Shown here: in pieces, positions 1 to 51,286 of the stretch
How the letters are laid out: the number at the start of each line of letters is the position of its first letter
Position numbering within the stretch: position 1 is the first letter of the stretch
IMG/VR virus record: IMGVR_UViG_3300045919_000132
Location: 1 to 51,286 of that record
Source: a virus
Strand: one strand, 5' to 3'
DNA length: 51,286 nt
Notes under the pieces: model-generated
Seen by the model: only the letters and a program-made list of their open reading frames with translations
What the model was told of the DNA's origin: nothing
Database searches by the model: none
Translations under genes and position numbers: made by a program

Positions 1-28
1 TTCTTGGGGATGGGCGGGTATAGAGGGG
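1..28. repeat. left copy of terminal overlap (G-rich)
   Basis: Bases 1-28 match 51259-51286 with one mismatch (C at 15, G in the other copy). The block has four G-tracts (6-9, 12-14, 16-18, 25-29) with short loops, a G-quadruplex-type pattern. Removing one copy keeps an ORF open across the junction. 28 is not a multiple of 3, so keeping both copies would break that ORF. It is most simply an assembly overlap of a circular map. Confidence 0.8.
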
Positions 29-57
29 GCGTGAACCCTAATTCCAATAAAGTCCAT
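1..57 (-). CDS. small zinc-motif protein between polymerase halves (5' part, continues at 51258)
   Basis: The ATG at 57-55 overlaps the stop of the polymerase N-terminal gene (TAATG). The frame runs off the window start. After collapsing the 28-base overlap it continues at 51258 and stops at 51106, giving 69 residues (210 nt). The N-terminal part is Pro/His-rich. The full product has the pattern C-x2-C followed about 25 residues later by H-x-C, a small zinc-binding signature common in phage accessory proteins. Function unknown. Confidence 0.6.
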   Translation of the reverse strand, partial: MDFIGIRVHAPSIPAHPQE

Positions 58-1241
58 TAATACCTCGTAATGAACACATCTTGAATCTCTCCTGCAAAGT
101 TTTGAAGGTTTGGATCAGAGCTAGACGCTCGGCCAGTCCTTGTGACTACTTGATTAAACTGTCCATGCAACATGCTAGGCTCCCAACCCTTTTCTTCAAC
201 GAGTTTGGGAAGCTTGACGTAATACTCAAGAATCTTAGTCCACTTGGCCCTCGCTTTAAGGATTTCAACAATACCGATCTTATCTTTTAACGTTGATAGA
301 ACTTCGTCGTTGGTGAAGTAGATGCGCCACTTACCTTCTTCCTGAAGCTCATAGGTTGGCTTGTCTTTAGTCTTTTTGACTTCCCATTCGTCTTGAGGTT
401 CAAACAGTCGAGGAAAATGAATCAGGTTCTCTACGGTGCGGTATTTGCGTTGCCCTGCCTTAGCGCCTGTCTTGTATATGCCAATCTGCTCCTGCTCGGT
501 GACAGGAACATAGCCACCAAACAACACAGCGGAAAGATGATCCCCGCTGTCCCAATTAACATCAATGCCTTGGTTGTAAACTCTAAGCTGCTCATGAAAA
601 TCTGCAAGCCTCGCACGAACCTCGACAGCCCTTGCGTGACATAGTTCGGTGTCAATCTTGATCCCATTGTACTCCATCTCCTCTAGAACTTTCAAATCTT
701 CGCACGACAGGCAGAACACCCGGAACATCAGGGGACTGCTCTGAAAGTCTTTCTGCTGCGCTAAGAATAACCATGTAGTTGATTCTACGTCTTGCTGTAG
801 ATACTCGGTGAGTTCGTTTCTTGGAATATCGCAGGTGTTTATTCCTTTGTCCCAGTATTCCAGCTTGATACGATCAATCTTGCGCGGCCCACCGCGTCGT
901 TCCATAGCGCCATCGAGCGACGGATAAACCCACCGCTGCCGTGAGAGAACATACTCCGCAAGCTGGCAGTCCCACAACCGCTTGGTTTGGAACACTTCGG
1001 CGAATCGATCACCCAAAACACGTATCCAATGTAAATCAAACTTAAGATTAAAACCGACAACATGGCTACACCCGACCAAATCATTGTAGAAGTCATCTTC
1101 GCTTTCTCCAGTGTAAAAATGCTTGAACCCTTCGTCTTTCCACAAACATCTCCAACCAGTAACAACTAGCCGGTTGTATTTGGAAAAGGGGGTTCCCTTC
1201 ATGTAGATAGTAGTTTCGGTGTCAAATACGAGTGCTTTCAC
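57..1241 (-). CDS. DNA polymerase family A, N-terminal fragment (3'-5' exonuclease and start of polymerase domain)
   Basis: A 394-residue protein starting at GTG 1241, directly after the helicase stop. It has the three DEDD exonuclease motifs: FDTETT at residues 6-11, GFNLKFD near 63-70 and YLQQD near 147-151. It ends shortly after the family A block RTGRASSSDPNLQNF (about 368-383) and the strand leading to motif A. Motifs A, B and C are missing here and lie in the separate gene 50418-51137. The protein would proofread and, paired with the other half, replicate the phage genome. The split lies between the conserved SSSDPNLQN block and motif A. Confidence 0.93.
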   Translation of the reverse strand: MKALVFDTETTIYMKGTPFSKYNRLVVTGWRCLWKDEGFKHFYTGESEDDFYNDLVGCSHVVGFNLKFDLHWIRVLGDRFAEVFQTKRLWDCQLAEYVLSRQRWVYPSLDGAMERRGGPRKIDRIKLEYWDKGINTCDIPRNELTEYLQQDVESTTWLFLAQQKDFQSSPLMFRVFCLSCEDLKVLEEMEYNGIKIDTELCHARAVEVRARLADFHEQLRVYNQGIDVNWDSGDHLSAVLFGGYVPVTEQEQIGIYKTGAKAGQRKYRTVENLIHFPRLFEPQDEWEVKKTKDKPTYELQEEGKWRIYFTNDEVLSTLKDKIGIVEILKARAKWTKILEYYVKLPKLVEEKGWEPSMLHGQFNQVVTRTGRASSSDPNLQNFAGEIQDVFITRY

Positions 1242-2501
1242 CTATTGAAGAATATCCCTATAACGAGCAATTTCAGGTTCAATCAGAATTTCGGTACGCC
1301 CATGACGAAGACGCGACACGGTATCATCGTCGCCGGAGAGTTTGTTTTTGGAAATGTTAAAGAATCGTACATCCTCAAGAGCGGGGTCATGGGTTTTCCC
1401 AATACCCAGAATCCAATCGGCTTCAGCTTGCTTTGACGTTTTCGCATTAGCTACGTTGTCCATAGTCAGCCATTTTTGTCCTTCTCCTGTTCCATCTGCT
1501 TGGCAGACTCCAATAACTGGGCAATATGCTTTTGCAAGTTCTCTAGCCCAGATATAAATGGCCCCAAGTCGTAGGTCTTCCCGATCCGAATCAAATCCTT
1601 TGACTTTATCAATCTGGTCAAAAAGGATGAGAGAAGGTTTGTACTCTCGAATAATGCGTTCAGCTTCACCTTTAAAGAGCGCAGCACGATCAACGATGCG
1701 AATTTTCGACTTTGTTCTTTCGTCAAACGCCCTAGACCATTTGGGAATATCTCCACATAAGTCACTTTGGGTAATTCCCAGACTAGCTTGATAGACACGT
1801 AGGTTTACCTTTTCACCTTGTTCTTCATTGTTGAACCACAGAATAGGGCCGTCTTCGTCCCGCAACTGCGAAGCCATGTACGTGACTTCCGATGCAAGGA
1901 ACGTAGTCTTTCCTGTCTCTGGCCTAGCAAACACAAACCCAAAGTCACCTTTGCGAAGTGACCCTAGGGACCAGTTAAGGAAATTGATGCGCCACCGTAG
2001 GCCTCGCTTGGCGACCTGTTTATCGACCAACTCTGCCAAATCGTTTGTTACGAACAACTGCTCGGAGGTTTCGGTTTCAATCGGAGTGTCAATCTCCGAG
2101 AGCAACGCAGACAGGTCCGTTAGAGGTTTGGACCCGTTCTGCACATCAAAGGCCGTCAGGCTGATCTGAGATAAGACCTGCTGACGCTTGTACGCTTTGA
2201 GTAGCTCCTGCGCGATCTCTCGATCACTTGGGTTTGAGCGCAGTGAATTGAAGATGTCGTTAAAAACGACGTATTTTTTTTCTGTAAGACCAAGGTTCTT
2301 TGATTTGAAAAAGATTTCAAAGTCATCAACAGTGAAAGATTCTTTTTCAGGAAAAGCTTCGTAAAGAAGCTTAATGAATTCTACAAGAGTAAGTAGTTCT
2401 TTGTTGTTTATTTTATAATTAATAATATACTTATAATATTTATTATATATATCTTTATATAATAATATATTAAGTATACCACATAAAACGTTATCTGTCA
2501 A
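1242..2501 (-). CDS. replicative DNA helicase, DnaB/RecA-like
   Basis: A 419-residue protein with a RecA-type motor. Walker A (ARPETGKTT) is near residues 188-197 and Walker B (LILFDQID) near 289-296, followed by helicase-like loops to the C-terminus. Start is TTG 2501 with GAGGT upstream. It would unwind DNA at the fork with the neighbouring primase; here T7 gp4-type functions are split into two genes. The first 40 or so codons are very A+T-rich (Ile, Asn, Lys, Tyr), unlike the rest. A TGNNTATCGACC copy lies inside the gene at 2017-2028. Confidence 0.9.
   Translation of the reverse strand: MTDNVLCGILNILLYKDIYNKYYKYIINYKINNKELLTLVEFIKLLYEAFPEKESFTVDDFEIFFKSKNLGLTEKKYVVFNDIFNSLRSNPSDREIAQELLKAYKRQQVLSQISLTAFDVQNGSKPLTDLSALLSEIDTPIETETSEQLFVTNDLAELVDKQVAKRGLRWRINFLNWSLGSLRKGDFGFVFARPETGKTTFLASEVTYMASQLRDEDGPILWFNNEEQGEKVNLRVYQASLGITQSDLCGDIPKWSRAFDERTKSKIRIVDRAALFKGEAERIIREYKPSLILFDQIDKVKGFDSDREDLRLGAIYIWARELAKAYCPVIGVCQADGTGEGQKWLTMDNVANAKTSKQAEADWILGIGKTHDPALEDVRFFNISKNKLSGDDDTVSRLRHGRTEILIEPEIARYRDILQ
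2017..2028 (+). repeat. TGNNTATCGACC motif, copy 1
   Basis: TGTTTATCGACC. In the helicase gene it encodes an in-frame Val-Asp pair (GTC GAT) on the minus strand. Confidence 0.8.
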
Positions 2502-2510
2502 TACCTAACC

Positions 2511-3281
2511 TCAATTATTTTCGAGTAGCATCTGTTTAATCCTAGCTGGTGGCTCTTCTTTTGGATCACAGTTCGTGTGAACTACAAGAGGTTTGAAGCC
2601 CAATTCCTTAGCCTGTGTCGCAAGCTGAGTAGACTTCCGTTGCATGTCCGGATCAAGCCAAAACACTAACTTGTCGGTCAAAATTAACAATCGTCGCATA
2701 CGTTCAGCGGACAAATCGTTCCCGAACAACGGCATCGCAGCCATGTAACGACTGCATTTGATGGCTGAAACCATATCCTCAACCAACACTATACCATTTC
2801 TTTCGTCATTTGTCAAGCCCAAAATGTGAACAATTTCGGCCACTTTGCCATAAGTGACCCATTTTGGACGTCTGGTAACGGCTGCTCCAAGCCCTTTAAA
2901 GTTGCGTGCTTGATACGCAATCAGGTTTTCGTCGTCGTAGATAGGGAACAACAACTGCTCTTCTTTCTGCGACCACTTGAGGTTGTGCTCTTCCGCTTCG
3001 GCACTGGTAATGCCGTAACTTAGGAGCCATTGTTGAGCTTTAAAACCCAAAGTATAGACGGCATCCTCGGGCATTCTGATTTTGGAGGGGAGCATCTCCT
3101 GTTTGGATACCCCTAGGACCGCTTTAGCGGCCTCTAGGACGACTTCTGTGGTTCGGCTAGGGGGTTCCCCATACCCACAGCCAAAACACCAAGCATGGCC
3201 GTCTTTCCAGCGCCCTAGATTATCCCTGCTACCACAAGAAGGGCAGGCTTCGTGACATTCAAATTCTGAACTGCTAAACAT
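2511..3281 (-). CDS. DNA primase, zinc-finger plus TOPRIM
   Basis: Start chosen at ATG 3281 (MFSSSEF), preceded by GAAGG and overlapping the upstream gene's stop; a longer frame to 3422 is less likely. The N-terminus has a four-Cys zinc motif (CPSCG then CFGCG), as in T7 gp4-type primases. The centre has a TOPRIM-like core with VLVEDMVSA and FWLDPD. It would make RNA primers for the adjacent helicase and polymerase. No helicase domain is fused. Confidence 0.88.
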   Translation of the reverse strand: MFSSSEFECHEACPSCGSRDNLGRWKDGHAWCFGCGYGEPPSRTTEVVLEAAKAVLGVSKQEMLPSKIRMPEDAVYTLGFKAQQWLLSYGITSAEAEEHNLKWSQKEEQLLFPIYDDENLIAYQARNFKGLGAAVTRRPKWVTYGKVAEIVHILGLTNDERNGIVLVEDMVSAIKCSRYMAAMPLFGNDLSAERMRRLLILTDKLVFWLDPDMQRKSTQLATQAKELGFKPLVVHTNCDPKEEPPARIKQMLLENN

Positions 3282-3459
3282 TTTCCTTCTTTCCACCGCG
3301 TTGAAGACAAACAGAAACGGCTTTTGTAGCCACTGTTGAAAAATGCGTACACCAATTTGCAAACTCACTCTGTCGTAACGCTGGAGTGTGATGGTTTCTA
3401 GTGTTTCCAGACCAAAACACACAGTTTTTACAATGTTTGGGTTGTTTTTGTCGGGGCAT
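3274..3459 (-). CDS. small cysteine-rich protein, first gene of the replication operon
   Basis: A 61-residue protein with CKNC near the N-terminus and further Cys at about 37 and 51, so likely zinc-binding. Its stop overlaps the primase start, suggesting translational coupling. It starts 26 bases downstream of the 19-bp dyad at 3486, after an AACAAGG ribosome site. Function unknown. Confidence 0.75.
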   Translation of the reverse strand: MPRQKQPKHCKNCVFWSGNTRNHHTPALRQSEFANWCTHFSTVATKAVSVCLQRGGKKENV

Positions 3460-3485
3460 TATCTTTTAACCTTGTTATAAGTTAA

Positions 3486-3504
3486 TTATAGATGGTATCT
3501 ATAA
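3486..3504 (-). promoter_or_regulatory. 19-bp dyad element, site 1
   Basis: TTATAGA-TGGTA-TCTATAA, perfect 7-bp arms. It sits in the 61-bp gap upstream of the small Cys-rich gene, primase, helicase and polymerase. The downstream AACAAGG resembles that at 12.3 and 13.9 kb. Candidate promoter or operator. Confidence 0.75.
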
Positions 3505-3520
3505 GTATCGGGACCACATG

Positions 3521-3871
3521 TCATAATGCCATATGCTCCGAGATAGGTGCATCATAAATGATGTAAACCTGATTTTCTGTCAAATCCTCCTCAACCTTGG
3601 GAGGAACTACAGCAGGGGGTTTGGGTTCAACCTTGGGTTTCTGTGGACGCAACAACGCTGCCTGTTGTCGTTCTTGTTTACGTACCATACGGCGCTCCTG
3701 CCGAGTCTGTGCTTGCTTGACAACAACAAGACGCTTTGGCCCCTCATCTTTATCAAACCCAAAAGAACAAGCAGCTTTCTTGCAGTTAGCCAAAGCAAAA
3801 TTACGTATGTAAGTCTCAGTCCCGCCCGTAAACTTGAATTTGCATTGCTTGCAAGTAAGTTTAATAGTCAT
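3521..3871 (-). CDS. hypothetical protein with Cys-rich N-terminus
   Basis: Start at ATG 3871 (MTIKLTC) with GGAGGTG upstream; a longer frame with a hydrophobic leader overlaps the previous gene and has no better start. About 116 residues: CKQC at 7-10 with two more Cys within 30 residues suggests a zinc site. A basic, Gln/Arg-rich middle and a Pro/Lys-rich linker follow. Last gene before the dyad at 3486. Function not recognised. Confidence 0.7.
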   Translation of the reverse strand: MTIKLTCKQCKFKFTGGTETYIRNFALANCKKAACSFGFDKDEGPKRLVVVKQAQTRQERRMVRKQERQQAALLRPQKPKVEPKPPAVVPPKVEEDLTENQVYIIYDAPISEHMAL

Positions 3872-4046
3872 CGAAGTCCACCTCCGAAAAATCATCAAGA
3901 GCAGTAATATCATCATCAGTAGGAAGAAGATCATCTTTTATTTCTTCGGAGCATCCGCCACAAAGTTCGAGGGGAACCTTAGTTCCATGATAGTTGCGGG
4001 ATTCCTCAAAGGGTGTGAGGATGACTTGACAAGCAAGGCATCGCAT
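3861..4046 (-). CDS. small acidic zinc-motif protein
   Basis: 61 residues with CLAC at 3-6 and CGGC near 29-32, a typical two-knuckle zinc ribbon, followed by a strongly acidic C-terminus rich in Asp. Coupled at both ends: TAATG at its start and an 11-base overlap with the next gene. Function unknown. Confidence 0.72.
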   Translation of the reverse strand: MRCLACQVILTPFEESRNYHGTKVPLELCGGCSEEIKDDLLPTDDDITALDDFSEVDFDDY

Positions 4047-4630
4047 TATGCCGGACCTCGGACAAGTCCGGGCCTGCGGCGAGGCGGTGCCGTAGCCAAA
4101 CGATTTGCATCCTGCATCTGTCGCAATGCCTCTATAGGATCATAATTCAATCCCTGTGCTTGATTGTTATTTGGCCGACCCACGACACCCTCCACTCGAA
4201 CCGCATTAGCAAGGCCCTGAAGAGGCTGCCGAATAACAGGTTGCTCAAGCCAATCAAAGTCAGCGGGGTTGATCCGGGGCGCATCCACTGCCACTTTAAC
4301 TGCGGGTTTCTTCTTGGTAGCTTTCTCCTCCTGTTCTTTATCCCAATCTTCCTTGCTCAAAGGCTGCAAACGAAATACTTCAATGTTCACGGCAAGTTTC
4401 TCGGGAAATGCTTCCAAATCCTTGTTGAACATGCGGAACACACCGCTGTGCTGTGATTTGAGCGACACCAGCTTGCGGCTGCTCTCAACCACACAGATGA
4501 TGTTTCCGGGAACAACATAGTCCTGAAGTTGGATCGGAAAATAGACTTGAACGGGTTGTCCTAAATCCGTAAAAAACTGAGGATCGAGACGGAAGGATAG
4601 GACTTTATCCTGTTCAACGGCGACTAGCAT
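4046..4630 (-). CDS. hypothetical protein downstream of ATP-grasp gene
   Basis: 194 residues, not recognised. The first 95 residues look like a compact beta-rich fold; the rest is charged and Pro/Arg-rich, ending in a basic low-complexity tail. It overlaps the ATP-grasp gene by 17 bases and the next gene at TAATG, so it belongs to the same transcript as the amide-ligase cassette. It could be an adaptor or substrate of the cassette; there is no direct evidence. Confidence 0.7.
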   Translation of the reverse strand: MLVAVEQDKVLSFRLDPQFFTDLGQPVQVYFPIQLQDYVVPGNIICVVESSRKLVSLKSQHSGVFRMFNKDLEAFPEKLAVNIEVFRLQPLSKEDWDKEQEEKATKKKPAVKVAVDAPRINPADFDWLEQPVIRQPLQGLANAVRVEGVVGRPNNNQAQGLNYDPIEALRQMQDANRLATAPPRRRPGLVRGPA

Positions 4631-5411
4631 TCATTTCTCCCATGAGGTTGACAACTGCATTGGCGTAATTGTTTACCGTTTGGCCCGACAAGCCGGGAGC
4701 GGTGTTGACTTCGAGGACGTAGCACTTGTTTTCTTTTTCGTTGTAGATAACGTCAACGGCTCCGAAGTGGAGTCCAAGTGCCTGTACGGCGGAAACAGCA
4801 AGTTCGTCCAAGCCTGTCGGTTTCTGGATATTCTCTCGGCAAAAAACCCATCCGTTCTGATAGGATCGAACTTGGTAGTTGACTTGATCATTTGGGACCT
4901 CCTGACGTTTCTTTTTCTGTTGACAATCGATTACTTTTCTACCAAAGACATGGACTCGATACTCGTGCTTTTTTGGGATATATTTCGTATACAATGGTGC
5001 ATTTGTAAACTGCTCTCCCGAACACCTGACAATTCCGCGACCAGAGTGCCCGTTAAGCGTTGTGCGCGCAAAAATAGCTCTTTCCGCTGCCCATTGTCGG
5101 GCAACTCCCATATCGGTAGTGAATTCTGGGCACGGTACACCTCTCTCAGCAAATCGATTAAACGTTGCGAGTTTATTAGAAGCAATCGCAACCGCTGCTC
5201 GGGAGTTGACAAGATTGGGGGTGCTGAGTCCCGTTGATGCACTTGATCCCCAATTGATATAAAGCCGGGAGTTTTTGACACGATGCGTCTTCGATTGGTT
5301 ATCGACCTGAAAAACTTTGGATTTGAGTAGTTCAGTTAAGCGTGCTGCTAGAAGGCGCGAGGATGCGCTCCCCATCTTGTACGGCATCAATACGGGTTTC
5401 TTGAGTTTCAT
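4614..5411 (-). CDS. ATP-grasp ligase
   Basis: 265 residues with ATP-grasp features: a nucleotide-binding loop with GHSGRG near 118-125, EYRVHVF in the centre, and a C-terminal metal/ATP segment GAVDVIYN...LEVNTAPGL (about 214-243) carrying the Asp, Glu and Asn ligands. Such enzymes activate a carboxylate as an acyl phosphate and join it to an amine or other nucleophile. Neighbours are a class II amidotransferase and two COOH-NH2 ligases, pointing to peptide or amide synthesis. Substrate unknown. Overlaps the upstream gene by 80 bases. Confidence 0.88.
   Translation of the reverse strand: MKLKKPVLMPYKMGSASSRLLAARLTELLKSKVFQVDNQSKTHRVKNSRLYINWGSSASTGLSTPNLVNSRAAVAIASNKLATFNRFAERGVPCPEFTTDMGVARQWAAERAIFARTTLNGHSGRGIVRCSGEQFTNAPLYTKYIPKKHEYRVHVFGRKVIDCQQKKKRQEVPNDQVNYQVRSYQNGWVFCRENIQKPTGLDELAVSAVQALGLHFGAVDVIYNEKENKCYVLEVNTAPGLSGQTVNNYANAVVNLMGEMNASRR
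5296..5307 (+). repeat. TGNNTATCGACC motif, copy 2
   Basis: TGGTTATCGACC, in frame as Val-Asp in the ATP-grasp gene. Confidence 0.8.
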
Positions 5412-6801
5412 CTTTCTTCTCCGCTCTGTTGAAACGCTTCATAACACAATTAGCGCAAAACACACGCCCGATACCTTTGGTAGTACTCAATTCCACAGAT
5501 GTGAACTGCTGCTCCGCATCTTGAATCAATGCGGCACAATCGTTGCATTTGTGGTGACTTGCAACACGTTTCCAAATGGTTTGTGGAACCCGACGCCTAT
5601 TCCACAACTCAACCATCGTAGGCCCAACAACATCCTTGAGGCGTATCCACGGGCCGTTTACGGTTACCCCGGAAGATACAACTGTTCCGGACAACCAGTT
5701 GTCGCCGTTGCTGTCTTTTTCGGTTGAATCTGCAATGTCTGCTACCTCGCCCGTCCAATCGGCATCTCCGGTAATGTCAATTTGAACTCCCTCAAAAACA
5801 ACATTGCCTGTGGTGGCAACAAAAGGCTGGTTGGTGGCTGTGTTTAAAATACGCTGAAGGCGCGTTACTTTGAACTCAAGTTCTTTGCCAACAGCATATG
5901 GTGCAATGGCTCGTGTCCAAACTTGTCGAATGTCGGAAGTAGGTTCATTAGTTGCCCGCGTCTCTAGCGCCGGAGCAACGACCGCCTTGTCCTTGTCCGT
6001 AGACAAATTAGAGGGGCGGTCAACAAAAGGGTAACCATCTCCACACTCGGATTCACACATACCCGCATAGTTGTGTTGAACCGTAGTGCCCCACGCCTTG
6101 GGCCTGTACTCGGTGGCAGTAAATTCCTCGCCGGTTTGAAATTCCAACATTACGTGGGGATCGAGAGGAGAAGCTTTGCCGATCTTGATGGCACTGTGTC
6201 CGCGACGGGCAGGCCCGGCGGCACCCGCAAGCATCCACGGTTCGGATGCCACCATCCAAAGACGTTCCGTTTCAGCAATCCAGAGAGGACGTTCCGGGTT
6301 ACGTGCAATCCGCAACGTCTTGTCGCGCTTGTCGTACCACACAAGAGCATAGGCACCGACGATGCTTTCCAGCACTTCTTTGGCAGGCTTGTTGTTCAAT
6401 CCACGGGCGAGGGCTTGACTATCGACCGCCGCCTTCTGATCAAACATCTGGGCGTTTCCGATGTATCCATTGTGAATCAGAATAATGTTGTCTTCAAGAA
6501 ACGGATGGGAATTGGCCGATGAAATCTGCCCAACAGTTGCCTTGCGGTTATGCCCAAAAACCATGTTGAATGACCGAGTGATCTTGCTCTTGAATTTGTC
6601 GTACTCCATCAACTCGACAAAGTTGGAAGCATTGGTGCCTTGTTTGGTCAGATACGCCTGCTTGTTCTGATAGACACCAAAACATCCTGTGCCGTCCAAT
6701 CCACGGACTTGGTTCATGAGAAGCATGTCCGTAAATATGTCTGCTTCCGGCGCATAAAAACCGGAAGATTTCTTTGCGATCAAACCAACGATGCCACACA
6801 T
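5332..6801 (-). CDS. class II glutamine amidotransferase (Ntn hydrolase) with C-terminal zinc ribbon
   Basis: 489 residues. It begins MCGIVG, so Cys2 is the expected N-terminal nucleophile after Met removal. RGLDGTG (about 34-40), GHNRKATVG (83-91), NSHPF and HNGY follow, the signature of GlmS/PurF-type glutaminase domains. Residues about 270-489 are a separate region ending in a CxxC...CxxC zinc ribbon. It should release ammonia from glutamine for a partner ligase; no synthetase domain is fused, so the adjacent ATP-grasp or amidoligase proteins are candidate partners. Confidence 0.9.
   Translation of the reverse strand: MCGIVGLIAKKSSGFYAPEADIFTDMLLMNQVRGLDGTGCFGVYQNKQAYLTKQGTNASNFVELMEYDKFKSKITRSFNMVFGHNRKATVGQISSANSHPFLEDNIILIHNGYIGNAQMFDQKAAVDSQALARGLNNKPAKEVLESIVGAYALVWYDKRDKTLRIARNPERPLWIAETERLWMVASEPWMLAGAAGPARRGHSAIKIGKASPLDPHVMLEFQTGEEFTATEYRPKAWGTTVQHNYAGMCESECGDGYPFVDRPSNLSTDKDKAVVAPALETRATNEPTSDIRQVWTRAIAPYAVGKELEFKVTRLQRILNTATNQPFVATTGNVVFEGVQIDITGDADWTGEVADIADSTEKDSNGDNWLSGTVVSSGVTVNGPWIRLKDVVGPTMVELWNRRRVPQTIWKRVASHHKCNDCAALIQDAEQQFTSVELSTTKGIGRVFCANCVMKRFNRAEKKDETQETRIDAVQDGERILAPSSSTLN
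6416..6427 (+). repeat. TGNNTATCGACC motif, copy 3
   Basis: TGACTATCGACC, in frame as Val-Asp in the amidotransferase gene. Confidence 0.8.
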
Positions 6802-6805
6802 AACT

Positions 6806-7702
6806 TTATTGCTTCCTCTTCAGAAAAACGTTGAACGGAGATTCCGTTGAAACACCGGAAAGAAGTTGATTTGTTACTGCCTTCCCGTGGAGAGCCGAGA
6901 ACACAGAATCAATTCCTTTTCGACACAGTTTGAAAATTTCTTTGTGGGCAATTACCTGCATAACATCAGAAGAAAACACATTCTCAAGAAATGCACGGGG
7001 GCCTGTGGACTCAAGAGTTTTATAGACAGTATCTATAGTTGTGCGGCGGGCAAACAGAAGTAGGTCATTGATGATCCGGAGCCACATAAAAACCTTCTCT
7101 TTGTCTCGGCACCCCGGCATGTGTCGGAATTCAACCGTTCCAAGATCAACCAACCGTGTAAGATTCAGCGCACTATATTTCTCCCATGAGCCAACAGCAC
7201 GATGCTGACTAGTGATCAGGTTTCCAATCAAAGTATCGGGATACGTCGTCTCCACAACCGGAACACAAAAGATACTACCTGCCCGGTCAGAGGAGGCGTA
7301 GTCAAATAAAATGCGTTCGACAACACAATAAGTTAACAGCAGAGTTTGTAACTGCTCCCATGAAAAATCGCGCACATTCACATGCACATGGATGGAAGTA
7401 CGCTGCGAAAATGACCAATCCGCAGGAAGCCCGTTCCACATCAAGTCCACAGCTTCGACGATAGCTCCACCGGAGCAGGGTACAGACACATACTCAACGC
7501 CGCCATTTCGAAGACTGCCATCAGTGTGGGAGTTCCACAACGTCCCAAACATCTCGTGCTTGAAGCTACCGTGACGGCTCCTCGCATTCTCAACTTCTAA
7601 CTCGATCCCGCAAACAAAATTGGGATCAAAGGGAGATTCTTTCTTGGACTGCACAACGTCCAATCGATTGGGCCATTGGTACGTCTTAGCGAGGGGCGTC
7701 AT
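6806..7702 (-). CDS. amidoligase (COOH-NH2 ligase, Amidoligase_2-like)
   Basis: Start at ATG 7702 (MTPLAKT), with AAGGA six bases upstream; the longer frame to 7894 runs through the previous gene. 298 residues. Glutamine-synthetase-like amidoligase motifs: GIELEVE near 27, DGSL...GGVEYVS near 60-75, SIHVHVNV near 102-110 and VEFRH near 189. These place acidic, His and Arg residues for ATP/metal and carboxylate binding. Known family members are predicted to form amide bonds between a carboxylate and an amine. A 19-bp dyad lies inside the gene at 7020. Confidence 0.82.
   Translation of the reverse strand: MTPLAKTYQWPNRLDVVQSKKESPFDPNFVCGIELEVENARSRHGSFKHEMFGTLWNSHTDGSLRNGGVEYVSVPCSGGAIVEAVDLMWNGLPADWSFSQRTSIHVHVNVRDFSWEQLQTLLLTYCVVERILFDYASSDRAGSIFCVPVVETTYPDTLIGNLITSQHRAVGSWEKYSALNLTRLVDLGTVEFRHMPGCRDKEKVFMWLRIINDLLLFARRTTIDTVYKTLESTGPRAFLENVFSSDVMQVIAHKEIFKLCRKGIDSVFSALHGKAVTNQLLSGVSTESPFNVFLKRKQ
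7020..7038 (-). promoter_or_regulatory. 19-bp dyad element inside the amidoligase gene, site 2
   Basis: TTATAGA-CAGTA-TCTATAG, 13 of 14 arm bases matching. It is fully within coding sequence, where it encodes an I-D-T-V-Y stretch. It may drive the downstream amidotransferase and ATP-grasp genes, or be coincidental. Confidence 0.5.
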
Positions 7703-8300
7703 ATACTTTCCTTTGAAATACAGGGTGAAGGGGCGTCCTAACCAACGTATCCTCGCTGACCGTCGCGATGGGAGTTTGATGGTGGAACAAAAGAAAATCC
7801 TTAGCTTTGGTAATGCTAAGTCCCACCATAAACTCCGAAGAGATTCCCACACAGTAGCTAGTCCCGTCCTTGAGCATTTGAATAGCCGTTGCAAAGTCTG
7901 GGTATGTGGGCCGGAACATGCTGTCTGCCATCCACAATTCCATGGATGGCATCAGAATCAACCGATTGGTCGTGTAGAAATTCCCACGAGTGGAAGTGCT
8001 GGCACACAAGGCCCGTTTATTTTGACGAATCGGTCGCCGAAAAAAGGAATAGCCGATGTTGTTAAAGTTGAATACCCCAGTTGCAGGAAACTCAAAATTA
8101 ATCTCGCCCTCACCGCCATAACGGACAATCTGCGTTCCCGCCAGTCCCTGCAAAGCAAACGTAGGGGCCGCATTTTCTCCGGGATAGATTGCCGCCAACG
8201 AAACAGTTTCAAACTCCTTGTTCGAGGTGGGTTTGTAGCGAATGTAAGTGTGGAGATAGCGAAGAACAAGGTCTTCGTATAACCGGCCAAAATCAATCAT
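7686..8300 (-). CDS. hypothetical protein within amide-ligase cassette
   Basis: 204 residues, not recognised. Soluble, aromatic-rich, with no clear catalytic motif. It overlaps the type 2 ligase gene by ATGA at its start and the amidoligase gene by 17 bases at its end, so it is co-translated between two ligases. It could be a subunit, substrate-binding protein or diverged ligase. Confidence 0.72.
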   Translation of the reverse strand: MIDFGRLYEDLVLRYLHTYIRYKPTSNKEFETVSLAAIYPGENAAPTFALQGLAGTQIVRYGGEGEINFEFPATGVFNFNNIGYSFFRRPIRQNKRALCASTSTRGNFYTTNRLILMPSMELWMADSMFRPTYPDFATAIQMLKDGTSYCVGISSEFMVGLSITKAKDFLLFHHQTPIATVSEDTLVRTPLHPVFQRKVYDAPR

Positions 8301-9094
8301 GCAAGACCCTGTTCAGCAAACGCACGAATCTCCGGCAAATAACGCTTGTCGGAATTGTTGATGGTGTGAACGATCTTGTAGGAAATGTTGTCACCTGCCA
8401 AACCATTCACATCCGGGAGCGTGGCTTTGCCTTTCTCGACAAAGGTAAGGGCTTTCTCTGTCTGCCGATACGCCCACTCCATCAGTTCCCTCGACTTGAT
8501 CCACGCATTACTCGCGGTGCGATACTCGATGCCATAAGGCTTGCGGCGGAACGCCCCTGCCTTGCCATAGAGTTTGCGTCGCTCGGTGTCTTCGTCAAAC
8601 TCCAACATCTCGCAGCCAACGAACACATCCATTGCACGGACAACTTGCTCAAAGTTGTACTTCTTCCAATCAAAGCCAACATGGATGTGACCACCTGCAC
8701 TGCGAAGATTGGCTGCTACATTGGTCGGCCTCGGATTCTGTTGACGAGTCCACGCATTGAAGTCCGGGTCACACCCAAACACACGGGATTCCGGGGTTTC
8801 AAGTTGCTCCCACGGAAACATGCCGGAAGGCTCGATAGCCAAGACCAAACCCAACTTTTCAGCCTCGGATTTCAAGTAGTCCATATTGTAGTCCAGCTTG
8901 GCAACAAACGACTCGATGCTGTCGCAGGGTGGAATGTTGAACTCGACAGCTACGTTGTCCTCTTGGACAGCACATCCCTCACCGATAGGTTTGGGTGCTT
9001 CCTTGGTTCCTCCGATCAATCCGATGGAAGAAACAAATTCGCCTGCTGCATTACGCAAAAACAATTCCGGATCAGCACCAATAGTGAAGTTCAT
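8297..9094 (-). CDS. COOH-NH2 ligase type 2 (phiEco32-like)
   Basis: 265 residues opening with GADPELF at 6-12, typical of the phage phiEco32-like COOH-NH2 ligase type 2 family. AVEFNIPP near 48-55, GGHIHVG near 131-138 and GIEYRTASNAW near 188-198 complete a glutamine-synthetase-like active-site set. Predicted to ligate a carboxylate to an amine using ATP. It is a second ligase type in the same operon as the Amidoligase_2-like protein, which suggests two sequential or distinct amide linkages. Confidence 0.87.
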   Translation of the reverse strand: MNFTIGADPELFLRNAAGEFVSSIGLIGGTKEAPKPIGEGCAVQEDNVAVEFNIPPCDSIESFVAKLDYNMDYLKSEAEKLGLVLAIEPSGMFPWEQLETPESRVFGCDPDFNAWTRQQNPRPTNVAANLRSAGGHIHVGFDWKKYNFEQVVRAMDVFVGCEMLEFDEDTERRKLYGKAGAFRRKPYGIEYRTASNAWIKSRELMEWAYRQTEKALTFVEKGKATLPDVNGLAGDNISYKIVHTINNSDKRYLPEIRAFAEQGLA

Positions 9095-9672
9095 TTGCAG
9101 AGTCCTTGATAGTTGGATTTACGGCCTTGAAGTGCATACAAATCGAGAACAAACAGAGTGGTCCGCTCATCATCGCCGGGGCGGCTAGAATAGTTCGGAT
9201 TGTAAAACTCACAGGCAATTTCATGCGGAATGGTCTTGATCCACTCTCGCATGGCTACTGACTGTGGGGCTGTTTGAAAAAAGGCGGGAGTTCCGATAAA
9301 TCGCATCGGGAAAACGTGTTTGATAATCAGGTTGAGAACATCCATCCACGCGGTAAATGTAAACGGAAGCGGCTTTTTCGGGGCAAGGAGAGAATTCCTC
9401 AGAACCTCACAAAAATCCCCCATTCCGTTAATAGAAATGGAACTGCACCCATTGAACGAGGTGCTCGTTAAATGCAACTTAAGGGTTTCCCCGTAATAAT
9501 TCTCCCCCCAAGGCAATTCGATCATGTTGGGTGTCGACACCATCTGCACGAGATTGGTTCCACTCACCGGATGAAACCTATTCAACCACTCTCCAAACGT
9601 CGGCAGTTCCGGGGCAGGTTTGACGGAATCAGGGGCTTTGAGAGTTTTAGTGGCGGCTTTAGCAATACTCAT
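9091..9672 (-). CDS. hypothetical protein within amide-ligase cassette
   Basis: 193 residues, not recognised. It has an Ala/Lys/Pro-rich N-terminus followed by a mixed alpha/beta-looking body with many aromatic residues. Overlaps the type 2 ligase at ATGA and the class I amidotransferase gene by 14 bases. Its position points to a role with the cassette; no motif supports a function. Confidence 0.72.
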   Translation of the reverse strand: MSIAKAATKTLKAPDSVKPAPELPTFGEWLNRFHPVSGTNLVQMVSTPNMIELPWGENYYGETLKLHLTSTSFNGCSSISINGMGDFCEVLRNSLLAPKKPLPFTFTAWMDVLNLIIKHVFPMRFIGTPAFFQTAPQSVAMREWIKTIPHEIACEFYNPNYSSRPGDDERTTLFVLDLYALQGRKSNYQGLCK

Positions 9673-10312
9673 GGATCAACTCCTTAACGTAATGATTGAA
9701 CTCACAATCTTGGGGCATAAACTCAGGATGACCTTGGACGGCAAGGGACTTCGTTTTGGGAAACCACACAATCTCAGGCTCACCAAACTTGGCGACATTC
9801 TCCTCCTCTATCTCACTCAACCCCTCATAAACAGAAGAGAGATGCCGAGTAGACCAAGCAATGAGGCGATGATCAACATCAAAAGGATACATCATCTGAT
9901 GATGCACCGAGGAAGTGATGATTTGCCGTTTATCGTCCGTGGTAATCTCGTGGTCACCCCCGTGACGATCCACATGCTGCGCCAATTTACCCCCGGACAT
10001 AGCACATACAAGTTGAGCACCTCGACACACGCCGAGGATAGGCACTCCAAACGCTTGGGCGCACTTGACCAAATCTATTTCGGCTTGATCTTGACGGCTC
10101 GGCTTGTCATTGGCAAACGACGCCACGTTGGGCATACCGTAGATGGAAGGCGAAATGTCGGCCCCTCCCCAAATGATCAGCAGATCATCTTTGGTGGGTT
10201 GATGTGCTTCCATGTCCTTGGGCGTATACGCTTTGATGCCCTCAGTACAAATATCACCAAAGGGATAAATACGTCCGGCACCAGTGCCATAACCTGCGCT
10301 AAAAATCCTCAT
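9659..10312 (-). CDS. class I glutamine amidotransferase-like (peptidase C26 type)
   Basis: Start at ATG 10312 (MRIFSAG); the longer frame overlaps the upstream gene. 217 residues. WGGADISPSIYG near 45-56 and the nucleophile elbow GVCRGAQL (Cys near 95) are typical of gamma-glutamyl-hydrolase-like C26 proteins. SSVHHQMMYP near 132-141 and VQGHPEF near 190-196 supply the His and Glu of the triad. It may cleave gamma-glutamyl bonds or release ammonia. Being next to ligases, it could edit or trim the product they make. Confidence 0.87.
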   Translation of the reverse strand: MRIFSAGYGTGAGRIYPFGDICTEGIKAYTPKDMEAHQPTKDDLLIIWGGADISPSIYGMPNVASFANDKPSRQDQAEIDLVKCAQAFGVPILGVCRGAQLVCAMSGGKLAQHVDRHGGDHEITTDDKRQIITSSVHHQMMYPFDVDHRLIAWSTRHLSSVYEGLSEIEEENVAKFGEPEIVWFPKTKSLAVQGHPEFMPQDCEFNHYVKELIHEYC

Positions 10313-10725
10313 TTCGTTTGCTTGTCCTTTTCGACAGTATAAGTCCACATTTCGATCATGTTGCCGGTATTGGGGTTCTTGAAAGCCTCCCCAATCAAAT
10401 TCCAACCCCCTTCAATCAAAGCATCTTGATATTGGTCAGCGTATTTCCATGAGGTTACCAGCCCCAAGAAAATCTGATTGACGGACCAATCCACCTCGGA
10501 ACTGCGTCGAAAAACTTCAAGAACGTTTTCAAGATTGTCCGTGTCGTATTCGGAACTTTCGGCATCTCCATCAAAGTCATATACATCATCTGGATACACT
10601 TGGAACCCACGAACTTCATGAATTCCACAGCAGCCTCCGTAATCTGTGTCGAAAACGAGAGTTTTCCCAATTTTTACGCTGTCATACTCCCGCGTAATTT
10701 TTCGAGGTTTCTCTACTTTAGGCAT
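10309..10725 (-). CDS. hypothetical acidic protein
   Basis: Start at ATG 10725 (MPKVEKP), with GGGAG upstream and overlap with the previous gene's stop. 138 residues, Asp/Glu-rich, with a Cys-Cys pair in the middle (GGCCG). Function not recognised. Its end overlaps the class I amidotransferase start. Confidence 0.7.
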   Translation of the reverse strand: MPKVEKPRKITREYDSVKIGKTLVFDTDYGGCCGIHEVRGFQVYPDDVYDFDGDAESSEYDTDNLENVLEVFRRSSEVDWSVNQIFLGLVTSWKYADQYQDALIEGGWNLIGEAFKNPNTGNMIEMWTYTVEKDKQTK

Positions 10726-11026
10726 TGACCAATTCTCCCTGAGCATTGAAACGTTTCTGTTGAAGCGGAGCGCGAGGCACTTCAATTGCTGAACGAGCCT
10801 CATAAATGATGAAAACCACACCGGGATGTTCATTGGCGAGGGCAGTGGCCCATCGTTCAGCATCAGGTAGGGTGAAGAATCCTTCCTTAATGCCTTTAGC
10901 GATTTTCTCGGCACCCAGTTGATGGGCGTCCGGATCGGCCCGGAGAGTTGCTCGATCCACACCGGGAAGATTTAGCCTTTCGATGGTGGGGTTTGGATCA
11001 GAAGGTGCCACAACAAATTTAAACAC
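10718..11026 (-). CDS. hypothetical protein
   Basis: 102 residues from a GTG start at 11026 with GGGAG eight bases upstream. No recognised domain. The sequence suggests a small alpha/beta protein (GFFTLPDAERWATALANEHP near the centre). Confidence 0.7.
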   Translation of the reverse strand: MFKFVVAPSDPNPTIERLNLPGVDRATLRADPDAHQLGAEKIAKGIKEGFFTLPDAERWATALANEHPGVVFIIYEARSAIEVPRAPLQQKRFNAQGELVNA

Positions 11027-11039
11027 TGTTTATAACTCC

Positions 11040-11333
11040 CTAGTCATCGGTTGACATGACATTAAAAAATCTATCCATATCCTCTTGGATGTTTTCACAA
11101 CGTTGATACCCATACATGTTTTTTAAGAAGTCCAGCTTTTCTTCACCACGAACTGAAAAGGTGTGGCATGAGGTGAACTGCGTTCCCTGAAGAATATCCA
11201 ACAGGATGAAGGCTTGGGCTGCCTCGGTTTGTTCCGAATAACCATCATCGTAAACCTGTTGGATACTGTAGTAAAAAAAGTAACGTTGTCCCCCACCAAA
11301 ATAAAAAATCCAACAACGCCACAACTCGTCCAT
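11040..11333 (-). CDS. hypothetical protein
   Basis: 97 residues, aromatic-rich N-terminus (YFFYYS) and an acidic C-terminus. Soluble, no motif. It starts at the last base of the upstream gene's stop region, so it is coupled. Confidence 0.65.
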   Translation of the reverse strand: MDELWRCWIFYFGGGQRYFFYYSIQQVYDDGYSEQTEAAQAFILLDILQGTQFTSCHTFSVRGEEKLDFLKNMYGYQRCENIQEDMDRFFNVMSTDD

Positions 11334-11815
11334 CAGACAACTCCTCGGATACGTTGAAATTCCTCATGACTAGGACATTTGGAAATTAGCGACAACTCCG
11401 CATAATCACACCATTGGAGTGGACGCTCTCCTGCTTGCCGGTTAAACCACGCCACACCAACGGGCTGGATTCGGTGAAGGATGGGGTTGTTGTTCACCAA
11501 TTGAGGAACAGGACTTGTTTGAATCACAACTCCCCACGACCAAGGATTTTCAACCATCAACAGTTTAAGGGTGCGACAAACAACCGCGCCCCTGACAAAC
11601 CCAAACCGTTGGGCAGCCTCTTCTGCTAACCGAGCCAATCGTTGCAGTTCGGGAGCAAAAGAAGTCTCCCCTATTTGTGGTGTTTTGGGTTGAAAAGGCA
11701 CTACCATGCCGCTACGGGGAAACGTCGAAGATTGACCAAGAAATTCTTGATCCACCGTGATCGCAGCACCAAATGAGTGCTTGATCTTACTTGATTCGGA
11801 GTTTAATTGCCGCAT
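11333..11815 (-). CDS. hypothetical protein
   Basis: Start chosen at ATG 11815 (MRQLNSE), inside the end of the preceding 54-residue gene and preceded by GGAAG; the longer frame to 11929 would overlap that gene almost completely. About 160 residues, no recognised domain. Confidence 0.62.
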   Translation of the reverse strand: MRQLNSESSKIKHSFGAAITVDQEFLGQSSTFPRSGMVVPFQPKTPQIGETSFAPELQRLARLAEEAAQRFGFVRGAVVCRTLKLLMVENPWSWGVVIQTSPVPQLVNNNPILHRIQPVGVAWFNRQAGERPLQWCDYAELSLISKCPSHEEFQRIRGVV

Positions 11816-11951
11816 AATCTTCCGGGGAAAGAGCTTGACCACCAACCAACGCGAGGGTGCGACCTTTGACCTCAAACCGGGACCAGTTCTTCCAACCCAG
11901 TCCGGTAAAAACGTCGTAGGTGCGGCCATTTACTTGCAGGATAATGGGCAT
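11787..11951 (-). CDS. small hypothetical protein (54 aa)
   Basis: ATG 11951 to stop 11787, directly after the 11954-12289 gene. The sequence (MPIILQVNGRTYDVF...) looks like a small beta-rich domain. Its 3' end overlaps the next gene's start by 29 bases. Function unknown. Confidence 0.6.
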   Translation of the reverse strand: MPIILQVNGRTYDVFTGLGWKNWSRFEVKGRTLALVGGQALSPEDYAAIKLRIK

Positions 11952-11953
11952 GT

Positions 11954-12289
11954 TTACAGTTCTCCGTCGTTCTCGTAGTACATGTCATTCACAAATTCCC
12001 GCACCACTTGATGAGCCAGTTCATTCGGCTCTTTCTTGACGGTGTAGGGAATCTTCTTCATGCGGCCTTCCGCAATCTGGCGACCGGTTTTCTTGTTGAA
12101 TACATCATTGCCACCACAAGTAGCAACGCCGACCAGAATCGTCTCGTTATCGACCTCGGTGAACGCAGCAGTGTAGCCGTTGCGCATGTAGCCCTTACCG
12201 ACAGGCTCGAAATGCATGGTCTTGGTGGTGTTGTGGACGAACTTGGTAACAGCGGCTGCAACTGAGGCAACGGTAGTGCGAACTGGCAT
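11954..12289 (-). CDS. hypothetical protein, first gene after dyad element
   Basis: 111 residues; ATG 12289 is preceded by AACAAGGATATAAA and the dyad at 12309-12327. Basic N-terminus, beta-rich centre (TILVGVATCGG) and acidic end. Not recognised. Confidence 0.7.
   Translation of the reverse strand: MPVRTTVASVAAAVTKFVHNTTKTMHFEPVGKGYMRNGYTAAFTEVDNETILVGVATCGGNDVFNKKTGRQIAEGRMKKIPYTVKKEPNELAHQVVREFVNDMYYENDGEL
12144..12155 (+). repeat. TGNNTATCGACC motif, copy 4 (TC variant)
   Basis: TCGTTATCGACC, the only copy with TC instead of TG. In frame as Val-Asp in the 11954-12289 gene. Confidence 0.65.
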
Positions 12290-12308
12290 TTTATATCCTT
12301 GTTAAAAG

Positions 12309-12327
12309 TTATAGACAGTATCTATAA
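12309..12327 (-). promoter_or_regulatory. 19-bp dyad element, site 3
   Basis: TTATAGA-CAGTA-TCTATAA, exactly between the stop of the 12328-12516 gene and the AACAAGG ribosome site of the next gene. The flanking 17 bases are nearly identical to those at 13945. Confidence 0.8.
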
Positions 12328-12516
12328 TTAAGCGGGAAAAACGTACTGCTCAAACTCGGCGAAAGCATCTTCGCCAGAGGCAACATTGATTTTGGTTACG
12401 GGTTGTTCAGGGGAAAAAAGCTCTCCAGAGGGGGGTGAATCGGCCGAATCGTAAAACAACTCGGTACAGGTGACACACAGTTCGGGCTTACCGCATTGCC
12501 CACAAAAATGGCTCAA
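12328..12516 (-). CDS. small zinc-motif protein
   Basis: 62 residues from TTG 12516, with a start/stop overlap (TTGA) with the upstream 54-codon gene. N-terminal CGQC and CVTC make a zinc-ribbon-like pair; the C-terminus is acidic. Its stop abuts the dyad at 12309. Function unknown. Confidence 0.65.
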   Translation of the reverse strand: MSHFCGQCGKPELCVTCTELFYDSADSPPSGELFSPEQPVTKINVASGEDAFAEFEQYVFPA

Positions 12517-12677
12517 GTTGCTTGAACTTTCTTCATGAGTGAAACATATTCTTTCGATGGGGTATTCATGTACGCGCGATATGACTTCAAGGCATTGCGC
12601 CCGATGCGCGAAAAGATGGGAGTAGAGATATGAAAAAGCTGCCCGAAGGCAGCTTTCTTGGTTGCGAGGGTGATCAC
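12513..12677 (-). CDS. small basic protein (54 aa) coupled at both ends
   Basis: GTG 12677 overlaps the previous stop (GTGA) and its own stop overlaps the next TTG start (TTGA), a pattern that supports translation. The product is basic (MITLATKKAAFGQ... to ...MKKVQAT). A terminator-type hairpin lies inside its 5' third. The ribosome site is weak, so coupling is probably needed. Confidence 0.55.
   Translation of the reverse strand: MITLATKKAAFGQLFHISTPIFSRIGRNALKSYRAYMNTPSKEYVSLMKKVQAT
12631..12656 (-). terminator. terminator-like hairpin inside a small gene
   Basis: 9-bp perfect stem (12635-12643 with 12648-12656) with a UUCG-type tetraloop on the minus strand, then a run of five T. It looks like an intrinsic terminator or attenuator for leftward transcripts, although it sits inside the 12513-12677 ORF. 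Confidence 0.65.
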
Positions 12678-13012
12678 TTGGTTTCTTTCGGTGCGATCAG
12701 TTTGTCGAGTTCCTTGTCAATCAACTGCTTGACTTTCTGCCCAGTGCTGCTGTTGATGGCATCCTTGGCTACGGATGCCCCGGCCATAAGGTACATGGTT
12801 TGTCTGTTTGGCAACATGACCGACGTGATACTGAGGGTGGTGAACGTGGTCAGTACGATTGTCAGCACTTTATAGCGATTGTCAGTTTCTTCGCTGAAAG
12901 CGTGGATACAAAAAATTCCGCCGACCAAGAAGGTTACCAACGTAAAAACCAACATCAAACAGGAAAGGTTTTCTGAAACATTTGCCAAATAAATAAAAGT
13001 TTCGATGCTCAT
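12674..13012 (-). CDS. membrane protein, two predicted TM segments
   Basis: 112 residues with a hydrophobic segment around 16-38 (LSCLMLVFTLVTFLVGGIF) and another around 48-66, then a charged Lys/Asp-rich tail. Probably an inner-membrane protein. Coupled by ATGA to the upstream gene. Function unknown. Confidence 0.7.
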   Translation of the reverse strand: MSIETFIYLANVSENLSCLMLVFTLVTFLVGGIFCIHAFSEETDNRYKVLTIVLTTFTTLSITSVMLPNRQTMYLMAGASVAKDAINSSTGQKVKQLIDKELDKLIAPKETK

Positions 13013-13302
13013 GCTTTGACCTCGATTTGAACTTCATCGGAACAGGGGGTCCACGTGGATGGGATGTGTAGGCCATTGACTACAGTGGGAATGATCGTTC
13101 CCCCTTGGCGGCGATAGAGTCGCACCGATACGGACACAGGCTCGGGTTGGATGCGATATTCAAACCGAGAAAAATCCCACGACGCATCTTCTGCTTGGAT
13201 GTTTTCCCACGGACAGGTTGGGCATACACGAAACTGGACAATTTGGCCTTCGGCAGCAGCCAAAAGAATGGCGCTTGCGGCGCGAATTTGATCGACGTTC
13301 AT
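13009..13302 (-). CDS. hypothetical protein
   Basis: 97 residues: an Ala-rich helix at the N-terminus, then a beta-rich body (FEYRIQPEPVSVSVRLYRR). Small proteins of this kind are frequent in phage early regions; function not assigned. ATGA overlap on both sides. Confidence 0.7.
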   Translation of the reverse strand: MNVDQIRAASAILLAAAEGQIVQFRVCPTCPWENIQAEDASWDFSRFEYRIQPEPVSVSVRLYRRQGGTIIPTVVNGLHIPSTWTPCSDEVQIEVKA

Positions 13303-13601
13303 TTTCCAGCAAGCTCCATCAGGTTGACTTCCTTGGACAGATCTGCGAGACGGCGTTGATTATCGACCCGCGTTGCCGTACCTTGAATCACCACACCTTC
13401 ACGACCCGTGGCAAAACGTTGACGCCGACGAGCGGCACGGTTGATGTGCGTGGAACGTGCCGGAGGCGGCAATTGCGGCGGCGAGTTGTAGGTTTTGACC
13501 GGCGGCGGAGCCGAGAACAGATCATGCAGCATGACCAAGATCAAACCGCCGATAAGCAGGATGGGCACAACATACGACAACATCGACCAGATGAAGTTCA
13601 T
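13299..13601 (-). CDS. membrane-anchored hypothetical protein
   Basis: Start at ATG 13601 (MNFIWSM) with GGAG eight bases upstream. 100 residues: one N-terminal TM segment (about 8-27), a Pro-rich linker and a basic Arg-rich tail facing the cytoplasm or periplasm. Coupled to the 33-residue ORF upstream. Function unknown. Confidence 0.68.
   Translation of the reverse strand: MNFIWSMLSYVVPILLIGGLILVMLHDLFSAPPPVKTYNSPPQLPPPARSTHINRAARRRQRFATGREGVVIQGTATRVDNQRRLADLSKEVNLMELAGK
13357..13368 (+). repeat. TGNNTATCGACC motif, copy 5
   Basis: TGATTATCGACC, in frame as Val-Asp in the membrane-anchored protein gene. Confidence 0.8.
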
Positions 13602-13699
13602 TGCGGAATCTCCAAAGGAAAGTGAATCAAGGTAACGAAACAAACAACAACAAGGGCCACCACTAGCAGGTAGCCCAGTACTTCAAACAAATGCCACAT
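13598..13699 (-). CDS. 33-residue single-TM microprotein
   Basis: ATG 13699 lies inside the end of the 13683-13925 gene and the stop overlaps the next ATG (ATGA). Almost the whole product is one hydrophobic segment (YLLVVALVVVCFVTLI), so a membrane microprotein is likely. No clear ribosome site; coupling is probable. Confidence 0.5.
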   Translation of the reverse strand: MWHLFEVLGYLLVVALVVVCFVTLIHFPLEIPQ

Positions 13700-13925
13700 C
13701 GTCAAACGAGGGGCGATCTTCGGGAAAGACTTCCTCGACAATAGGGAAACGAGCCAAACCTCGTGCAGTACGGAATTCCTTCAGGTGTTTGGCCGATTGA
13801 ATGGCGTCGTGGGCGGTGAAGGCCTCGACGGTTCCGATGTTTTCGAGGTTGGATTCGAATTCATCCGGCTTGTTGGGGCGTTGAACACGGGTCACACGCT
13901 GTTGCTGGAACAGAGAGAAGAGCAT
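13683..13925 (-). CDS. hypothetical protein, first gene after dyad element
   Basis: 80 residues from ATG 13925, preceded by AACAAGGATATAAA and the dyad at 13945. Basic N-terminus and acidic C-terminus. Function unknown. Confidence 0.68.
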   Translation of the reverse strand: MLFSLFQQQRVTRVQRPNKPDEFESNLENIGTVEAFTAHDAIQSAKHLKEFRTARGLARFPIVEEVFPEDRPSFDDVAFV

Positions 13926-13944
13926 TTTATATCCTTGTTAAAAG

Positions 13945-13963
13945 TTATAGACAGTATCTATAA
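13945..13963 (-). promoter_or_regulatory. 19-bp dyad element, site 4
   Basis: TTATAGA-CAGTA-TCTATAA, located two bases downstream of the tRNA-Leu 3' end in the leftward direction and upstream of the 13925 gene. Confidence 0.8.
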
Positions 13964-13965
13964 AT

Positions 13966-14048
13966 TGGTGCCCGATATGGGAGTCGAACCCATATGCTTG
14001 CGCGAGGGATTTTAAGTCCCTTGTGTCTACCATTTTCACCAATCGGGC
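13966..14048 (-). tRNA. tRNA-Leu (UAA)
   Basis: 83 nt including an encoded CCA. 7-bp acceptor stem GCCCGAT/ATCGGGC, anticodon loop CTTAAAA giving UAA, a long variable arm typical of class II tRNAs, and a TTCGACT T-loop. Reads UUA codons. Confidence 0.95.
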
Positions 14049-14055
14049 TTGTTGA

Positions 14056-14283
14056 TTAGCCGATGTTGTCCGCAGGATCGGGAACGTCAGCCCACGAATC
14101 CACGACGTACACACTGTTTCGTGTCTCGACGCAATTTTCATCGTGGTTCACCACATCGCTCGTGATGATGCTGCCCCCAATCGTGCAGTTGGGATTGTCA
14201 ACATTGGTGCCCATCAGGATTTTCCGACTACCCCAAAAACTGTCGTAAAGCCTTGCATGGGTAATGTGATACGTAGGTTTCAT
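14056..14283 (-). CDS. hypothetical protein
   Basis: 75 residues from ATG 14283 with an AACAAGGATAAA leader like those after the dyads, though no dyad is present here. Beta-rich, with two Cys. The region IGGSIITSDVVNHD might form a repeated beta structure. Function unknown. Confidence 0.65.
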   Translation of the reverse strand: MKPTYHITHARLYDSFWGSRKILMGTNVDNPNCTIGGSIITSDVVNHDENCVETRNSVYVVDSWADVPDPADNIG

Positions 14284-14302
14284 TTTTTATCCTTGTTAAA
14301 AG

Positions 14303-14380
14303 TTACAGTTTGACAGACCAAGAACCATTTGGCAGTGTAACAACCTGCCATTTGGTTTGATCAACCCAACCTGCACCCAT
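14303..14380 (-). CDS. possible 25-residue protein
   Basis: ATG 14380, three bases after the preceding stop, to TAA 14303. Trp-rich product (MGAGWVDQTKWQVV...). Its stop precedes the leader of the next gene. No Shine-Dalgarno site, so support is weak. Confidence 0.35.
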   Translation of the reverse strand: MGAGWVDQTKWQVVTLPNGSWSVKL

Positions 14381-14382
14381 GA

Positions 14383-14598
14383 TTACAGGTACAGCCCTTT
14401 GGCGGAGAGTTGCGCGGCGATGCTTGAGGCACCGTAGCGTTTCACCGTAATGGCGTGCTTATCGACCGTGGATTTGTGAGTCTCAGCGATGACGCGAGCA
14501 GTTTTGTCGCGTTGCTGTTTCAGGGTCCGCGCCAGATTGCGTGCGGCCTGTTCGTCCGAGATACGGACAGTGCTAACGTTCGTTTGATTCGTGTTCAT
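14383..14598 (-). CDS. hypothetical basic protein
   Basis: Start at ATG 14598 (MNTNQTN), with GGGGGT six bases upstream inside a CATTAC/GTAATG mini-hairpin. 71 residues, Lys/Arg/Ala-rich and probably helical. Function unknown. Confidence 0.65.
   Translation of the reverse strand: MNTNQTNVSTVRISDEQAARNLARTLKQQRDKTARVIAETHKSTVDKHAITVKRYGASSIAAQLSAKGLYL
14456..14467 (+). repeat. TGNNTATCGACC motif, copy 6
   Basis: TGCTTATCGACC, in frame as Val-Asp in the 14383-14598 gene. Confidence 0.8.
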
Positions 14599-14644
14599 GG
14601 CATTACCCCCGTAATGTGATGGAAAAGGTTGAAGCAATTGTTGC

Positions 14645-14839
14645 TTACAGCGGATTGCGGCGCAGGGATTGCAGACCCGGCGTGTGGATCACTTCGTGAT
14701 CCGTGAACGTGTGACGCTCGAAACCACGCGGCACATCTTCCACAGGCTTGCAACGCGGCACATACTTGGCCGCATTGGAAGGAGTCATCGACGCCAGAAT
14801 GGCCGACAACTTACCGGATTTGCTGGTGAGTTTGCTCAT
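14645..14839 (-). CDS. hypothetical basic protein downstream of structured leader
   Basis: Start at ATG 14839 (MSKLTSKSG) with AAGGAG upstream; the longer frame would run through the structured leader and an upstream gene. 64 residues, Ser/Lys-rich N-terminus. Function unknown. Confidence 0.65.
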   Translation of the reverse strand: MSKLTSKSGKLSAILASMTPSNAAKYVPRCKPVEDVPRGFERHTFTDHEVIHTPGLQSLRRNPL

Positions 14840-14854
14840 TTGAATCTCCTTAAT

Positions 14855-14904
14855 CACGGCAAGACGCCGCGATGTGGTGTGTATCGACCGTGACGCACAC
14901 CACA
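14855..14904 (-). ncRNA. structured leader element 1
   Basis: On the minus strand: a 9-bp perfect stem (14896-14904 with 14873-14881) whose 14-nt loop contains the GGTCGATA core, followed by a CGGC/GCCG hairpin inside the 16-nt block at 14855-14870. The same block and order recur at 15925-15975, with a different stem sequence. It ends 15 nt before the ATG at 14839. Likely a cis-acting RNA leader or a DNA-level element. Confidence 0.5.
14878..14889 (+). repeat. TGNNTATCGACC motif, copy 7 (non-coding)
   Basis: TGTGTATCGACC; the TATCGACC core fills the loop of the 9-bp hairpin of leader 1. Confidence 0.8.
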
Positions 14905-14915
14905 CGCGAGGCACC

Positions 14916-15050
14916 CTACAGAATGATGTCAGGTTGAGGTGGGAAGGGCCACGACTCGGTGCGTTGAGTGCGCCAGTGATCTCGGGCCATGTTGCAGACA
15001 ATCCGCAACAAAAAAGCGTATTGAGTGGGAATCAGAGGATAAGGCATCAT
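14916..15050 (-). CDS. small hypothetical protein (44 aa)
   Basis: Start at ATG 15050 (MMPYPL), overlapping the stop of the previous gene (ATGA); a longer frame to 15104 lies inside that gene. 44 residues, Trp/Pro-rich C-terminus. Function unknown. Confidence 0.5.
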   Translation of the reverse strand: MMPYPLIPTQYAFLLRIVCNMARDHWRTQRTESWPFPPQPDIIL

Positions 15051-15187
15051 CCCACCTGTATGTCGCAACGGATTGGAATCATCCTGCCATGCCGAGCCAT
15101 GCACTCGAAACGATGCACATCCTTAGCGTTGTACCAATGACGATTGGCTTGGAGTTCAATCCAACGCCGGGTAATGGATTGGAACAT
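15047..15187 (-). CDS. small hypothetical protein (46 aa), first after dyad
   Basis: ATG 15187 with AAAGGA upstream, 13 bases from the dyad at 15201. 46 residues, basic, with His, Cys and Trp (MFQSITRRWIELQAN...). Coupled to the next gene by ATGA. Function unknown. Confidence 0.6.
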   Translation of the reverse strand: MFQSITRRWIELQANRHWYNAKDVHRFECMARHGRMIPIRCDIQVG

Positions 15188-15200
15188 GGTGAATCCTTTC

Positions 15201-15219
15201 TTATAGATGGTGTCTATAA
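15201..15219 (-). promoter_or_regulatory. 19-bp dyad element, site 5
   Basis: TTATAGA-TGGTG-TCTATAA, 13 bases upstream of the ATG at 15187. The dyad is directly followed by the ribosome site, so any transcript would have a very short leader if this is the promoter core. Confidence 0.8.
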
Positions 15220-15242
15220 TTAAGTTATAACCCTGTTAAAAG

Positions 15243-15371
15243 TTATTGATTGAACAGCAGGACGTTGCGAGCAAACCACAACGGATATCCCTGCAAGCGC
15301 AGGTAAGTGGCAGCCACTTGCGTGTTGCGATGGATTGCCAACCAACGGGCATTGCGAACGTCGCGCATCAT
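15243..15371 (-). CDS. small hypothetical protein (42 aa)
   Basis: Start at ATG 15371 (MMRDVRN), overlapping the upstream stop, with AAAGG upstream. 42 residues, hydrophobic/aromatic C-terminus ending ...LLFNQ. Function unknown. Confidence 0.5.
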   Translation of the reverse strand: MMRDVRNARWLAIHRNTQVAATYLRLQGYPLWFARNVLLFNQ

Positions 15372-15619
15372 GATTTGGAGCCTTTCGCGGCGAGCGCGTG
15401 AATCACGATGCCCACCAAACGGGTCAACAAACGGGACGACACAAACGACATGCCGTTGGTTTTGGCTGCACGGTAGATCAGCACCTTGATCAATTCCTCG
15501 GTGCTGAGTTCCATGCATTTCTGGATTTCCAGACGTATGACGGGATGCACCGGCTTGAGAGGGCCTCGAACGCTGCCCAAAGACGGGCCGGAAAACATGG
15601 TTTCGATGATTTTTTTCAT
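15368..15619 (-). CDS. hypothetical protein (83 aa)
   Basis: Start at ATG 15619 (MKKIIETM) with GGAGATG upstream, one base after the previous stop; the longer frame is antisense-like to the upstream gene. Probably helical. Not recognised. Confidence 0.6.
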   Translation of the reverse strand: MKKIIETMFSGPSLGSVRGPLKPVHPVIRLEIQKCMELSTEELIKVLIYRAAKTNGMSFVSSRLLTRLVGIVIHALAAKGSKS

Positions 15620-15620
15620 G

Positions 15621-15908
15621 TCAGTGCATCTCCATGACGACGTTGTTGCAGGAGCAGGAGAACCACGTCCAGTCACCCTTACGGACGCAAATCCACTTGC
15701 GGAGTTTCTTGCTGAACACCTCGACGCGACGGTGTTCCAAGATGAATTCCTGCATCTTGGCGTCGCTGCGAAAGGTGCGCTTGTAGGTACGGTTCGGCGC
15801 AGCGTTGCTGCGGAACTCGACCACATGCGATTCGGCAGTGGCAGGTTGCACCACGGTATTGCCACGCTGATAGTTTGCGTGACGTTCGAGCCAACGTGAA
15901 AGTTGCAT
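15621..15908 (-). CDS. hypothetical protein (95 aa) downstream of structured leader 2
   Basis: Start at ATG 15908 (MQLSRWLER) with GGGGGTAA upstream. Basic, with a C-terminal part containing WICVRKGDW and two closely spaced Cys (CSC). Function unknown. Confidence 0.62.
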   Translation of the reverse strand: MQLSRWLERHANYQRGNTVVQPATAESHVVEFRSNAAPNRTYKRTFRSDAKMQEFILEHRRVEVFSKKLRKWICVRKGDWTWFSCSCNNVVMEMH

Positions 15909-15924
15909 TTTGTTACCCCCGGTA

Positions 15925-15975
15925 CACGGCAAGACGCCGCCGTTAGCCAATTGTATATCGACCCAAAAGGCTAAC
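15925..15975 (-). ncRNA. structured leader element 2
   Basis: Same order as leader 1: the identical 16-nt block (15925-15940), then a stem GTTAGCC/GGCTAAC (15942-15948 with 15969-15975) whose loop holds the TATCGACC core. Stem bases differ from leader 1 but pairing is kept, suggesting selection for structure. It sits 16 nt upstream of the ATG at 15908. Confidence 0.5.
15952..15963 (+). repeat. TGNNTATCGACC motif, copy 8 (non-coding)
   Basis: TGTATATCGACC, in the loop of leader 2. Confidence 0.8.
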
Positions 15976-15983
15976 AGAGTGCC

Positions 15984-16259
15984 CTACCAGTTGGTAGCGA
16001 GAATCCACGCAACAACCATTTGCAACGTGAGGAAAGAAGTTATGGATGAGTGATGACCATTACGAGCAATGGCCCATTCACCGTCGCATTCCCCGAGGTT
16101 GTGCCCGTACAACGTGAAAAAGTGTCGGTCGCACATGGGTTGAGCCATTGCTTCACGCATTTCAGCCATCAATTCGATTGCGTCGGCGGCGCGGAGCAGG
16201 CAGTAGGCACGGGCGGCATCGTGGTTGAACAGATATTTTTCAGCGGAAGGGAACATCAT
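15984..16259 (-). CDS. hypothetical protein (91 aa)
   Basis: Start at ATG 16259 (MMFPSAEK) with TTGGAG upstream. An Ala-rich helical N-terminal half, then His/Cys-containing segments and a hydrophobic C-terminus (LTLQMVVAWILATNW) that could be a TM helix. Function unknown. Confidence 0.6.
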   Translation of the reverse strand: MMFPSAEKYLFNHDAARAYCLLRAADAIELMAEMREAMAQPMCDRHFFTLYGHNLGECDGEWAIARNGHHSSITSFLTLQMVVAWILATNW

Positions 16260-16519
16260 ATACTCCAAGTAATTAACAGGGTTGTTGTACCCGCAATAGG
16301 CAGATACAACATACTGCTAACTAACCTAAGTGTCACCAGAGATTTTTACGGCATACAGAACCTAATCTCTGCCAAAGGCGTTAGAAATACGTGAAGCGTT
16401 TCGTTTTATAGTTAACGTCCGACTCTGTTTAAGGCTTGGCAATCTTCACTGTGCTTAACGGGTTGAGCACTCCAAGCGGGCAGTCGTATAGGGTTCACCG
16501 GACGTGTGGCCCACCGAAC

Positions 16520-16538
16520 TTATAGACAGTATCTATAA
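16520..16538 (-). promoter_or_regulatory. 19-bp dyad element, site 6
   Basis: TTATAGA-CAGTA-TCTATAA, upstream of the 15984-16259 gene; a long leader would separate them. Overlaps the end of the tiny ORF at 16533-16619. Confidence 0.75.
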
Positions 16539-16619
16539 GTTATCGATTTGCCACCACTGTGTGTCGCATGGTTCAGTGGGTTCATTCACCCACCGTGCAG
16601 GGAGATAGTCGGGTTCCAT
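16533..16619 (-). CDS. possible 28-residue Trp/Pro-rich protein
   Basis: ATG 16619 to TAG 16533, with the stop formed inside the dyad at 16520. The product (MEPDYLPARWVNEPTE...) has a protein-like composition rich in Trp, Pro and Glu. No Shine-Dalgarno site, so it is tentative. Confidence 0.35.
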   Translation of the reverse strand: MEPDYLPARWVNEPTEPCDTQWWQIDNL

Positions 16620-16729
16620 AGGCGTTTCACAACGTACCCATGCGCTCCCTAATACCTATACACGTTTTAGCCATGCGCGGCGTACTTCACACAATGCATT
16701 ACTTAATCAAAGGGGAAAAGAACGAGAAC

Positions 16730-16748
16730 TTATAGACAGTATCTATAA
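16730..16748 (-). promoter_or_regulatory. 19-bp dyad element, site 7
   Basis: TTATAGA-CAGTA-TCTATAA with flanks (AACT...AGT) like site 6. No obvious gene follows directly. Confidence 0.75.
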
Positions 16749-16827
16749 GTATGGGTTGGTTAAGATCGGCGATACCCGAACAACACTGGTTGGCGGGCAC
16801 TGCACTACTAGGACTTCCCCATGACAT

Positions 16828-16855
16828 ATTATACCACACCCCTAGAAATAAGCAA
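16828..16855 (-). promoter_or_regulatory. sigma70-type promoter, leftward
   Basis: -35 TTGCTT (16855-16850), 16-bp spacer, extended -10 TGG-TATAAT (16833-16828). Would start transcripts near 16821 toward the tiny ORF at 16619 and the genes below 16260. Confidence 0.55.
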
Positions 16856-16923
16856 GCAAATCCCGGCACCCAATGCGATAGCTAGAAGAGCCTCTCCTAA
16901 TCCGGTGACACCCCACTCTCTAA

Positions 16924-16942
16924 TTATAGATAGTGTCTATAA
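16924..16942 (-). promoter_or_regulatory. 19-bp dyad element, site 8
   Basis: TTATAGA-TAGTG-TCTATAA, about 70 bp upstream of the sigma70-like promoter at 16828-16855. Confidence 0.75.
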
Positions 16943-17012
16943 TTGCCCGTAGTTTAAACACGGTGCCCCACCTACTGGAAACTGTTGTGCCACAACGATC
17001 TCCACACGCAAC

Positions 17013-17024
17013 TGTATATCGACC
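17013..17024 (+). repeat. TGNNTATCGACC motif, copy 9 (non-coding)
   Basis: TGTATATCGACC, between dyads 8 and 9. Confidence 0.8.
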
Positions 17025-17116
17025 TTATCTTATAGCCTAAGCCCGTATGATAACAACGGGTGCATTGCACACCCATAGGCGCAGACAGTGCTGTTTGATT
17101 GTGTGGGTACACATAG

Positions 17117-17135
17117 ATATAGATGGTATCTATAA
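17117..17135 (-). promoter_or_regulatory. 19-bp dyad element, site 9
   Basis: ATATAGA-TGGTA-TCTATAA, one arm mismatch. Lies downstream of the terminator at 17239-17264 in the leftward direction, so it could restart transcription. Confidence 0.7.
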
Positions 17136-17165
17136 GTATCCCGTGCATTTTTGTTTATCGTCCCC

Positions 17166-17177
17166 TGTTTATCGACC
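17166..17177 (+). repeat. TGNNTATCGACC motif, copy 10 (non-coding)
   Basis: TGTTTATCGACC. A near-copy (TGTTTATCGTCC) precedes it at 17152-17163 as a 14-nt tandem repeat, and a 7-bp hairpin follows at 17180-17196. Confidence 0.8.
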
Positions 17178-17238
17178 CATGCACCGGAACGGTGCACTCG
17201 CTCGCGCAGCGGTGCCGGTGGCGCACAAAATCAGGGCG

Positions 17239-17264
17239 AAAAAAAACCGCGCCTTTCGGCGCGG
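17239..17264 (-). terminator. intrinsic terminator, leftward
   Basis: 7-bp stem CCGCGCC/GGCGCGG with a 4-nt loop, followed on the minus strand by eight T. Lies 26 bp after the stop of the 17290-18111 gene. Confidence 0.88.
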
Positions 17265-17289
17265 CTCAAGTGCTACGGTGTGGGGCGCG

Positions 17290-18111
17290 TTACGCTTTCG
17301 CGGTACGCTTGCCTTTCGGCGCGTCAGACTTGATGCCTTTCCGCGCCTTGTGCATTGCGCCTTGTATCACAGTCACGGCTGCGACATGCGCCGCTTCTTT
17401 GCCTTGTTGTTCGCGCCACGCCTGCATTGCGGAGGCGCTTTCCTTCGCATCGACAAGGGTCAGGATCGCAAGCAAGTCAAGCAAACACTGGGGGGCCGCG
17501 CCTTGGATTTTCGGCGCAACCGCCTTGCTCTTGACGGTCTCAACCTTACCCGCTAGTGCCGTGTGCGCCGATGCGGCCCATGCTGCGAGGGTAGGCAATT
17601 TGCGCGGGGCCTGTTCGACGGCATTGGCACGAGCAAAGTACTTTCCCATTTCGTTAATGTAATGCGAAGCGGAGCCGCGCACCTTGAGCAGGTTTTCCCG
17701 AATTTCCGCATCGCGTGCCGTAGGAATTTCACCCTTGGCAAGACGCTTGACTTCTGGAAAGGCTTGCTTGTATGCCTTGAAGTACAAGGCATGTTCCAGA
17801 GTACCCTTTAGGGCCAGATAGTCCGGCGACCAGCCGTTTTCGTCTTTTGACTTGTCAAAGCATGACGGCCCGAACACGTTCGGCGCAACCATGCTCATTT
17901 CAAGCCACTGGCATTCCCGTTCGGCATCGTTACCGAAAAGCTCGAGGAATTTCGTTTCAAAGCCTTTAGCTGTTTTGATGCCCATGATCGCATCGCGTTC
18001 CTGCGCCTCCTTGAGCGCCAACAATTCGGCCTGCGATGCGGCCGGCAGGGTTTTGGAAACAGCCGCGACACTGGCCTTGACTACGGGTTTTGCTGCTTTG
18101 GCGTTAGCCAT
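17290..18111 (-). CDS. hypothetical early protein, Ala/Lys-rich
   Basis: Start at ATG 18111 (MANAKAAK) with AAGGTAAC upstream; the frame to 18144 includes a leader hairpin. 273 residues. Both ends are Lys/Ala-rich and probably disordered or nucleic-acid binding. The middle (about 50-190) is a folded, helical region with ECQWLEMSMVAPNVFGPSCF. G+C-rich compared with its surroundings. Largest protein of the early leftward block next to the control region. Family not recognised; a host-takeover or DNA-binding role is only a guess. Confidence 0.78.
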   Translation of the reverse strand: MANAKAAKPVVKASVAAVSKTLPAASQAELLALKEAQERDAIMGIKTAKGFETKFLELFGNDAERECQWLEMSMVAPNVFGPSCFDKSKDENGWSPDYLALKGTLEHALYFKAYKQAFPEVKRLAKGEIPTARDAEIRENLLKVRGSASHYINEMGKYFARANAVEQAPRKLPTLAAWAASAHTALAGKVETVKSKAVAPKIQGAAPQCLLDLLAILTLVDAKESASAMQAWREQQGKEAAHVAAVTVIQGAMHKARKGIKSDAPKGKRTAKA

Positions 18112-18124
18112 GGTGTTACCTTTC

Positions 18125-18186
18125 GCGCCGATAACGCGGCGCATCGTTGGGACTAAATGCCCCGATATGCCCCTAACGGCATATCG
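18125..18186 (-). promoter_or_regulatory. two hairpins in the leader of the 18111 gene
   Basis: A perfect 9-bp stem CGATATGCC/GGCATATCG (18163-18171 with 18178-18186, 6-nt loop) and a 6-bp GCGCCG/CGGCGC stem (18125-18142). No T-run follows, so not terminators; they may stabilise or regulate the mRNA between the two early genes. Confidence 0.5.
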
Positions 18187-18192
18187 TGGAAT

Positions 18193-18381
18193 TCAGAAAG
18201 GCCAGTTTTTTTCCCGTTCGGCAAGTTTTGCCTTAACCCGTTCGGGGGCCTTGTAATCGTAGGCACTCCAATTCATACGGTGCGCCGCGACATACCGGTA
18301 ACGCACATGGCGCGAATTGAATCCCGCACATTGCACATGCGGGTAGTTCCGAAGCAGATACCAGACATAGAACCTAGTCAT
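18193..18381 (-). CDS. small hypothetical protein (62 aa)
   Basis: Start at ATG 18381 (MTRFYVWYLLRN) with AGGGAG eight bases upstream; a GTG nine bases earlier is less well placed. Aromatic N-terminus and a Lys/Glu-rich C-terminus. First leftward gene after the dyad at 18469. Function unknown. Confidence 0.65.
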   Translation of the reverse strand: MTRFYVWYLLRNYPHVQCAGFNSRHVRYRYVAAHRMNWSAYDYKAPERVKAKLAEREKNWPF

Positions 18382-18468
18382 TTCATACACTCCCTGTTAA
18401 CCATCGAAACCCTAGTCTATACCCTTTCGAGGGAATGTGCAAGTACCCCAGAGGGTCCGATGCGATAA

Positions 18469-18487
18469 ATATAGAGGGTGTCTATAA
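18469..18487 (-). promoter_or_regulatory. 19-bp dyad element, site 10
   Basis: ATATAGA-GGGTG-TCTATAA, one arm mismatch, upstream of the first leftward gene (18381). Confidence 0.7.
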
Positions 18488-18494
18488 GTACCGC

Positions 18495-18515
18495 ATACAG
18501 TGGTTTTCACTGTAT
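18495..18515. promoter_or_regulatory. perfect inverted repeat
   Basis: ATACAGTG-GTTTT-CACTGTAT, 8-bp arms with a 5-bp spacer, eight bases from dyad site 10. Operator-like for a dimeric regulator. Confidence 0.5.
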
Positions 18516-18752
18516 AAACCTCAAGTAAATTCGCAATGCTGTGGTTTTGTACAGTGCCCTAGGAATCGCGTAGGGGCGCACCACGCCACGCGAGGCGGTG
18601 CCGATGCCGTGCTATGTCCGACGCTCTGACTTCGCCCATGGCCCTTCTAGATGCCTTGCCGGGGAATGACATTGGCATAAGTTGCCTCTTTTTTGAGCGT
18701 TGTTCGCAATCCGAACATTCGGCTCTGCGCCCCGCGCACATGCCATTGTCAT

Positions 18753-18771
18753 TTATAGACACCATCTATAG
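18753..18771 (+). promoter_or_regulatory. 19-bp dyad element, site 11, reversed orientation
   Basis: TTATAGA-CACCA-TCTATAG. Its spacer is the reverse complement of the other sites' type (TGGTG), so this copy faces right toward the late arm. Confidence 0.7.
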
Positions 18772-18772
18772 T

Positions 18773-18805
18773 TGTAACGGTTTAAACGGTATAAACGGTT
18801 TAAAT
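18773..18805. repeat. 9-bp iteron array
   Basis: Three full and one partial copies of an AAACGGTWT unit in tandem at a 9-bp period, starting two bases after dyad site 11. Iteron-like, as in plasmid and phage origins. Confidence 0.55.
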
Positions 18806-18818
18806 CCTTACTGGGTTC

Positions 18819-18992
18819 ATGGGTATTGTCGGGGAGGGAGATCGATCGTATCCCATTGAATTGTATGCAATGCAATTGGACGCAATAGAACGGCCTACAA
18901 CGAACGAACGAGGCTTCAAGCTACCTACCCCTCAACCTGTACTACAAATCGATTCTAGATGCCTCCTGATCGATTCTAGAGGCATTATATGA
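18819..18992 (+). CDS. possible 57-residue protein
   Basis: ATG 18819 to TGA 18992 in the control region, downstream of the rightward dyad and iterons. The product (MGIVGEGDRSYPIELYAM...) ends with a repeated IDSR unit from the direct repeat ATCGATTCTAGA. No good ribosome site. Tentative. Confidence 0.35.
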   Translation: MGIVGEGDRSYPIELYAMQLDAIERPTTNERGFKLPTPQPVLQIDSRCLLIDSRGII

Positions 18993-19050
18993 AGGGGGTG
19001 GGGGGGAAAACATGCTGGCTTGATATTTGGGGAGAGAGGCAATGATATAT

Positions 19051-19059
19051 TGCTATAAT
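19051..19059 (+). promoter_or_regulatory. extended -10 promoter, rightward
   Basis: TGC-TATAAT, a perfect extended -10 without an obvious -35. Confidence 0.4.
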
Positions 19060-19138
19060 TTTATGGGGGGATGACGTTTTAATTATAAAGGCGAAGCTCG
19101 GCGATAAAGCCAGCCTCGCGTTGAAGTTCTATGGGGAG

Positions 19139-19236
19139 TATATATAATATAATATATAATAATAAATAAAAAGAATAATATAATATATAAATATAATAAT
19201 ATATAATATAAATACATATATATATTAATATATATT
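19139..19236. other. AT-rich tract
   Basis: About 100 bases made almost only of A and T, with recurring ATATAATA units. Likely a DNA-unwinding element or replication origin core. No coding potential. Confidence 0.55.
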
Positions 19237-19251
19237 AGGGTAACATATAAA

Positions 19252-19280
19252 TCGTCTTAAGTCAATACAATTCGTCTTAA
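19252..19280. repeat. direct repeat TCGTCTTAA, two copies
   Basis: Copies at 19252-19260 and 19272-19280, 20 bp apart (two helical turns), upstream of the 19324 promoter. Possible binding sites for a regulator of the late arm. Confidence 0.4.
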
Positions 19281-19323
19281 ATTAAAAAAATAGGATCTTT
19301 TTTTATAATTATAAAAATATTTC

Positions 19324-19352
19324 TTGACTTTTAAGATATTTTAGTGTATAAT
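19324..19352 (+). promoter_or_regulatory. strong sigma70 promoter for the rightward arm
   Basis: -35 TTGACT, 17-bp spacer, -10 TATAAT. Transcription would start near 19359, about 27 bases before the ATG of the first rightward gene. Confidence 0.8.
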
Positions 19353-19385
19353 GTGCGTTATGTTGTAAAAACTTACAAGGACTCT

Positions 19386-19718
19386 ATGACCAAACTAATT
19401 GCAACCCTCGTCTTACTTATTTCTACTTCGTCTTACGCGCAGTCGTTTAACCAAGCGGGTTGCCAACTTTTTGGTTCGGTCGCTGCTGGCTCCGCCGCAG
19501 AACGCCTCGGTAAGGTTCCCAAAGGCCAGACTTTTAAAGCTCTGGAAGAAATGCTTCCCCGTGATTCTGATCCGGGCAACGCCTATGAGGCGTTTGATTC
19601 TGTATTTAATAAATACAAGTTTAAAAAGACCACTCCTGAAAAAGCATTCGAAATCGAATTCAAACACTGTCTGGAAACAGGTGGTGATATTTCTAAACTC
19701 ACAACTCCTAAAATTTAA
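19386..19718 (+). CDS. secreted/periplasmic hypothetical protein
   Basis: Start at ATG 19386 with AAGGA upstream; an earlier in-frame codon at 19344 precedes the transcription start. 110 residues with an N-terminal signal peptide (MTKLIATLVLLISTSSYAQ), cleavage likely after SYA. The mature part has two Cys that may pair. First gene of the rightward arm, before the terminase genes. Could act at the cell envelope, for example in superinfection exclusion; not shown. Confidence 0.75.
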   Translation: MTKLIATLVLLISTSSYAQSFNQAGCQLFGSVAAGSAAERLGKVPKGQTFKALEEMLPRDSDPGNAYEAFDSVFNKYKFKKTTPEKAFEIEFKHCLETGGDISKLTTPKI

Positions 19719-19720
19719 AC

Positions 19721-20275
19721 ATGTCTAAAACAGTTCGTCGCGCCCAGAGCGCGGAAGGCAAACACTGGTCTGATTCCCAGAAGGTAGATGCTGTCAAAAC
19801 CTTTGTGGTCTTTGGCAACGTCCCTGCGGTCGAGTCTGCTCTTGGTGTTCCCCGCAAGACAGTTCATTATTGGAAAACCCAGCAGTGGTGGAAAGACCTT
19901 GAATCTGAGATTCGTGCTGGTGACGACATTGAGTTGTCGGCCAAATTAAAGAAAGTAATTGACAAAAGCGTTGAGGTTCTTGGTGATCGGCTGGACAAAG
20001 GTGACTTTGTTTATGATCAGAAGTCCGGAGAATTAAAACGCAGGCCCGTGTCTATGCGTGATGCGCATGTGGTGGCAAAAGATTTGATTGACAAAAAAAG
20101 GGTGCTTGATAACAAGCCTACCCAAATTACAGAAACCCGTATTGAGGATCGTTTGGCAATGCTGGCTCAGAAGTTTGAGGACTTTGCTCTTTCGTTTAAA
20201 CGGGATGAAAAAGTTATTGATGGTACTTTAATTTACGAAGAGATAGAGGCGGACCCCAATGCCGTTCATGACTAA
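19721..20275 (+). CDS. terminase small subunit-like DNA-binding protein
   Basis: 184 residues with an N-terminal helix-turn-helix-like segment (about 20-55, including NVPAVESALGVPRKTVHYW) and a helical C-terminal half. Placed just upstream of an HNH gene and the large terminase. Would recognise packaging sites on the phage DNA. Assignment rests on position and the HTH. Confidence 0.7.
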   Translation: MSKTVRRAQSAEGKHWSDSQKVDAVKTFVVFGNVPAVESALGVPRKTVHYWKTQQWWKDLESEIRAGDDIELSAKLKKVIDKSVEVLGDRLDKGDFVYDQKSGELKRRPVSMRDAHVVAKDLIDKKRVLDNKPTQITETRIEDRLAMLAQKFEDFALSFKRDEKVIDGTLIYEEIEADPNAVHD

Positions 20276-20555
20276 TGGAAAACGAGATTATGCAAAAGAA
20301 TACGCATGGATCAAGCGAACTGGTGGCCTTAAAAAGATCGCTGCAAGAGTCCAAGCCCGGCGAAACGTCATTAAAAAAGTCGGAGCTGCTGCCGTCCGAG
20401 GTAAAGATGTGGATCACAAACAAGCTCTTTCTCATGGCGGAACTAACGCAGCGGGTAACCTTCGAATCCTGTCTCGCTCCCGTAATCGGAGCTTCAGCCG
20501 TAATGCTGACGGTTCGATGAAATCAGAAACTTCCAAAAAAGAACGGAAAAAATAA
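20259..20555 (+). CDS. HNH endonuclease-like protein
   Basis: 98 residues, overlapping the previous gene by 17 bases. Contains DVDHKQALSHGGTNAAGNLR (about 50-70) followed by NRSF, matching the D-H...N...N pattern of phage HNH nucleases found beside terminase genes. A basic C-terminus supports DNA binding. Probably works with terminase in genome cleavage for packaging. Confidence 0.75.
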   Translation: MPFMTNGKRDYAKEYAWIKRTGGLKKIAARVQARRNVIKKVGAAAVRGKDVDHKQALSHGGTNAAGNLRILSRSRNRSFSRNADGSMKSETSKKERKK

Positions 20556-22088
20556 ATGCTTAATGCCAACACAATTCACGGTTTTGTCGGGAGTATGTTG
20601 GCTAAGAAGTTTGATGGTGCAACTAAATCTCCCGGCTGTCATATGGAATGGTGGGATATTTGTTGCAGTCCTTCCCGGTATGTTGCCTTAGCTGCCCCAC
20701 GCGGACATGCTAAATCAACGGCGGTGACTCTCTGCTATGGTTTAGCAACGCTTCTCTTTAGAGAACGAAAGTTCATGTTAATGGTGTCTGACACCGAGGC
20801 CCAAGCCTCCATGTTCCTCGGCTCTTTAAAGCAGGAATTGCAGGACAACGATGAGTTGATTGATCTGTTTGGTCTTAAACGAGATGAGAAAGGTTTAGTC
20901 AAGTTTATCAAAGACAGTGAAACAGACATCATTGTTGAATTTGAAGACGGCCACAAGTTTCGAGTAATAGCTAAGGGCGCGGAGCAGAAACTCCGGGGCC
21001 TGAACTGGAATGGAACACGACCCGATTTGATTATCGGTGACGATATTGAGAACGATGAACTTGTTATGAACAAGGATCGTAGGGAGAAAATGCGTCGTTG
21101 GTTCTATTCGGCGCTATTACCCGCACTCTCTCCTCATGGATTAGTTAGAATTGTAGGTACTATCCTACACATGGACTCACTTCTTGAGCGGCTAATGCCT
21201 GAAAATCAACTTCTGACCAAAGATAAGAAGGCTTATCTGGTTGAAGAACCTCTTCGGACCTATACAACACGTCGGTTGCCATGGAAATCCATGCGCTATC
21301 GCGCCCATAGTGCTGATTTTACCAGTATTTTGTGGAAAGAAAGGTTTGATGCTCAATTTTTTAAAGATAAATACCTAGATTACTCTGCTCAGGGATTACC
21401 TGATGCGTATTCACAGGAATATTTGAATATTCCTATTGATGAATCCACAGCTTATTTTAAAAAGACAGATTTTTTAGCATTAAATGATGAAGAACGTAAA
21501 GCCAGGTTAAATTATTACATTACGGTTGACTTGGCTATTTCTGGCAGCGAGCGTGCAGACTATTCTGTATTCCTCGTGGCCGGAATTGATGAAAACAAAC
21601 GCATTCAGGTGCGGAACGTAATACGGGATAGGCTGGATGGCCGTGAGATTGTTGACACAATCCTTGCGCTTCAGACCACCTATGATCCGATTGCGATTGG
21701 AATTGAAGACATGCAGGTTAGCAAATCGATTGGTCCTTTTCTTTATGAAGAGATGATAAATCGAAACGTGTATCCTACCATCGTTAACATGAAGCATATG
21801 GGGCAGGATAAACTAACCCGTGCAAGGTCCATTCAAGCGCGTATGCGCGCAGGAGGTGTTAAATTTGACAAAGATTCAGATTGGTATCAAACCTTTGAAG
21901 ATGAATGTTCCCGGTTTCCACGCGACAAAAATGATGACCAAGTAGACGCTTTTGCGTACCTTGGACTTCTACTAGATAAATTAATTGAAGCTCCCACTGA
22001 CTTAGAGGTAGCTAAAGAAGAATATGAGGACGAACTAAATGACTCCGGACTTTCCTTCTCAGGACGCAATTCCACAACCGGATATTAA
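20556..22088 (+). CDS. terminase large subunit
   Basis: 510 residues. ATPase part: Walker A-like APRGHAKST near 46-55 and Walker B DLIIGDDIEND near 158-167. Nuclease part: an Asp in ITVDLAIS near 322, GIEDMQ near 382-386 and DDQVDAFAYLG near 460-470, a RNase-H-fold set. Powers DNA translocation into the prohead and cuts the concatemer. Overlaps the portal gene by 50 bases. Confidence 0.93.
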   Translation: MLNANTIHGFVGSMLAKKFDGATKSPGCHMEWWDICCSPSRYVALAAPRGHAKSTAVTLCYGLATLLFRERKFMLMVSDTEAQASMFLGSLKQELQDNDELIDLFGLKRDEKGLVKFIKDSETDIIVEFEDGHKFRVIAKGAEQKLRGLNWNGTRPDLIIGDDIENDELVMNKDRREKMRRWFYSALLPALSPHGLVRIVGTILHMDSLLERLMPENQLLTKDKKAYLVEEPLRTYTTRRLPWKSMRYRAHSADFTSILWKERFDAQFFKDKYLDYSAQGLPDAYSQEYLNIPIDESTAYFKKTDFLALNDEERKARLNYYITVDLAISGSERADYSVFLVAGIDENKRIQVRNVIRDRLDGREIVDTILALQTTYDPIAIGIEDMQVSKSIGPFLYEEMINRNVYPTIVNMKHMGQDKLTRARSIQARMRAGGVKFDKDSDWYQTFEDECSRFPRDKNDDQVDAFAYLGLLLDKLIEAPTDLEVAKEEYEDELNDSGLSFSGRNSTTGY

Positions 22089-24126
22089 TCCGGAAGAGCA
22101 ACAAGCCCAGCAGGACAGTCAGATTGAGCGTTTTCTTGATTCGACTAATATTGCTTTAGATATTGATGATGATGTCCTTAAAACCATCGGTATGCAAGTA
22201 CACGAAGGTTACATTAACGACAAAGAATCCCGCCTTGAATGGGAGAAGCAATACGATGAGTGGCTAAATTTAGCCGTGCAGGTCAAGGAAGAAAAGTCGT
22301 GGCCTTGGCCGAATGCCTCGAACGTAAAGTTTCCCTTGGTGTCCACGGCTGCTATGCAGTTTGCAGCTCGTGCATATCCCACACTAATCCCTTCGGATGG
22401 TCGGATTGTAAAGGCTCAGGTTATTGGTTCTGACCCGCAAATGGAAAAGCAGAAACGTGCTGATCGCGTTTCCAAGTTTATGTCTTTTCAAGTTCTTCAC
22501 GAAATGGACAATTGGGAAGAAGACATGGACAAGCTTCTCTTTATGCTTCCTATTGCCGGTACAGTTTTTAAGAAAACGTTTCACGATCAATCGTCCGATA
22601 AAAACAGTTCAGTGTTAGTTGATCCCAAGAATTTGGTGGTTAATTACTGGACCAAGGATTTGGACAACTCTGAACGAATTACAGAAGTAGTCTGGAAATC
22701 TAAGCGAGCGGTTACTGAAAACCAGCGTTTGGAAATCTATCGGGAAGTTGATCTTCCCAGCCCTAAGAAATATGATGACAAGGCAGATCAAACAGGAATG
22801 GTTAAACCGGGTAATTTGGATGACACCACGCCATACATGTTGCTTGAACAGCACATGTTTTATGATCTAGATGAAGATGGGTATGCCGAACCTTACGTTA
22901 TTCTGATTGAAGAGCAATCTAAGGAAGTTCTTCGGATTACTCCGCGGTTTGCTAAAGATTCAATCAAAGCCAAAGAAGGTAAAATCCAAAAGATTGAGCC
23001 TTTAAATTTTTACACAAAGTATGAGTTTATTCCTAACCCTGATGGTGGATTTTATGGAATTGGGTTCGGTTATTTGCTTGGACCTTTGAATGACTCCGCC
23101 AACACGTTGATCAACCAACTGATTGATGCAGGTACGTTGAACAACCTTCAATCCGGATTCATCGGTAAAGGATTGCGTATTAAGATGGGCGACTCCCAGT
23201 TTAAACCGGGAGAATGGAAGCCCGTTAATGCAACTGGTCAAGACATTAAACAACAAATTTTCCCGCTGCCTACCAAGGAACCGTCACCGGTTCTTTTTAA
23301 GCTGTTGGAACTGATTATCCAGTCTACTAAAGAGCTGGCATCTGTTGCAGAAATCTTTACAGGTAAGATGCCGGGGCAAAACACTCCCGCAACTACCACA
23401 ATGGCAACTGTAGAGCAGGGCATGAAAGTGTTTACTGCAATTTACAAGCGGATTTACCGTTCGTTGTCCAAAGAATTTAAAAAGCTGTATCGGTTAAATT
23501 ATTTGTACGTTGACCCTAATACAGAAACAATGGTTTTGGATGAACCTATCGGTCCTGAAGATTTCAGTCAAAAGGGTTACGATATTTGTCCGGCTGCCGA
23601 TCCGAATGCTTCTTCGCAGCAAGAAAAACTGCAAAAAGCGCAAGGATTGATGGAATTGATGCCTCTTGGCACAATTGATCCTATGAAGGTTACTGAGCGT
23701 ATTCTTATTGCTCAGGAACAACCCCAGTGGGAGCAACTGATTCGTCAAGGTCCTCCTCCGCCTGATCCGAAAACGCAAGAAATGCAAATGAAGATGCAGA
23801 TGGAACAACAGAGTGCTGCGGTTAAATCCCAAGCCCTCCAACAAAAGATGGAACTGGACGGACGTGATAAACAACAGCAAATGGCAATGAAGGCACAAGA
23901 ACATGCCGTTGCTATTCAAGCCAAAGCTAAAACAGCTCAACTTGACGCTGCTGCTAAAGAGCATAATCAAAAGATTTTCATGGCTGATGCCTTGGGTAAG
24001 TTACAAACTAACCAAGCATTGAATCAGCAAAAAGTTGTTCATACACAGGAGATGAATAAATTACAAAGGAACAATACGAAGAGTGGCGGCAACACCCCGG
24101 CACGAAAGAGTTCTTCGAACAAGTAA
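22039..24126 (+). CDS. portal protein
   Basis: 695 residues, the size of podoviral/P22-type portals. Acidic N-terminus, then WPWPNASNVKFPL near 90-105, which is typical of the family, and a long helical stem. The C-terminal ~120 residues are Gln/Met/Lys-rich coiled coil. Forms the dodecameric vertex for packaging and tail attachment. Its 3' end overlaps a short ORF that seems to start with ATT. Confidence 0.9.
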   Translation: MTPDFPSQDAIPQPDINPEEQQAQQDSQIERFLDSTNIALDIDDDVLKTIGMQVHEGYINDKESRLEWEKQYDEWLNLAVQVKEEKSWPWPNASNVKFPLVSTAAMQFAARAYPTLIPSDGRIVKAQVIGSDPQMEKQKRADRVSKFMSFQVLHEMDNWEEDMDKLLFMLPIAGTVFKKTFHDQSSDKNSSVLVDPKNLVVNYWTKDLDNSERITEVVWKSKRAVTENQRLEIYREVDLPSPKKYDDKADQTGMVKPGNLDDTTPYMLLEQHMFYDLDEDGYAEPYVILIEEQSKEVLRITPRFAKDSIKAKEGKIQKIEPLNFYTKYEFIPNPDGGFYGIGFGYLLGPLNDSANTLINQLIDAGTLNNLQSGFIGKGLRIKMGDSQFKPGEWKPVNATGQDIKQQIFPLPTKEPSPVLFKLLELIIQSTKELASVAEIFTGKMPGQNTPATTTMATVEQGMKVFTAIYKRIYRSLSKEFKKLYRLNYLYVDPNTETMVLDEPIGPEDFSQKGYDICPAADPNASSQQEKLQKAQGLMELMPLGTIDPMKVTERILIAQEQPQWEQLIRQGPPPPDPKTQEMQMKMQMEQQSAAVKSQALQQKMELDGRDKQQQMAMKAQEHAVAIQAKAKTAQLDAAAKEHNQKIFMADALGKLQTNQALNQQKVVHTQEMNKLQRNNTKSGGNTPARKSSSNK

Positions 24127-24254
24127 ATGGGAGACGCCTTGATATTATTGAGGCGCTTTCCCTATCCGCTGGGCTAGATTCCAGCAATGATCGGTTTCAC
24201 GCAGGAGTTATTTTTGCCCTACGTGAGATTCAAGATGTAGACTTTATTCAATAG
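24060..24254 (+). CDS. small protein with probable ATT start codon (64 aa)
   Basis: An open frame from 24060 to TAG 24254 has no ATG, GTG or TTG near its beginning. The ATT at 24060 is preceded at eight bases by AGGAG. The product (ITKEQYEEWRQHPGTKEF...) has a convincing helical, charged composition and fills the portal-chaperonin gap. Initiation at ATT is rare (known for infC) and would limit expression. Function unknown. Confidence 0.6.
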   Translation: MTKEQYEEWRQHPGTKEFFEQVNGRRLDIIEALSLSAGLDSSNDRFHAGVIFALREIQDVDFIQ

Positions 24255-24262
24255 GAGAATAT

Positions 24263-24595
24263 ATGGCACTAACCCCTTGTGGACACCGAATTCTAATTCG
24301 TCATGATAAGCTTGAAGATGTAGATGACACTTTCAAAGCCGCTAAACGAGCCGGAATTGAAATCCCCAAAGAATTTAAAGAAATTCGTTTGGAACAAAAT
24401 GCAGTTGATAAAGGAATTGTTATTGCGATTGGACATACTGCATGGAAGGATTTTGGTGGTGATCCGTGGTGTGCTGTTGGCGATTACATTGCGTTTGCGC
24501 GACACGCTGGCAAGTACATTGAAGACCCTGAGACTAAAGAAGAATTCGTTCTTCTGAATGATGAAGACATTGTTTGTGTTATTAAAGGAATGTAA
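24263..24595 (+). CDS. GroES-like co-chaperonin
   Basis: 110 residues resembling Cpn10: PCGHRILIRHDKLED at the N-terminus, VDKGIVIAIGHTAW near 50-63 and VGDYIAFARHAGKYI in the C-terminal half, ending in the beta strand EDIVCVIKGM. The mobile-loop region appears longer than in GroES. Strong AGGAG site. It probably works with host GroEL to fold the capsid or portal, as phage co-chaperonins such as T4 gp31 do. Lies between portal and scaffold genes. Confidence 0.82.
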   Translation: MALTPCGHRILIRHDKLEDVDDTFKAAKRAGIEIPKEFKEIRLEQNAVDKGIVIAIGHTAWKDFGGDPWCAVGDYIAFARHAGKYIEDPETKEEFVLLNDEDIVCVIKGM

Positions 24596-25354
24596 ATGAG
24601 CGACGAAATTAACGACGCACCGGATATTGATCCGATTGAAAGCCAAGCCCGTGATCAGGGCTGGACATCTAAAGAAGAATTTGAAGCCAACCCTGCCAAT
24701 GAAGGCAAGAAGTGGCGCTCTGCTGAAGAGTTTGTTGATCGTGGGGAGTTGTTCTCCAAGATTGACGAATTGGCCCGTAAAGCCAAAAGCACTCAAAAAG
24801 CTTTAGATCAACTTTCCGAACATCACAAGCGAGTCAAAGAAACAGAGTTTAAACGTGCTCTAGATTCTCTGAAAGATCAGAAGCGAACGGCCCTTGAAGA
24901 AGGTGACGCGGATGCTTTGATTGCAATCGACGACCAAATTATGGAAGTCAAACAGGCACAAAAAGTTGCGGTTACACAAACCCAAAACGAATTGCCTGAA
25001 GAACTTAATCAATGGATTAGTAAAAATAAGTGGTATGAGTCGGATAAAGACATGGCAGAGGATGCCGATGCTCTTGGAGTTGGATATAAATCCAAGAATC
25101 CGGGTAAATCTCCGACAGAAGTTCTTGACTATGTTGAACGACAAATCAAGAAACTTTATCCCGAAAAGTTTACTAACGTGAATCGGCCAAAGACCGCCGT
25201 AGAATCGCCGTCCAATAGGGGAACGGTAAAGACCTCGGGTTATTCCCTGAGTGAAGATGAAGAACGTGTTGCTCGGAACTTTGAACGTAGCGGAATCATG
25301 ACCCGCGCGGAATACATCAAAGAACTTCGTGCAATTGATGCGAAAGGACGCTAA
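24596..25354 (+). CDS. scaffolding protein (predicted)
   Basis: 252 residues, highly charged and helical with a coiled-coil region around 55-120 (LARKAKSTQKALDQL and on), acidic N-terminus, flexible middle. Position between portal and capsid genes fits a scaffold for prohead assembly. No enzymatic motif. Confidence 0.75.
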   Translation: MSDEINDAPDIDPIESQARDQGWTSKEEFEANPANEGKKWRSAEEFVDRGELFSKIDELARKAKSTQKALDQLSEHHKRVKETEFKRALDSLKDQKRTALEEGDADALIAIDDQIMEVKQAQKVAVTQTQNELPEELNQWISKNKWYESDKDMAEDADALGVGYKSKNPGKSPTEVLDYVERQIKKLYPEKFTNVNRPKTAVESPSNRGTVKTSGYSLSEDEERVARNFERSGIMTRAEYIKELRAIDAKGR

Positions 25355-25356
25355 AA

Positions 25357-25743
25357 ATGGCAGTTACTAGTCGGGTTCGTAGAAGCCCAATTAACGGTGT
25401 GCGAAACAAACTTACCCTTCCTAAAGAATATCAGGATGACAAGGATCATAAGTACCGTTTTGCATATGACACTGACACACGTATCGACGATCTCCGCGAA
25501 CAGGGATACGAAGTAGTCACTACAACTAAACAGGTGCAAATTGGTGATAAACGTGCGGCTGACCCAACTCCAGTTGGTTCTGTTGTTACTACTCCTTCAG
25601 GCCCAAATAAACTTGTCTTGATGCGAATCAAGAAAGAGTATTGGGATGAGGATCGGGCAACAGAACAAACAGAAGTTGATAAAAGCGAACAAACACTAAA
25701 AGCGCCTTCAGGTCTTACTGGAACGATTACTATCGAAAAGTAA
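25357..25743 (+). CDS. structural hypothetical protein
   Basis: 128 residues, rich in charged residues with KYRFAYDTDTRIDDLREQGYE near 32-53, a segment seen in small head-region proteins of podoviruses. Likely a virion or assembly protein; not certain. Confidence 0.6.
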   Translation: MAVTSRVRRSPINGVRNKLTLPKEYQDDKDHKYRFAYDTDTRIDDLREQGYEVVTTTKQVQIGDKRAADPTPVGSVVTTPSGPNKLVLMRIKKEYWDEDRATEQTEVDKSEQTLKAPSGLTGTITIEK

Positions 25744-25768
25744 GACCATTAATATTGAAGGATATTAA

Positions 25769-26380
25769 ATGGCAAATGTATCGAAACCGACTGGATTCCG
25801 GCCGGTGAAACATACTACAGGTGCCCCCTATAACGGTCAAGCGAATTTGTATTATGTTTCGTCTGCTTCGTCCATTATTCTTGCGGGTGATCCTGTAAAA
25901 TACGGCGGCACTGCTGACGCCAACGGTATTGCTACCGTTGATCGCGCTGCTGCTGGCGACACTCCCGTTGGGATTGTTGTTGGAATTCTTAACTCTAAGT
26001 TTGACCCGGTTGGTAAACTGACCACAGGTTCGACTGCGCTGGATATTCCTGCGCTGACTCAGGTTAACACGGGTGCTGCTGCCTATGTTCTGGTTGCTGA
26101 CGCTCCTGATCTGGTCATGGAAGTTGAAACTTCAGGCACGACAGCTCTTGTTGACGTCGGCCTTAATGCTAACCTTGCTCTGGGTTCCCGTACTACTTCG
26201 ACTACTGTCTCTCCGGCGGTTCTCGACATGTCGACCAAAGCCACTACTGCAACTCTTATTTTCAACCTGATCGGCTATGCCCAGCGTGTTGATAATGATC
26301 CTACCTCTACCGGTGCTAAAGCTCTTGTGACGTTTAACGTCCATCAGTTCAAGTCTGTCGGTACGGCTGGTATTGCTTAA
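25769..26380 (+). CDS. probable head decoration/structural protein
   Basis: 203 residues, Thr/Ala/Val/Gly-rich and beta-dominated, directly upstream of the major capsid gene. Composition (few charged residues, GTTALVDVGLNANLALGS) matches capsid-stabilising or head-fibre proteins. Function inferred from position. Confidence 0.6.
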   Translation: MANVSKPTGFRPVKHTTGAPYNGQANLYYVSSASSIILAGDPVKYGGTADANGIATVDRAAAGDTPVGIVVGILNSKFDPVGKLTTGSTALDIPALTQVNTGAAAYVLVADAPDLVMEVETSGTTALVDVGLNANLALGSRTTSTTVSPAVLDMSTKATTATLIFNLIGYAQRVDNDPTSTGAKALVTFNVHQFKSVGTAGIA

Positions 26381-26395
26381 TAAAGGAGCTAGAAT

Positions 26396-27331
26396 ATGTC
26401 TGGTATTATTTCTACTGGCTCGTTTGCTAAAGCACTCTGGCCCGGTGTAAAAACTTGGTACGGTCAAACCTATGACCAATACCCGGTTGAATGGTCGCAA
26501 ATCTTTTCGCAAAACACTTCCAAACGTCAGTTTGAAGAAGAAGTGGGTGTGTCTGGTTTCGGTCTTGCAGTTGTTAAATCTGAAGGCGCTCCGGTGCAAT
26601 ACGATGTGGCCCGTCAAGGGTTCACGGTCCGTTACCAACACGTTGTGTATGGTCTGGGCTTTATCGTTACGCGCGAGGCGTTTGATGACGACCAATATGA
26701 TGTGGTTGGTAAACAGAAGGCTACTTCGTTGGCTTTCTCGATGCGTCAAACCAAGGAAATCGTTGGCGCTAACATTCTGAACCGTGCTTTTAACACTTCG
26801 TATGTTGGTGGTGACGGTGCCTCGCTGATCGGCTCTGCTGGCGGGGGTGGTTCGGCAAGTCATCCTAACGTGTCCGGCGGTACTTACACCAATGGTGTGG
26901 CTACTGCGGTTGACCTTTCGGAAGCGGCTCTTGAGCAAGCTTCGGTTGATATTCAAGCCTTTACTAATGATCGCGGCCTTAAAATCGCGGTGATGCCTAA
27001 AGCCCTGATTATCCCTCCGGCGCTTGAGTTTGAAGCGGCGCGTATTCTGAAGTCGGATGGTCGCGTTGGCACTGACAACAACGACATGAACGTTCTGAAA
27101 ACTCTGGGCACGATTCCCAAGGTTATCAAGAACCACTTTCTTACTCTTGGTAACGGCGTTTGGTTTGTTCAAACTAATGTTGCGGACGGGCTGAAGTATT
27201 TTGAACGTCGGGCTGATTCGTTTGACATGGACAATGATTGGGACACTGAGAACGCTAAGTTCAAGGCTACTGGTCGTTACTCGTTTGGTTGGACTGATCC
27301 GCGCTGCATTTACGGTTCGCCGGGAGCTTAA
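26396..27331 (+). CDS. major capsid protein
   Basis: 311 residues, typical for podoviral HK97-fold capsids of this size. SFAKALWPGVKTWYGQTYDQYP at the start and RYSFGWTDPRCIYGSPGA at the end are characteristic of the family. AAGGAG site upstream and a terminator-like hairpin after the stop fit high expression. Confidence 0.88.
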   Translation: MSGIISTGSFAKALWPGVKTWYGQTYDQYPVEWSQIFSQNTSKRQFEEEVGVSGFGLAVVKSEGAPVQYDVARQGFTVRYQHVVYGLGFIVTREAFDDDQYDVVGKQKATSLAFSMRQTKEIVGANILNRAFNTSYVGGDGASLIGSAGGGGSASHPNVSGGTYTNGVATAVDLSEAALEQASVDIQAFTNDRGLKIAVMPKALIIPPALEFEAARILKSDGRVGTDNNDMNVLKTLGTIPKVIKNHFLTLGNGVWFVQTNVADGLKYFERRADSFDMDNDWDTENAKFKATGRYSFGWTDPRCIYGSPGA

Positions 27332-27341
27332 TAGTAACTTG

Positions 27342-27363
27342 ATGGGGGATTAAGTTCCCCCAT
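27342..27363 (+). terminator. hairpin after capsid gene
   Basis: Perfect 8-bp stem ATGGGGGA/TCCCCCAT with a 6-nt loop, followed by a weak T-run. May attenuate transcription or protect the capsid mRNA 3' end. Confidence 0.6.
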
Positions 27364-27381
27364 TTCTGTGAAGGAAAAATT

Positions 27382-27816
27382 ATGGCTCTTATTTTTACTG
27401 ATCCTAATACAGCAGGACCGTTTGATTCGTTTCAGGTAAAAGATGTAATTACCAAAGTAGTTAAGTTGACGAACACCAACTTTAGTACAACTGGTGTTAA
27501 TACTCTTGTGGCTACGCTTCCTGCGGATGCCTCGATTGTTGAAATTTCGTATTGGAATAAAACCCAGCTTGCTGGTGGTTCGATTTCAGCAGCGACTATG
27601 AGCATTGGTGCTACATCTGGCGCAACAACTTATGCAAGCGCGTTTAACGTGTTTACTGCTTCAGGTACGTATGGTTTTGTATCTCCGGTAACGGGGATTC
27701 TGCAACCGTATAACCCTCCGATGCTTGCCACCTATCCCTTGTGGATTAATGGTACGTCGACCACGGGTAATCCGACAAGCGGTGAAATTTACGTGATCAT
27801 CAAGTACGTTCGTTAA
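27382..27816 (+). CDS. structural hypothetical protein
   Basis: 144 residues, beta-rich and Thr/Ser/Gly-rich, between two hairpins downstream of the capsid gene. Suggests a minor head or head-tail protein. Family not recognised. Confidence 0.6.
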   Translation: MALIFTDPNTAGPFDSFQVKDVITKVVKLTNTNFSTTGVNTLVATLPADASIVEISYWNKTQLAGGSISAATMSIGATSGATTYASAFNVFTASGTYGFVSPVTGILQPYNPPMLATYPLWINGTSTTGNPTSGEIYVIIKYVR

Positions 27817-27830
27817 TAGTTAAAAATCTA

Positions 27831-27868
27831 AAGGGAGGTTCTGGGGATTCTCGGAGTCTCCCTTTTTT
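27831..27868 (+). terminator. intrinsic terminator
   Basis: Stem AAGGGAG/CTCCCTT (27831-27837 with 27858-27864), extended by weaker pairs, then a T-run to 27868. Lies right after the 27382-27816 gene. Confidence 0.75.
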
Positions 27869-27884
27869 CATTTAAAGGATTCAC

Positions 27885-28211
27885 ATGCAAGTTTATATTC
27901 GTCCGTTTAATCCTAAACCACTTCAAGGTGTGAATACCCTTAATCTGGCGGTTACAGGTACTACAGGAACAATTGCTCTTGGTGCATTTAAAAACCAAGG
28001 GCGACAATCAATTCGAATTGTCAACTCAGGAACACAGGTTGTGTTTCTTAATTTTTCAGTTGGAACAGGTACAGCTACTACAACAACTGATATGCCCATG
28101 CTTCCCAATACGTCGGAAGTGTTTTGGCTTGGTGAAAAAACTACAAACATTAATGCAATTGCTGCTGCTACAGGTAGCACTCTCTATGTGACTATCGGCG
28201 AAGGAGTTTAA
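27885..28211 (+). CDS. structural hypothetical protein
   Basis: 108 residues, beta-rich (LNLAVTGTTGTIALGAFKNQG), probably a small virion protein such as a fibre base or decoration. No recognised family. Confidence 0.55.
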   Translation: MQVYIRPFNPKPLQGVNTLNLAVTGTTGTIALGAFKNQGRQSIRIVNSGTQVVFLNFSVGTGTATTTTDMPMLPNTSEVFWLGEKTTNINAIAAATGSTLYVTIGEGV

Positions 28212-28213
28212 CC

Positions 28214-28834
28214 ATGCTTAGAGCAGTTGCTGGTGGCGGAGGAGGAGTAAAAGGCTCTAGTACCTTTGCTGCTCTTTCTCCAACAGGTAATACTATTGGG
28301 GATACTTATATGGTTACGGATGCCAATAATTCGTTGTGGTATTGGACCGGCAGTATTTGGCGACCCGTGAATGGAAGGTGCGTGCTGTACGCCGATGCAA
28401 CTTACACCCTGTCCCCCACCGATACCAATCTAAACACGATGTGGTCATACACGCTTCCTGCCGGGATCATGGGCACGAAGGGTACGGTGCGCGCCAACCT
28501 CAACTACTACCTTTCAAATTCAGTCAACAACAAAACCGTTTCCTTTACTTTCGGCGGCACGGTTTTGTGGCAGTACCCATTTTCCAGCGGGACGGGTGGC
28601 TACCAACTACTGAACACAGTTCACTACGTTCAGAACAGGGGCGTGACTAACTCGCAGATAGCGAACATCCCCGGCAACATGGTTGCCCCTTATGGAGGGC
28701 AATCCGCCAGCAGTGGTACAACCTCCGCCATCGACACAACGGCCCCTGTCACCGTTGCCATGACCGTACAGAAAGTTGTTGGCGCGGAAATTTTGCAGCT
28801 AGAGCGCGTCCTTTTGGAGTTGATCTACCCATGA
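28214..28834 (+). CDS. tail fibre-like protein
   Basis: 206 residues. A Gly-rich N-terminus is followed by GDTYMVTDANNSLWYW, a pattern seen in phage fibre and lectin-like proteins, then beta-rich sequence. G+C content rises from about 28370, suggesting module exchange. Overlaps the next gene at ATGA. Likely part of a receptor-binding apparatus. Confidence 0.55.
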   Translation: MLRAVAGGGGGVKGSSTFAALSPTGNTIGDTYMVTDANNSLWYWTGSIWRPVNGRCVLYADATYTLSPTDTNLNTMWSYTLPAGIMGTKGTVRANLNYYLSNSVNNKTVSFTFGGTVLWQYPFSSGTGGYQLLNTVHYVQNRGVTNSQIANIPGNMVAPYGGQSASSGTTSAIDTTAPVTVAMTVQKVVGAEILQLERVLLELIYP

Positions 28835-29307
28835 TAGAAGTTCCTACCCTCGCAGAGGCATACCGCATTCCCAACGTGATCGGCATGGTTGCGCCCTCAC
28901 AAACGCACGGCGCGTTGGTTTACGTTGTTGGCGATGAGGCAGCGTGGGCAGCGTTGCTGCCGCCCCCCTCACTCCTCATTCCGGCCGTAACCCCTTGGCA
29001 AATCCGCAAGGCGCTCAACGCGCTAGGACTGCGTGCTGCTGTTGAAGCTGCTGTAAAAGCATCAGACCAGAACACACAAGATGCTTGGCAATACGCCACA
29101 GAATTTCGTAGAGACAATCCTTTAGTAACAAATATTGGCCTTGCTTTAGGCAAAACATCTGAGGAAGTTGACGCTCTGTTTGAATTAGCATTAAATGATG
29201 GGGTGCCTACAGACAATCCATTGACTACTGCAAATGAAGCAACTTTGTCTTTCTGGCAAACACATTTTCCAACCTTTACTGCAATGTTTGCAACTTTATT
29301 TAAATGA
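28831..29307 (+). CDS. fibre-associated hypothetical protein
   Basis: 158 residues. The C-terminal part TPWQIRKALNALGLRAAVEAAV (about 58-80) is a segment that recurs in many phage fibre-region proteins. DNA composition switches from G+C-rich to A+T-rich near 29050, inside the gene. Could be a fibre chaperone or assembly protein. Confidence 0.55.
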   Translation: MIEVPTLAEAYRIPNVIGMVAPSQTHGALVYVVGDEAAWAALLPPPSLLIPAVTPWQIRKALNALGLRAAVEAAVKASDQNTQDAWQYATEFRRDNPLVTNIGLALGKTSEEVDALFELALNDGVPTDNPLTTANEATLSFWQTHFPTFTAMFATLFK

Positions 29308-29636
29308 AACTCTACTTTAAATCCGGAGCATGGAATGTAATCTGTGATGTATGTGGCAACAAGTTCAAAAACACCGATGTTAAAAAACGTTGGGACGGAT
29401 TTATTGTTTGTAAAGATGATTTTGAACATCGCCACGTTGCAGATTTTATTAAAATTCCTGCCGAACATAATAACGTAACTGATCCTAGGCACGAGCCTGA
29501 TGATCAATTTATTTCAGTAACATACATTGATACAGGCGACAGACCTGTTTGCACCCCACTAGGAAAATCTTCCATTAGCGGAGAAGCTGTGGCAGGGTGT
29601 ATGGTTGCTGGTAATGTCTACTTAGGATATTTATAA
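29304..29636 (+). CDS. small zinc-ribbon phage protein
   Basis: 110 residues. SGAWNVICDVCGNKFKNTD near 6-25 and the later Cys in FIVCKDDFE give a zinc-ribbon; RWDGFIVCKDDFEHRH is typical of small proteins in phage tail-fibre regions. Function unknown. Confidence 0.65.
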   Translation: MKLYFKSGAWNVICDVCGNKFKNTDVKKRWDGFIVCKDDFEHRHVADFIKIPAEHNNVTDPRHEPDDQFISVTYIDTGDRPVCTPLGKSSISGEAVAGCMVAGNVYLGYL

Positions 29637-30055
29637 TGGCTCTTACAAATTTTATTGATGGCTCGACAAAAGTTATTTCTACGTGGTTAAACGGTGTTGA
29701 TGTCCTATGGCAAACAGTTTTTGGCGGGGCTACAACAGCAGCCCAAGCACGCACGGCTCTAGGTGTATCCGCTACGGGCGCGGACACCTCCTACCCGTTA
29801 AAAAGTAACAATCTTTCTGATGTTACTGCCGCAACGGCTAGAACTAATTTAGGGGTGGCTGCTAGTGGAGCAAACACGGACATTACCTCGCTTAACGCTC
29901 CCGCATTGGGGGCAGCAACCGCAACTACAGCAACCCCCAGTTCTGACAATACAACTAAAGTCGCAACCACGGCTTTTGTTCAATCCGCAATTGCCGCTTC
30001 AAGTGGCGCAGGAACGGACATTAATTTTTTTCTTGCCGCACGCGGCGTTATCTAA
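29636..30055 (+). CDS. tail fibre-like protein with repeats
   Basis: 139 residues. Repeats of the ARTALGVSATGA / ARTNLGVAASGA type, as in shafts of phage fibres, and VATTAFVQSAIA near the end, a common fibre segment. Short for a full fibre, so probably a stem or truncated module. Confidence 0.7.
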   Translation: MALTNFIDGSTKVISTWLNGVDVLWQTVFGGATTAAQARTALGVSATGADTSYPLKSNNLSDVTAATARTNLGVAASGANTDITSLNAPALGAATATTATPSSDNTTKVATTAFVQSAIAASSGAGTDINFFLAARGVI

Positions 30056-30064
30056 AGGATTATC

Positions 30065-30478
30065 ATGGCAACATCTGCAATTTATTTTACTACTCCGGGA
30101 CAGGCACAAACGCAAGTAACAACATTAAATGCGGCGGTGGACGGAACCGGAACAATCGGCACAAACATGATTCAGGTTTTGGCTGGTAGCACAAACGGTC
30201 GCCGCATTTCACGCGTTCGCTGTATTCATGCCCTTGCCACCGCAGCTTCAGCCAATAAAATCAGTTTTTTTGTATCTTACGACAACGGAACGACAAAACG
30301 TTTTCTTTGCGACGTAGCTTTGGCAGCAATTGGTGCCCTGTCGGCAACGCAGCGTGGGGGCTATGCCGAAGTACCCGAATTAGTTGGTAAGGTTTTGATT
30401 GGTACAACAGCAATTCTGTACGCCGCCTGCTGGATTTCGCAGGCCGCGAACATTGACGTTGAATATAACGACGCTTAA
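30065..30478 (+). CDS. structural hypothetical protein
   Basis: 137 residues, beta-rich, Ala/Thr/Gly-rich, in the fibre block. Possibly a fibre or spike subunit. Not recognised. Confidence 0.55.
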   Translation: MATSAIYFTTPGQAQTQVTTLNAAVDGTGTIGTNMIQVLAGSTNGRRISRVRCIHALATAASANKISFFVSYDNGTTKRFLCDVALAAIGALSATQRGGYAEVPELVGKVLIGTTAILYAACWISQAANIDVEYNDA

Positions 30479-30480
30479 TC

Positions 30481-31131
30481 ATGTCTAATAAAGCAGCTTA
30501 TGGTCCGGGTGGAGGGCCTATCGGATTCGAGCGTGTCGGCCCTTGGCGCACAGACCCAACGGACCCCATTCAGATGGGTGCCCCATTTATCTTCCCCGTC
30601 ACCTCGGGCACTTTCAAATCCGAGTATGGTGTACTCTACAAGATTACCTTGCAGGGCGGCGGGTCGAACAACGGCGGCGCAGGTGGGTGGATCATAGCGT
30701 GGTGGGTTGGGACAGGCGGGATCGTCACCATCGCGGGTGGGGGTCTAGGCGTGAGCAGTACTTTCACGGTTGACGGGAAGACACTCCTCACCGCGACAGG
30801 GAGCGTGGCCCTTACTGGCGGCAGTCCTTCAGTGGACGCCTCGTTTACAGGCAAAGTGATCAGTGGGCAAGGTGGGGCAGGGAAGTACGACAACTTTTCG
30901 GATGGCAATCTAAACACGGTTTTCGTGTCTTTTGGCGGAAACTCCTTACTAGGTCAAGGGGCGCAATCCGACAAAAATGGAACCCTCATTCAAAGCTCCA
31001 CTGGATATGGAGCCGGTGGCAATCCATTTACTACCAATGGCGGTGGAGGTTCTTGCGCTATCATTGAGAAGGTTCTTCCCGCTCTGAACTCTCAAGCGGC
31101 CCCGTGGCAACCGGGACCGCCTCTAATATAA
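30481..31131 (+). CDS. Gly-rich fibre or adhesin-like protein
   Basis: 216 residues with many Gly runs (GGAGG, GGGLG, TNGGGGSCAII). Gly-rich loops of this kind are found at tips of phage adhesins. The DNA is G+C-richer over 30500-30900, again suggesting exchange. Candidate host-range determinant. Confidence 0.55.
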   Translation: MSNKAAYGPGGGPIGFERVGPWRTDPTDPIQMGAPFIFPVTSGTFKSEYGVLYKITLQGGGSNNGGAGGWIIAWWVGTGGIVTIAGGGLGVSSTFTVDGKTLLTATGSVALTGGSPSVDASFTGKVISGQGGAGKYDNFSDGNLNTVFVSFGGNSLLGQGAQSDKNGTLIQSSTGYGAGGNPFTTNGGGGSCAIIEKVLPALNSQAAPWQPGPPLI

Positions 31132-31137
31132 TTTGTC

Positions 31138-31446
31138 ATGAAAACTTTAATCATAATTCTCGTTGCTATTTTTGTATTATGGTTACCCTTTTCGTTGGCC
31201 TCAATTTCAAGTGTTTTTATTGCCTTTTGGGCTGTGTTTAGTGATCAAAACTACGCAAAAGACATTCTTCGTACACAAGACAAATTGATGTCAGCTTTAT
31301 TTGGGTGGGGTGGTGAATATACCGTTTCGGCCGAATGTGGTTCTCGTCGCCGAAATTGTGTGTTCTGTAAATCCATATGCAAAATATTAAATTTTATACA
31401 ACCCGGCCATTGCGAAGGGGCCGCTAAAAACGAAGGATTAATCTAA
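31138..31446 (+). CDS. small membrane-anchored Cys-rich protein
   Basis: 102 residues: a strong N-terminal TM segment (about 3-30), then a soluble part with five Cys in a CGSRRRNCVFCKSIC-type cluster plus a later Cys. Proteins of this shape occur among fibre and tail genes; function unknown. Could act at the membrane during lysis or ejection. Confidence 0.6.
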   Translation: MKTLIIILVAIFVLWLPFSLASISSVFIAFWAVFSDQNYAKDILRTQDKLMSALFGWGGEYTVSAECGSRRRNCVFCKSICKILNFIQPGHCEGAAKNEGLI

Positions 31447-32165
31447 TGGCAACATCAGGCACTTATGTTTGGGAAATGACCCGTGATCAAATAATCACGG
31501 ATGCTTTGGGTATGGTGGGTGCCATTGATGAATCGGATACTCCAAATACAGCACAAATCACCAAAGCCGCTCGTTTCCTAAATGGAATTATTAAAACTCT
31601 TCCGGGGCAAATTGGTTTGCCTCTTTGGGCAACCAAGCAACAAGCAGTAACACTGACAGCTACTGCGCAGTACACTTGTGGTATTGGACAAACAGTTAAC
31701 ATTGCCAAACCTTTGAAAATTGTTCAAGCGTGGCGGCATGACAATGTGACTGGTGCTGATACTCCTCTGGAAATCGTTTCTATTGACACGTATAACCGAT
31801 TGGGCAAAAAGGATGTAACCGGTCCTCCGGTTCAAGTAGCATACGTTCCCGACAACCCCAGTGGTGTGCTTTACATGTACCCCACTCCGGATACATATGC
31901 TATTGCTAACTGTCAAGTATACATTCGGTATCATCGGCCTTTTCAAGACTTCAATGCTGCTTTGGACACACCGGATTTCCCTACTGAATGGGATTTGCCA
32001 GTTACGTTTCTTTTAGCTCACGCGCTTGGACCTAGCTTTGGTTTACCCAAACAAGACCAAGATGCATTAAAAGAAAAAGCAACCATGTATGCTGAAATGG
32101 CACAAGAACTTGGATACGAAAACGCCTCCTTGTTTATACAACCAGCATACAACCAAAGAAAGTAA
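31446..32165 (+). CDS. head-closure/tail accessory protein, P22 gp4-like
   Basis: 239 residues, with TRDQIITDALGMVGAID at the N-terminus and FLNGIIKTLPGQIGLPLWA, segments typical of P22 gp4-type tail accessory factors; a long helical C-terminus ends in EMAQELGYEN. Would bind the portal and connect it to gp10. Next gene is gp10-like, as in P22. Confidence 0.8.
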   Translation: MATSGTYVWEMTRDQIITDALGMVGAIDESDTPNTAQITKAARFLNGIIKTLPGQIGLPLWATKQQAVTLTATAQYTCGIGQTVNIAKPLKIVQAWRHDNVTGADTPLEIVSIDTYNRLGKKDVTGPPVQVAYVPDNPSGVLYMYPTPDTYAIANCQVYIRYHRPFQDFNAALDTPDFPTEWDLPVTFLLAHALGPSFGLPKQDQDALKEKATMYAEMAQELGYENASLFIQPAYNQRK

Positions 32166-32167
32166 TT

Positions 32168-33784
32168 ATGGCATTTACCAAGAATCCTGTCGAATCTACA
32201 TACAAGACACAAAGGCTTCCTTTTGTAGGCTCCCATAATTCTCGGGATGCTACTGGTTCTAAGGACCAACGCTACATTAATTGCTTTCCGGAGGCAGTTA
32301 AAAATCCATTAAACAATGGTAAACGAATCTATTTGATTAAACGTCCGGGGTTAAGTACTCAGGTTAATCCCGGCAACACGGCCAACGGCCGTGGTATTTT
32401 TTATTGGCAGGGTAGGATATACAGTGTGTTTGGAAACAAACTTTACTCCGGTACAACTCTTATCCTAACTCTCAACACTTCTACAGGTGCAGTAGGATTT
32501 GTGGCTATTAATGGTCCTACCAGTTATTTGTTTGCTTGTGATGGAACAGACGGTTATTTGATTACTACTGCCGATGCAGTGACTCAAGTTAATCCCACCT
32601 ATTCTGCATGGACTGCGGTAACGGCATTGACGTTAGGGACTAAACGGCGACCTACGGTTGCTAATTCGTTGTACTATGAGGTCACTACAGCGGGAACAAC
32701 GGCCCTTGGCGAGCCTTTATGGCTCACTACTGTAGGTAATACGGTGGTAGATGGAACTGTGACTTGGACTTGCCGAGGATATTACGGTGGATTTCCTAGC
32801 CCCCACCAACCGACTCCTGTGTTCTTGGATGGTTATGTATTCTTGTCACAGACCTCGACAGATAAGATTTTTAACTGTGATGTAGATTTACCTACTTCAT
32901 GGAATCCGATTATGTCTTTGTCTGCTGAAATGTACCCTGATAATATCGTGGCGCTTGGGCGACAAAACAATCAACTTGTGGCCTTTGGTGAAAACTCCAT
33001 TGAGTTCTTTTTTGATGCAGCAAACGTTAATCAATCTCCCCTTGCACGCAATGATGGCGCAAGTCAGCAAGTAGGTTGTGCAGGATTTAACTCCACCACT
33101 TCTTTTGAACAAAACATTTTGTTTGTGGGTGAATCTGAGTTAGGTGGGCGTGCTGTGTGGCAGATTGAAGCTTTCCAACCAAAGAAGGTTAGCATTGAAT
33201 GGGTTGACCGTTTAATCGATGCCGAAGGCACCAACATTATTAATTGCAGTGCTTTTACCATTCGACAAGGCGGACACCAGTTTTATGTTCTAAATCTTAC
33301 ATCCAGAACTGTGGTGTACGATTTGGAAGAAAAGATGTGGCATGAATGGTCGTCTAACAATGCTGGATCACATGGTCCGTTTAGTTGTCAGTTTAGTTGT
33401 GACTTCTCCGGGGCTGCTCTTATGCAACACACAAGCAACGGCAAGGTTTACAAATTTGATCCGCTGACATATCAAGATGACGGCACGGCAATTCTCGTAG
33501 AAGCAACCACAAGTCTAATTGATTTTGATGATAATGACCGTAAAGTTTGCCACAGTTTTGTAATAATTTGTGACCGTACAAGTGTTTCCTCAAACGCATT
33601 CATTAGTTACAGTGACAACGATTACGTTAGTTTTTCAACTCCGCGATCTGTAGACATTTCAAATCGTCCCTTTTTAATGCGACTTGGAATGTTTCGACGC
33701 CGAGCATTTAAAGTAACATACACAGATAATTTTCCATTTAGGGTCGAAGCAATTGAACTTTACATTAACAAACATCAAACATAA
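32168..33784 (+). CDS. packaged-DNA stabilization protein, P22 gp10-like
   Basis: 538 residues, beta-propeller-like sequence with RYINCFPEAVKNP near 35-48, GKRIYLIKRPG, and repeated VYDLEEKMWHEWSS-type blades. The family seals the portal channel and holds the tail. Its presence supports podoviral morphology. The stop overlaps the next ATG. Confidence 0.85.
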   Translation: MAFTKNPVESTYKTQRLPFVGSHNSRDATGSKDQRYINCFPEAVKNPLNNGKRIYLIKRPGLSTQVNPGNTANGRGIFYWQGRIYSVFGNKLYSGTTLILTLNTSTGAVGFVAINGPTSYLFACDGTDGYLITTADAVTQVNPTYSAWTAVTALTLGTKRRPTVANSLYYEVTTAGTTALGEPLWLTTVGNTVVDGTVTWTCRGYYGGFPSPHQPTPVFLDGYVFLSQTSTDKIFNCDVDLPTSWNPIMSLSAEMYPDNIVALGRQNNQLVAFGENSIEFFFDAANVNQSPLARNDGASQQVGCAGFNSTTSFEQNILFVGESELGGRAVWQIEAFQPKKVSIEWVDRLIDAEGTNIINCSAFTIRQGGHQFYVLNLTSRTVVYDLEEKMWHEWSSNNAGSHGPFSCQFSCDFSGAALMQHTSNGKVYKFDPLTYQDDGTAILVEATTSLIDFDDNDRKVCHSFVIICDRTSVSSNAFISYSDNDYVSFSTPRSVDISNRPFLMRLGMFRRRAFKVTYTDNFPFRVEAIELYINKHQT

Positions 33785-34254
33785 TGGCACTTCCACCCGC
33801 ACCAATTAATGTAACTGACAATAACTCATTTGTTTGGCTTGAGTGGTATCGCCAGCTTAGAACGTATTTGCAGACCTCTGGCAGCGTTCCTTGGGCCATT
33901 GTAGGTAAGGCAGGTAGTAATCTTTCGGACCTCGCCTTGCGTGCACATAGCTCGCTACAATCGGTTTTACCTGCAGGGGCTGTTTATCACTTAACAAGGT
34001 CCTTGGCTGGGAGTAAAGTATTTGACTTTCCCAGCATTGCAACGCTAACCAACTCAACAACAACTTTAACTGTTACAGGAGCACAGGTTGGCGATAGTGT
34101 TATTGTCAACCCCAGTGGAACAATGGAAGCAGGTCTAATTCTATATGCTTATGTTTCCGCAGCCGACACGGTAACTATTGTAGCAAGCAACCCTACGGCG
34201 GGGGCAATTGATCCTGCTAGTCGCACTTATTATGTTTCTGTTATAAAGGTCTAA
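33784..34254 (+). CDS. structural hypothetical protein
   Basis: 156 residues. The N-terminal FVWLEWYRQLRTYLQTSG segment resembles anchors of small tail proteins; the rest is beta-rich. Lies between gp10-like and ejection genes. Likely a tail or needle component. Confidence 0.6.
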   Translation: MALPPAPINVTDNNSFVWLEWYRQLRTYLQTSGSVPWAIVGKAGSNLSDLALRAHSSLQSVLPAGAVYHLTRSLAGSKVFDFPSIATLTNSTTTLTVTGAQVGDSVIVNPSGTMEAGLILYAYVSAADTVTIVASNPTAGAIDPASRTYYVSVIKV

Positions 34255-34255
34255 C

Positions 34256-35938
34256 ATGGCACAACAATTTGTAAATGGTGAGTTAGTTGACGATAGCCAA
34301 AATGACCAATCGAGTCCAATGGCAGGACTGGCTTCCACATCAACCCCTACAGGAAAGCCGCAAGGCAATCCGTGGCAGTCAGTTGATTACTCCCCTGAGT
34401 TAATTAAATCCTCCAATTACGGAGGGTCTTGGGGCGGCATTGGTAAAGATTTGCAGGGTCTGGGTGACCAATATCAACTGGGTCAAGGAACGTGGGGTAA
34501 GGCGATGGATGCCTACCTCCAACACACAGGCAACACATCCAATGATCAGCAATGGTGGGGTCCTGAAGCTGCTAAACGAGCCTACATCCAAGGTCTTGGG
34601 TACATGGACCCGGATAAATACGGTAATGCTTGGAATGATTATCAAAACTCAGGTAAATACAATCAAGCGGCTGAAACTGCTCAACAGGGACAATCGGCCG
34701 CAACAGGTATGGCTGATCAAAAGAAAAATGGCGGGAGTGACTGGTTTAGTTCATTCCTCCCTATGCTGGCTCTTGGTGGAATTGGTCTTGCTACAGGTGG
34801 TTTTGGATTTGGTCTTGGAGGTTTAGGTGGGGCCGGTTCCGCGATTAACGCGGGAATTACCGGTGATGCAATGGCAGGATTCTTTGGTGGTGGCGAGGCA
34901 TTGGGTGGAGCAGGTGCAGCCGCCGCTGCCGGTGGAGCCGGGGCTGGTGAACTAGGCTATGGGTTAGATAACATCATTAACTCCACTGCCGGGGACGTTG
35001 CTGGTTGGGCTGGAAGTCAGGCCGGTGATCCTCTCTCGGGACTGTTTAGTGGGATGCCCAGTGGATTTGATCCGGGACTTGCCCAAACATTTATGGGCAA
35101 TGACCCTGCCGCAGCAACCAACATTGAACAGGCTTTAAATAGCCCGACACCCGCCTCAACATCAAATGTGCCTTATGCTGATGGTCAACCAATGCAGAAC
35201 ATTGGTAATATTCCTGATCAGGTTGGTCCCATTGATCCCCAAGCTCCCCAAGGACTGGATCAAGCCGTTCGTGGTGGACTGGATTCCCAAGGCGCTAATA
35301 TGCGCATGGGTGGTCCCGGACTTAACAACCTTTATGGTTCACCCGGCTCTGCCGGATCAATTAATGGACTCAATCCCGGAGCATCTAGTTTTCTAGGTAA
35401 CACTCCGGTTAACGTATCGCAGGCGGCTATGAACCCTTCTTCGTTTGGTCTTAACGACATCTTTAAAGCATTTCAAAGTCCGGAAGGCACTATTGGCCGG
35501 AAGCTCTTTGATTTGTACAATCAAAATCAAAAAGTTGGAGCTTATAAAGACTTGATGAGTAAGTTTCAGTCGCAAGGCGATCCGGGAGCACCTTTCCGGC
35601 AACGGCTGCAAGCTTCATATGATGATCCCAATTTCTTCAAGAATATGCCGGAGTATCAGGCTGGGATGGATAACTTCAATCAACAGTACGGTGCTACAGC
35701 AGCTAAAAATGGACTCCGTTCCCAGATGGGTGGTACTGCCCAGAACATTGCCGTTAACCGTGCATCTGCCGGTTTAGCTGATACGTTCCGCAGCCGTCTT
35801 GCTCAAATGGCAGGTCAACAACCCAATATGTCTGGTCAAATTGGCCTAGCCAACAGTTTAGTTTCAGCTCAGGGTAATCAATTCAATACGTTGTTTGATC
35901 CTAGCCTGTGGGCGGCCATTTCTAAGTTGAGTGCATAA
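34256..35938 (+). CDS. ejection (internal virion) protein 1
   Basis: 560 residues. Gly/Ala-rich hydrophobic middle (about 160-240) that could insert in membranes, flanked by Gln/Asn-rich and Pro-rich regions, and a helical C-terminus. First of three consecutive genes with internal-virion character. Probably extends the DNA channel through the host envelope. Confidence 0.65.
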   Translation: MAQQFVNGELVDDSQNDQSSPMAGLASTSTPTGKPQGNPWQSVDYSPELIKSSNYGGSWGGIGKDLQGLGDQYQLGQGTWGKAMDAYLQHTGNTSNDQQWWGPEAAKRAYIQGLGYMDPDKYGNAWNDYQNSGKYNQAAETAQQGQSAATGMADQKKNGGSDWFSSFLPMLALGGIGLATGGFGFGLGGLGGAGSAINAGITGDAMAGFFGGGEALGGAGAAAAAGGAGAGELGYGLDNIINSTAGDVAGWAGSQAGDPLSGLFSGMPSGFDPGLAQTFMGNDPAAATNIEQALNSPTPASTSNVPYADGQPMQNIGNIPDQVGPIDPQAPQGLDQAVRGGLDSQGANMRMGGPGLNNLYGSPGSAGSINGLNPGASSFLGNTPVNVSQAAMNPSSFGLNDIFKAFQSPEGTIGRKLFDLYNQNQKVGAYKDLMSKFQSQGDPGAPFRQRLQASYDDPNFFKNMPEYQAGMDNFNQQYGATAAKNGLRSQMGGTAQNIAVNRASAGLADTFRSRLAQMAGQQPNMSGQIGLANSLVSAQGNQFNTLFDPSLWAAISKLSA

Positions 35939-36975
35939 TGCCAATGTTTGATCCTCAGATCAATCCGCAGCAGGCGCAGTCCCTTGCAGACCTTATGGGG
36001 GGCGGCTCTGCCGGTGCCTATATGGGTATGCAGGGGGCTTTTCAACAAGATGCCAATATGAACAATCGGGCATTGACGTTGGCGGATTTGACAAAAATCA
36101 ATCAAGAAAACGAGCTGTACAAAGCTAAGATGCCTAACGAAATGGCTGTCAGTGACGCTGCTGGCCGTAATGCAAATACGCTAACTACAGATCATTATAA
36201 CACCATTCGTGCGGGTGAACGTGGTCAATCCCGAACTCTTCAAGCTCAGGGTGACTACGATCAACGAACTCTGGACTCCCGAGTTGATGAAACCCTTGGA
36301 GGTAATAAATCAAAAGCCCTGAAGCGCATGGGTGAAGACATGACCCAAGTAGCGGCTTACATTGGGGGTCTTCCTCCGGAAGCACAGGGTCCAGCAATGA
36401 AAGAAATTATTGCTAGCCGTCCGTGGGGTGCTCACGAAAGCATGGCACCTGCTTGGGAAGCGTTTGGAAAATTGCCTCCGGATCAGATGCGCGCTCAACT
36501 AGAGCGTGCAGGCACATTCATGATGAACGTTACTCCTGCTCACATTGCGACATTAACGGCTGAACGTGAAAAAGCCAAATCCAATGAAAAAATTGCGGCT
36601 GGACATGATGCAGCTACCCGTTATTCTGCGGATCAGCGTGCTAATGCAGCTAAAAAAGAAGCGGATGCCGCATGGAAAAAGGCAAACCCAGTCCAGAAAC
36701 TTGAATGGATGAGTCAACTGGTTTCTCAGGCGGATGAAAACACTGATCCTTACATTGAGTTACCTGATGGAACTACAATGTCTTTGCCTAACGCCAAACA
36801 AGCGGTTAAAGACATGCAAACTCGAATTGTTTCTCAACGAGCCGCGTCCGCTCAAGTTGGAGATAACCGTTTCCGCGAATTAACTAATATGAATCCGGTT
36901 CCTAATGGTAATGGAACGAATGGAGCTGTACCTAGACCCCGCACATGGAATAGTGCTACGGGACAATGGGAATAA
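35938..36975 (+). CDS. ejection (internal virion) protein 2
   Basis: 345 residues, Met/Gln/Ala-rich helical protein with long charged helices (about 200-245). Starts at the last base of the previous stop. Position between two ejection-type genes suggests an internal head protein ejected with DNA. Confidence 0.6.
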   Translation: MPMFDPQINPQQAQSLADLMGGGSAGAYMGMQGAFQQDANMNNRALTLADLTKINQENELYKAKMPNEMAVSDAAGRNANTLTTDHYNTIRAGERGQSRTLQAQGDYDQRTLDSRVDETLGGNKSKALKRMGEDMTQVAAYIGGLPPEAQGPAMKEIIASRPWGAHESMAPAWEAFGKLPPDQMRAQLERAGTFMMNVTPAHIATLTAEREKAKSNEKIAAGHDAATRYSADQRANAAKKEADAAWKKANPVQKLEWMSQLVSQADENTDPYIELPDGTTMSLPNAKQAVKDMQTRIVSQRAASAQVGDNRFRELTNMNPVPNGNGTNGAVPRPRTWNSATGQWE

Positions 36976-36989
36976 CTAAAGGAATATAA

Positions 36990-39900
36990 ATGCCACAGTA
37001 TACAATGCCTGATGGAAATGCCTATGAGTTTCAGAATGATTTCGAAGCTACTCGGGCAATGAAAGCTTGGCACAAACAATTTAGTGCTGCTCCGTCTGAT
37101 GATGGTCCTGCTATGCAGACTATTAAAGAGCTTCCTGAGCGGTTTGGAAGTGCTGTGTCGGCTGTTGGTCGTACAGCAGGTTCGTTGGTTGGCTTAGTTC
37201 CTCAATTGGGGTATGGTCTTGGCAATGCTCTCGTTAGTCCGATGACTGGCGAAAACATTGATCAAATTATGGCTAATTCGGAAGAAGCTAATCCGATGAC
37301 CCATATTAACAAGGCACTTCCTCCCAATGAGTTTACTCGTCAATCGATGGACACAATTGGACAAGGGTTTGACAAGGCTGAAGAAGTTGGGGGCAATCTA
37401 GTCCGGATACCGTTGAATGCTCTCGGTATTGCTGGTGTCAGTGAAGACGAAGCCAAACGCCTAGGCATTGCTGACTCTAAAGCACAGGCAGCGGAACGTT
37501 CTATTGCTGGGTATCTGGGTAACTTTATTCCTGCCGGTGGCAAACTTAACGGAAAGCCTTTCTTCAAGAAGGGCGAGAAAGCTCCAGAACTCACCAAATC
37601 TAAGTTGGATGCTGTTGATGCTGAGATGGGTAAAGCTGGTGATCAAGCCGATGCATGGAAAGAGATCAATGCTCTAGATGCTCAACTGAATAAAGGCACT
37701 ACAACTCCGTACAATGCTTCGGGTAAGGGCAAATCAGGGCAAGGTCGTTGGACTCTTGACGAAAACGGTATGCCTGTTAAAGAAGAGTTGGCTGCTCCTC
37801 CGGTTGAAGCTGCTGTTCCCGTTTCGCGGGAGCGTGGTGTAACTAATGGGCGTCCGATTAACGAAACTCCGGAAGAGTTAGCTTTCTGGCGTGAGCGTGC
37901 AAATCAAATGACAGAGGATGCTAGGAATACTCCTATTCCTCTTGAGGGTGGTTTGAAAGGTACTGACCCGTTCTTGGTTGAACAAGCCAAACGCAAACAG
38001 CAAGAAGCCATTGCTGAATTTAATGCCAAACGGGCGCGGGAAAGTCAAATCCCAATTCCTTTGCGTGAAGGTGAGCAGGCGATGGGGCCGTATAGTCAAC
38101 TGTCACCAAAGCTCACGGAGCCGGTGCCACCGACTCTTCCTGAGCAACCGGGACGGACCCCTTTTCCCGAAACGTTTGATCCTAATGCTATTCGAGACGG
38201 ACTCCAAAGGCCGGGTCCGGAACCAGTTCCTTTGGTACAAGGTGGAATTCAAAAAACCTTTGACGGCCGTAATCAGCCTCCTGTTCGTGGTGATGGCCGG
38301 TTGTCAAGTCTACCGGACACTGACACAGGGTTTGGTTTTGAACCCAACCGTGCTGCCCCATCTGTAGGTGCTGGGTTAGTTGAAGCCCTTAAACGTCAGC
38401 GTGAAGAGGGTGCTGGTGGGTTTCCTTTCAAGGATCGTATTAGTCATCTGACGGATGACCCCGCAGCACAGATGCTGCTTCGTGAACTGGATCAAAGGTT
38501 GTCTGAAGCTCGTCGTGGTGAAGCGGGCGCGGCTTGGCGTGCCCGTGAGTTGGAAGCACAATTGGCTAATCACGGATTTGATGCTAACCATCCATGGACT
38601 ACTGGGGAAAAGAATGCTCCTCCCGTACAACATTCAACTGCTCGTAATGGATTGAGTGTGTTTGATAAAAGTAACAAAGCTCTTCCTATTGAACGTTCGG
38701 GTACTCGTAATACACGTTTGACCCCTAGTGCTGGCAGACCGTTTGATCCGAATCGTAATTCGATTGGGAGATTCATGGGAAAAAAGCAGGGCGGGATGAT
38801 TCATCCCGAACTCCAAACATTCGGCGTAATCGGTTTGCTGGACAAAGTAAAAGGAATGTCGGACGGCGCAAGTAGAGTTCTTTCGCGGTTTATTGGGACG
38901 TTTGGCAAAGAGCAACTAGTTGCCGCTAAAAGAAAATCACTTGATCCTCGGGGCACTGAGCGGTTAGTTTGGATGCGGCCTGCTACGTTCCACTCGTTAG
39001 CTATGGCGCGAGATTTTTCTCGAAAACAGTTCCAAGGAATGTCAGAACTAAAGCGTGAGGAAATTCGCAAAGGACTACAAACTGAGGAGGGTTTAAATGA
39101 TCGGGACTCCATCCCCCAACTGGGAATCCGCATTGACGAGCGGGGAGTCGCCAAAGTAGAAGAACATGAAGGTCGCCATCGAATGGACGTGTTTGCGGAA
39201 AAGAAACTAGATCGAATTCCTGTCCTTATTAAATCAATCGACAAAAAATTAAGGAATGCTGATCCGTTACCCGCCCTTGAACAAGAGTATGGTAATACCC
39301 AGTATCAAGCGGGGTACATCAAAGATGTATTTCCTCAAGACCCTGCAAATGCTGCTCAACGGTATCCGGGCAGTGAAAACGGACCAATCATGATGGGTAA
39401 CGGGGTTCCGTTGCCGGACTTTCTTCAAAAAGGTTTGGATCGTGTGGGTAAAGCGGCTTCTTCGGTATTTGAGAAGAACGCCTCGTTGCAAAGCGCCGTT
39501 AAGGGTTTGCCTGCGGCAATCAACTCTGTCTATGACGGCATCACGCAGCAAGGCACTAACGCTGCGGAAGTGTTGGCTAAGAATGCGGATTTCAACAAAG
39601 ACATCACAAACAAAGCAAAGATTGCGGGTAAGACTGTAGTCAGTGGTGCGAACATAATGGCTAAAGTTGAGAAGAATCCTTTCATTCGTTCTGCTTACGA
39701 AATGTTTGACCAAAGTAACAAGCTGGCCCTTAAAGCTATTGATGCTCTGGTTCACCCTGCAATGACTATTGCCAAAGAAATGTCTAAGCAAGAGCGCATG
39801 GACGTTGTTGCCCTGATGATGAAGTACGAGGGGAAGCAACGAGTTACTCCTGAAGTTATGCAGAAGGCCGGGTATGGTGAAAAGGAAATTGCGTTTTACA

Positions 39901-42053
39901 ATGCACTGACCAAAGCTCAGGATGCTGCCCTTGTTAAGATCAATGAGGCTCGTGTGGCTATTGGTAAAGAGCCGTTGAGTGCTCGTGAGGGTTTCATGGC
40001 TTCCACATTCCGCGGTGCATTTAAGACCATTGTACGGGATAAAAACGACAAGCCGGTGTATGTTCTTTCTGAGAATACTCGTTGGGGTCATGACTCCTTG
40101 GTTAAAGAGTTTCAAGCTAAGTTCGGTAAGGACTTTAAGTTTGAGACGTTTGATCCTAAGAACTACGAGAAGTTCCGTAGTCAAGAGAACCAAGCTGACT
40201 TCTTCTACAAGCGGTTTATGCAGGACGTCCTTAAAGACGATCCTCGTGCTATGGCGATGGATGAACTGTTTAAGGAATGGAAAACCAAGCAAGCTGAGTT
40301 TGAACTAGGACACAATCAACATGCTAAAGCTAAGTCGGAAACGGCTGTGGGTGGTGCAGAGGGTTTGAGGTTTGAGAAGGATGTGTGGCAGAATGCGCAG
40401 GACTACATAGAAGCTCAATTGCGTTACATTGAGAATTCGTTTGTGTGGTCTGAACATCAGAAGGCGTATAAGAGTGCTGGTGAACTGATTGAAGGCATTA
40501 AGAAACGTTTGCCTAATACGGCAGACTATATGGATGCTTATCGGGATCAGGCTATTGGTGCTCGACGCAATGCTATAGGTCGATTAGCAGACAACATCGC
40601 TAATGAGACCAATCCATACATGGTACAACAAGCCTCTTCGTGGGCTAAGGCTACTCTAAATGGTTTGCTGTTGGGTGGTCCCACTAACATGGCGTTTATG
40701 GCAACTCAGTTGCTCCAGACGATTAATGCCTTGCCTGAAATGATGTCAGTGTCTAGTCGGCTTAACAAAAGCCAGATCAAGGCACTTGCGTTTGATGCTC
40801 CTATGGCGTACACCAAAGTTGTTGCTAACCTTGCCCGAAACACATTTACTGCCGGGGATCCTGCAGTTCAATGGGCAAAACAAAATCATGTGATCAAAGC
40901 TGCTCGTTGGGAAGGTATTGATGAACTGCACCAAGGCAAGGCCAGTGCTGCTTTTGGAAAGGTTTGGAACGGTGGTGTAAAAGCTACTGACTTGGGTGGA
41001 CGTGGGATTACTTACCTTGCATTTGTGAATCTGTTCAAGAAACATTTTAAAGGTGAGGAACTCTACCGCATGGCTGCGGATGCTACCGAGCGTACCATGA
41101 CGGACTACCGTGGATTTGAAACTCCTATGGGGTTTGAATCAGGTGGTTTCATTGGTCAAACGTCGGGCTTCTTGCATAAGTATCCTGCTAACTGGGTTAA
41201 CCAGCTTGTTGGGTTTGCAAAGACTAAGGAGTTTGCTCCAATGGTTGCTCTACTTGGCACCAGTTTCTTTACTGCCGGTGTTAGTGGTATGATTGGAATC
41301 AATACTTACGAAGCTATGGCGCACATCTTTGGGTGGCCGTCTGTCAAAGAGTACCTGTTTAAATCAGGTGCTCCTACGTGGGTAACGATGGGTCCTTTGA
41401 GTACCGTTAAGATTCCCGGAACTAATGTGGCTTTGGATTTCCAAGCTAAAACTAGCATGGCCGATATTATTCCGGACAATGCGCTTGATGTGATTCTCCC
41501 CGGTGCTGGTTTTGTTACCAACATTGTTGGAAAAATCAAGGATGAAAAAGCAACTAAAACAGCGGTGGCTCATGCGGCAACTCCAGCGTCATTAAAGGGT
41601 GTGTTTGAAAATGCTTTCCTGTCGCAAAAACGGCCGGACGGCAACATCAATACAATCAATCCGGGTGATCGTGATGCTGAATATGTCCGAACTCCAGACG
41701 AAGCGATGTTACGAAACTTTGGGTTTAGGTCCACAAAAGAAAGTTTGTGGAAACAACAGAAGTTTGCGTACAACCAAAGTGCTCAACGGGAATTTAAACA
41801 AGAGGTTGCTTTGCTTGTCCGTCTGAAAGAAGACGTTCAAAATGGCACCGCCAATCCTTTTGCTTTGCGTAAAGCTAGTGATGAACTCGTAGCTAAATGG
41901 AGAGCTAAAGGACTTGATTGGCAAGGACTTGATGGCAAGATTACTAAGTCACTTGAAGAAGCCTTTGTTCCCGAAGATATTCGTAACCTCAAGAAAGCGG
42001 AAACCGCTCCTGAGAAATTTATTAAACAGCAAAGGATTCGTCATGGAGAATAA
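36990..42053 (+). CDS. large ejection/polyvalent virion protein (1687 aa)
   Basis: Largest gene. Residues 1-420 are Pro/charged and low-complexity in part. A folded domain at about 650-745 contains VEEHEGRHRMDVF and IPVLI, a motif known from large polyvalent proteins and ParB/sulfiredoxin-like domains. Long helical region 850-1200, then two hydrophobic stretches near 1220-1250 and 1415-1447. Likely carried in the head and ejected; the EHEGRHR domain could modify a host or phage target. The stop overlaps the holin-like start. Confidence 0.75.
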   Translation: MPQYTMPDGNAYEFQNDFEATRAMKAWHKQFSAAPSDDGPAMQTIKELPERFGSAVSAVGRTAGSLVGLVPQLGYGLGNALVSPMTGENIDQIMANSEEANPMTHINKALPPNEFTRQSMDTIGQGFDKAEEVGGNLVRIPLNALGIAGVSEDEAKRLGIADSKAQAAERSIAGYLGNFIPAGGKLNGKPFFKKGEKAPELTKSKLDAVDAEMGKAGDQADAWKEINALDAQLNKGTTTPYNASGKGKSGQGRWTLDENGMPVKEELAAPPVEAAVPVSRERGVTNGRPINETPEELAFWRERANQMTEDARNTPIPLEGGLKGTDPFLVEQAKRKQQEAIAEFNAKRARESQIPIPLREGEQAMGPYSQLSPKLTEPVPPTLPEQPGRTPFPETFDPNAIRDGLQRPGPEPVPLVQGGIQKTFDGRNQPPVRGDGRLSSLPDTDTGFGFEPNRAAPSVGAGLVEALKRQREEGAGGFPFKDRISHLTDDPAAQMLLRELDQRLSEARRGEAGAAWRARELEAQLANHGFDANHPWTTGEKNAPPVQHSTARNGLSVFDKSNKALPIERSGTRNTRLTPSAGRPFDPNRNSIGRFMGKKQGGMIHPELQTFGVIGLLDKVKGMSDGASRVLSRFIGTFGKEQLVAAKRKSLDPRGTERLVWMRPATFHSLAMARDFSRKQFQGMSELKREEIRKGLQTEEGLNDRDSIPQLGIRIDERGVAKVEEHEGRHRMDVFAEKKLDRIPVLIKSIDKKLRNADPLPALEQEYGNTQYQAGYIKDVFPQDPANAAQRYPGSENGPIMMGNGVPLPDFLQKGLDRVGKAASSVFEKNASLQSAVKGLPAAINSVYDGITQQGTNAAEVLAKNADFNKDITNKAKIAGKTVVSGANIMAKVEKNPFIRSAYEMFDQSNKLALKAIDALVHPAMTIAKEMSKQERMDVVALMMKYEGKQRVTPEVMQKAGYGEKEIAFYNALTKAQDAALVKINEARVAIGKEPLSAREGFMASTFRGAFKTIVRDKNDKPVYVLSENTRWGHDSLVKEFQAKFGKDFKFETFDPKNYEKFRSQENQADFFYKRFMQDVLKDDPRAMAMDELFKEWKTKQAEFELGHNQHAKAKSETAVGGAEGLRFEKDVWQNAQDYIEAQLRYIENSFVWSEHQKAYKSAGELIEGIKKRLPNTADYMDAYRDQAIGARRNAIGRLADNIANETNPYMVQQASSWAKATLNGLLLGGPTNMAFMATQLLQTINALPEMMSVSSRLNKSQIKALAFDAPMAYTKVVANLARNTFTAGDPAVQWAKQNHVIKAARWEGIDELHQGKASAAFGKVWNGGVKATDLGGRGITYLAFVNLFKKHFKGEELYRMAADATERTMTDYRGFETPMGFESGGFIGQTSGFLHKYPANWVNQLVGFAKTKEFAPMVALLGTSFFTAGVSGMIGINTYEAMAHIFGWPSVKEYLFKSGAPTWVTMGPLSTVKIPGTNVALDFQAKTSMADIIPDNALDVILPGAGFVTNIVGKIKDEKATKTAVAHAATPASLKGVFENAFLSQKRPDGNINTINPGDRDAEYVRTPDEAMLRNFGFRSTKESLWKQQKFAYNQSAQREFKQEVALLVRLKEDVQNGTANPFALRKASDELVAKWRAKGLDWQGLDGKITKSLEEAFVPEDIRNLKKAETAPEKFIKQQRIRHGE

Positions 42054-42303
42054 ACCTCTGGACGAACGTGTTGAAGCATTGGAAGACAATGTTGAAAAGC
42101 TAAACTCCGCCTTTCCGGGCGGAGACTTTTCAGGACATGCTCGTTATCATGAAATGATTATTGAAGAACTAAAAAGCAAGAAAGACCTACGTAAAGCCAT
42201 TATCGAGAAGGTTGTTACCGGCTCTGTGTGGGCACTTGCGTTTGGTTTGTTTACAGCCGTGGTCAGTTATCTTAAGGACCACGTTTTTACGGTCTTTAAG
42301 TAA
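42043..42303 (+). CDS. holin-like protein, single TM
   Basis: Start at ATG 42043 inside the end of the ejection gene, after an AAAGGA site. 86 residues: an acidic coiled-coil N-terminus and one C-terminal TM (WALAFGLFTAVVSYL), then KDHVFTVFK. Architecture resembles XhlA/hemolysin-like holin partners. Directly upstream of the endolysin, sharing its stop/start region. A hairpin occurs inside the gene at 42105-42124. Confidence 0.7.
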   Translation: MENKPLDERVEALEDNVEKLNSAFPGGDFSGHARYHEMIIEELKSKKDLRKAIIEKVVTGSVWALAFGLFTAVVSYLKDHVFTVFK

Positions 42304-42725
42304 TGGACCCGGTGTTGGATTTCATCCTGAAGTCCGAAGGAGGGTACGTTAATCATCCAAGTGATCCGGGTGGAGAAACCAACTACGGAATCTCCAAACG
42401 GGCGTATCCTAACGAAGACATCAAGAACCTAACGCTTGAACGAGCCTGTGAGTTGTATAAACGGGATTACATGGACAAGGTGGTTACTGAGGACATGTCC
42501 TTTGGACAGAAGTTGTTCTTGGTAGACACTGCGGTTAACATGGGTGTTGGTCGTGCTAAAGAGTTTTTGAAGGTGTCAAACGGAGATTTGGATCAGTTGT
42601 TCGCATTGCGCGAAGCCCGTTACGCTAAGATTATCTCAGCCAATCCTAAACTTGAAACATTTAGGAAAGGCTGGGCTAACCGTTTAAAACATTTGAAGGA
42701 AGTTATTGCGGCTCACCGGGAGTAA
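42303..42725 (+). CDS. endolysin, glycoside hydrolase family 108
   Basis: 140 residues. FILKSEGGYVNHPSDPGGET near 6-25 is the GH108 signature; the Glu in SEGGY is the predicted acid catalyst. The rest matches the family's helical body with GVGRAKEFLK. No signal peptide, so it needs a holin. Hydrolyses cell-wall glycan for lysis. Ends inside the late-arm terminator. Confidence 0.9.
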   Translation: MDPVLDFILKSEGGYVNHPSDPGGETNYGISKRAYPNEDIKNLTLERACELYKRDYMDKVVTEDMSFGQKLFLVDTAVNMGVGRAKEFLKVSNGDLDQLFALREARYAKIISANPKLETFRKGWANRLKHLKEVIAAHRE

Positions 42726-42924
42726 TCTCGGTGGGCTTTTTTATTACCTTTGTATAAGTAAATCCGACTGCCACAGGAATAAGTGGAGTTTCAAATCCAC
42801 AGGTGTGGCAAGTAAACCCAACATACGCCCCGTCCCCACAATCAGGATCAAAAGTGCGAGTTGTGTTTGGACTTAAACAGACAGGGCAAGCTATCCTACC
42901 TGTTTGAACTAATCGGACTCCCAT
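42703..42924 (-). CDS. zinc-ribbon protein, last gene of the leftward block
   Basis: Start at ATG 42924 (MGVRLVQTG), overlapping the previous stop (TAATG); a longer frame to 42984 runs through that gene. 73 residues with CPVC near 12-15 and CHTC near 38-41, plus DPDCGDG: a two-knuckle zinc ribbon. Converges with and overlaps the endolysin end by 23 bases. Function unknown. Confidence 0.65.
   Translation of the reverse strand: MGVRLVQTGRIACPVCLSPNTTRTFDPDCGDGAYVGFTCHTCGFETPLIPVAVGFTYTKVIKKPTEITPGEPQ
42711..42742 (+). terminator. intrinsic terminator of the rightward arm
   Basis: 10-bp stem with two G-U pairs (42711-42720 with 42727-42736), 6-nt loop, then six T. It overlaps the last codons of the endolysin. 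No T-run on the other strand, so it acts on rightward transcripts. Confidence 0.85.
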
Positions 42925-43070
42925 TACGGTTTTTGTTTGGACAAGAAGATTCGTAGAACACCTAGATGAAGAACAATACACCATTCATCACCGGCTTCCT
43001 CTACGAGTTCGTCGGATAGATGCTCGATACCTACGACTAACCCAGTGTACCACTGATACCATAGTGTCAT
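42924..43070 (-). CDS. small hypothetical protein (48 aa)
   Basis: ATG 43070 overlaps the upstream stop (ATGA) and its TAA overlaps the next ATG. The product (MTLWYQWYTGLVVGIEHLSD...) resembles small proteins found in many podoviruses, with GIEHLSDELVEEAGDEW. Function unknown. Confidence 0.65.
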   Translation of the reverse strand: MTLWYQWYTGLVVGIEHLSDELVEEAGDEWCIVLHLGVLRIFLSKQKP

Positions 43071-43306
43071 GCTCGGACTTTCTTGAGTGATTTGACCATT
43101 CCTTTCGGAATTTTCGTTCGTGCATTCGTGTGATCAGCAGAGAGCGTAGAAGCAACAACGTAGTACTTTTCTGTCTCTTTGACAAGGAAACCCAGCGTCT
43201 CCACAAGTGCTTCCTCCAGAGGGGTGCCTTCCACTTGAATTTCCCAGTCATTGCTTACCTCCGCATCATCCCATGTGATAAGTACCGCCTCATACTTTCG
43301 TTTCAT
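43067..43306 (-). CDS. hypothetical protein (79 aa)
   Basis: 79 residues, with VLITWDDAEVSNDWEIQVE at the start and a short basic C-terminus. Compact alpha/beta appearance. Coupled to the next gene by ATGA. Not recognised. Confidence 0.68.
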   Translation of the reverse strand: MKRKYEAVLITWDDAEVSNDWEIQVEGTPLEEALVETLGFLVKETEKYYVVASTLSADHTNARTKIPKGMVKSLKKVRA

Positions 43307-43421
43307 TTGGGTTCCTTTGGTGGCGGATTCGGACGTGGCCTTGTTCGTTTGTGTCGATGATCAAGCCTTGTGGTGTTAGCCATCGAGTAGTCCCGTCGTA
43401 GTTAAGCAAAGGAATATCCAA
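43290..43421 (-). CDS. small hypothetical protein
   Basis: Probable TTG start at 43421, eight bases after the RNR stop; the frame is open to 43484 but would then overlap RNR. About 43 residues, ending ...RHQRNPNETKV. Looks like part of a beta-rich domain (TRWLTPQGLIID). Start uncertain. Confidence 0.5.
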   Translation of the reverse strand: MDIPLLNYDGTTRWLTPQGLIIDTNEQGHVRIRHQRNPNETKV

Positions 43422-43428
43422 CGAGTGG

Positions 43429-45102
43429 TTAGGAACCGCACGATCCTCCCTTACCGGTAATGTCGCAAATGTCGGATTCTTCAAACTCTACTCCTTTGTG
43501 GTTAAGTGCGTCGGTGTATTCAACTTTGGTGATGGGTTGACCTCCTCGACTTCCATCCGGATAGCACGTAAACCCACGAAGTCTTGGAGCGTATCTTGCA
43601 AGTGTGGCAGTAAATCGGTCAACACCGTCAGGACTGTTCCCCTTGCTTCCCCAAGACGGGAGATTAATTGTGGAGGAAATTGACATGTCAACGTAATCCT
43701 GTATGTCTGCTTGGAATTTGATTCGTCGTTCTGGGTCATTGGCTAGGTCTGTGGCTGTTTCAATCGAGTCTGGATCGAGTCCAAAATCATTGATAAGACG
43801 TTGCGCTGTTCCGTCGATAACATATTGATATTTCCATCGAGTGCCGTCAGTAAGGTAGCGGCGTTTGTAAGCAACCGCGTAAAGGGGTTCAATACCAGTA
43901 GTTGTGGAAGCCATGATTCCGATGGTGCCTGTTGGAGCGATGGCGCGATATGCCACTGGCCGGGATATGAAGAGCCGGTCACAGTGTTCGTTTGCGCTTG
44001 ATTCGCTGCTGTTTTTGTAGACATCTAACCAGCTCCTGAGTTCGTTGTTGATTTCATATTTGTATTTTCGTTGGAGGAGCCATTCATGAATTCCCATGAG
44101 TCCCAATCCAAGACGCCGATTCTTTTCCCTGACTTTGTATACTTTGTCGTAAGGCAAGTCTGCTCGAAGAGTGCCGCAGACAAGAAACTTGGAAGCGAGG
44201 GCCACAACATCTTTGAATTCCTCGATGGTTTCAATGTTACCAAGATTAATACTCCCTAGATTACAAACATCCGAATCATCTTCGGAGGTAACTTCAGTAC
44301 AAGCATTTCGTAAGGTTTCATTCCATTTATCTCCAAAGTTGAAGCTAAAACCCGGCTCACCTGTACTCAACGCTTGATAGACGTTTTGCTTGAACACTTG
44401 ATTATCGACCAAACCGTTGTAAATTTCAACACCACTTCCTGTGGGTCCATTGATAACACTGTCATCATAATTAACACTAATGTTAGTCATGTCCAACGGA
44501 GCAGGGAAGTTAAAGTCGTTAGCTTTCTGCTCTTTAACTAACTCTGTCCAATTTTTGCTTCCAAGGAAGAGAGGCATGTCCTCATGCTGCCAATTAAGTG
44601 ACGCATATATGGCGGATCGTCGGGAGCCTCCTTGCATGACATTTCGACCAATTTCGTTGATTGCAAACATAAGTGGTAAAGGTCCAGACGCTTTTCCTCC
44701 GGTACGTGTGAGAGCGCGGCCAGAAGCTCGGAGTCGTGAATAATCAATGCCAATGCCGCCTCCAGTCATCAGGCAAGACATAGCTCGCCAAGTTACGTTG
44801 CTCCATTCTTCCCGCGTGTCTTCCTCGGCTCGGAGGAGGTAGCAGTTGTTGTACGCTTTGTAGGGCCGCCCAGCATAGTACAGGTAGCGACCGCCGGGAA
44901 TAAACTTGTGTTCTTTAATGAGATTTGCCAGCGTGTCGCAATCTCCTTTTCCCAGTAGGCGATTAGTCGTGCCATTTCGGGTTCCACAGACATCCTCCAC
45001 GATTCGTTCAGCTAGGTTGTCCCAAGTGTCGTTAGGACCCTGAGCATATTTATTACGGAAAATAGACTCAGCAAAGCTGGTCTTAAATCGTTGTAGTTCC
45101 AT
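43429..45102 (-). CDS. nrdJ: ribonucleotide reductase, class II-like (adenosylcobalamin-dependent)
   Basis: 557 residues, shorter than class I large subunits and with no small-subunit gene nearby. PGGRYLYYAGRP (70-81) and NNCYLL near 87 give one redox Cys; NACTEV near 263 gives the catalytic N-x-C-x-E; CNLGSINL near 278 the second; APTGTIG near 388 matches substrate binding. A C-terminal Cys pair (CDITGKGGSC) would regenerate the disulfide. Makes dNTPs for phage DNA. It would need host cobalamin. Confidence 0.88.
   Translation of the reverse strand: MELQRFKTSFAESIFRNKYAQGPNDTWDNLAERIVEDVCGTRNGTTNRLLGKGDCDTLANLIKEHKFIPGGRYLYYAGRPYKAYNNCYLLRAEEDTREEWSNVTWRAMSCLMTGGGIGIDYSRLRASGRALTRTGGKASGPLPLMFAINEIGRNVMQGGSRRSAIYASLNWQHEDMPLFLGSKNWTELVKEQKANDFNFPAPLDMTNISVNYDDSVINGPTGSGVEIYNGLVDNQVFKQNVYQALSTGEPGFSFNFGDKWNETLRNACTEVTSEDDSDVCNLGSINLGNIETIEEFKDVVALASKFLVCGTLRADLPYDKVYKVREKNRRLGLGLMGIHEWLLQRKYKYEINNELRSWLDVYKNSSESSANEHCDRLFISRPVAYRAIAPTGTIGIMASTTTGIEPLYAVAYKRRYLTDGTRWKYQYVIDGTAQRLINDFGLDPDSIETATDLANDPERRIKFQADIQDYVDMSISSTINLPSWGSKGNSPDGVDRFTATLARYAPRLRGFTCYPDGSRGGQPITKVEYTDALNHKGVEFEESDICDITGKGGSCGS
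44399..44410 (+). repeat. TGNNTATCGACC motif, copy 11
   Basis: TGATTATCGACC, in frame as Val-Asp in the ribonucleotide reductase gene. Confidence 0.8.
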
Positions 45103-45281
45103 TAGTCCTCTTCAAATGCATGACCCACACAAGGCGGAATCTTATATTTCTTAATTTCGGCCTCTGCCTCATATTCTTCCAGAACCCTTCGTTGGTATTG
45201 AAGGGTGCCCTTCCTATCTTCCGACTCTCGTTGGCGATTAGTCTTCGTCGTCTTGTTCAAAGTCTTCCTCAAGCTCGTCAT
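45102..45281 (-). CDS. small hypothetical protein (59 aa)
   Basis: ATG 45281 inside the 3' end of the upstream gene; TAA overlaps the RNR ATG (TAATG). Highly charged (MTSLRKTLNKTTKTNRQR...), C-terminus KIPPCVGHAFEED. Tight coupling supports it. Function unknown. Confidence 0.6.
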   Translation of the reverse strand: MTSLRKTLNKTTKTNRQRESEDRKGTLQYQRRVLEEYEAEAEIKKYKIPPCVGHAFEED

Positions 45282-45408
45282 GTTTCCGCTCTATTAAATC
45301 CCAAAACCGTTCAACCAGCATTTCCGAATCAATGTCTAATACCTCAAGTAAAGAAATTTCGTCAATCCTAGTCAGTCGAGATTTAAGCTCCTCCAGTGTC
45401 AGTGCCAT
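45238..45408 (-). CDS. small acidic hypothetical protein (56 aa)
   Basis: ATG 45408 to TAA 45238. The product contains IDEISLLEVLDIDSEMLVERF, a pattern familiar from small phage early proteins, and an acidic tail. Overlaps genes on both sides. Function unknown. Confidence 0.65.
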   Translation of the reverse strand: MALTLEELKSRLTRIDEISLLEVLDIDSEMLVERFWDLIERKHDELEEDFEQDDED

Positions 45409-45553
45409 ATTGTTCCCTATACATTTTCATCCGCTCGTCATACATGTCGTATGAATACCCAAACAAAATAAAATCCTTAATTGTTTCCGGAATATTCCGT
45501 CGTTGAAGTTCTTTGAGCAAATTTTCAGTCGTTACAGTCTCGATTGTAAACAT
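45383..45553 (-). CDS. small hypothetical protein (56 aa)
   Basis: ATG 45553 just after the holin-like gene's stop, ending at 45383 within the next gene. Helical, charged, with several Tyr and Met (MFTIETVTTENLLKE...). Function unknown. Confidence 0.6.
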   Translation of the reverse strand: MFTIETVTTENLLKELQRRNIPETIKDFILFGYSYDMYDERMKMYREQYGTDTGGA

Positions 45554-45556
45554 TAA

Positions 45557-45967
45557 TTAGACCCCATTCTTTTTGTCATAGGAACGTGCGCCAACATAAC
45601 CCAGATACCCAACACCAAACAAAGTCCACATAGAGTCAGGAATAGCCTTAAGCCATAATCCAAATCCTGCAGCAATACGTGCAGCAACGTCAGGCTCAAA
45701 GGCAGAAAGAACACCCATAGGCAAACCAAACAGAATACAAATGTAGACGACATAGAGAAAGCTGGGTCGCGCTCGGCTCGTCCACGGATCAGTGCTGTTA
45801 GCTTCTGCCATGATTGCACTAAGTTGGACTTTAACTTCATCAAGGTTTCCAGCACGCTCTGCCTCCATGACAGCAAGTTTTGCTTTGTTTTTTTCTTCTT
45901 CTGACGGAAAGTATTTCCCGATCAGGTCAAATAAGGGGCCAACAATAACCCCGGCCAAATTACCCAT
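45557..45967 (-). CDS. holin, 3-TM superfamily (GTA_holin_3TM-like)
   Basis: 136 residues. N-terminal amphipathic helix, then DPWTSRARPSFLYVVY (about 60-75), the signature of the family, and two to three hydrophobic segments near 66-84, 92-105 and 112-127. A second holin-like gene, in the early leftward arm and not with the endolysin. Overlaps the previous stop by TAATG. Confidence 0.78.
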   Translation of the reverse strand: MGNLAGVIVGPLFDLIGKYFPSEEEKNKAKLAVMEAERAGNLDEVKVQLSAIMAEANSTDPWTSRARPSFLYVVYICILFGLPMGVLSAFEPDVAARIAAGFGLWLKAIPDSMWTLFGVGYLGYVGARSYDKKNGV

Positions 45968-46311
45968 TAAACCTCCGAAAATTCAATTGGGATGCCATTG
46001 CGAGATGCAAACTCAATCTCTTTCTTGACACCATAACTCTCGCCCCAACCGGGCATCATATAAACAATCATTTTGTCGCAGTGCTTGAGCAACGCAAAGT
46101 CTTGTAGCAGCCACCAATCACCAGATTTAACGTCCGGCATTCCGATAGTTTCAATTGGATGACTGTGGGCAATCGGACAAAAAACAAGGTAGCCCTCGGC
46201 CATCAACTTAGCTGCTTTGATACATACTTCTTCGTATCGCTTTTGCTTTACATCCGGATCAGGGTGGCTGTAAGGACTAGCCAGATAAACCAACTCAGGG
46301 GTATCAGACAC
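45967..46311 (-). CDS. nucleoside 2-deoxyribosyltransferase-like/DUF1937-type protein
   Basis: Start at GTG 46311, with GGAG nine bases upstream and overlapping the previous stop (GTGTCTGA); ATGs at 46326 and 46320 are alternatives. About 114 residues with LVYLASPYSHPDP, AHSHPIE and a late MMPGWGESYGVKKEIEFA, typical of this Rossmann-like family. May act on nucleosides; substrate unknown. Confidence 0.72.
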   Translation of the reverse strand: MSDTPELVYLASPYSHPDPDVKQKRYEEVCIKAAKLMAEGYLVFCPIAHSHPIETIGMPDVKSGDWWLLQDFALLKHCDKMIVYMMPGWGESYGVKKEIEFASRNGIPIEFSEV

Positions 46312-46549
46312 GGTACACATCTCCATTCTCTTTGATTTTTTGTTCTTCGTAAACTCGACCAACACGAGCATAAAACTCTAGTTTAGCGCCTTCAAGTGCT
46401 CCAATAATATCGTTAATAGTCTGGTAATTTTTGCGTGAATCCCAATATTGGATTGCGAGACAAGTAAATGCAAAGTTAAGTTCTCCGGGAGTTTCAGGAG
46501 CACCTGTCAATTCTAAACGGTTTCGATCTTCTTGTTTAATGTAAGGCAT
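46304..46549 (-). CDS. conserved phage protein (81 aa)
   Basis: 81 residues starting MPYIKQEDRNRLEL, with GELNFAFTCLAIQYW and NDIIGALEGAKLEFYARV. I recognise this as a widespread small phage family of unknown function. Placed among nucleotide-metabolism genes. Confidence 0.75.
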   Translation of the reverse strand: MPYIKQEDRNRLELTGAPETPGELNFAFTCLAIQYWDSRKNYQTINDIIGALEGAKLEFYARVGRVYEEQKIKENGDVYRV

Positions 46550-46959
46550 TACACATTCTCCTGATACACTCGTTCACGGTCCATTTGATCTGGTTTCCAG
46601 CGATCATCTAGATCGGGCCGATGTTTCGTAAAATAACTGAGAAACATCCAGCAACAACCAAGGTGATCAACATGAAGTAAACCGCTTTCGGGATCAATGT
46701 CTTCTCCGCGTTGAATAGAAGCAAGATGGCGATGAATTGCAGCAATAAGACGAGAGTAGCTGATACCACCTCGCCAGTTATGTTCAGCATATTTTTTTGC
46801 TCCAAAGGTCAGGACTTGTGCCAGTCCTTCAAGTGCATCAGGGTCAAGCAAATCCATACGAGGTTTGTCTTGATCAAACTTCATTCCCGTCGGAGGGCTA
46901 CCCCCAGTATCAAAATCACTACGTAGAACCCAAGTATCATTCCCAGCATCTTTAGCCAT
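46549..46959 (-). CDS. dATP/dGTP pyrophosphohydrolase-like protein (DUF5664/MazZ family)
   Basis: Start at ATG 46959 with GAGAGGAA upstream; the longer frame overlaps the phosphatase gene. 136 residues with KPRMDLLDPDALEGLAQVL, FGAKKYAEHNWRGG, AIHRHLASIQRGEDIDPESG and HVDHLGCCWMFL, the Glu/Asp/His set of the family. Likely hydrolyses purine dNTPs and shapes the nucleotide pool. No PurZ accompanies it. Confidence 0.82.
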   Translation of the reverse strand: MAKDAGNDTWVLRSDFDTGGSPPTGMKFDQDKPRMDLLDPDALEGLAQVLTFGAKKYAEHNWRGGISYSRLIAAIHRHLASIQRGEDIDPESGLLHVDHLGCCWMFLSYFTKHRPDLDDRWKPDQMDRERVYQENV

Positions 46960-47713
46960 ACTTCCTCTCAAGGTAACCCAACGACACATACATGGGCATA
47001 AAGTGCCCTTCATTGACCTCATGAAACATCCACAATCCTCGGTCATACGTATTGCCTTGCGGACCAAGATAATCCTCATTGTGCGTGTAACACGAGCCTG
47101 CAAACAGCGTAATGATTGGCTTACCATCCCCGCGAACATCTCGATTCATATCCCAATTCTGCACATGGCCCATAACGCAGGACATGTGTTTCTTGACTGC
47201 TAGTTGCCTAGCATTCGGCACAGGACGCCCCATAACCCCTGAAGTGAAATAGTGAGAGTAAGCGATGCCGTCAATAACAACAATTTCAAGAAAAGGATAA
47301 ACTTTCCATCCTGCTTCCGCATACCCTAAGTCTTGGGTGGAGAGGACTCCCTCAAGTTTAGCGTCGTTCTCGACAGCCTTGACAATACGATTTTCATGGT
47401 TGCCAAGAGTGAGGTGGAGTTCCGGAGTATACTGCTTTGACTTATTTTTTCGGCGCTGGTCGTTGTATCGATTAAGTGGCCCAAGCAGAGTAGCCATAGC
47501 TCGCTTTGTTGCAGCAACGTCATCGATGTACCGCCTACCCTCGAATGATTTTTTTCCCACATCATAAGACGAAAGGCTAGGCATATCAGCGAAATCTCCC
47601 AAGCAGATGATTTTTTCAGGCTGCTTTTCAACAATGTACTTACCAATTCGTTCGAGATACTCAATATCTACTCCCGGTTTTACTTGACAATCAGGTACGA
47701 CCAAATGTTTCAT
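46952..47713 (-). CDS. metallophosphoesterase
   Basis: 253 residues with calcineurin-type motifs: DCQVK near 8, GDFAD near 38, GNHENR near 102 and a late GHVQNWDMNR. AAGGAG site upstream. Hydrolyses phosphoesters, possibly of nucleotides or DNA/RNA ends. Operates next to nucleotide-metabolism genes. Confidence 0.82.
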   Translation of the reverse strand: MKHLVVPDCQVKPGVDIEYLERIGKYIVEKQPEKIICLGDFADMPSLSSYDVGKKSFEGRRYIDDVAATKRAMATLLGPLNRYNDQRRKNKSKQYTPELHLTLGNHENRIVKAVENDAKLEGVLSTQDLGYAEAGWKVYPFLEIVVIDGIAYSHYFTSGVMGRPVPNARQLAVKKHMSCVMGHVQNWDMNRDVRGDGKPIITLFAGSCYTHNEDYLGPQGNTYDRGLWMFHEVNEGHFMPMYVSLGYLERKYG

Positions 47714-47721
47714 AAGACTCC

Positions 47722-47898
47722 TTATTGTACTGTGTCTGGACCTTCAACAATTTGATTGTCCTCAATATACTTAACTGCGCCATTTCGAACCATTGTGGTA
47801 ATAAACCATTTCACCATTGCCGAGACTTGTTTTTGATCGAGTTCCGTCTTAAATGTAATAGTACCTTCTGGGGTTTCAACAACTTCACTGATTTGCAT
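47722..47898 (-). CDS. small hypothetical protein (58 aa)
   Basis: ATG 47898, overlapping the previous gene's end, to TAA 47722, nine bases before the phosphatase ATG. Product MQISEVVETPEGTITFK... is mixed alpha/beta. Function unknown. Confidence 0.6.
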   Translation of the reverse strand: MQISEVVETPEGTITFKTELDQKQVSAMVKWFITTMVRNGAVKYIEDNQIVEGPDTVQ

Positions 47899-48229
47899 TA
47901 CTTACCTTTTTAAAGAACCATTCTGCGTCCACTAGGACCAATGGTTTTGACCTGTTCTGTTTAATCACTACGAGTGGCTCTAAATCTCCTGCGTTAGCTT
48001 GAGCTTGTTCATAGAATTTGTATACGGCAATTGCCTTGAGGTTCTTACATTCAATGGCAAAGGGGTGTTGGAGTTTGGCGGCTTGCGATAGTTGAATATC
48101 GACCCCGGTCTGGCCCATGCCAGTTGATCTTACATCATCAGAAGTTAGGGTCGGCGAGTGCATCAAGATCAGGTCGCGCACTGTCTGCTGCAAGCTCCGC
48201 CCTTTCGCTTTCGCGGAAGAAGTCTTCAA
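47885..48229 (-). CDS. PD-(D/E)XK-type endonuclease
   Basis: TTG start at 48229 is favoured, with AGGA six bases upstream; the ATG at 48250 lacks a ribosome site. 114 residues. The N-terminus has KAKGRSLQQTVRDLIL, followed by GQTGVDIQLS and FAIECKNLKAI: the D...E-x-K core. Likely a DNA nuclease for replication intermediates or host DNA. Overlaps genes on both sides. Confidence 0.75.
   Translation of the reverse strand: MKTSSAKAKGRSLQQTVRDLILMHSPTLTSDDVRSTGMGQTGVDIQLSQAAKLQHPFAIECKNLKAIAVYKFYEQAQANAGDLEPLVVIKQNRSKPLVLVDAEWFFKKVSNANQ
48093..48104 (+). repeat. TGNNTATCGACC motif, copy 12
   Basis: TGAATATCGACC, in frame as Val-Asp, the predicted catalytic Asp region of the PD-(D/E)XK gene. Confidence 0.8.
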
Positions 48230-48446
48230 GTTCTTTCCTATATGGTTCATTTAAATCATCAAGTGTTTGTGCGATGGCGTAAAGAACTTCGGCGGGCAAA
48301 TACCCACCTTTTTTATCCGGCCACCAATCATAAAACCCATCCTCTTTGACAAAAACCTCACCCATGTCTACACTATTTTCATAATGTAGTGTGTAGCCGG
48401 CCGGTGATCGTGCTCGAAGATAGACCAATTTACGATAATTAGTCAC
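48138..48446 (-). CDS. hypothetical protein (102 aa)
   Basis: GTG start at 48446 with GGAG seven bases upstream; a TTG at 48461 is an alternative. Beta-rich N-terminal half with YDWWPDKKGG, helical acidic C-terminal half. Not recognised. Confidence 0.65.
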   Translation of the reverse strand: MTNYRKLVYLRARSPAGYTLHYENSVDMGEVFVKEDGFYDWWPDKKGGYLPAEVLYAIAQTLDDLNEPYRKELEDFFRESERAELAADSARPDLDALADPNF

Positions 48447-48576
48447 CCATTTTCTCCACAATTTTATAATTTAATAGATGGTCGCCATCAGTAAGAACAA
48501 AATGTATTAAATCTTCCCTTGTGTTAAACTTTTGATATTTAACACCTGTAGTGTACGTCAATTTGGCAAGAATCAT
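48439..48576 (-). CDS. small hypothetical protein (45 aa)
   Basis: ATG 48576 overlaps the exonuclease stop (ATGA) and its TAA lies just inside the next gene. MILAKLTYTTGVKYQKF... alpha/beta. Function unknown. Confidence 0.6.
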   Translation of the reverse strand: MILAKLTYTTGVKYQKFNTREDLIHFVLTDGDHLLNYKIVEKMGD

Positions 48577-49298
48577 GCGTGTACTAACTCCAGTTGCTCT
48601 TGCAAAAACGGCCATTCAATCTCAGGGGTACGGAGAATCCAGAGCAGCTTGTAGTTTAGATTGAAAGCATCTTTGTCGTGGTACAAGTTGTAAGTATAGC
48701 GGAACGCCTCTTCTGGTTCGAGGGCTGATAAATCTTGGAGAGTTCCAAGAAGAAACTGAGGCACTGTGGTTCGGGCACGCCCGTCATATCCCATGACATT
48801 ATCGGATCGGTCACCAAGAACCATTTGCGTCCAAAAGTTTTTCCATCCTTCTTGTTCTGTGACATTCGTAAACTCCTTTTTTACAAAGTTGTAATGACGC
48901 CCCGGTACTTGGAGCAAGTCTTTATCAATAGAGCAGATTACTGTGTCGGTTCCTGTTGTTTGATCAATCCCAAGCTGGTCATCGGTTTCAATCCCGTCAA
49001 CAAAAAAGGCGTCCCAATGATCAACAAGGTAGGCTTGAACGGCACCGAGGTAAGTTGGCGGAGGAGTTGTTCGGTTTGCTTTATATTGTTGGCTAATCTT
49101 TTTGCGGAAGTTTCCTGAGCCGCCAAGAGGGAGGCGATACACAGTTGCTTCGACATCGTGAATAAGGTCTTGTAACAAACCTTCTGTCCGATGTACTGCA
49201 TCGTCCAACGTTTCCAAATAAGGCTTGGATTTCGTGGGTTCGCATGAAGCTGCGCAACGAAATGCAACGATGTCACCATCGATTAAGGCAGTTGTCAT
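48573..49298 (-). CDS. 5'-3' exonuclease (FEN/T7 gp6-like)
   Basis: 241 residues. The N-terminal IDGDIVAFRCA, ETDDQLGI near 103-110, CSIDKDLLQVPG near 122-133 and GDRSDNVMG near 160 carry the conserved metal-binding Asp residues of flap endonuclease/PIN-like exonucleases. Removes primers or degrades host DNA. Confidence 0.88.
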   Translation of the reverse strand: MTTALIDGDIVAFRCAASCEPTKSKPYLETLDDAVHRTEGLLQDLIHDVEATVYRLPLGGSGNFRKKISQQYKANRTTPPPTYLGAVQAYLVDHWDAFFVDGIETDDQLGIDQTTGTDTVICSIDKDLLQVPGRHYNFVKKEFTNVTEQEGWKNFWTQMVLGDRSDNVMGYDGRARTTVPQFLLGTLQDLSALEPEEAFRYTYNLYHDKDAFNLNYKLLWILRTPEIEWPFLQEQLELVHA

Positions 49299-49447
49299 TA
49301 GTAAGGGCGGTCCTCAATGATATGGCTTTCTAGTTTGAATTTATGCACATGTTCAATCAACTCGTTATACAACGGAATCAACACTTCTGGAGGAGCATGT
49401 TTTGCTAATACAGCACTGTAGTACATGATTTTTTCTTGCAAAGTCAT
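49298..49447 (-). CDS. small hypothetical protein (49 aa)
   Basis: ATG 49447, stop overlapping the exonuclease ATG (TAATG). Helical with His and Pro-Pro (AKHAPPEVLIPLYNELIEH). First gene after the dyad at 49506. Function unknown. Confidence 0.6.
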   Translation of the reverse strand: MTLQEKIMYYSAVLAKHAPPEVLIPLYNELIEHVHKFKLESHIIEDRPY

Positions 49448-49505
49448 TTTTATTCTTATTCTCCATTACATTGCGTAACGGTCAAATCCTCTCCCGAGGA
49501 TATAG

Positions 49506-49524
49506 TTATAGATAGTATCTATAA
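49506..49524 (-). promoter_or_regulatory. 19-bp dyad element, site 12
   Basis: TTATAGA-TAGTA-TCTATAA, between tRNA-Thr and the 49298-49447 gene; would serve the exonuclease-to-RNR block. Confidence 0.78.
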
Positions 49525-49585
49525 CTGAGTGGGGAGCCTCACACTCCCTTGGAGGTTCTGACCAAGCGTTTACCTCTAAAACTTC

Positions 49586-49661
49586 TGGTGCCACCTGAAG
49601 GAGTCGAACCCTCGACCAACGGATTACAAAACCGCTGCTCTACCAACTGAGCTAAGGTGGC
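49586..49661 (-). tRNA. tRNA-Thr (UGU)
   Basis: 76 nt with encoded CCA. Acceptor GCCACCT/AGGTGGC, D-arm GCTC...GAGC, anticodon loop TTTGTAA giving UGU, T-loop TTCGACT. The anticodon stem has one mismatch and a G-U pair, so it is slightly irregular. Confidence 0.93.
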
Positions 49662-49668
49662 AAATTAC

Positions 49669-50220
49669 TTAGTAAGGAATGTCGTTCTCCATATCAGCGA
49701 TGGATTGAACCTCATTCTTAGCAGGCACAACATCACGCTTGAACACATATCCTACAAATTTGTCTGCTAGGTTAGTAACGTCCTCCAACGAAGGAGGAGA
49801 TTTTGCACCAACCGAAAGTACAGCAACAGCGTTAGAAAGAGAACTTTGTCGGACAATGTATTCTTGTCGAGCGGCACGCTCTTCAGGCGTCTCAAAGTTG
49901 CTTCGGGGAGCAGTAGTAGTTTTAGCAGCAGCTACTTGTACATCCGTAACAGTCGGGCTTGCCATAGACTCTGGCGCAAGTTTCTCCACTTTGACGACCT
50001 CGGGATATCCCTTAGCGTTCGTAATCTCAGTAACTTCAAATACGTCATCTCGCTGCGCGGCAGAAAGTGCAGCGTAGACATCCTTGTTTGTAAATGAAAG
50101 GACATTCCGCCCATCAACTTTTCCTGTAGCTTCATTGTGAAACACCACGTTGAGTTTGGTCCATTTGGCTTTACCTTTTTCTTGTACTTCCTGTGTGGTC
50201 TTAATTACCTTGATTTTCAA
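49669..50220 (-). CDS. single-stranded DNA-binding-like protein
   Basis: TTG start at 50220 with AAGGA nine bases upstream. 183 residues: an N-terminal region (about 1-80) resembling an OB-fold (KAKWTKLNVVFHNE...GKVDGRNVLSF), a flexible Ala/Thr linker, and an acidic end ...DMENDIPY typical of SSB tails that bind partners. Would coat ssDNA at the fork. Overlaps the HTH gene by 20 bases. Confidence 0.7.
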   Translation of the reverse strand: MKIKVIKTTQEVQEKGKAKWTKLNVVFHNEATGKVDGRNVLSFTNKDVYAALSAAQRDDVFEVTEITNAKGYPEVVKVEKLAPESMASPTVTDVQVAAAKTTTAPRSNFETPEERAARQEYIVRQSSLSNAVAVLSVGAKSPPSLEDVTNLADKFVGYVFKRDVVPAKNEVQSIADMENDIPY

Positions 50221-50365
50221 CTTGTTGTTCCTTTCGAATTTCGTTCACGATTTGCGAGATGCGTCCGGGGGTGCATTGGAAATCAATCGCAATTTGCTTC
50301 AAAGTCTGTTTCTCAACAGTATACCGGCGGAAGATTTCGCCGTAAGTATCTTTCTTAATTTTCAT
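50201..50365 (-). CDS. small helix-turn-helix DNA-binding protein (54 aa)
   Basis: ATG 50365 to TAA 50201. The centre TLKQIAIDFQCTPGRISQIV (21-40) is a clear HTH, like sigma region 4 or Trp-repressor-type motifs. Directly behind a sigma70 promoter that contains a palindrome, so autoregulation is plausible. Candidate regulator of the dyads. Confidence 0.68.
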   Translation of the reverse strand: MKIKKDTYGEIFRRYTVEKQTLKQIAIDFQCTPGRISQIVNEIRKEQQVENQGN

Positions 50366-50381
50366 ATTTCACCATATACGT

Positions 50382-50410
50382 AGTGTACCACATTATTTGA
50401 CTTCTGTCAA
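50382..50410 (-). promoter_or_regulatory. sigma70 promoter with overlapping operator
   Basis: -35 TTGACA (50410-50405), 17-bp spacer, -10 TACACT (50387-50382). The -35 lies in a palindrome, TTGAC-N4-GTCAA (50397-50410). Reads the HTH and SSB-like genes. Confidence 0.75.
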
Positions 50411-50417
50411 GAACTAT

Positions 50418-51137
50418 TTATTTAACTTCTACTAAATCTTTCAGATTCATTCCGGTAAAAATCTCGCAGCGAAGAGGCAGGTTGAAGTCTACTTTAAACC
50501 ATTCTTTGAACCTCGCAGGAGCGTCATCAAAACAGGATTGAACAATCTTTACAACATGATCAACCATATCACTAGGACAATCAATGTCAATTGAATCATG
50601 AACTGTTGATATGAGTCGGACCCCAGACACGAATAAGTATCGCAGACGAGCAAACAAAAGAGTCCTAACAATAGCCATGAGGTCATGTCCGAGTCCTTGT
50701 ACTGGATAATTCAAGATTTGGGTACGGGGCCATTTCATTTCACCCCGAGGGCTACTAACAGGAGCAAACTCATACTCCCGGCCAGTAGGCACAACCAAGC
50801 GCCCACGATTGCGGATGACGGTTTGAACCCAGTTTGTGTGCGTTTCTTGGAGAACCTTGTATTTTGCGTAAGCTTCATCGATTACTTTCTGCCAATATTT
50901 AGGGGACGTAGATACGTGTGTAAAGTCAGGATCATAAGCATATGCGTAGGCAGTGCCGCCGTAAATGAGGCGAAAAAGAAAAAACTTAGCGATTCGTCTC
51001 TCAGGCAAACTAAATCGAGAGCGGTTGATTTCATGCATATCAACATTGTCCATTATCTCCTGCATACCTACGGGGTCTTGTGAGAGGTAACATGCTCCTA
51101 TCCACTCAAGTTGTCTGGCGTCTACGTGAACGATCAA
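50418..51137 (-). CDS. DNA polymerase family A, C-terminal fragment (palm and fingers)
   Basis: TTG start at 51137 with GAGGA six bases upstream, opening directly at motif A (IVHVDARQLEW). Motif B RRIAKFFLFRLIYGG near 47-61 has Phe at the T7 Tyr526 position. Motif C STVHDSIDID lies near 176-186. 239 residues. Exonuclease motifs are in gene 57-1241. Both catalytic Asp sites are present, so the two fragments could assemble into one enzyme. Confidence 0.9.
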   Translation of the reverse strand: MIVHVDARQLEWIGACYLSQDPVGMQEIMDNVDMHEINRSRFSLPERRIAKFFLFRLIYGGTAYAYAYDPDFTHVSTSPKYWQKVIDEAYAKYKVLQETHTNWVQTVIRNRGRLVVPTGREYEFAPVSSPRGEMKWPRTQILNYPVQGLGHDLMAIVRTLLFARLRYLFVSGVRLISTVHDSIDIDCPSDMVDHVVKIVQSCFDDAPARFKEWFKVDFNLPLRCEIFTGMNLKDLVEVK

Positions 51138-51286
51138 ATTCTTTCCTCGCTTTACATAAATGTAGGCTTTGGTTTGGCGTTTCCAATCTCCATTTGTTGT
51201 TTCGATTTACCCACACCAATCCGTAATAATGACAATGCTTACATGTAGCAGTTTGAAGTTCTTGGGGATGGGGGGGTATAGAGGGG
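51106..51286 (-). CDS. small zinc-motif protein between polymerase halves (3' part)
   Basis: This is the C-terminal part of the 69-residue ORF that starts at base 57 across the contig junction. It carries TCKHC near residues 24-28 and LHLC near 51-54, so four candidate zinc ligands, then a basic tail rich in Arg. Its last codons overlap the start of the polymerase C-terminal gene (TTG at 51137) in another frame. It could be a minimal HNH-like or zinc-finger protein; I cannot tell which. Confidence 0.6.
   Translation of the reverse strand, partial: PSIPPHPQELQTATCKHCHYYGLVWVNRNNKWRLETPNQSLHLCKARKEFDRSRRRQTT
51259..51286. repeat. right copy of terminal overlap (G-rich)
   Basis: Partner of bases 1-28, with a single C/G difference inside a G-run. 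Its place inside the DNA polymerase locus, with polymerase halves on both sides, argues for circular closure rather than a physical genome end. Confidence 0.8.

Follow-up and report, generated by a model that had tools for sequence, protein, structure and literature searches.

A one-strand repeated word in the early arm of a phage genome as a candidate nick site of a terminase-linked HNH protein

The viral DNA analysed here (51,286 nucleotides in full, hereafter the window) carries the word TATCGACC 12 times on the plus strand and not once on the minus strand. All copies are confined to the leftward-transcribed, early arm, at a density of 12 per 26.7 kb, and none occurs in the 24.5-kb late arm. 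We propose, with a probability of about 0.65, that the phage encodes a site- and strand-specific nickase which recognizes this word and is most likely a 98-aa HNH protein encoded at 20259-20555, an assignment based on sequence comparison. Knowledge of strand-specific nicking in phages goes back about 50 years, and in the reports consulted the responsible genes are named for T5 only (sciA and sciB) (PMC3517423; PMC11780129). The present comparison adds another phage group to those with candidate nick sites, shows that the word differs from lineage to lineage, and singles out one small protein as the probable nickase, making the nickase question directly testable.

The strand-biased word is real and much as the first-pass annotation had described it by eye, with small corrections. 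All 12 copies that it had placed on the plus strand of the leftward arm were recovered in position, and the TG that it saw four bases upstream of 11 of them corresponds to the longer form TGNNTATCGACC (11 on plus, 0 on minus in the window), to which the copy at 12144, reading TCGT there, is the sole exception. It put the chance expectation at about 0.4 copies of a given 8-mer on one strand of the leftward arm; an order-3 Markov estimate is 0.38 per strand (p ~1e-14). Dinucleotide shuffles (n=100) gave a mean of 0.79 copies over both strands and a largest count of 4. Among 8-mers of the window with a one-strand bias TATCGACC is the strongest, the remaining words of similar strength arising from one repeated palindrome, and one-mismatch copies are not in surplus (7 per strand), indicative of sharp sites.

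The window site comprises 12 bp with two free positions and would be read on the minus strand as GGTCGATANNCA. Given as plus-strand sequence, the candidate nick sites stand at 2017-2028 (TGTTTATCGACC, in the helicase gene and in the Val-Asp frame), 5296-5307 (TGGTTATCGACC), 6416-6427 (TGACTATCGACC), 12144-12155 (TCGTTATCGACC, with one departure), 13357-13368 (TGATTATCGACC), 14456-14467 (TGCTTATCGACC), 14878-14889 (TGTGTATCGACC, off the Val-Asp frame), 15952-15963 (TGTATATCGACC, outside called ORFs), 17013-17024 (TGTATATCGACC again, in the divergent region and outside called leftward ORFs), 17166-17177 (TGTTTATCGACC, also in the divergent region), 44399-44410 (TGATTATCGACC, in the ribonucleotide reductase gene) and 48093-48104 (TGAATATCGACC). 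A near copy at 17152-17163 (TGTTTATCGTCC on plus, a GGAC variant) is likely an additional minus-strand site, paired with that at 17166 at 14 bp, because relatives accept GGWC in place of GGTC; the GGWC-accepting form GGWCGATANNCA occurs 12 times on the minus strand of the window and 0 times on the plus strand.

Comparison with relatives bears out the strand pattern. In related two-armed phages, lineage variants of a single word lie on the sense strand of the replication (early) arm (GGTCGATCA, GGWCTATCA, GWCGGTCA and TACTATCA), a significant lineage word being present in 21 of the 28 relatives examined. One relative, Alcaligenes phage vB_Af_QDWS535, has 16 sites of the form GGTCKATCA. Across all 28, GGWCNRTCA occurs 172 times in sense and 15 times in antisense in the early arm, as against 32 and 29 in the late arm, although these totals favour the word, the 36 records and then the 26 contigs taken whole having been picked partly with counts in view. 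At 80 helicase loci chosen without regard to the word the counts are 178 and 37 (58 and 27 for a backwards control), with the 65 loci from contigs not taken whole giving 92 to 32, little above control. These two comparisons (172 to 15, and 178 to 37 at loci taken without selection) give a fairer picture than the 145 to 0 split by strand of the lineage words in 21 relatives, which is partly built in because the source scan retains one-strand words only; that set omits seven of the 28, namely G022, where the word is on both strands (6/4), G001, G005, G015, G024, G036 and MW202796. Conservation of the sites in relatives covers 9-10 bp and no more, and close pairs or triples, as at 17152/17166 in the window, recur in G031 and G016. 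The variants form a graded series (GGTCGATCA, GGTCTATCA, GGACTATCA, TACTATCA, TACTATGAC, TACTGTGAC) that leads to the nick word of phage tf. The one-strand word of ICP2 (TACTATCA, 6/0) is suggestive only, and G048, considered as tf-like on a ten-mer at 4/0, was dropped as its shorter word is balanced at 7/7.

Readings other than nicking have to be weighed against this distribution. Nine of the 12 window copies lie inside called ORFs, rather than the eight first reported alongside four non-coding ones; eight of the nine do read as Val-Asp, with Gln (six copies), Glu (one) or His (one) two residues further along, and the ninth, at 14882, lies in a different frame of ORF 14645-15001. This, and a minus strand that starts with GGTC, might suggest a codon-pair artefact or primase recognition sites, a reading that we regard as scarcely credible. 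GTCGAT encodes 10 of 38 Val-Asp pairs in leftward ORFs but none of 31 in rightward ORFs, and synonymous-codon shuffling of the 41 leftward ORFs gave a mean of 0.47 and a maximum of 3 against the nine observed, with 0 of 2000 shuffles reaching nine. The word is in excess over both kinds of shuffle, and codon-pair preference, which fails to account for the word, was set aside. T7-type primase sites are short, frequent and built on GTC. The first-pass suggestion of a primase site finds no support because the word is long and rare, is absent from the late arm and does not conserve its GGTC start, which relatives replace with GGAC or TACT while using all reading frames (40/32/62). The other two options offered at that stage fared differently: a nick site is favoured by comparison, and a bound regulator keeps a small share of the probability.

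Such a regulator would bind asymmetric sites to act on early-arm transcription, in the manner of mycobacteriophage L5 stoperators, which are asymmetric sites bound by a phage-encoded repressor. Site orientation does follow early transcription, and the sites fall both in and between genes and in the close pairs and triples described above. However, a PHROGs scan of 47 of the 67 window ORFs, many of them matchless, named no repressor, integrase, RNA polymerase or sigma factor, the sites are sharp, and the word scan and the signature alike mark proven tf nick sites, so that we consider stoperator-like sites improbable. Promoters of a phage RNA polymerase, which form a long conserved block ahead of genes, were set aside, the sites being only 9-10 bp long and 134 of 169 early copies in relatives lying inside early-strand ORFs. 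The restriction to the early-gene sense strand would also suit a signal in early messages, a processing or protein-binding motif GGUCGAUA, but late-arm copies of the lineage words in relatives fall more often antisense to late genes, on the early-sense strand (13), than in late sense (6), and the two late-arm sites of tf keep their absolute strand and are nicked in DNA; an RNA-level role is accordingly very unlikely. The six copies on the other strand mean that strand fixation in the late arm is not absolute.

The nick reading is favoured because the window sites share a signature with those of tf, PaP3 and Rembedalsseter (9-10 bp on a single strand, the coding one, largely within the early arm), are joined to the tf word by graded variants and covary with an HNH protein common to these phages. 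Published nick motifs lie 88% in genes, on one strand and mostly on the coding strand (PMC11780129). The one-strand word scan puts the proven tf nick site TACTGTGAC first (11/0), likewise the nick word GTACTATGAC in PaP3, and for LUZ19 lists the phiKMV nick word, as its reverse complement, in fourth place; the T7 control yielded overlapping words from a longer block. The interruptions of tf, Rembedalsseter and LUZ24-like phages (TACTRTGMC / WACTRTGAC) resemble the window sites in being a short asymmetric one-strand word that recurs about 8-14 times, chiefly in the early arm, on its coding strand and mostly within genes, and both tf and PaP3 encode a homologous HNH protein. They differ in that TACTRTGMC occurs on neither strand of the window, whose word GGTCGATANNCA is related to it through intermediates, and in that window copies are all in the early arm whereas two of the 14 tf sites fall in the late arm, with tf arm limits in the lineage-word comparison set by hand from its annotation; the window nicks, moreover, are predicted from sequence. 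The phiKMV-like nicks (CGACxxxxxCCTA/CTCCGG) likewise occur at a one-strand repeated word but a different one, and the major T5 nicks (R/GCGCRGG), reported to be localized in one strand, differ both in word and in that the T5 word is reported also on the un-nicked strand.

The proposed nickase gene (20259-20555, plus strand) begins within the end of a probable small terminase subunit gene (19721-20275, plus strand; Pfam Terminase_5 at 0.0044, below its cut-off; found in 23 of 28 relatives) and is followed directly by the large terminase subunit gene (20556-22088, plus strand). Homologues of the HNH protein occur in 23 of the 28 relatives as well as in tf and PaP3, and across 61 sequences R9, H53, N67 and N76 are invariant, the His and Asn of the HNH motif being conserved. 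PHROG HNH families match it at 5.8e-4 and 0.0049, and a Pfam search returned no family at 0.01. Compared for a beta-beta-alpha metal fold, an AlphaFold2 model (mean pLDDT 85.8, pTM 0.61) bears a weak likeness to solved HNH nucleases, coming closest to Gme HNH 4h9d, with a Foldseek E of 0.56 and an alignment of 76 residues at Z 4.4 and rmsd 7.5. HNH endonucleases adjoin the terminase genes of HK97-type phages. A small HNH gene is similarly placed in GVE2, whose enzyme HNHE nicks DNA, and terminase-adjacent HNH enzymes are mostly described with sites of 3-5 bp, as against the 9-12 bp one-strand site proposed for the Pfam-unmatched protein here. No homologue was found in LUZ19 or in the 120,000 bases of T5 searched, and as both phages are reported to be nicked, other enzymes must exist. 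The window-type HNH subtype recurs in one other contig only, the 21-kb G036, which consists nearly entirely of late arm and does not include the early arm.

The HNH protein was found in 26 of 29 genomes whose word is significant (p<1e-5); the remaining three are fragments that have no terminase match. None of nine complete or nearly complete HNH-less records carries such a word (Fisher 0.0016, which ignores relatedness and omits G030, G034 and G035, fragments without a terminase match). Twenty of 46 HNH-bearing genomes, including CW02, KpnP_VR7901 and MEP401, have no significant panel word. In eight distant phages picked by HNH, a tf-like word came first or second in five scans and was not at the top in phiEco32, SU10 and LAh_6; the complete TACKRTGAC pattern is evenly split between the strands of BUCT695 (2/2). 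Of 28 other families, 27 follow site distance less closely than HNH distance does, and the partial Mantel correlation of HNH holds given each of six other proteins (0.39-0.54, p<0.001), although such tests leave some phylogenetic dependence and the site words were assigned by the author, not blind, with the weak words of G003, G007 and G046 kept and G001 and G005 out.

The sites could instead be nicked by another protein, with the HNH protein a mere fellow traveller, the candidates being a metallophosphoesterase (46952-47713), a PD-(D/E)XK/RusA-like protein (47885-48250) or terminase. The metallophosphoesterase, also present in tf and PaP3, correlates with site distance at 0.84 on a 21-genome subset where HNH reaches 0.68, and general phylogeny follows the site as well (polC 0.59 and exonuclease 0.56, with partial correlations of 0.34 and 0.36 given HNH). 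The metallophosphoesterase, however, went undetected in G004, G006 and MW202697, which do bear sites, the 47885-48250 protein occurs in only 4 of 28 relatives, and the HNH partial correlation survives each of the six proteins, leaving a different cutter unlikely, if the most probable of the alternatives.

We infer the cutting itself, the HNH protein as cutter, the strand and phosphate cut and any role of the nicks. The HNH nickase would cut only the minus strand reading 5'-GGTCGATANNCA-3', the coding strand of the early genes and, by analogy with tf, the more likely one to be nicked, and alignment with the tf site TACT/RTGMC would place the cut at GGTCG/ATANNCA. The early half of the mature DNA would then bear a dozen or so ligatable nicks, to be repaired after entry, and the nicks may serve initial packaging, recombination or entry. 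If right, this reading would also furnish a natural collection of nicking enzymes that are strand-specific and have sites of 9-12 bp. We would give even odds to a broader proposal, that a small terminase-linked or early-region HNH protein coevolving with a 9-12 bp site makes a major class of phage nicks, each lineage having its own one-strand code (GGTCGATCA, GGWCTATCA, GWCGGTCA, TACTATCA, TACKRTGAC and the split GGTCGATANNCA of the window), in a system that would span LUZ24-like phages, this 50-kb group and Grimontviridae. Megablast of window positions 20000-44000 against the 'phages' database and a query of viral_contigs with the 34256-35938 protein gave no match, and an Rfam search of the window returned two tRNAs only.

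All 12 positions listed for TATCGACC in the first-pass annotation proved exact, with 12 copies on the + strand and none on the - strand, and 11 of the 12 have the form TGNNTATCGACC. By comparison, 100 dinucleotide shuffles counted on both strands gave a mean of 0.79 copies and a maximum of 4. We scanned the window for 7- to 9-mers with at least five copies, scored against an order-3 Markov model, and TATCGACC was the top one-strand 8-mer (12/0, one strand/other strand, vs 0.38 expected), other words of comparable strength being parts of a repeated palindrome. Because relatives accept GGWC, this was also permitted in the window count, where the resulting form GGWCGATANNCA occurs 12 times on the - strand and never on the + strand. 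Codon usage as the source of the bias was addressed by shuffling synonymous codons among the 41 leftward ORFs, which hold nine copies; the shuffled mean was 0.47 with a maximum of 3, and none of 2000 shuffles reached nine. The earlier claim that every coding copy is read as Val-Asp stands for eight of the nine and fails for one. GTC-GAT accounts for 10 of 38 Val-Asp pairs in leftward ORFs vs 0 of 31 in the 26 rightward ORFs, and of the three frames Val-Asp is probably the least disruptive one in which to read a word containing TAN and ATA.

The phage in the window is ~50 kb long and has two arms, with leftward genes for a split family A DNA polymerase, DnaB-type helicase, primase, ATP-grasp protein, glutamine amidotransferase, amidoligase and COOH-NH2 ligase, and rightward genes for terminase, portal, capsid and further structural proteins. 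By portal comparison, Alcaligenes phage vB_Af_QDWS535 (54% identity) is its closest named phage; the arrangement there is identical, and an unbiased scan of it returned TGATCGACC (11/0) and TGATAGACC (5/0). Portal and helicase searches of a viral contig collection gave 160 loci, from which 36 whole records were counted and 26 fetched, both picks being made partly with counts in view. These 26 contigs, oriented by helicase or portal, share the layout as far as their sequence extends (G004 and G006 had no portal match) and together with QDWS535 and MW202796 make up 28 relatives. The top lineage words, written as the replication-arm sense strand, were GGTCGATCA, GGWCTATCA, GGACGATCA, GWCGGTCA and GGACTATCA, and a significant panel word, i.e. 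a lineage variant (p < 1e-5), was present in 21 of the 28. Across all 28, GGWCNRTCA occurs 172 times sense and 15 antisense in the early (replication) arm and 32/29 in the late (structural) arm, at ~610 kb per arm. Lineage-own words in 21 relatives gave 145/0 in the early arm, where part of the zero follows from the scan's retention of one-strand words; late-arm copies numbered 13 on that absolute strand and 6 on its complement. As an unselected check, GGWCNRTCA in all 80 helicase loci gave 178 sense and 37 antisense vs 58/27 for the pattern read backwards. The 65 helicase loci from contigs not fetched were only slightly above that control (92/32), so only a portion of the wider family carries the trait. 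In one contig (G022) both strands carry its word (6/4), and the early arm of another (G015) has TACTATCA (10/0), intermediate between GGACTATCA and TACTATGAC. Other strong one-strand words were CGCTAAGGT (18/0), GAGGTTAGC (19/0) and GTGCCAACCT (19/0) in locus L059 (contig G023), locus L033 and G015; when the scan of the 26 contigs was repeated in declustered form those of G023 and G015 vanished or shrank, and they are therefore probably local repeat arrays. Tandem sites 13-14 bp apart, in pairs or triples, were seen in the divergent region of the window (17152-17177) and in two contigs (G031, 4477/4490/4503; G016, 39574/39587; record coordinates).

The same scan applied to comparison phages ranked TACTGTGAC first in tf (11/0) and GTACTATGAC first in PaP3; in LUZ19 its fourth word was a segment of the phiKMV nick word in reverse complement. 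The words returned for T7 and Andromeda are recognizable as their polymerase promoters, so the scan responds to different classes of one-strand signal and its output has to be backed by other evidence. For tf, 14 nicks have been reported, all on one strand and at sites of the TACT/RTGMC type, with detailed primer-extension mapping of two (PMC3517423), and in a LUZ24-like phage reads piling up at 8 positions pointed to breaks at GTACTATGAC (PMC3634792). The tf word was also noted in UFV-P2, where a separate HNH gene was termed homing (PMC3890496). Relatives have no strong flank conservation beyond 9-10 bp, the window site spans 12 bp with two free positions, and tf likewise lacks strong conservation outside its site. 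Among 169 early copies from 21 relatives, the window and tf, a simple ORF caller placed 134 inside early-strand ORFs, 18 in non-coding sequence and 17 under an opposite ORF, with all three reading frames used (40, 32 and 62). In being gene-borne and on the coding strand they resemble LUZ24-like nick motifs, reported to lie 88% in genes, mostly on the coding strand and concentrated in one half (PMC11780129). By these features the word is probably a nick site rather than a promoter or RNA signal, with a cut predicted by alignment on tf at GGWCN/RTCA, or GGTCG/ATANNCA in the window.

When the 67 window ORFs were compared with all genomes, the standout was a 98-aa HNH protein whose gene (20259-20555, +) is flanked by those for the small and large terminase subunits. 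It was found in 23 of 28 relatives, tf and PaP3, the absences being three fragments without a terminase match plus G024 and MW202796, both of which also lack a significant word in the panel test (p < 1e-5); searches of T7, Andromeda, LUZ19, T5, KZY1, T2S2 and MW202785 did not find it. A significant word occurred in 26 of 46 HNH-bearing genomes (tf entered by its own word from the tf scan) vs none of the 9 HNH-less records that were complete or nearly so (Fisher 0.0016, relatedness ignored), and its absence from the other 20 HNH-bearing genomes is unexplained. HNH subtype tracks site variant: GLKVGDPRQADH and GDVGH types pair with GWCGGTCA, also in phages whose portal gave no match (G004, G006 and MW202697), SKPEVKKR pairs with GGTCGATCA, and ERTTLRR with GGWCTATCA. 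The window protein has an unusual stretch ahead of the catalytic His, and the window site is unusual too (GAT-ANN-CA). In matched genome sets, HNH distance correlated with site distance above 27 of 28 other families, metallophosphoesterase alone correlating better. Partial Mantel correlations for HNH given polC, helicase, primase, terL, exonuclease or COOH-NH2 ligase were 0.39-0.54 (p < 0.001), and polC and exonuclease retained 0.34 and 0.36 given HNH. Distribution and covariation thus make the HNH protein a candidate nickase. Its AlphaFold2 model has a mean pLDDT of 85.8, and the Geobacter HNH nuclease 4h9d, reported to have weak, apparently non-specific nicking activity (PMC3765158), was at or near the top of profile and fold searches, with weak matches. 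DNA-nicking phage HNH enzymes adjoining terminase are known (PMC5304195). Among the papers listed from an open-literature library, none tied these phage nicks to this HNH protein or reported such nicks in Zobellviridae or Grimontviridae.

A search with the tf HNH protein returned 245 phage records, LUZ24-like, phiEco32-like and Grimontviridae among them, and eight distant phages, all HNH-bearing, formed a test set, counts of ACTRTGAC in five and TACKRTGAC in three having been seen before the scans. A tf-like word ranked first or second in five of the eight: ACTACTGTGA first in SNUABM-01 (13/1), CTACGGTGAC first in GAP52 (8/1), CTACTGTGAC first in P59 (6/0), ACTACGGTGA first in APT65 (5/0) and TACTACGGTG second in BUCT695 (5/0), yet in the last the full TACKRTGAC is 2/2. 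No tf-like word was near the scan top in phiEco32, SU10 or LAh_6 (TACKRTGAC 4/1, 3/1 and 7/2, respectively). The matches listed from the literature include no nick report for the five, which are 77-90-kb enterobacterial and Aeromonas phages with TACKGTGAC-type one-strand words (SNUABM-01 in full pSal-SNUABM-01).

Several further features of the window were recorded. The split polymerase lies in two ORFs at opposite contig ends (57-1241 and 50418-51137); QDWS535, MEP401, MW202697 and ICP2 also have a split polymerase. A 28-bp sequence recurs at both contig ends with a single mismatch. The window shares its gene cluster for ATP-grasp protein, glutamine amidotransferase, amidoligase and COOH-NH2 ligase (4614-9094) with tf, PaP3 and several Zobellviridae, whereas none was detected in MW202796. 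Genes for tRNA-Leu(taa) (13966-14048) and tRNA-Thr(tgt) (49586-49661) are on the minus strand. A 19-bp dyad, TTATAGA-N5-TCTATAA with slight variants, occurs 12 times (19 bp each from 3486, 7020, 12309, 13945, 15201, 16520, 16730, 16924, 17117, 18469, 18753 and 49506); at least three copies immediately precede the RBS and start codon of a leftward gene, several are in the divergent region and that at 7020 is inside an ORF, and the dyad resembles an operator or a hairpin in a 5' leader.

Follow-up and report, generated by a model that had tools for sequence, protein, structure and literature searches.

The polymerase locus at the ends of the window

The DNA analyzed here, referred to as the window, is a viral sequence of 51,286 nucleotides (IMG/VR record IMGVR_UViG_3300045919_000132), recorded as a single contig of the class 'linear'. 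Its two ends carry the two parts of a DNA polymerase gene, termed N-half and C-half in the following (Table 1). Pfam DNA_pol_A matches the N-half with an E-value of 4e-13 and the C-half with an E-value of 7e-15. The exonuclease residues DTE, NLKFD and YLQQD are visible in the translation of the N-half; the Pfam match to the exonuclease falls short of the cut-off (19.5 vs 23.6 bits), but PHROG 9556 covers the region. In the C-half, motif A comprises D6 and E11, motif B reads RRIAKFFLFRLIYGG and motif C is VHDS. The DNA_pol_A matches, the three motifs and the N-terminal 3'-5' exonuclease domain identify the protein as a family A DNA polymerase.

Table 1. Features of the window, with positions on its full length
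Feature	Position	Strand	Basis or remark
N-terminal half of family A DNA polymerase: 3'-5' exonuclease domain and polymerase up to the loop before motif A	57..1241	-	Pfam DNA_pol_A, PHROG 9556/17
C-terminal half, polymerase motifs A, B and C; TTG start	50418..51137	-	Pfam DNA_pol_A 154-379; start codons of relatives align
Motif A catalytic Asp codon GAC, in frame	51120..51122	-	sequence
Shine-Dalgarno-like GAGGA, 6 nt 5' of TTG; polymerase-frame codons 'KRGKN'	51144..51148	-	sequence
Zinc-motif ORF, first part; ATG overlaps N-half stop (TAATG)	1..57	-	sequence
Zinc-motif ORF, second part (C-x2-C...H-x-C); stop within C-half	51106..51258	-	numbering assumes collapsed 28-nt overlap
Contig-end overlap of 28 nt with bases 1-28	51259..51286	.	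27/28 identical
DnaB-like replicative helicase, adjoining the N-half	1242..2501	-	Pfam, PHROG
Exonuclease, 3' of the C-half as in MEP401	48573..49298	-	database match
tRNA-Thr(tgt), between the C-half neighbour and the exonuclease	49586..49661	-	
tRNA-Leu(taa)	13966..14048	-	
ATP-grasp, glutamine amidotransferase, amidoligase, phiEco32-like COOH-NH2 ligase and peptidase C26 cluster	4614..10405	-	
dATP/dGTP diphosphohydrolase N-terminal domain protein	46549..47139	-	PF18909

The N-half stops short of motif A after 394 amino acids (C-terminus ...SSSDPNLQNFAGEIQDVFITRY*), and the C-half of 239 amino acids opens at motif A with (M)IVHVDARQLEW, which is in frame and uninterrupted. Residue 2 of the C-half aligns to position 378 of the Klenow chain, immediately before the catalytic D705, while the sequence-matched domain of the N-half runs to the PNLQN motif, after which 12 residues remain. 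By this mapping, the cut would lie between the two strands leading into motif A. In the AlphaFold model of the read-through polymerase of a relative (L005), the exonuclease domain and the C-half were predicted confidently, whereas confidence was low around the split (pLDDT below 50 at 332-376 and 385-388; TM 0.32), where the model is too weak to be used.

The 28 nt shared by the window ends contain one mismatch (C/G, base 15). After collapsing this overlap, 177 nt separate the N-half stop from the TTG of the C-half, and the two halves are in one reading frame with two stops between them, including that of the N-half. A 69-codon ORF with a C-x2-C...H-x-C pattern, the zinc-motif ORF, is coupled to the N-half stop and ends with a TGA within the motif A codons of the C-half (CTTGAG). 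The initial annotation had described this anatomy, from the position of the two halves relative to motif A to the coupled small ORF, and it was reproduced from the sequence in all these points.

The genes across the junction are ordered as primase, helicase, N-half, small ORF, C-half, an unknown gene, exonuclease, endonuclease and phosphoesterase, which is the order found in the isolate MEP401. Since the gene order equals that of MEP401, the join, which is based on this order and on the overlap with its one mismatch, can be regarded as sound in outline. Missing or misjoined sequence at the contig ends is therefore an unlikely explanation of the split, although the window ends fall in the spacer, the record is classified as linear and the overlap is imperfect. 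The collapsed join yields a TAATG coupling and an open ORF, and the split itself is present in isolates. Moreover, additional spacer sequence would leave the main conclusion unchanged.

Elsewhere in the window, the gene cluster with the ATP-grasp and ligase genes suggests a peptide or cell-wall modification pathway. The PF18909 protein is of a type known from phages whose nucleotide pools are modified.

Distribution of the split among relatives

A search of viral contigs with the N-half as query provided 80 loci and a scan of genome contigs only eight; the census comprised 129 distinct loci holding both halves. All loci with at least 33 % identity to the window N-half are cut at one same point, except for L054, and the split point was identical in all but one of about 60 individually inspected IMG/VR relatives. 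The N-half of the relatives ends with ..SRY or similar, and the C-half opens with MLIQGDA, MLLQADA and the like. Its start codon lies exactly 10 codons 5' of the motif A Glu in 96 of the 105 distinct in-frame loci. Polymerases with 28-31 % identity to the window N-half are unsplit, and a tree of the N-half places split and unsplit sequences on opposite sides of a fully supported branch (SH-aLRT 100). The window forms the deepest branch of the split clade, a basal placement that is weakly supported (82). These comparisons indicate that the split clade is monophyletic and that the window belongs to it as a MEP401-type split polymerase, with two ORFs cut before motif A and a C-half beginning at the same start codon.

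The distance between the halves varies widely. In 46 rows of the census the ORFs overlap, one of these (L347) being an unsplit gene; two rows have 0-20 nt between the halves, the rest 21-1281 nt and one 3598 nt. The overlap commonly amounts to 17 nt, and a direct TAG-ATG abutment also occurs. MW202796 has a gap of 3.6 kb between its halves that contains a methyltransferase gene among others. Small ORFs in the spacers of the relatives are unrelated to each other and in many cases coupled on both sides, and some spacers contain none; the ORF types include R67 dihydrofolate-reductase-like proteins, winged helix proteins, membrane proteins and acidic small proteins.

For the zinc-motif ORF of the window, searches of Pfam and PHROG gave no match and the best phage matches were weak (E-values of 0.2 or higher), so that its assignment to a known family was rejected. 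The possibility of a nuclease remnant was likewise rejected due to missing similarity. On present evidence, this ORF is a passenger of the spacer. A role as a functional third subunit assisting the assembly of the halves is quite improbable. The ORF is translationally coupled to both halves, and small coupled ORFs are found in many relatives, but the spacer ORFs are unrelated between clades and absent from dozens of loci.

In MEP401/402 (OM43 phage), the DNA polymerase has been described as encoded by two ORFs that flank a small one, and the presence of an intron was left open (PMC10580990). A spacer that is, or is part of, a self-splicing intron would yield one polymerase upon splicing. Group I introns are common in phage polA and a probable one with an HNH ORF is found in L054, though at motif B. 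However, the Rfam search detected no intron at the 51.3-kb end of the window and none in the MEP401 spacer, and a group I intron in the spacer was rejected as no core was detectable at these two places. In addition, relatives with ORFs overlapping by 17 nt or with abutting TAG-ATG leave no room for an intron, other spacers extend to 3.6 kb with unrelated genes, and the start codon of the second half is conserved. The comparison across relatives thus argues against the published intron possibility, which appears very unlikely. A split intein was also rejected, since by inspection the halves end with RY-stop and begin at a start codon 5 residues before the motif A Asp. The Pfam matches of the window include no intein domain.

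L054 is nested in the split clade and contains both halves in one gene, connected at the split point by a short loop, SRYKDGVLLNYD. Its polymerase is a re-fused gene. It is interrupted at motif B (..KFR-stop) at positions 5353-6034 with an HNH ORF within. This interruption is a probable group I intron (RF00028, 27.4 bits, E-value 8e-5, under the gathering cut-off). An HNH ORF related to that of L054 is located at L095:2464-2901, and L339 has a stop at the same place after KFR.

A recent insertion of the zinc-motif ORF into the intact polymerase gene of this phage, as proposed in the initial annotation, is hardly tenable despite the common frame of the halves and the neat coupling of the ORF, since the whole clade is split, whether with no spacer, with an overlap or with other genes between the halves, and one branch explains this. 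On the N-half tree, which includes unsplit relatives, this one branch carries the split and the window is basal inside the split group. The shared frame is uninformative because halves in a common frame occur in 35 of the 129 distinct split loci, which is approximately the expected third. The residues KRGKN, previously thought to complete a missing loop, are encoded by AAG CGA GGA AAG AAT, which is the Shine-Dalgarno region of the C-half and not a lost exon. The Shine-Dalgarno stretch before the C-half start of the window reads AAGCGAGGAAAGAAT-TTG. A near copy of it is found in L092 (AAGAGAGGTAAGAC-TTG; AGAGAGGTAAGAC-TTG), 15 nt past the N-half stop and out of frame.

Motif A interruptions, spacer nucleases and RNA hairpins in relatives

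In 17 relatives, the frame of the C-half is broken by -1 to +8 nt a few codons past the catalytic Asp. These are distinct cases after grouping the broken C-halves at 97 % nucleotide identity. The interruption is -1 in L001, L112 and L118 (GCA AAG|CA), +1 in L083, +2 in L035 (CTC TT GAG) and L186 (CTT TA GAA), and +4 in L187 (CTT-C-CTT) as well as L266 and L268 (CTT-T-CTT). Six loci have a +6 interruption with a stop directly after the take-off codon, namely L191 (CTT TAG CTC), L092 (CTT TAG CTG), L339 (CTT TAG CTA), L267 (CTG TAA CTG), and L188 and L346 (CTT TAG CCC). The interruption is +8 in L189 (CAA..CAG) and L314 (CTT..CTC). The interrupted loci are also itemized as L001, L112, L118, L186-L191, L266-L268, L314, L339, L035, L083, L092 and L346. 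In all insertion cases other than L188 and L346, the landing codon encodes the same amino acid as the take-off codon, and skipping the extra bases exactly restores D-A-K-x-L-E-W or its local equivalent. Take-off and landing codons are identical in some cases only; the other pairs are synonymous and read by different tRNAs.

Several other explanations for the broken frames were considered and rejected. Past the break, dN/dS was 0.11-0.13 in two sets of related broken loci compared to 0.07-0.20 in intact controls. The codons downstream of the break are still under purifying selection, which speaks against dead genes. Random assembly errors do not account for the breaks since they cluster at one spot, recur across metagenomes and accompany the nuclease described below. 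The same interruptions were found again in divergent sequences of different metagenomes, and apart from the motif A breaks, internal stops were limited to one in 202 N-half matches and one early-ending C-half. A rescue by a second intact C-half was rejected as each phage record checked contains one copy. Reading UAG as a sense codon was excluded as well, because two residues would enter the D-x4-E spacing of motif A and UAG terminates genes at some of the loci. The C-half of L346, located on a contig of a Pseudomonadota MAG, shows the stop-hop pattern at motif A along with another interruption about 140 residues downstream. Further matches are present in this MAG, among them a second one of full length on a different contig.

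An endonuclease VII-like ORF (PHROG 3322/1035) is located in the spacer of 15 distinct relatives, for example at L001:2567-2992 between the polymerase halves. Its core reads S-I/L-D-R-I/K-D...KGYT..N...N..K. Motif A is broken in 13 of these 15 loci compared to 4 of about 100 without a spacer nuclease (Fisher p 5e-12, before allowing for kinship). The two exceptions are L095, with an adjacent nuclease and an in-frame motif A containing an AGA codon, and L372, in which another small ORF separates the nuclease from the C-half. On the C-half tree, nuclease and interruption each change 11-12 times. In about seven independent pairs on well-supported branches, the two traits changed in the same direction in 6.2 on average and never in opposite directions (median p 0.03). 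The closest nuclease-free relatives of L001, L112 and L118 are in frame. The spacer ORF of the relatives may be a homing endonuclease with its cleavage target at motif A. The spacer of the window, which holds the zinc-motif ORF, gave no nuclease match in Pfam or PHROG.

Ten of the 17 broken loci can form a stem of 6-13 uninterrupted pairs, extending from the start-codon region to the codons just 5' of the break. The same stem is found in 5 of 62 intact loci; against a null of 5.6 %, the binomial p is 4e-9, uncorrected for kinship. Minimum free energies are also lower in broken than in intact loci (p 0.001). In six loci sharing one register, each of the 36 pair cells holds a standard pair, and pairing deteriorates in every slid register. 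Two pairs of this register change on both sides (CG/GC; CG/AU/UA/UG), and the other four are invariant and hence uninformative. The start codon in the six-locus register is TTG, compared to ATG in most intact loci. The stem is absent from the -1 loci, L083 and L266-L268. The window contains a weak 4-bp remnant of the same stem register. As a speculation, this remnant and the TTG start would suit a lineage that has lost the element.

Proposed origin and comparison with known systems

Taken together, the locus is best explained, with a probability of roughly 0.87, as a two-subunit family A DNA polymerase that was ancestrally split before motif A, with small genes accumulating at the boundary and an endonuclease VII-like homing endonuclease as the likely origin. 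A single split, placed at the palm beta-hairpin tip that immediately precedes motif A, would date back to the common ancestor of the MEP401-type phages and their relatives, a clade of aquatic phages of which most are uncultivated. The halves would be separate cistrons of one operon, with the N-half stopping at ..RY and the C-half initiating at its own ATG, GTG or TTG, either by its own ribosome-binding site or by coupling. Both products would then have to join non-covalently, and the precedent of gp43A/gp43B suggests that they work as a heterodimer. The boundary may serve as a settling place for small genes, which in the window would be the TAATG-coupled zinc-motif ORF. The endonuclease VII-like homing endonuclease is presumed to have caused the split and to make use of the site to this day. 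Its role as cause of the original split is likely, as suggested solely by its recurrence in the spacer of at least 15 distinct relatives.

In the relatives, ribosomes would move from the take-off codon onto a synonymous one, frequently skipping a stop codon (CTG-TAA-CTG, CTT-TAG-CTC), and an mRNA hairpin ending at the take-off codon could aid this slip or hop. The pattern of interruption, nuclease and hairpin fits a homing endonuclease combined with programmed ribosomal bypass, as known from T4 mobA/gene 60. By this analogy, motif A would be recoded, the interruption would protect from cleavage, and the nuclease would have had a role in the original split. It is probable that the relatives thus carry a miniature, repeatedly evolved version of the T4 arrangement, consisting of a homing endonuclease in the spacer, a 1-8 nt interruption of motif A at its target and a programmed, hairpin-aided slip or hop to a synonymous codon. 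The split polymerase would be its long-term footprint, and the window may have lost the element.

A replicative polymerase produced as two polypeptides and cut beside the catalytic Asp would represent a split enzyme that occurs naturally throughout a large clade of phages. The locus also offers about ten independent bypass candidates, all of them 10 codons past the start of an essential gene and open to simple reporter assays. It thereby allows direct tests of how homing endonucleases, gene fission and recoding are connected. To our knowledge, no phage bypass other than that of T4 gene 60 has been studied thoroughly. According to a 2016 review, known cases of bypassing are scarce and no natural in-frame stop-hop was known.

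Among the known systems, the MEP401-type is most similar to the window, having a family A polymerase in two ORFs with the same cut, a small ORF between them and the same gene order. The window differs by its identity of approximately 39-45 %, a different spacer ORF with the zinc motif and its TTG start. The polA genes of SPO1-type phages, Bastille and Pf-WMP3 are also interrupted close to a catalytic motif, and an HNH nuclease is frequently present. However, these interruptions are spliced group I introns, whereas none was detected in the window. The spacer nuclease of the relatives resembles F-CphI and other homing endonucleases with an endonuclease VII motif in being free-standing and in its PHROG endonuclease VII similarity, but it lacks the DHDH pattern of the F-CphI family (PMC6083498).

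Replication enzymes encoded by two cistrons with a homing endonuclease or spacer at the boundary are also found in the Aeromonas phages 25 and 44RR (gp43A/gp43B) and in T4 (39/60 with mobA). For the T4-like Aeromonas phage 25, gp43A and gp43B were reported to co-purify and to be active (PMC2988022). While gp43A/B is a family B polymerase and T4 39/60 a topoisomerase, the split described here concerns a family A polymerase and is clade-wide. Of the hallmarks of the T4 39/60 type, the window has neither a spacer homing endonuclease nor a bypass at motif A; the relatives have a spacer nuclease in 15 distinct cases and interruptions in 17. In T4 gene 60, an upstream structure drives take-off, and the 50-nt insert is thought to protect against the neighboring mobA nuclease (PMC5009743). 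The bypass in gene 60 is located near the start of the second gene, whereas the interruptions in the relatives of the window span -1 to +8 nt and lie about 10 codons into the C-half, within a catalytic motif.
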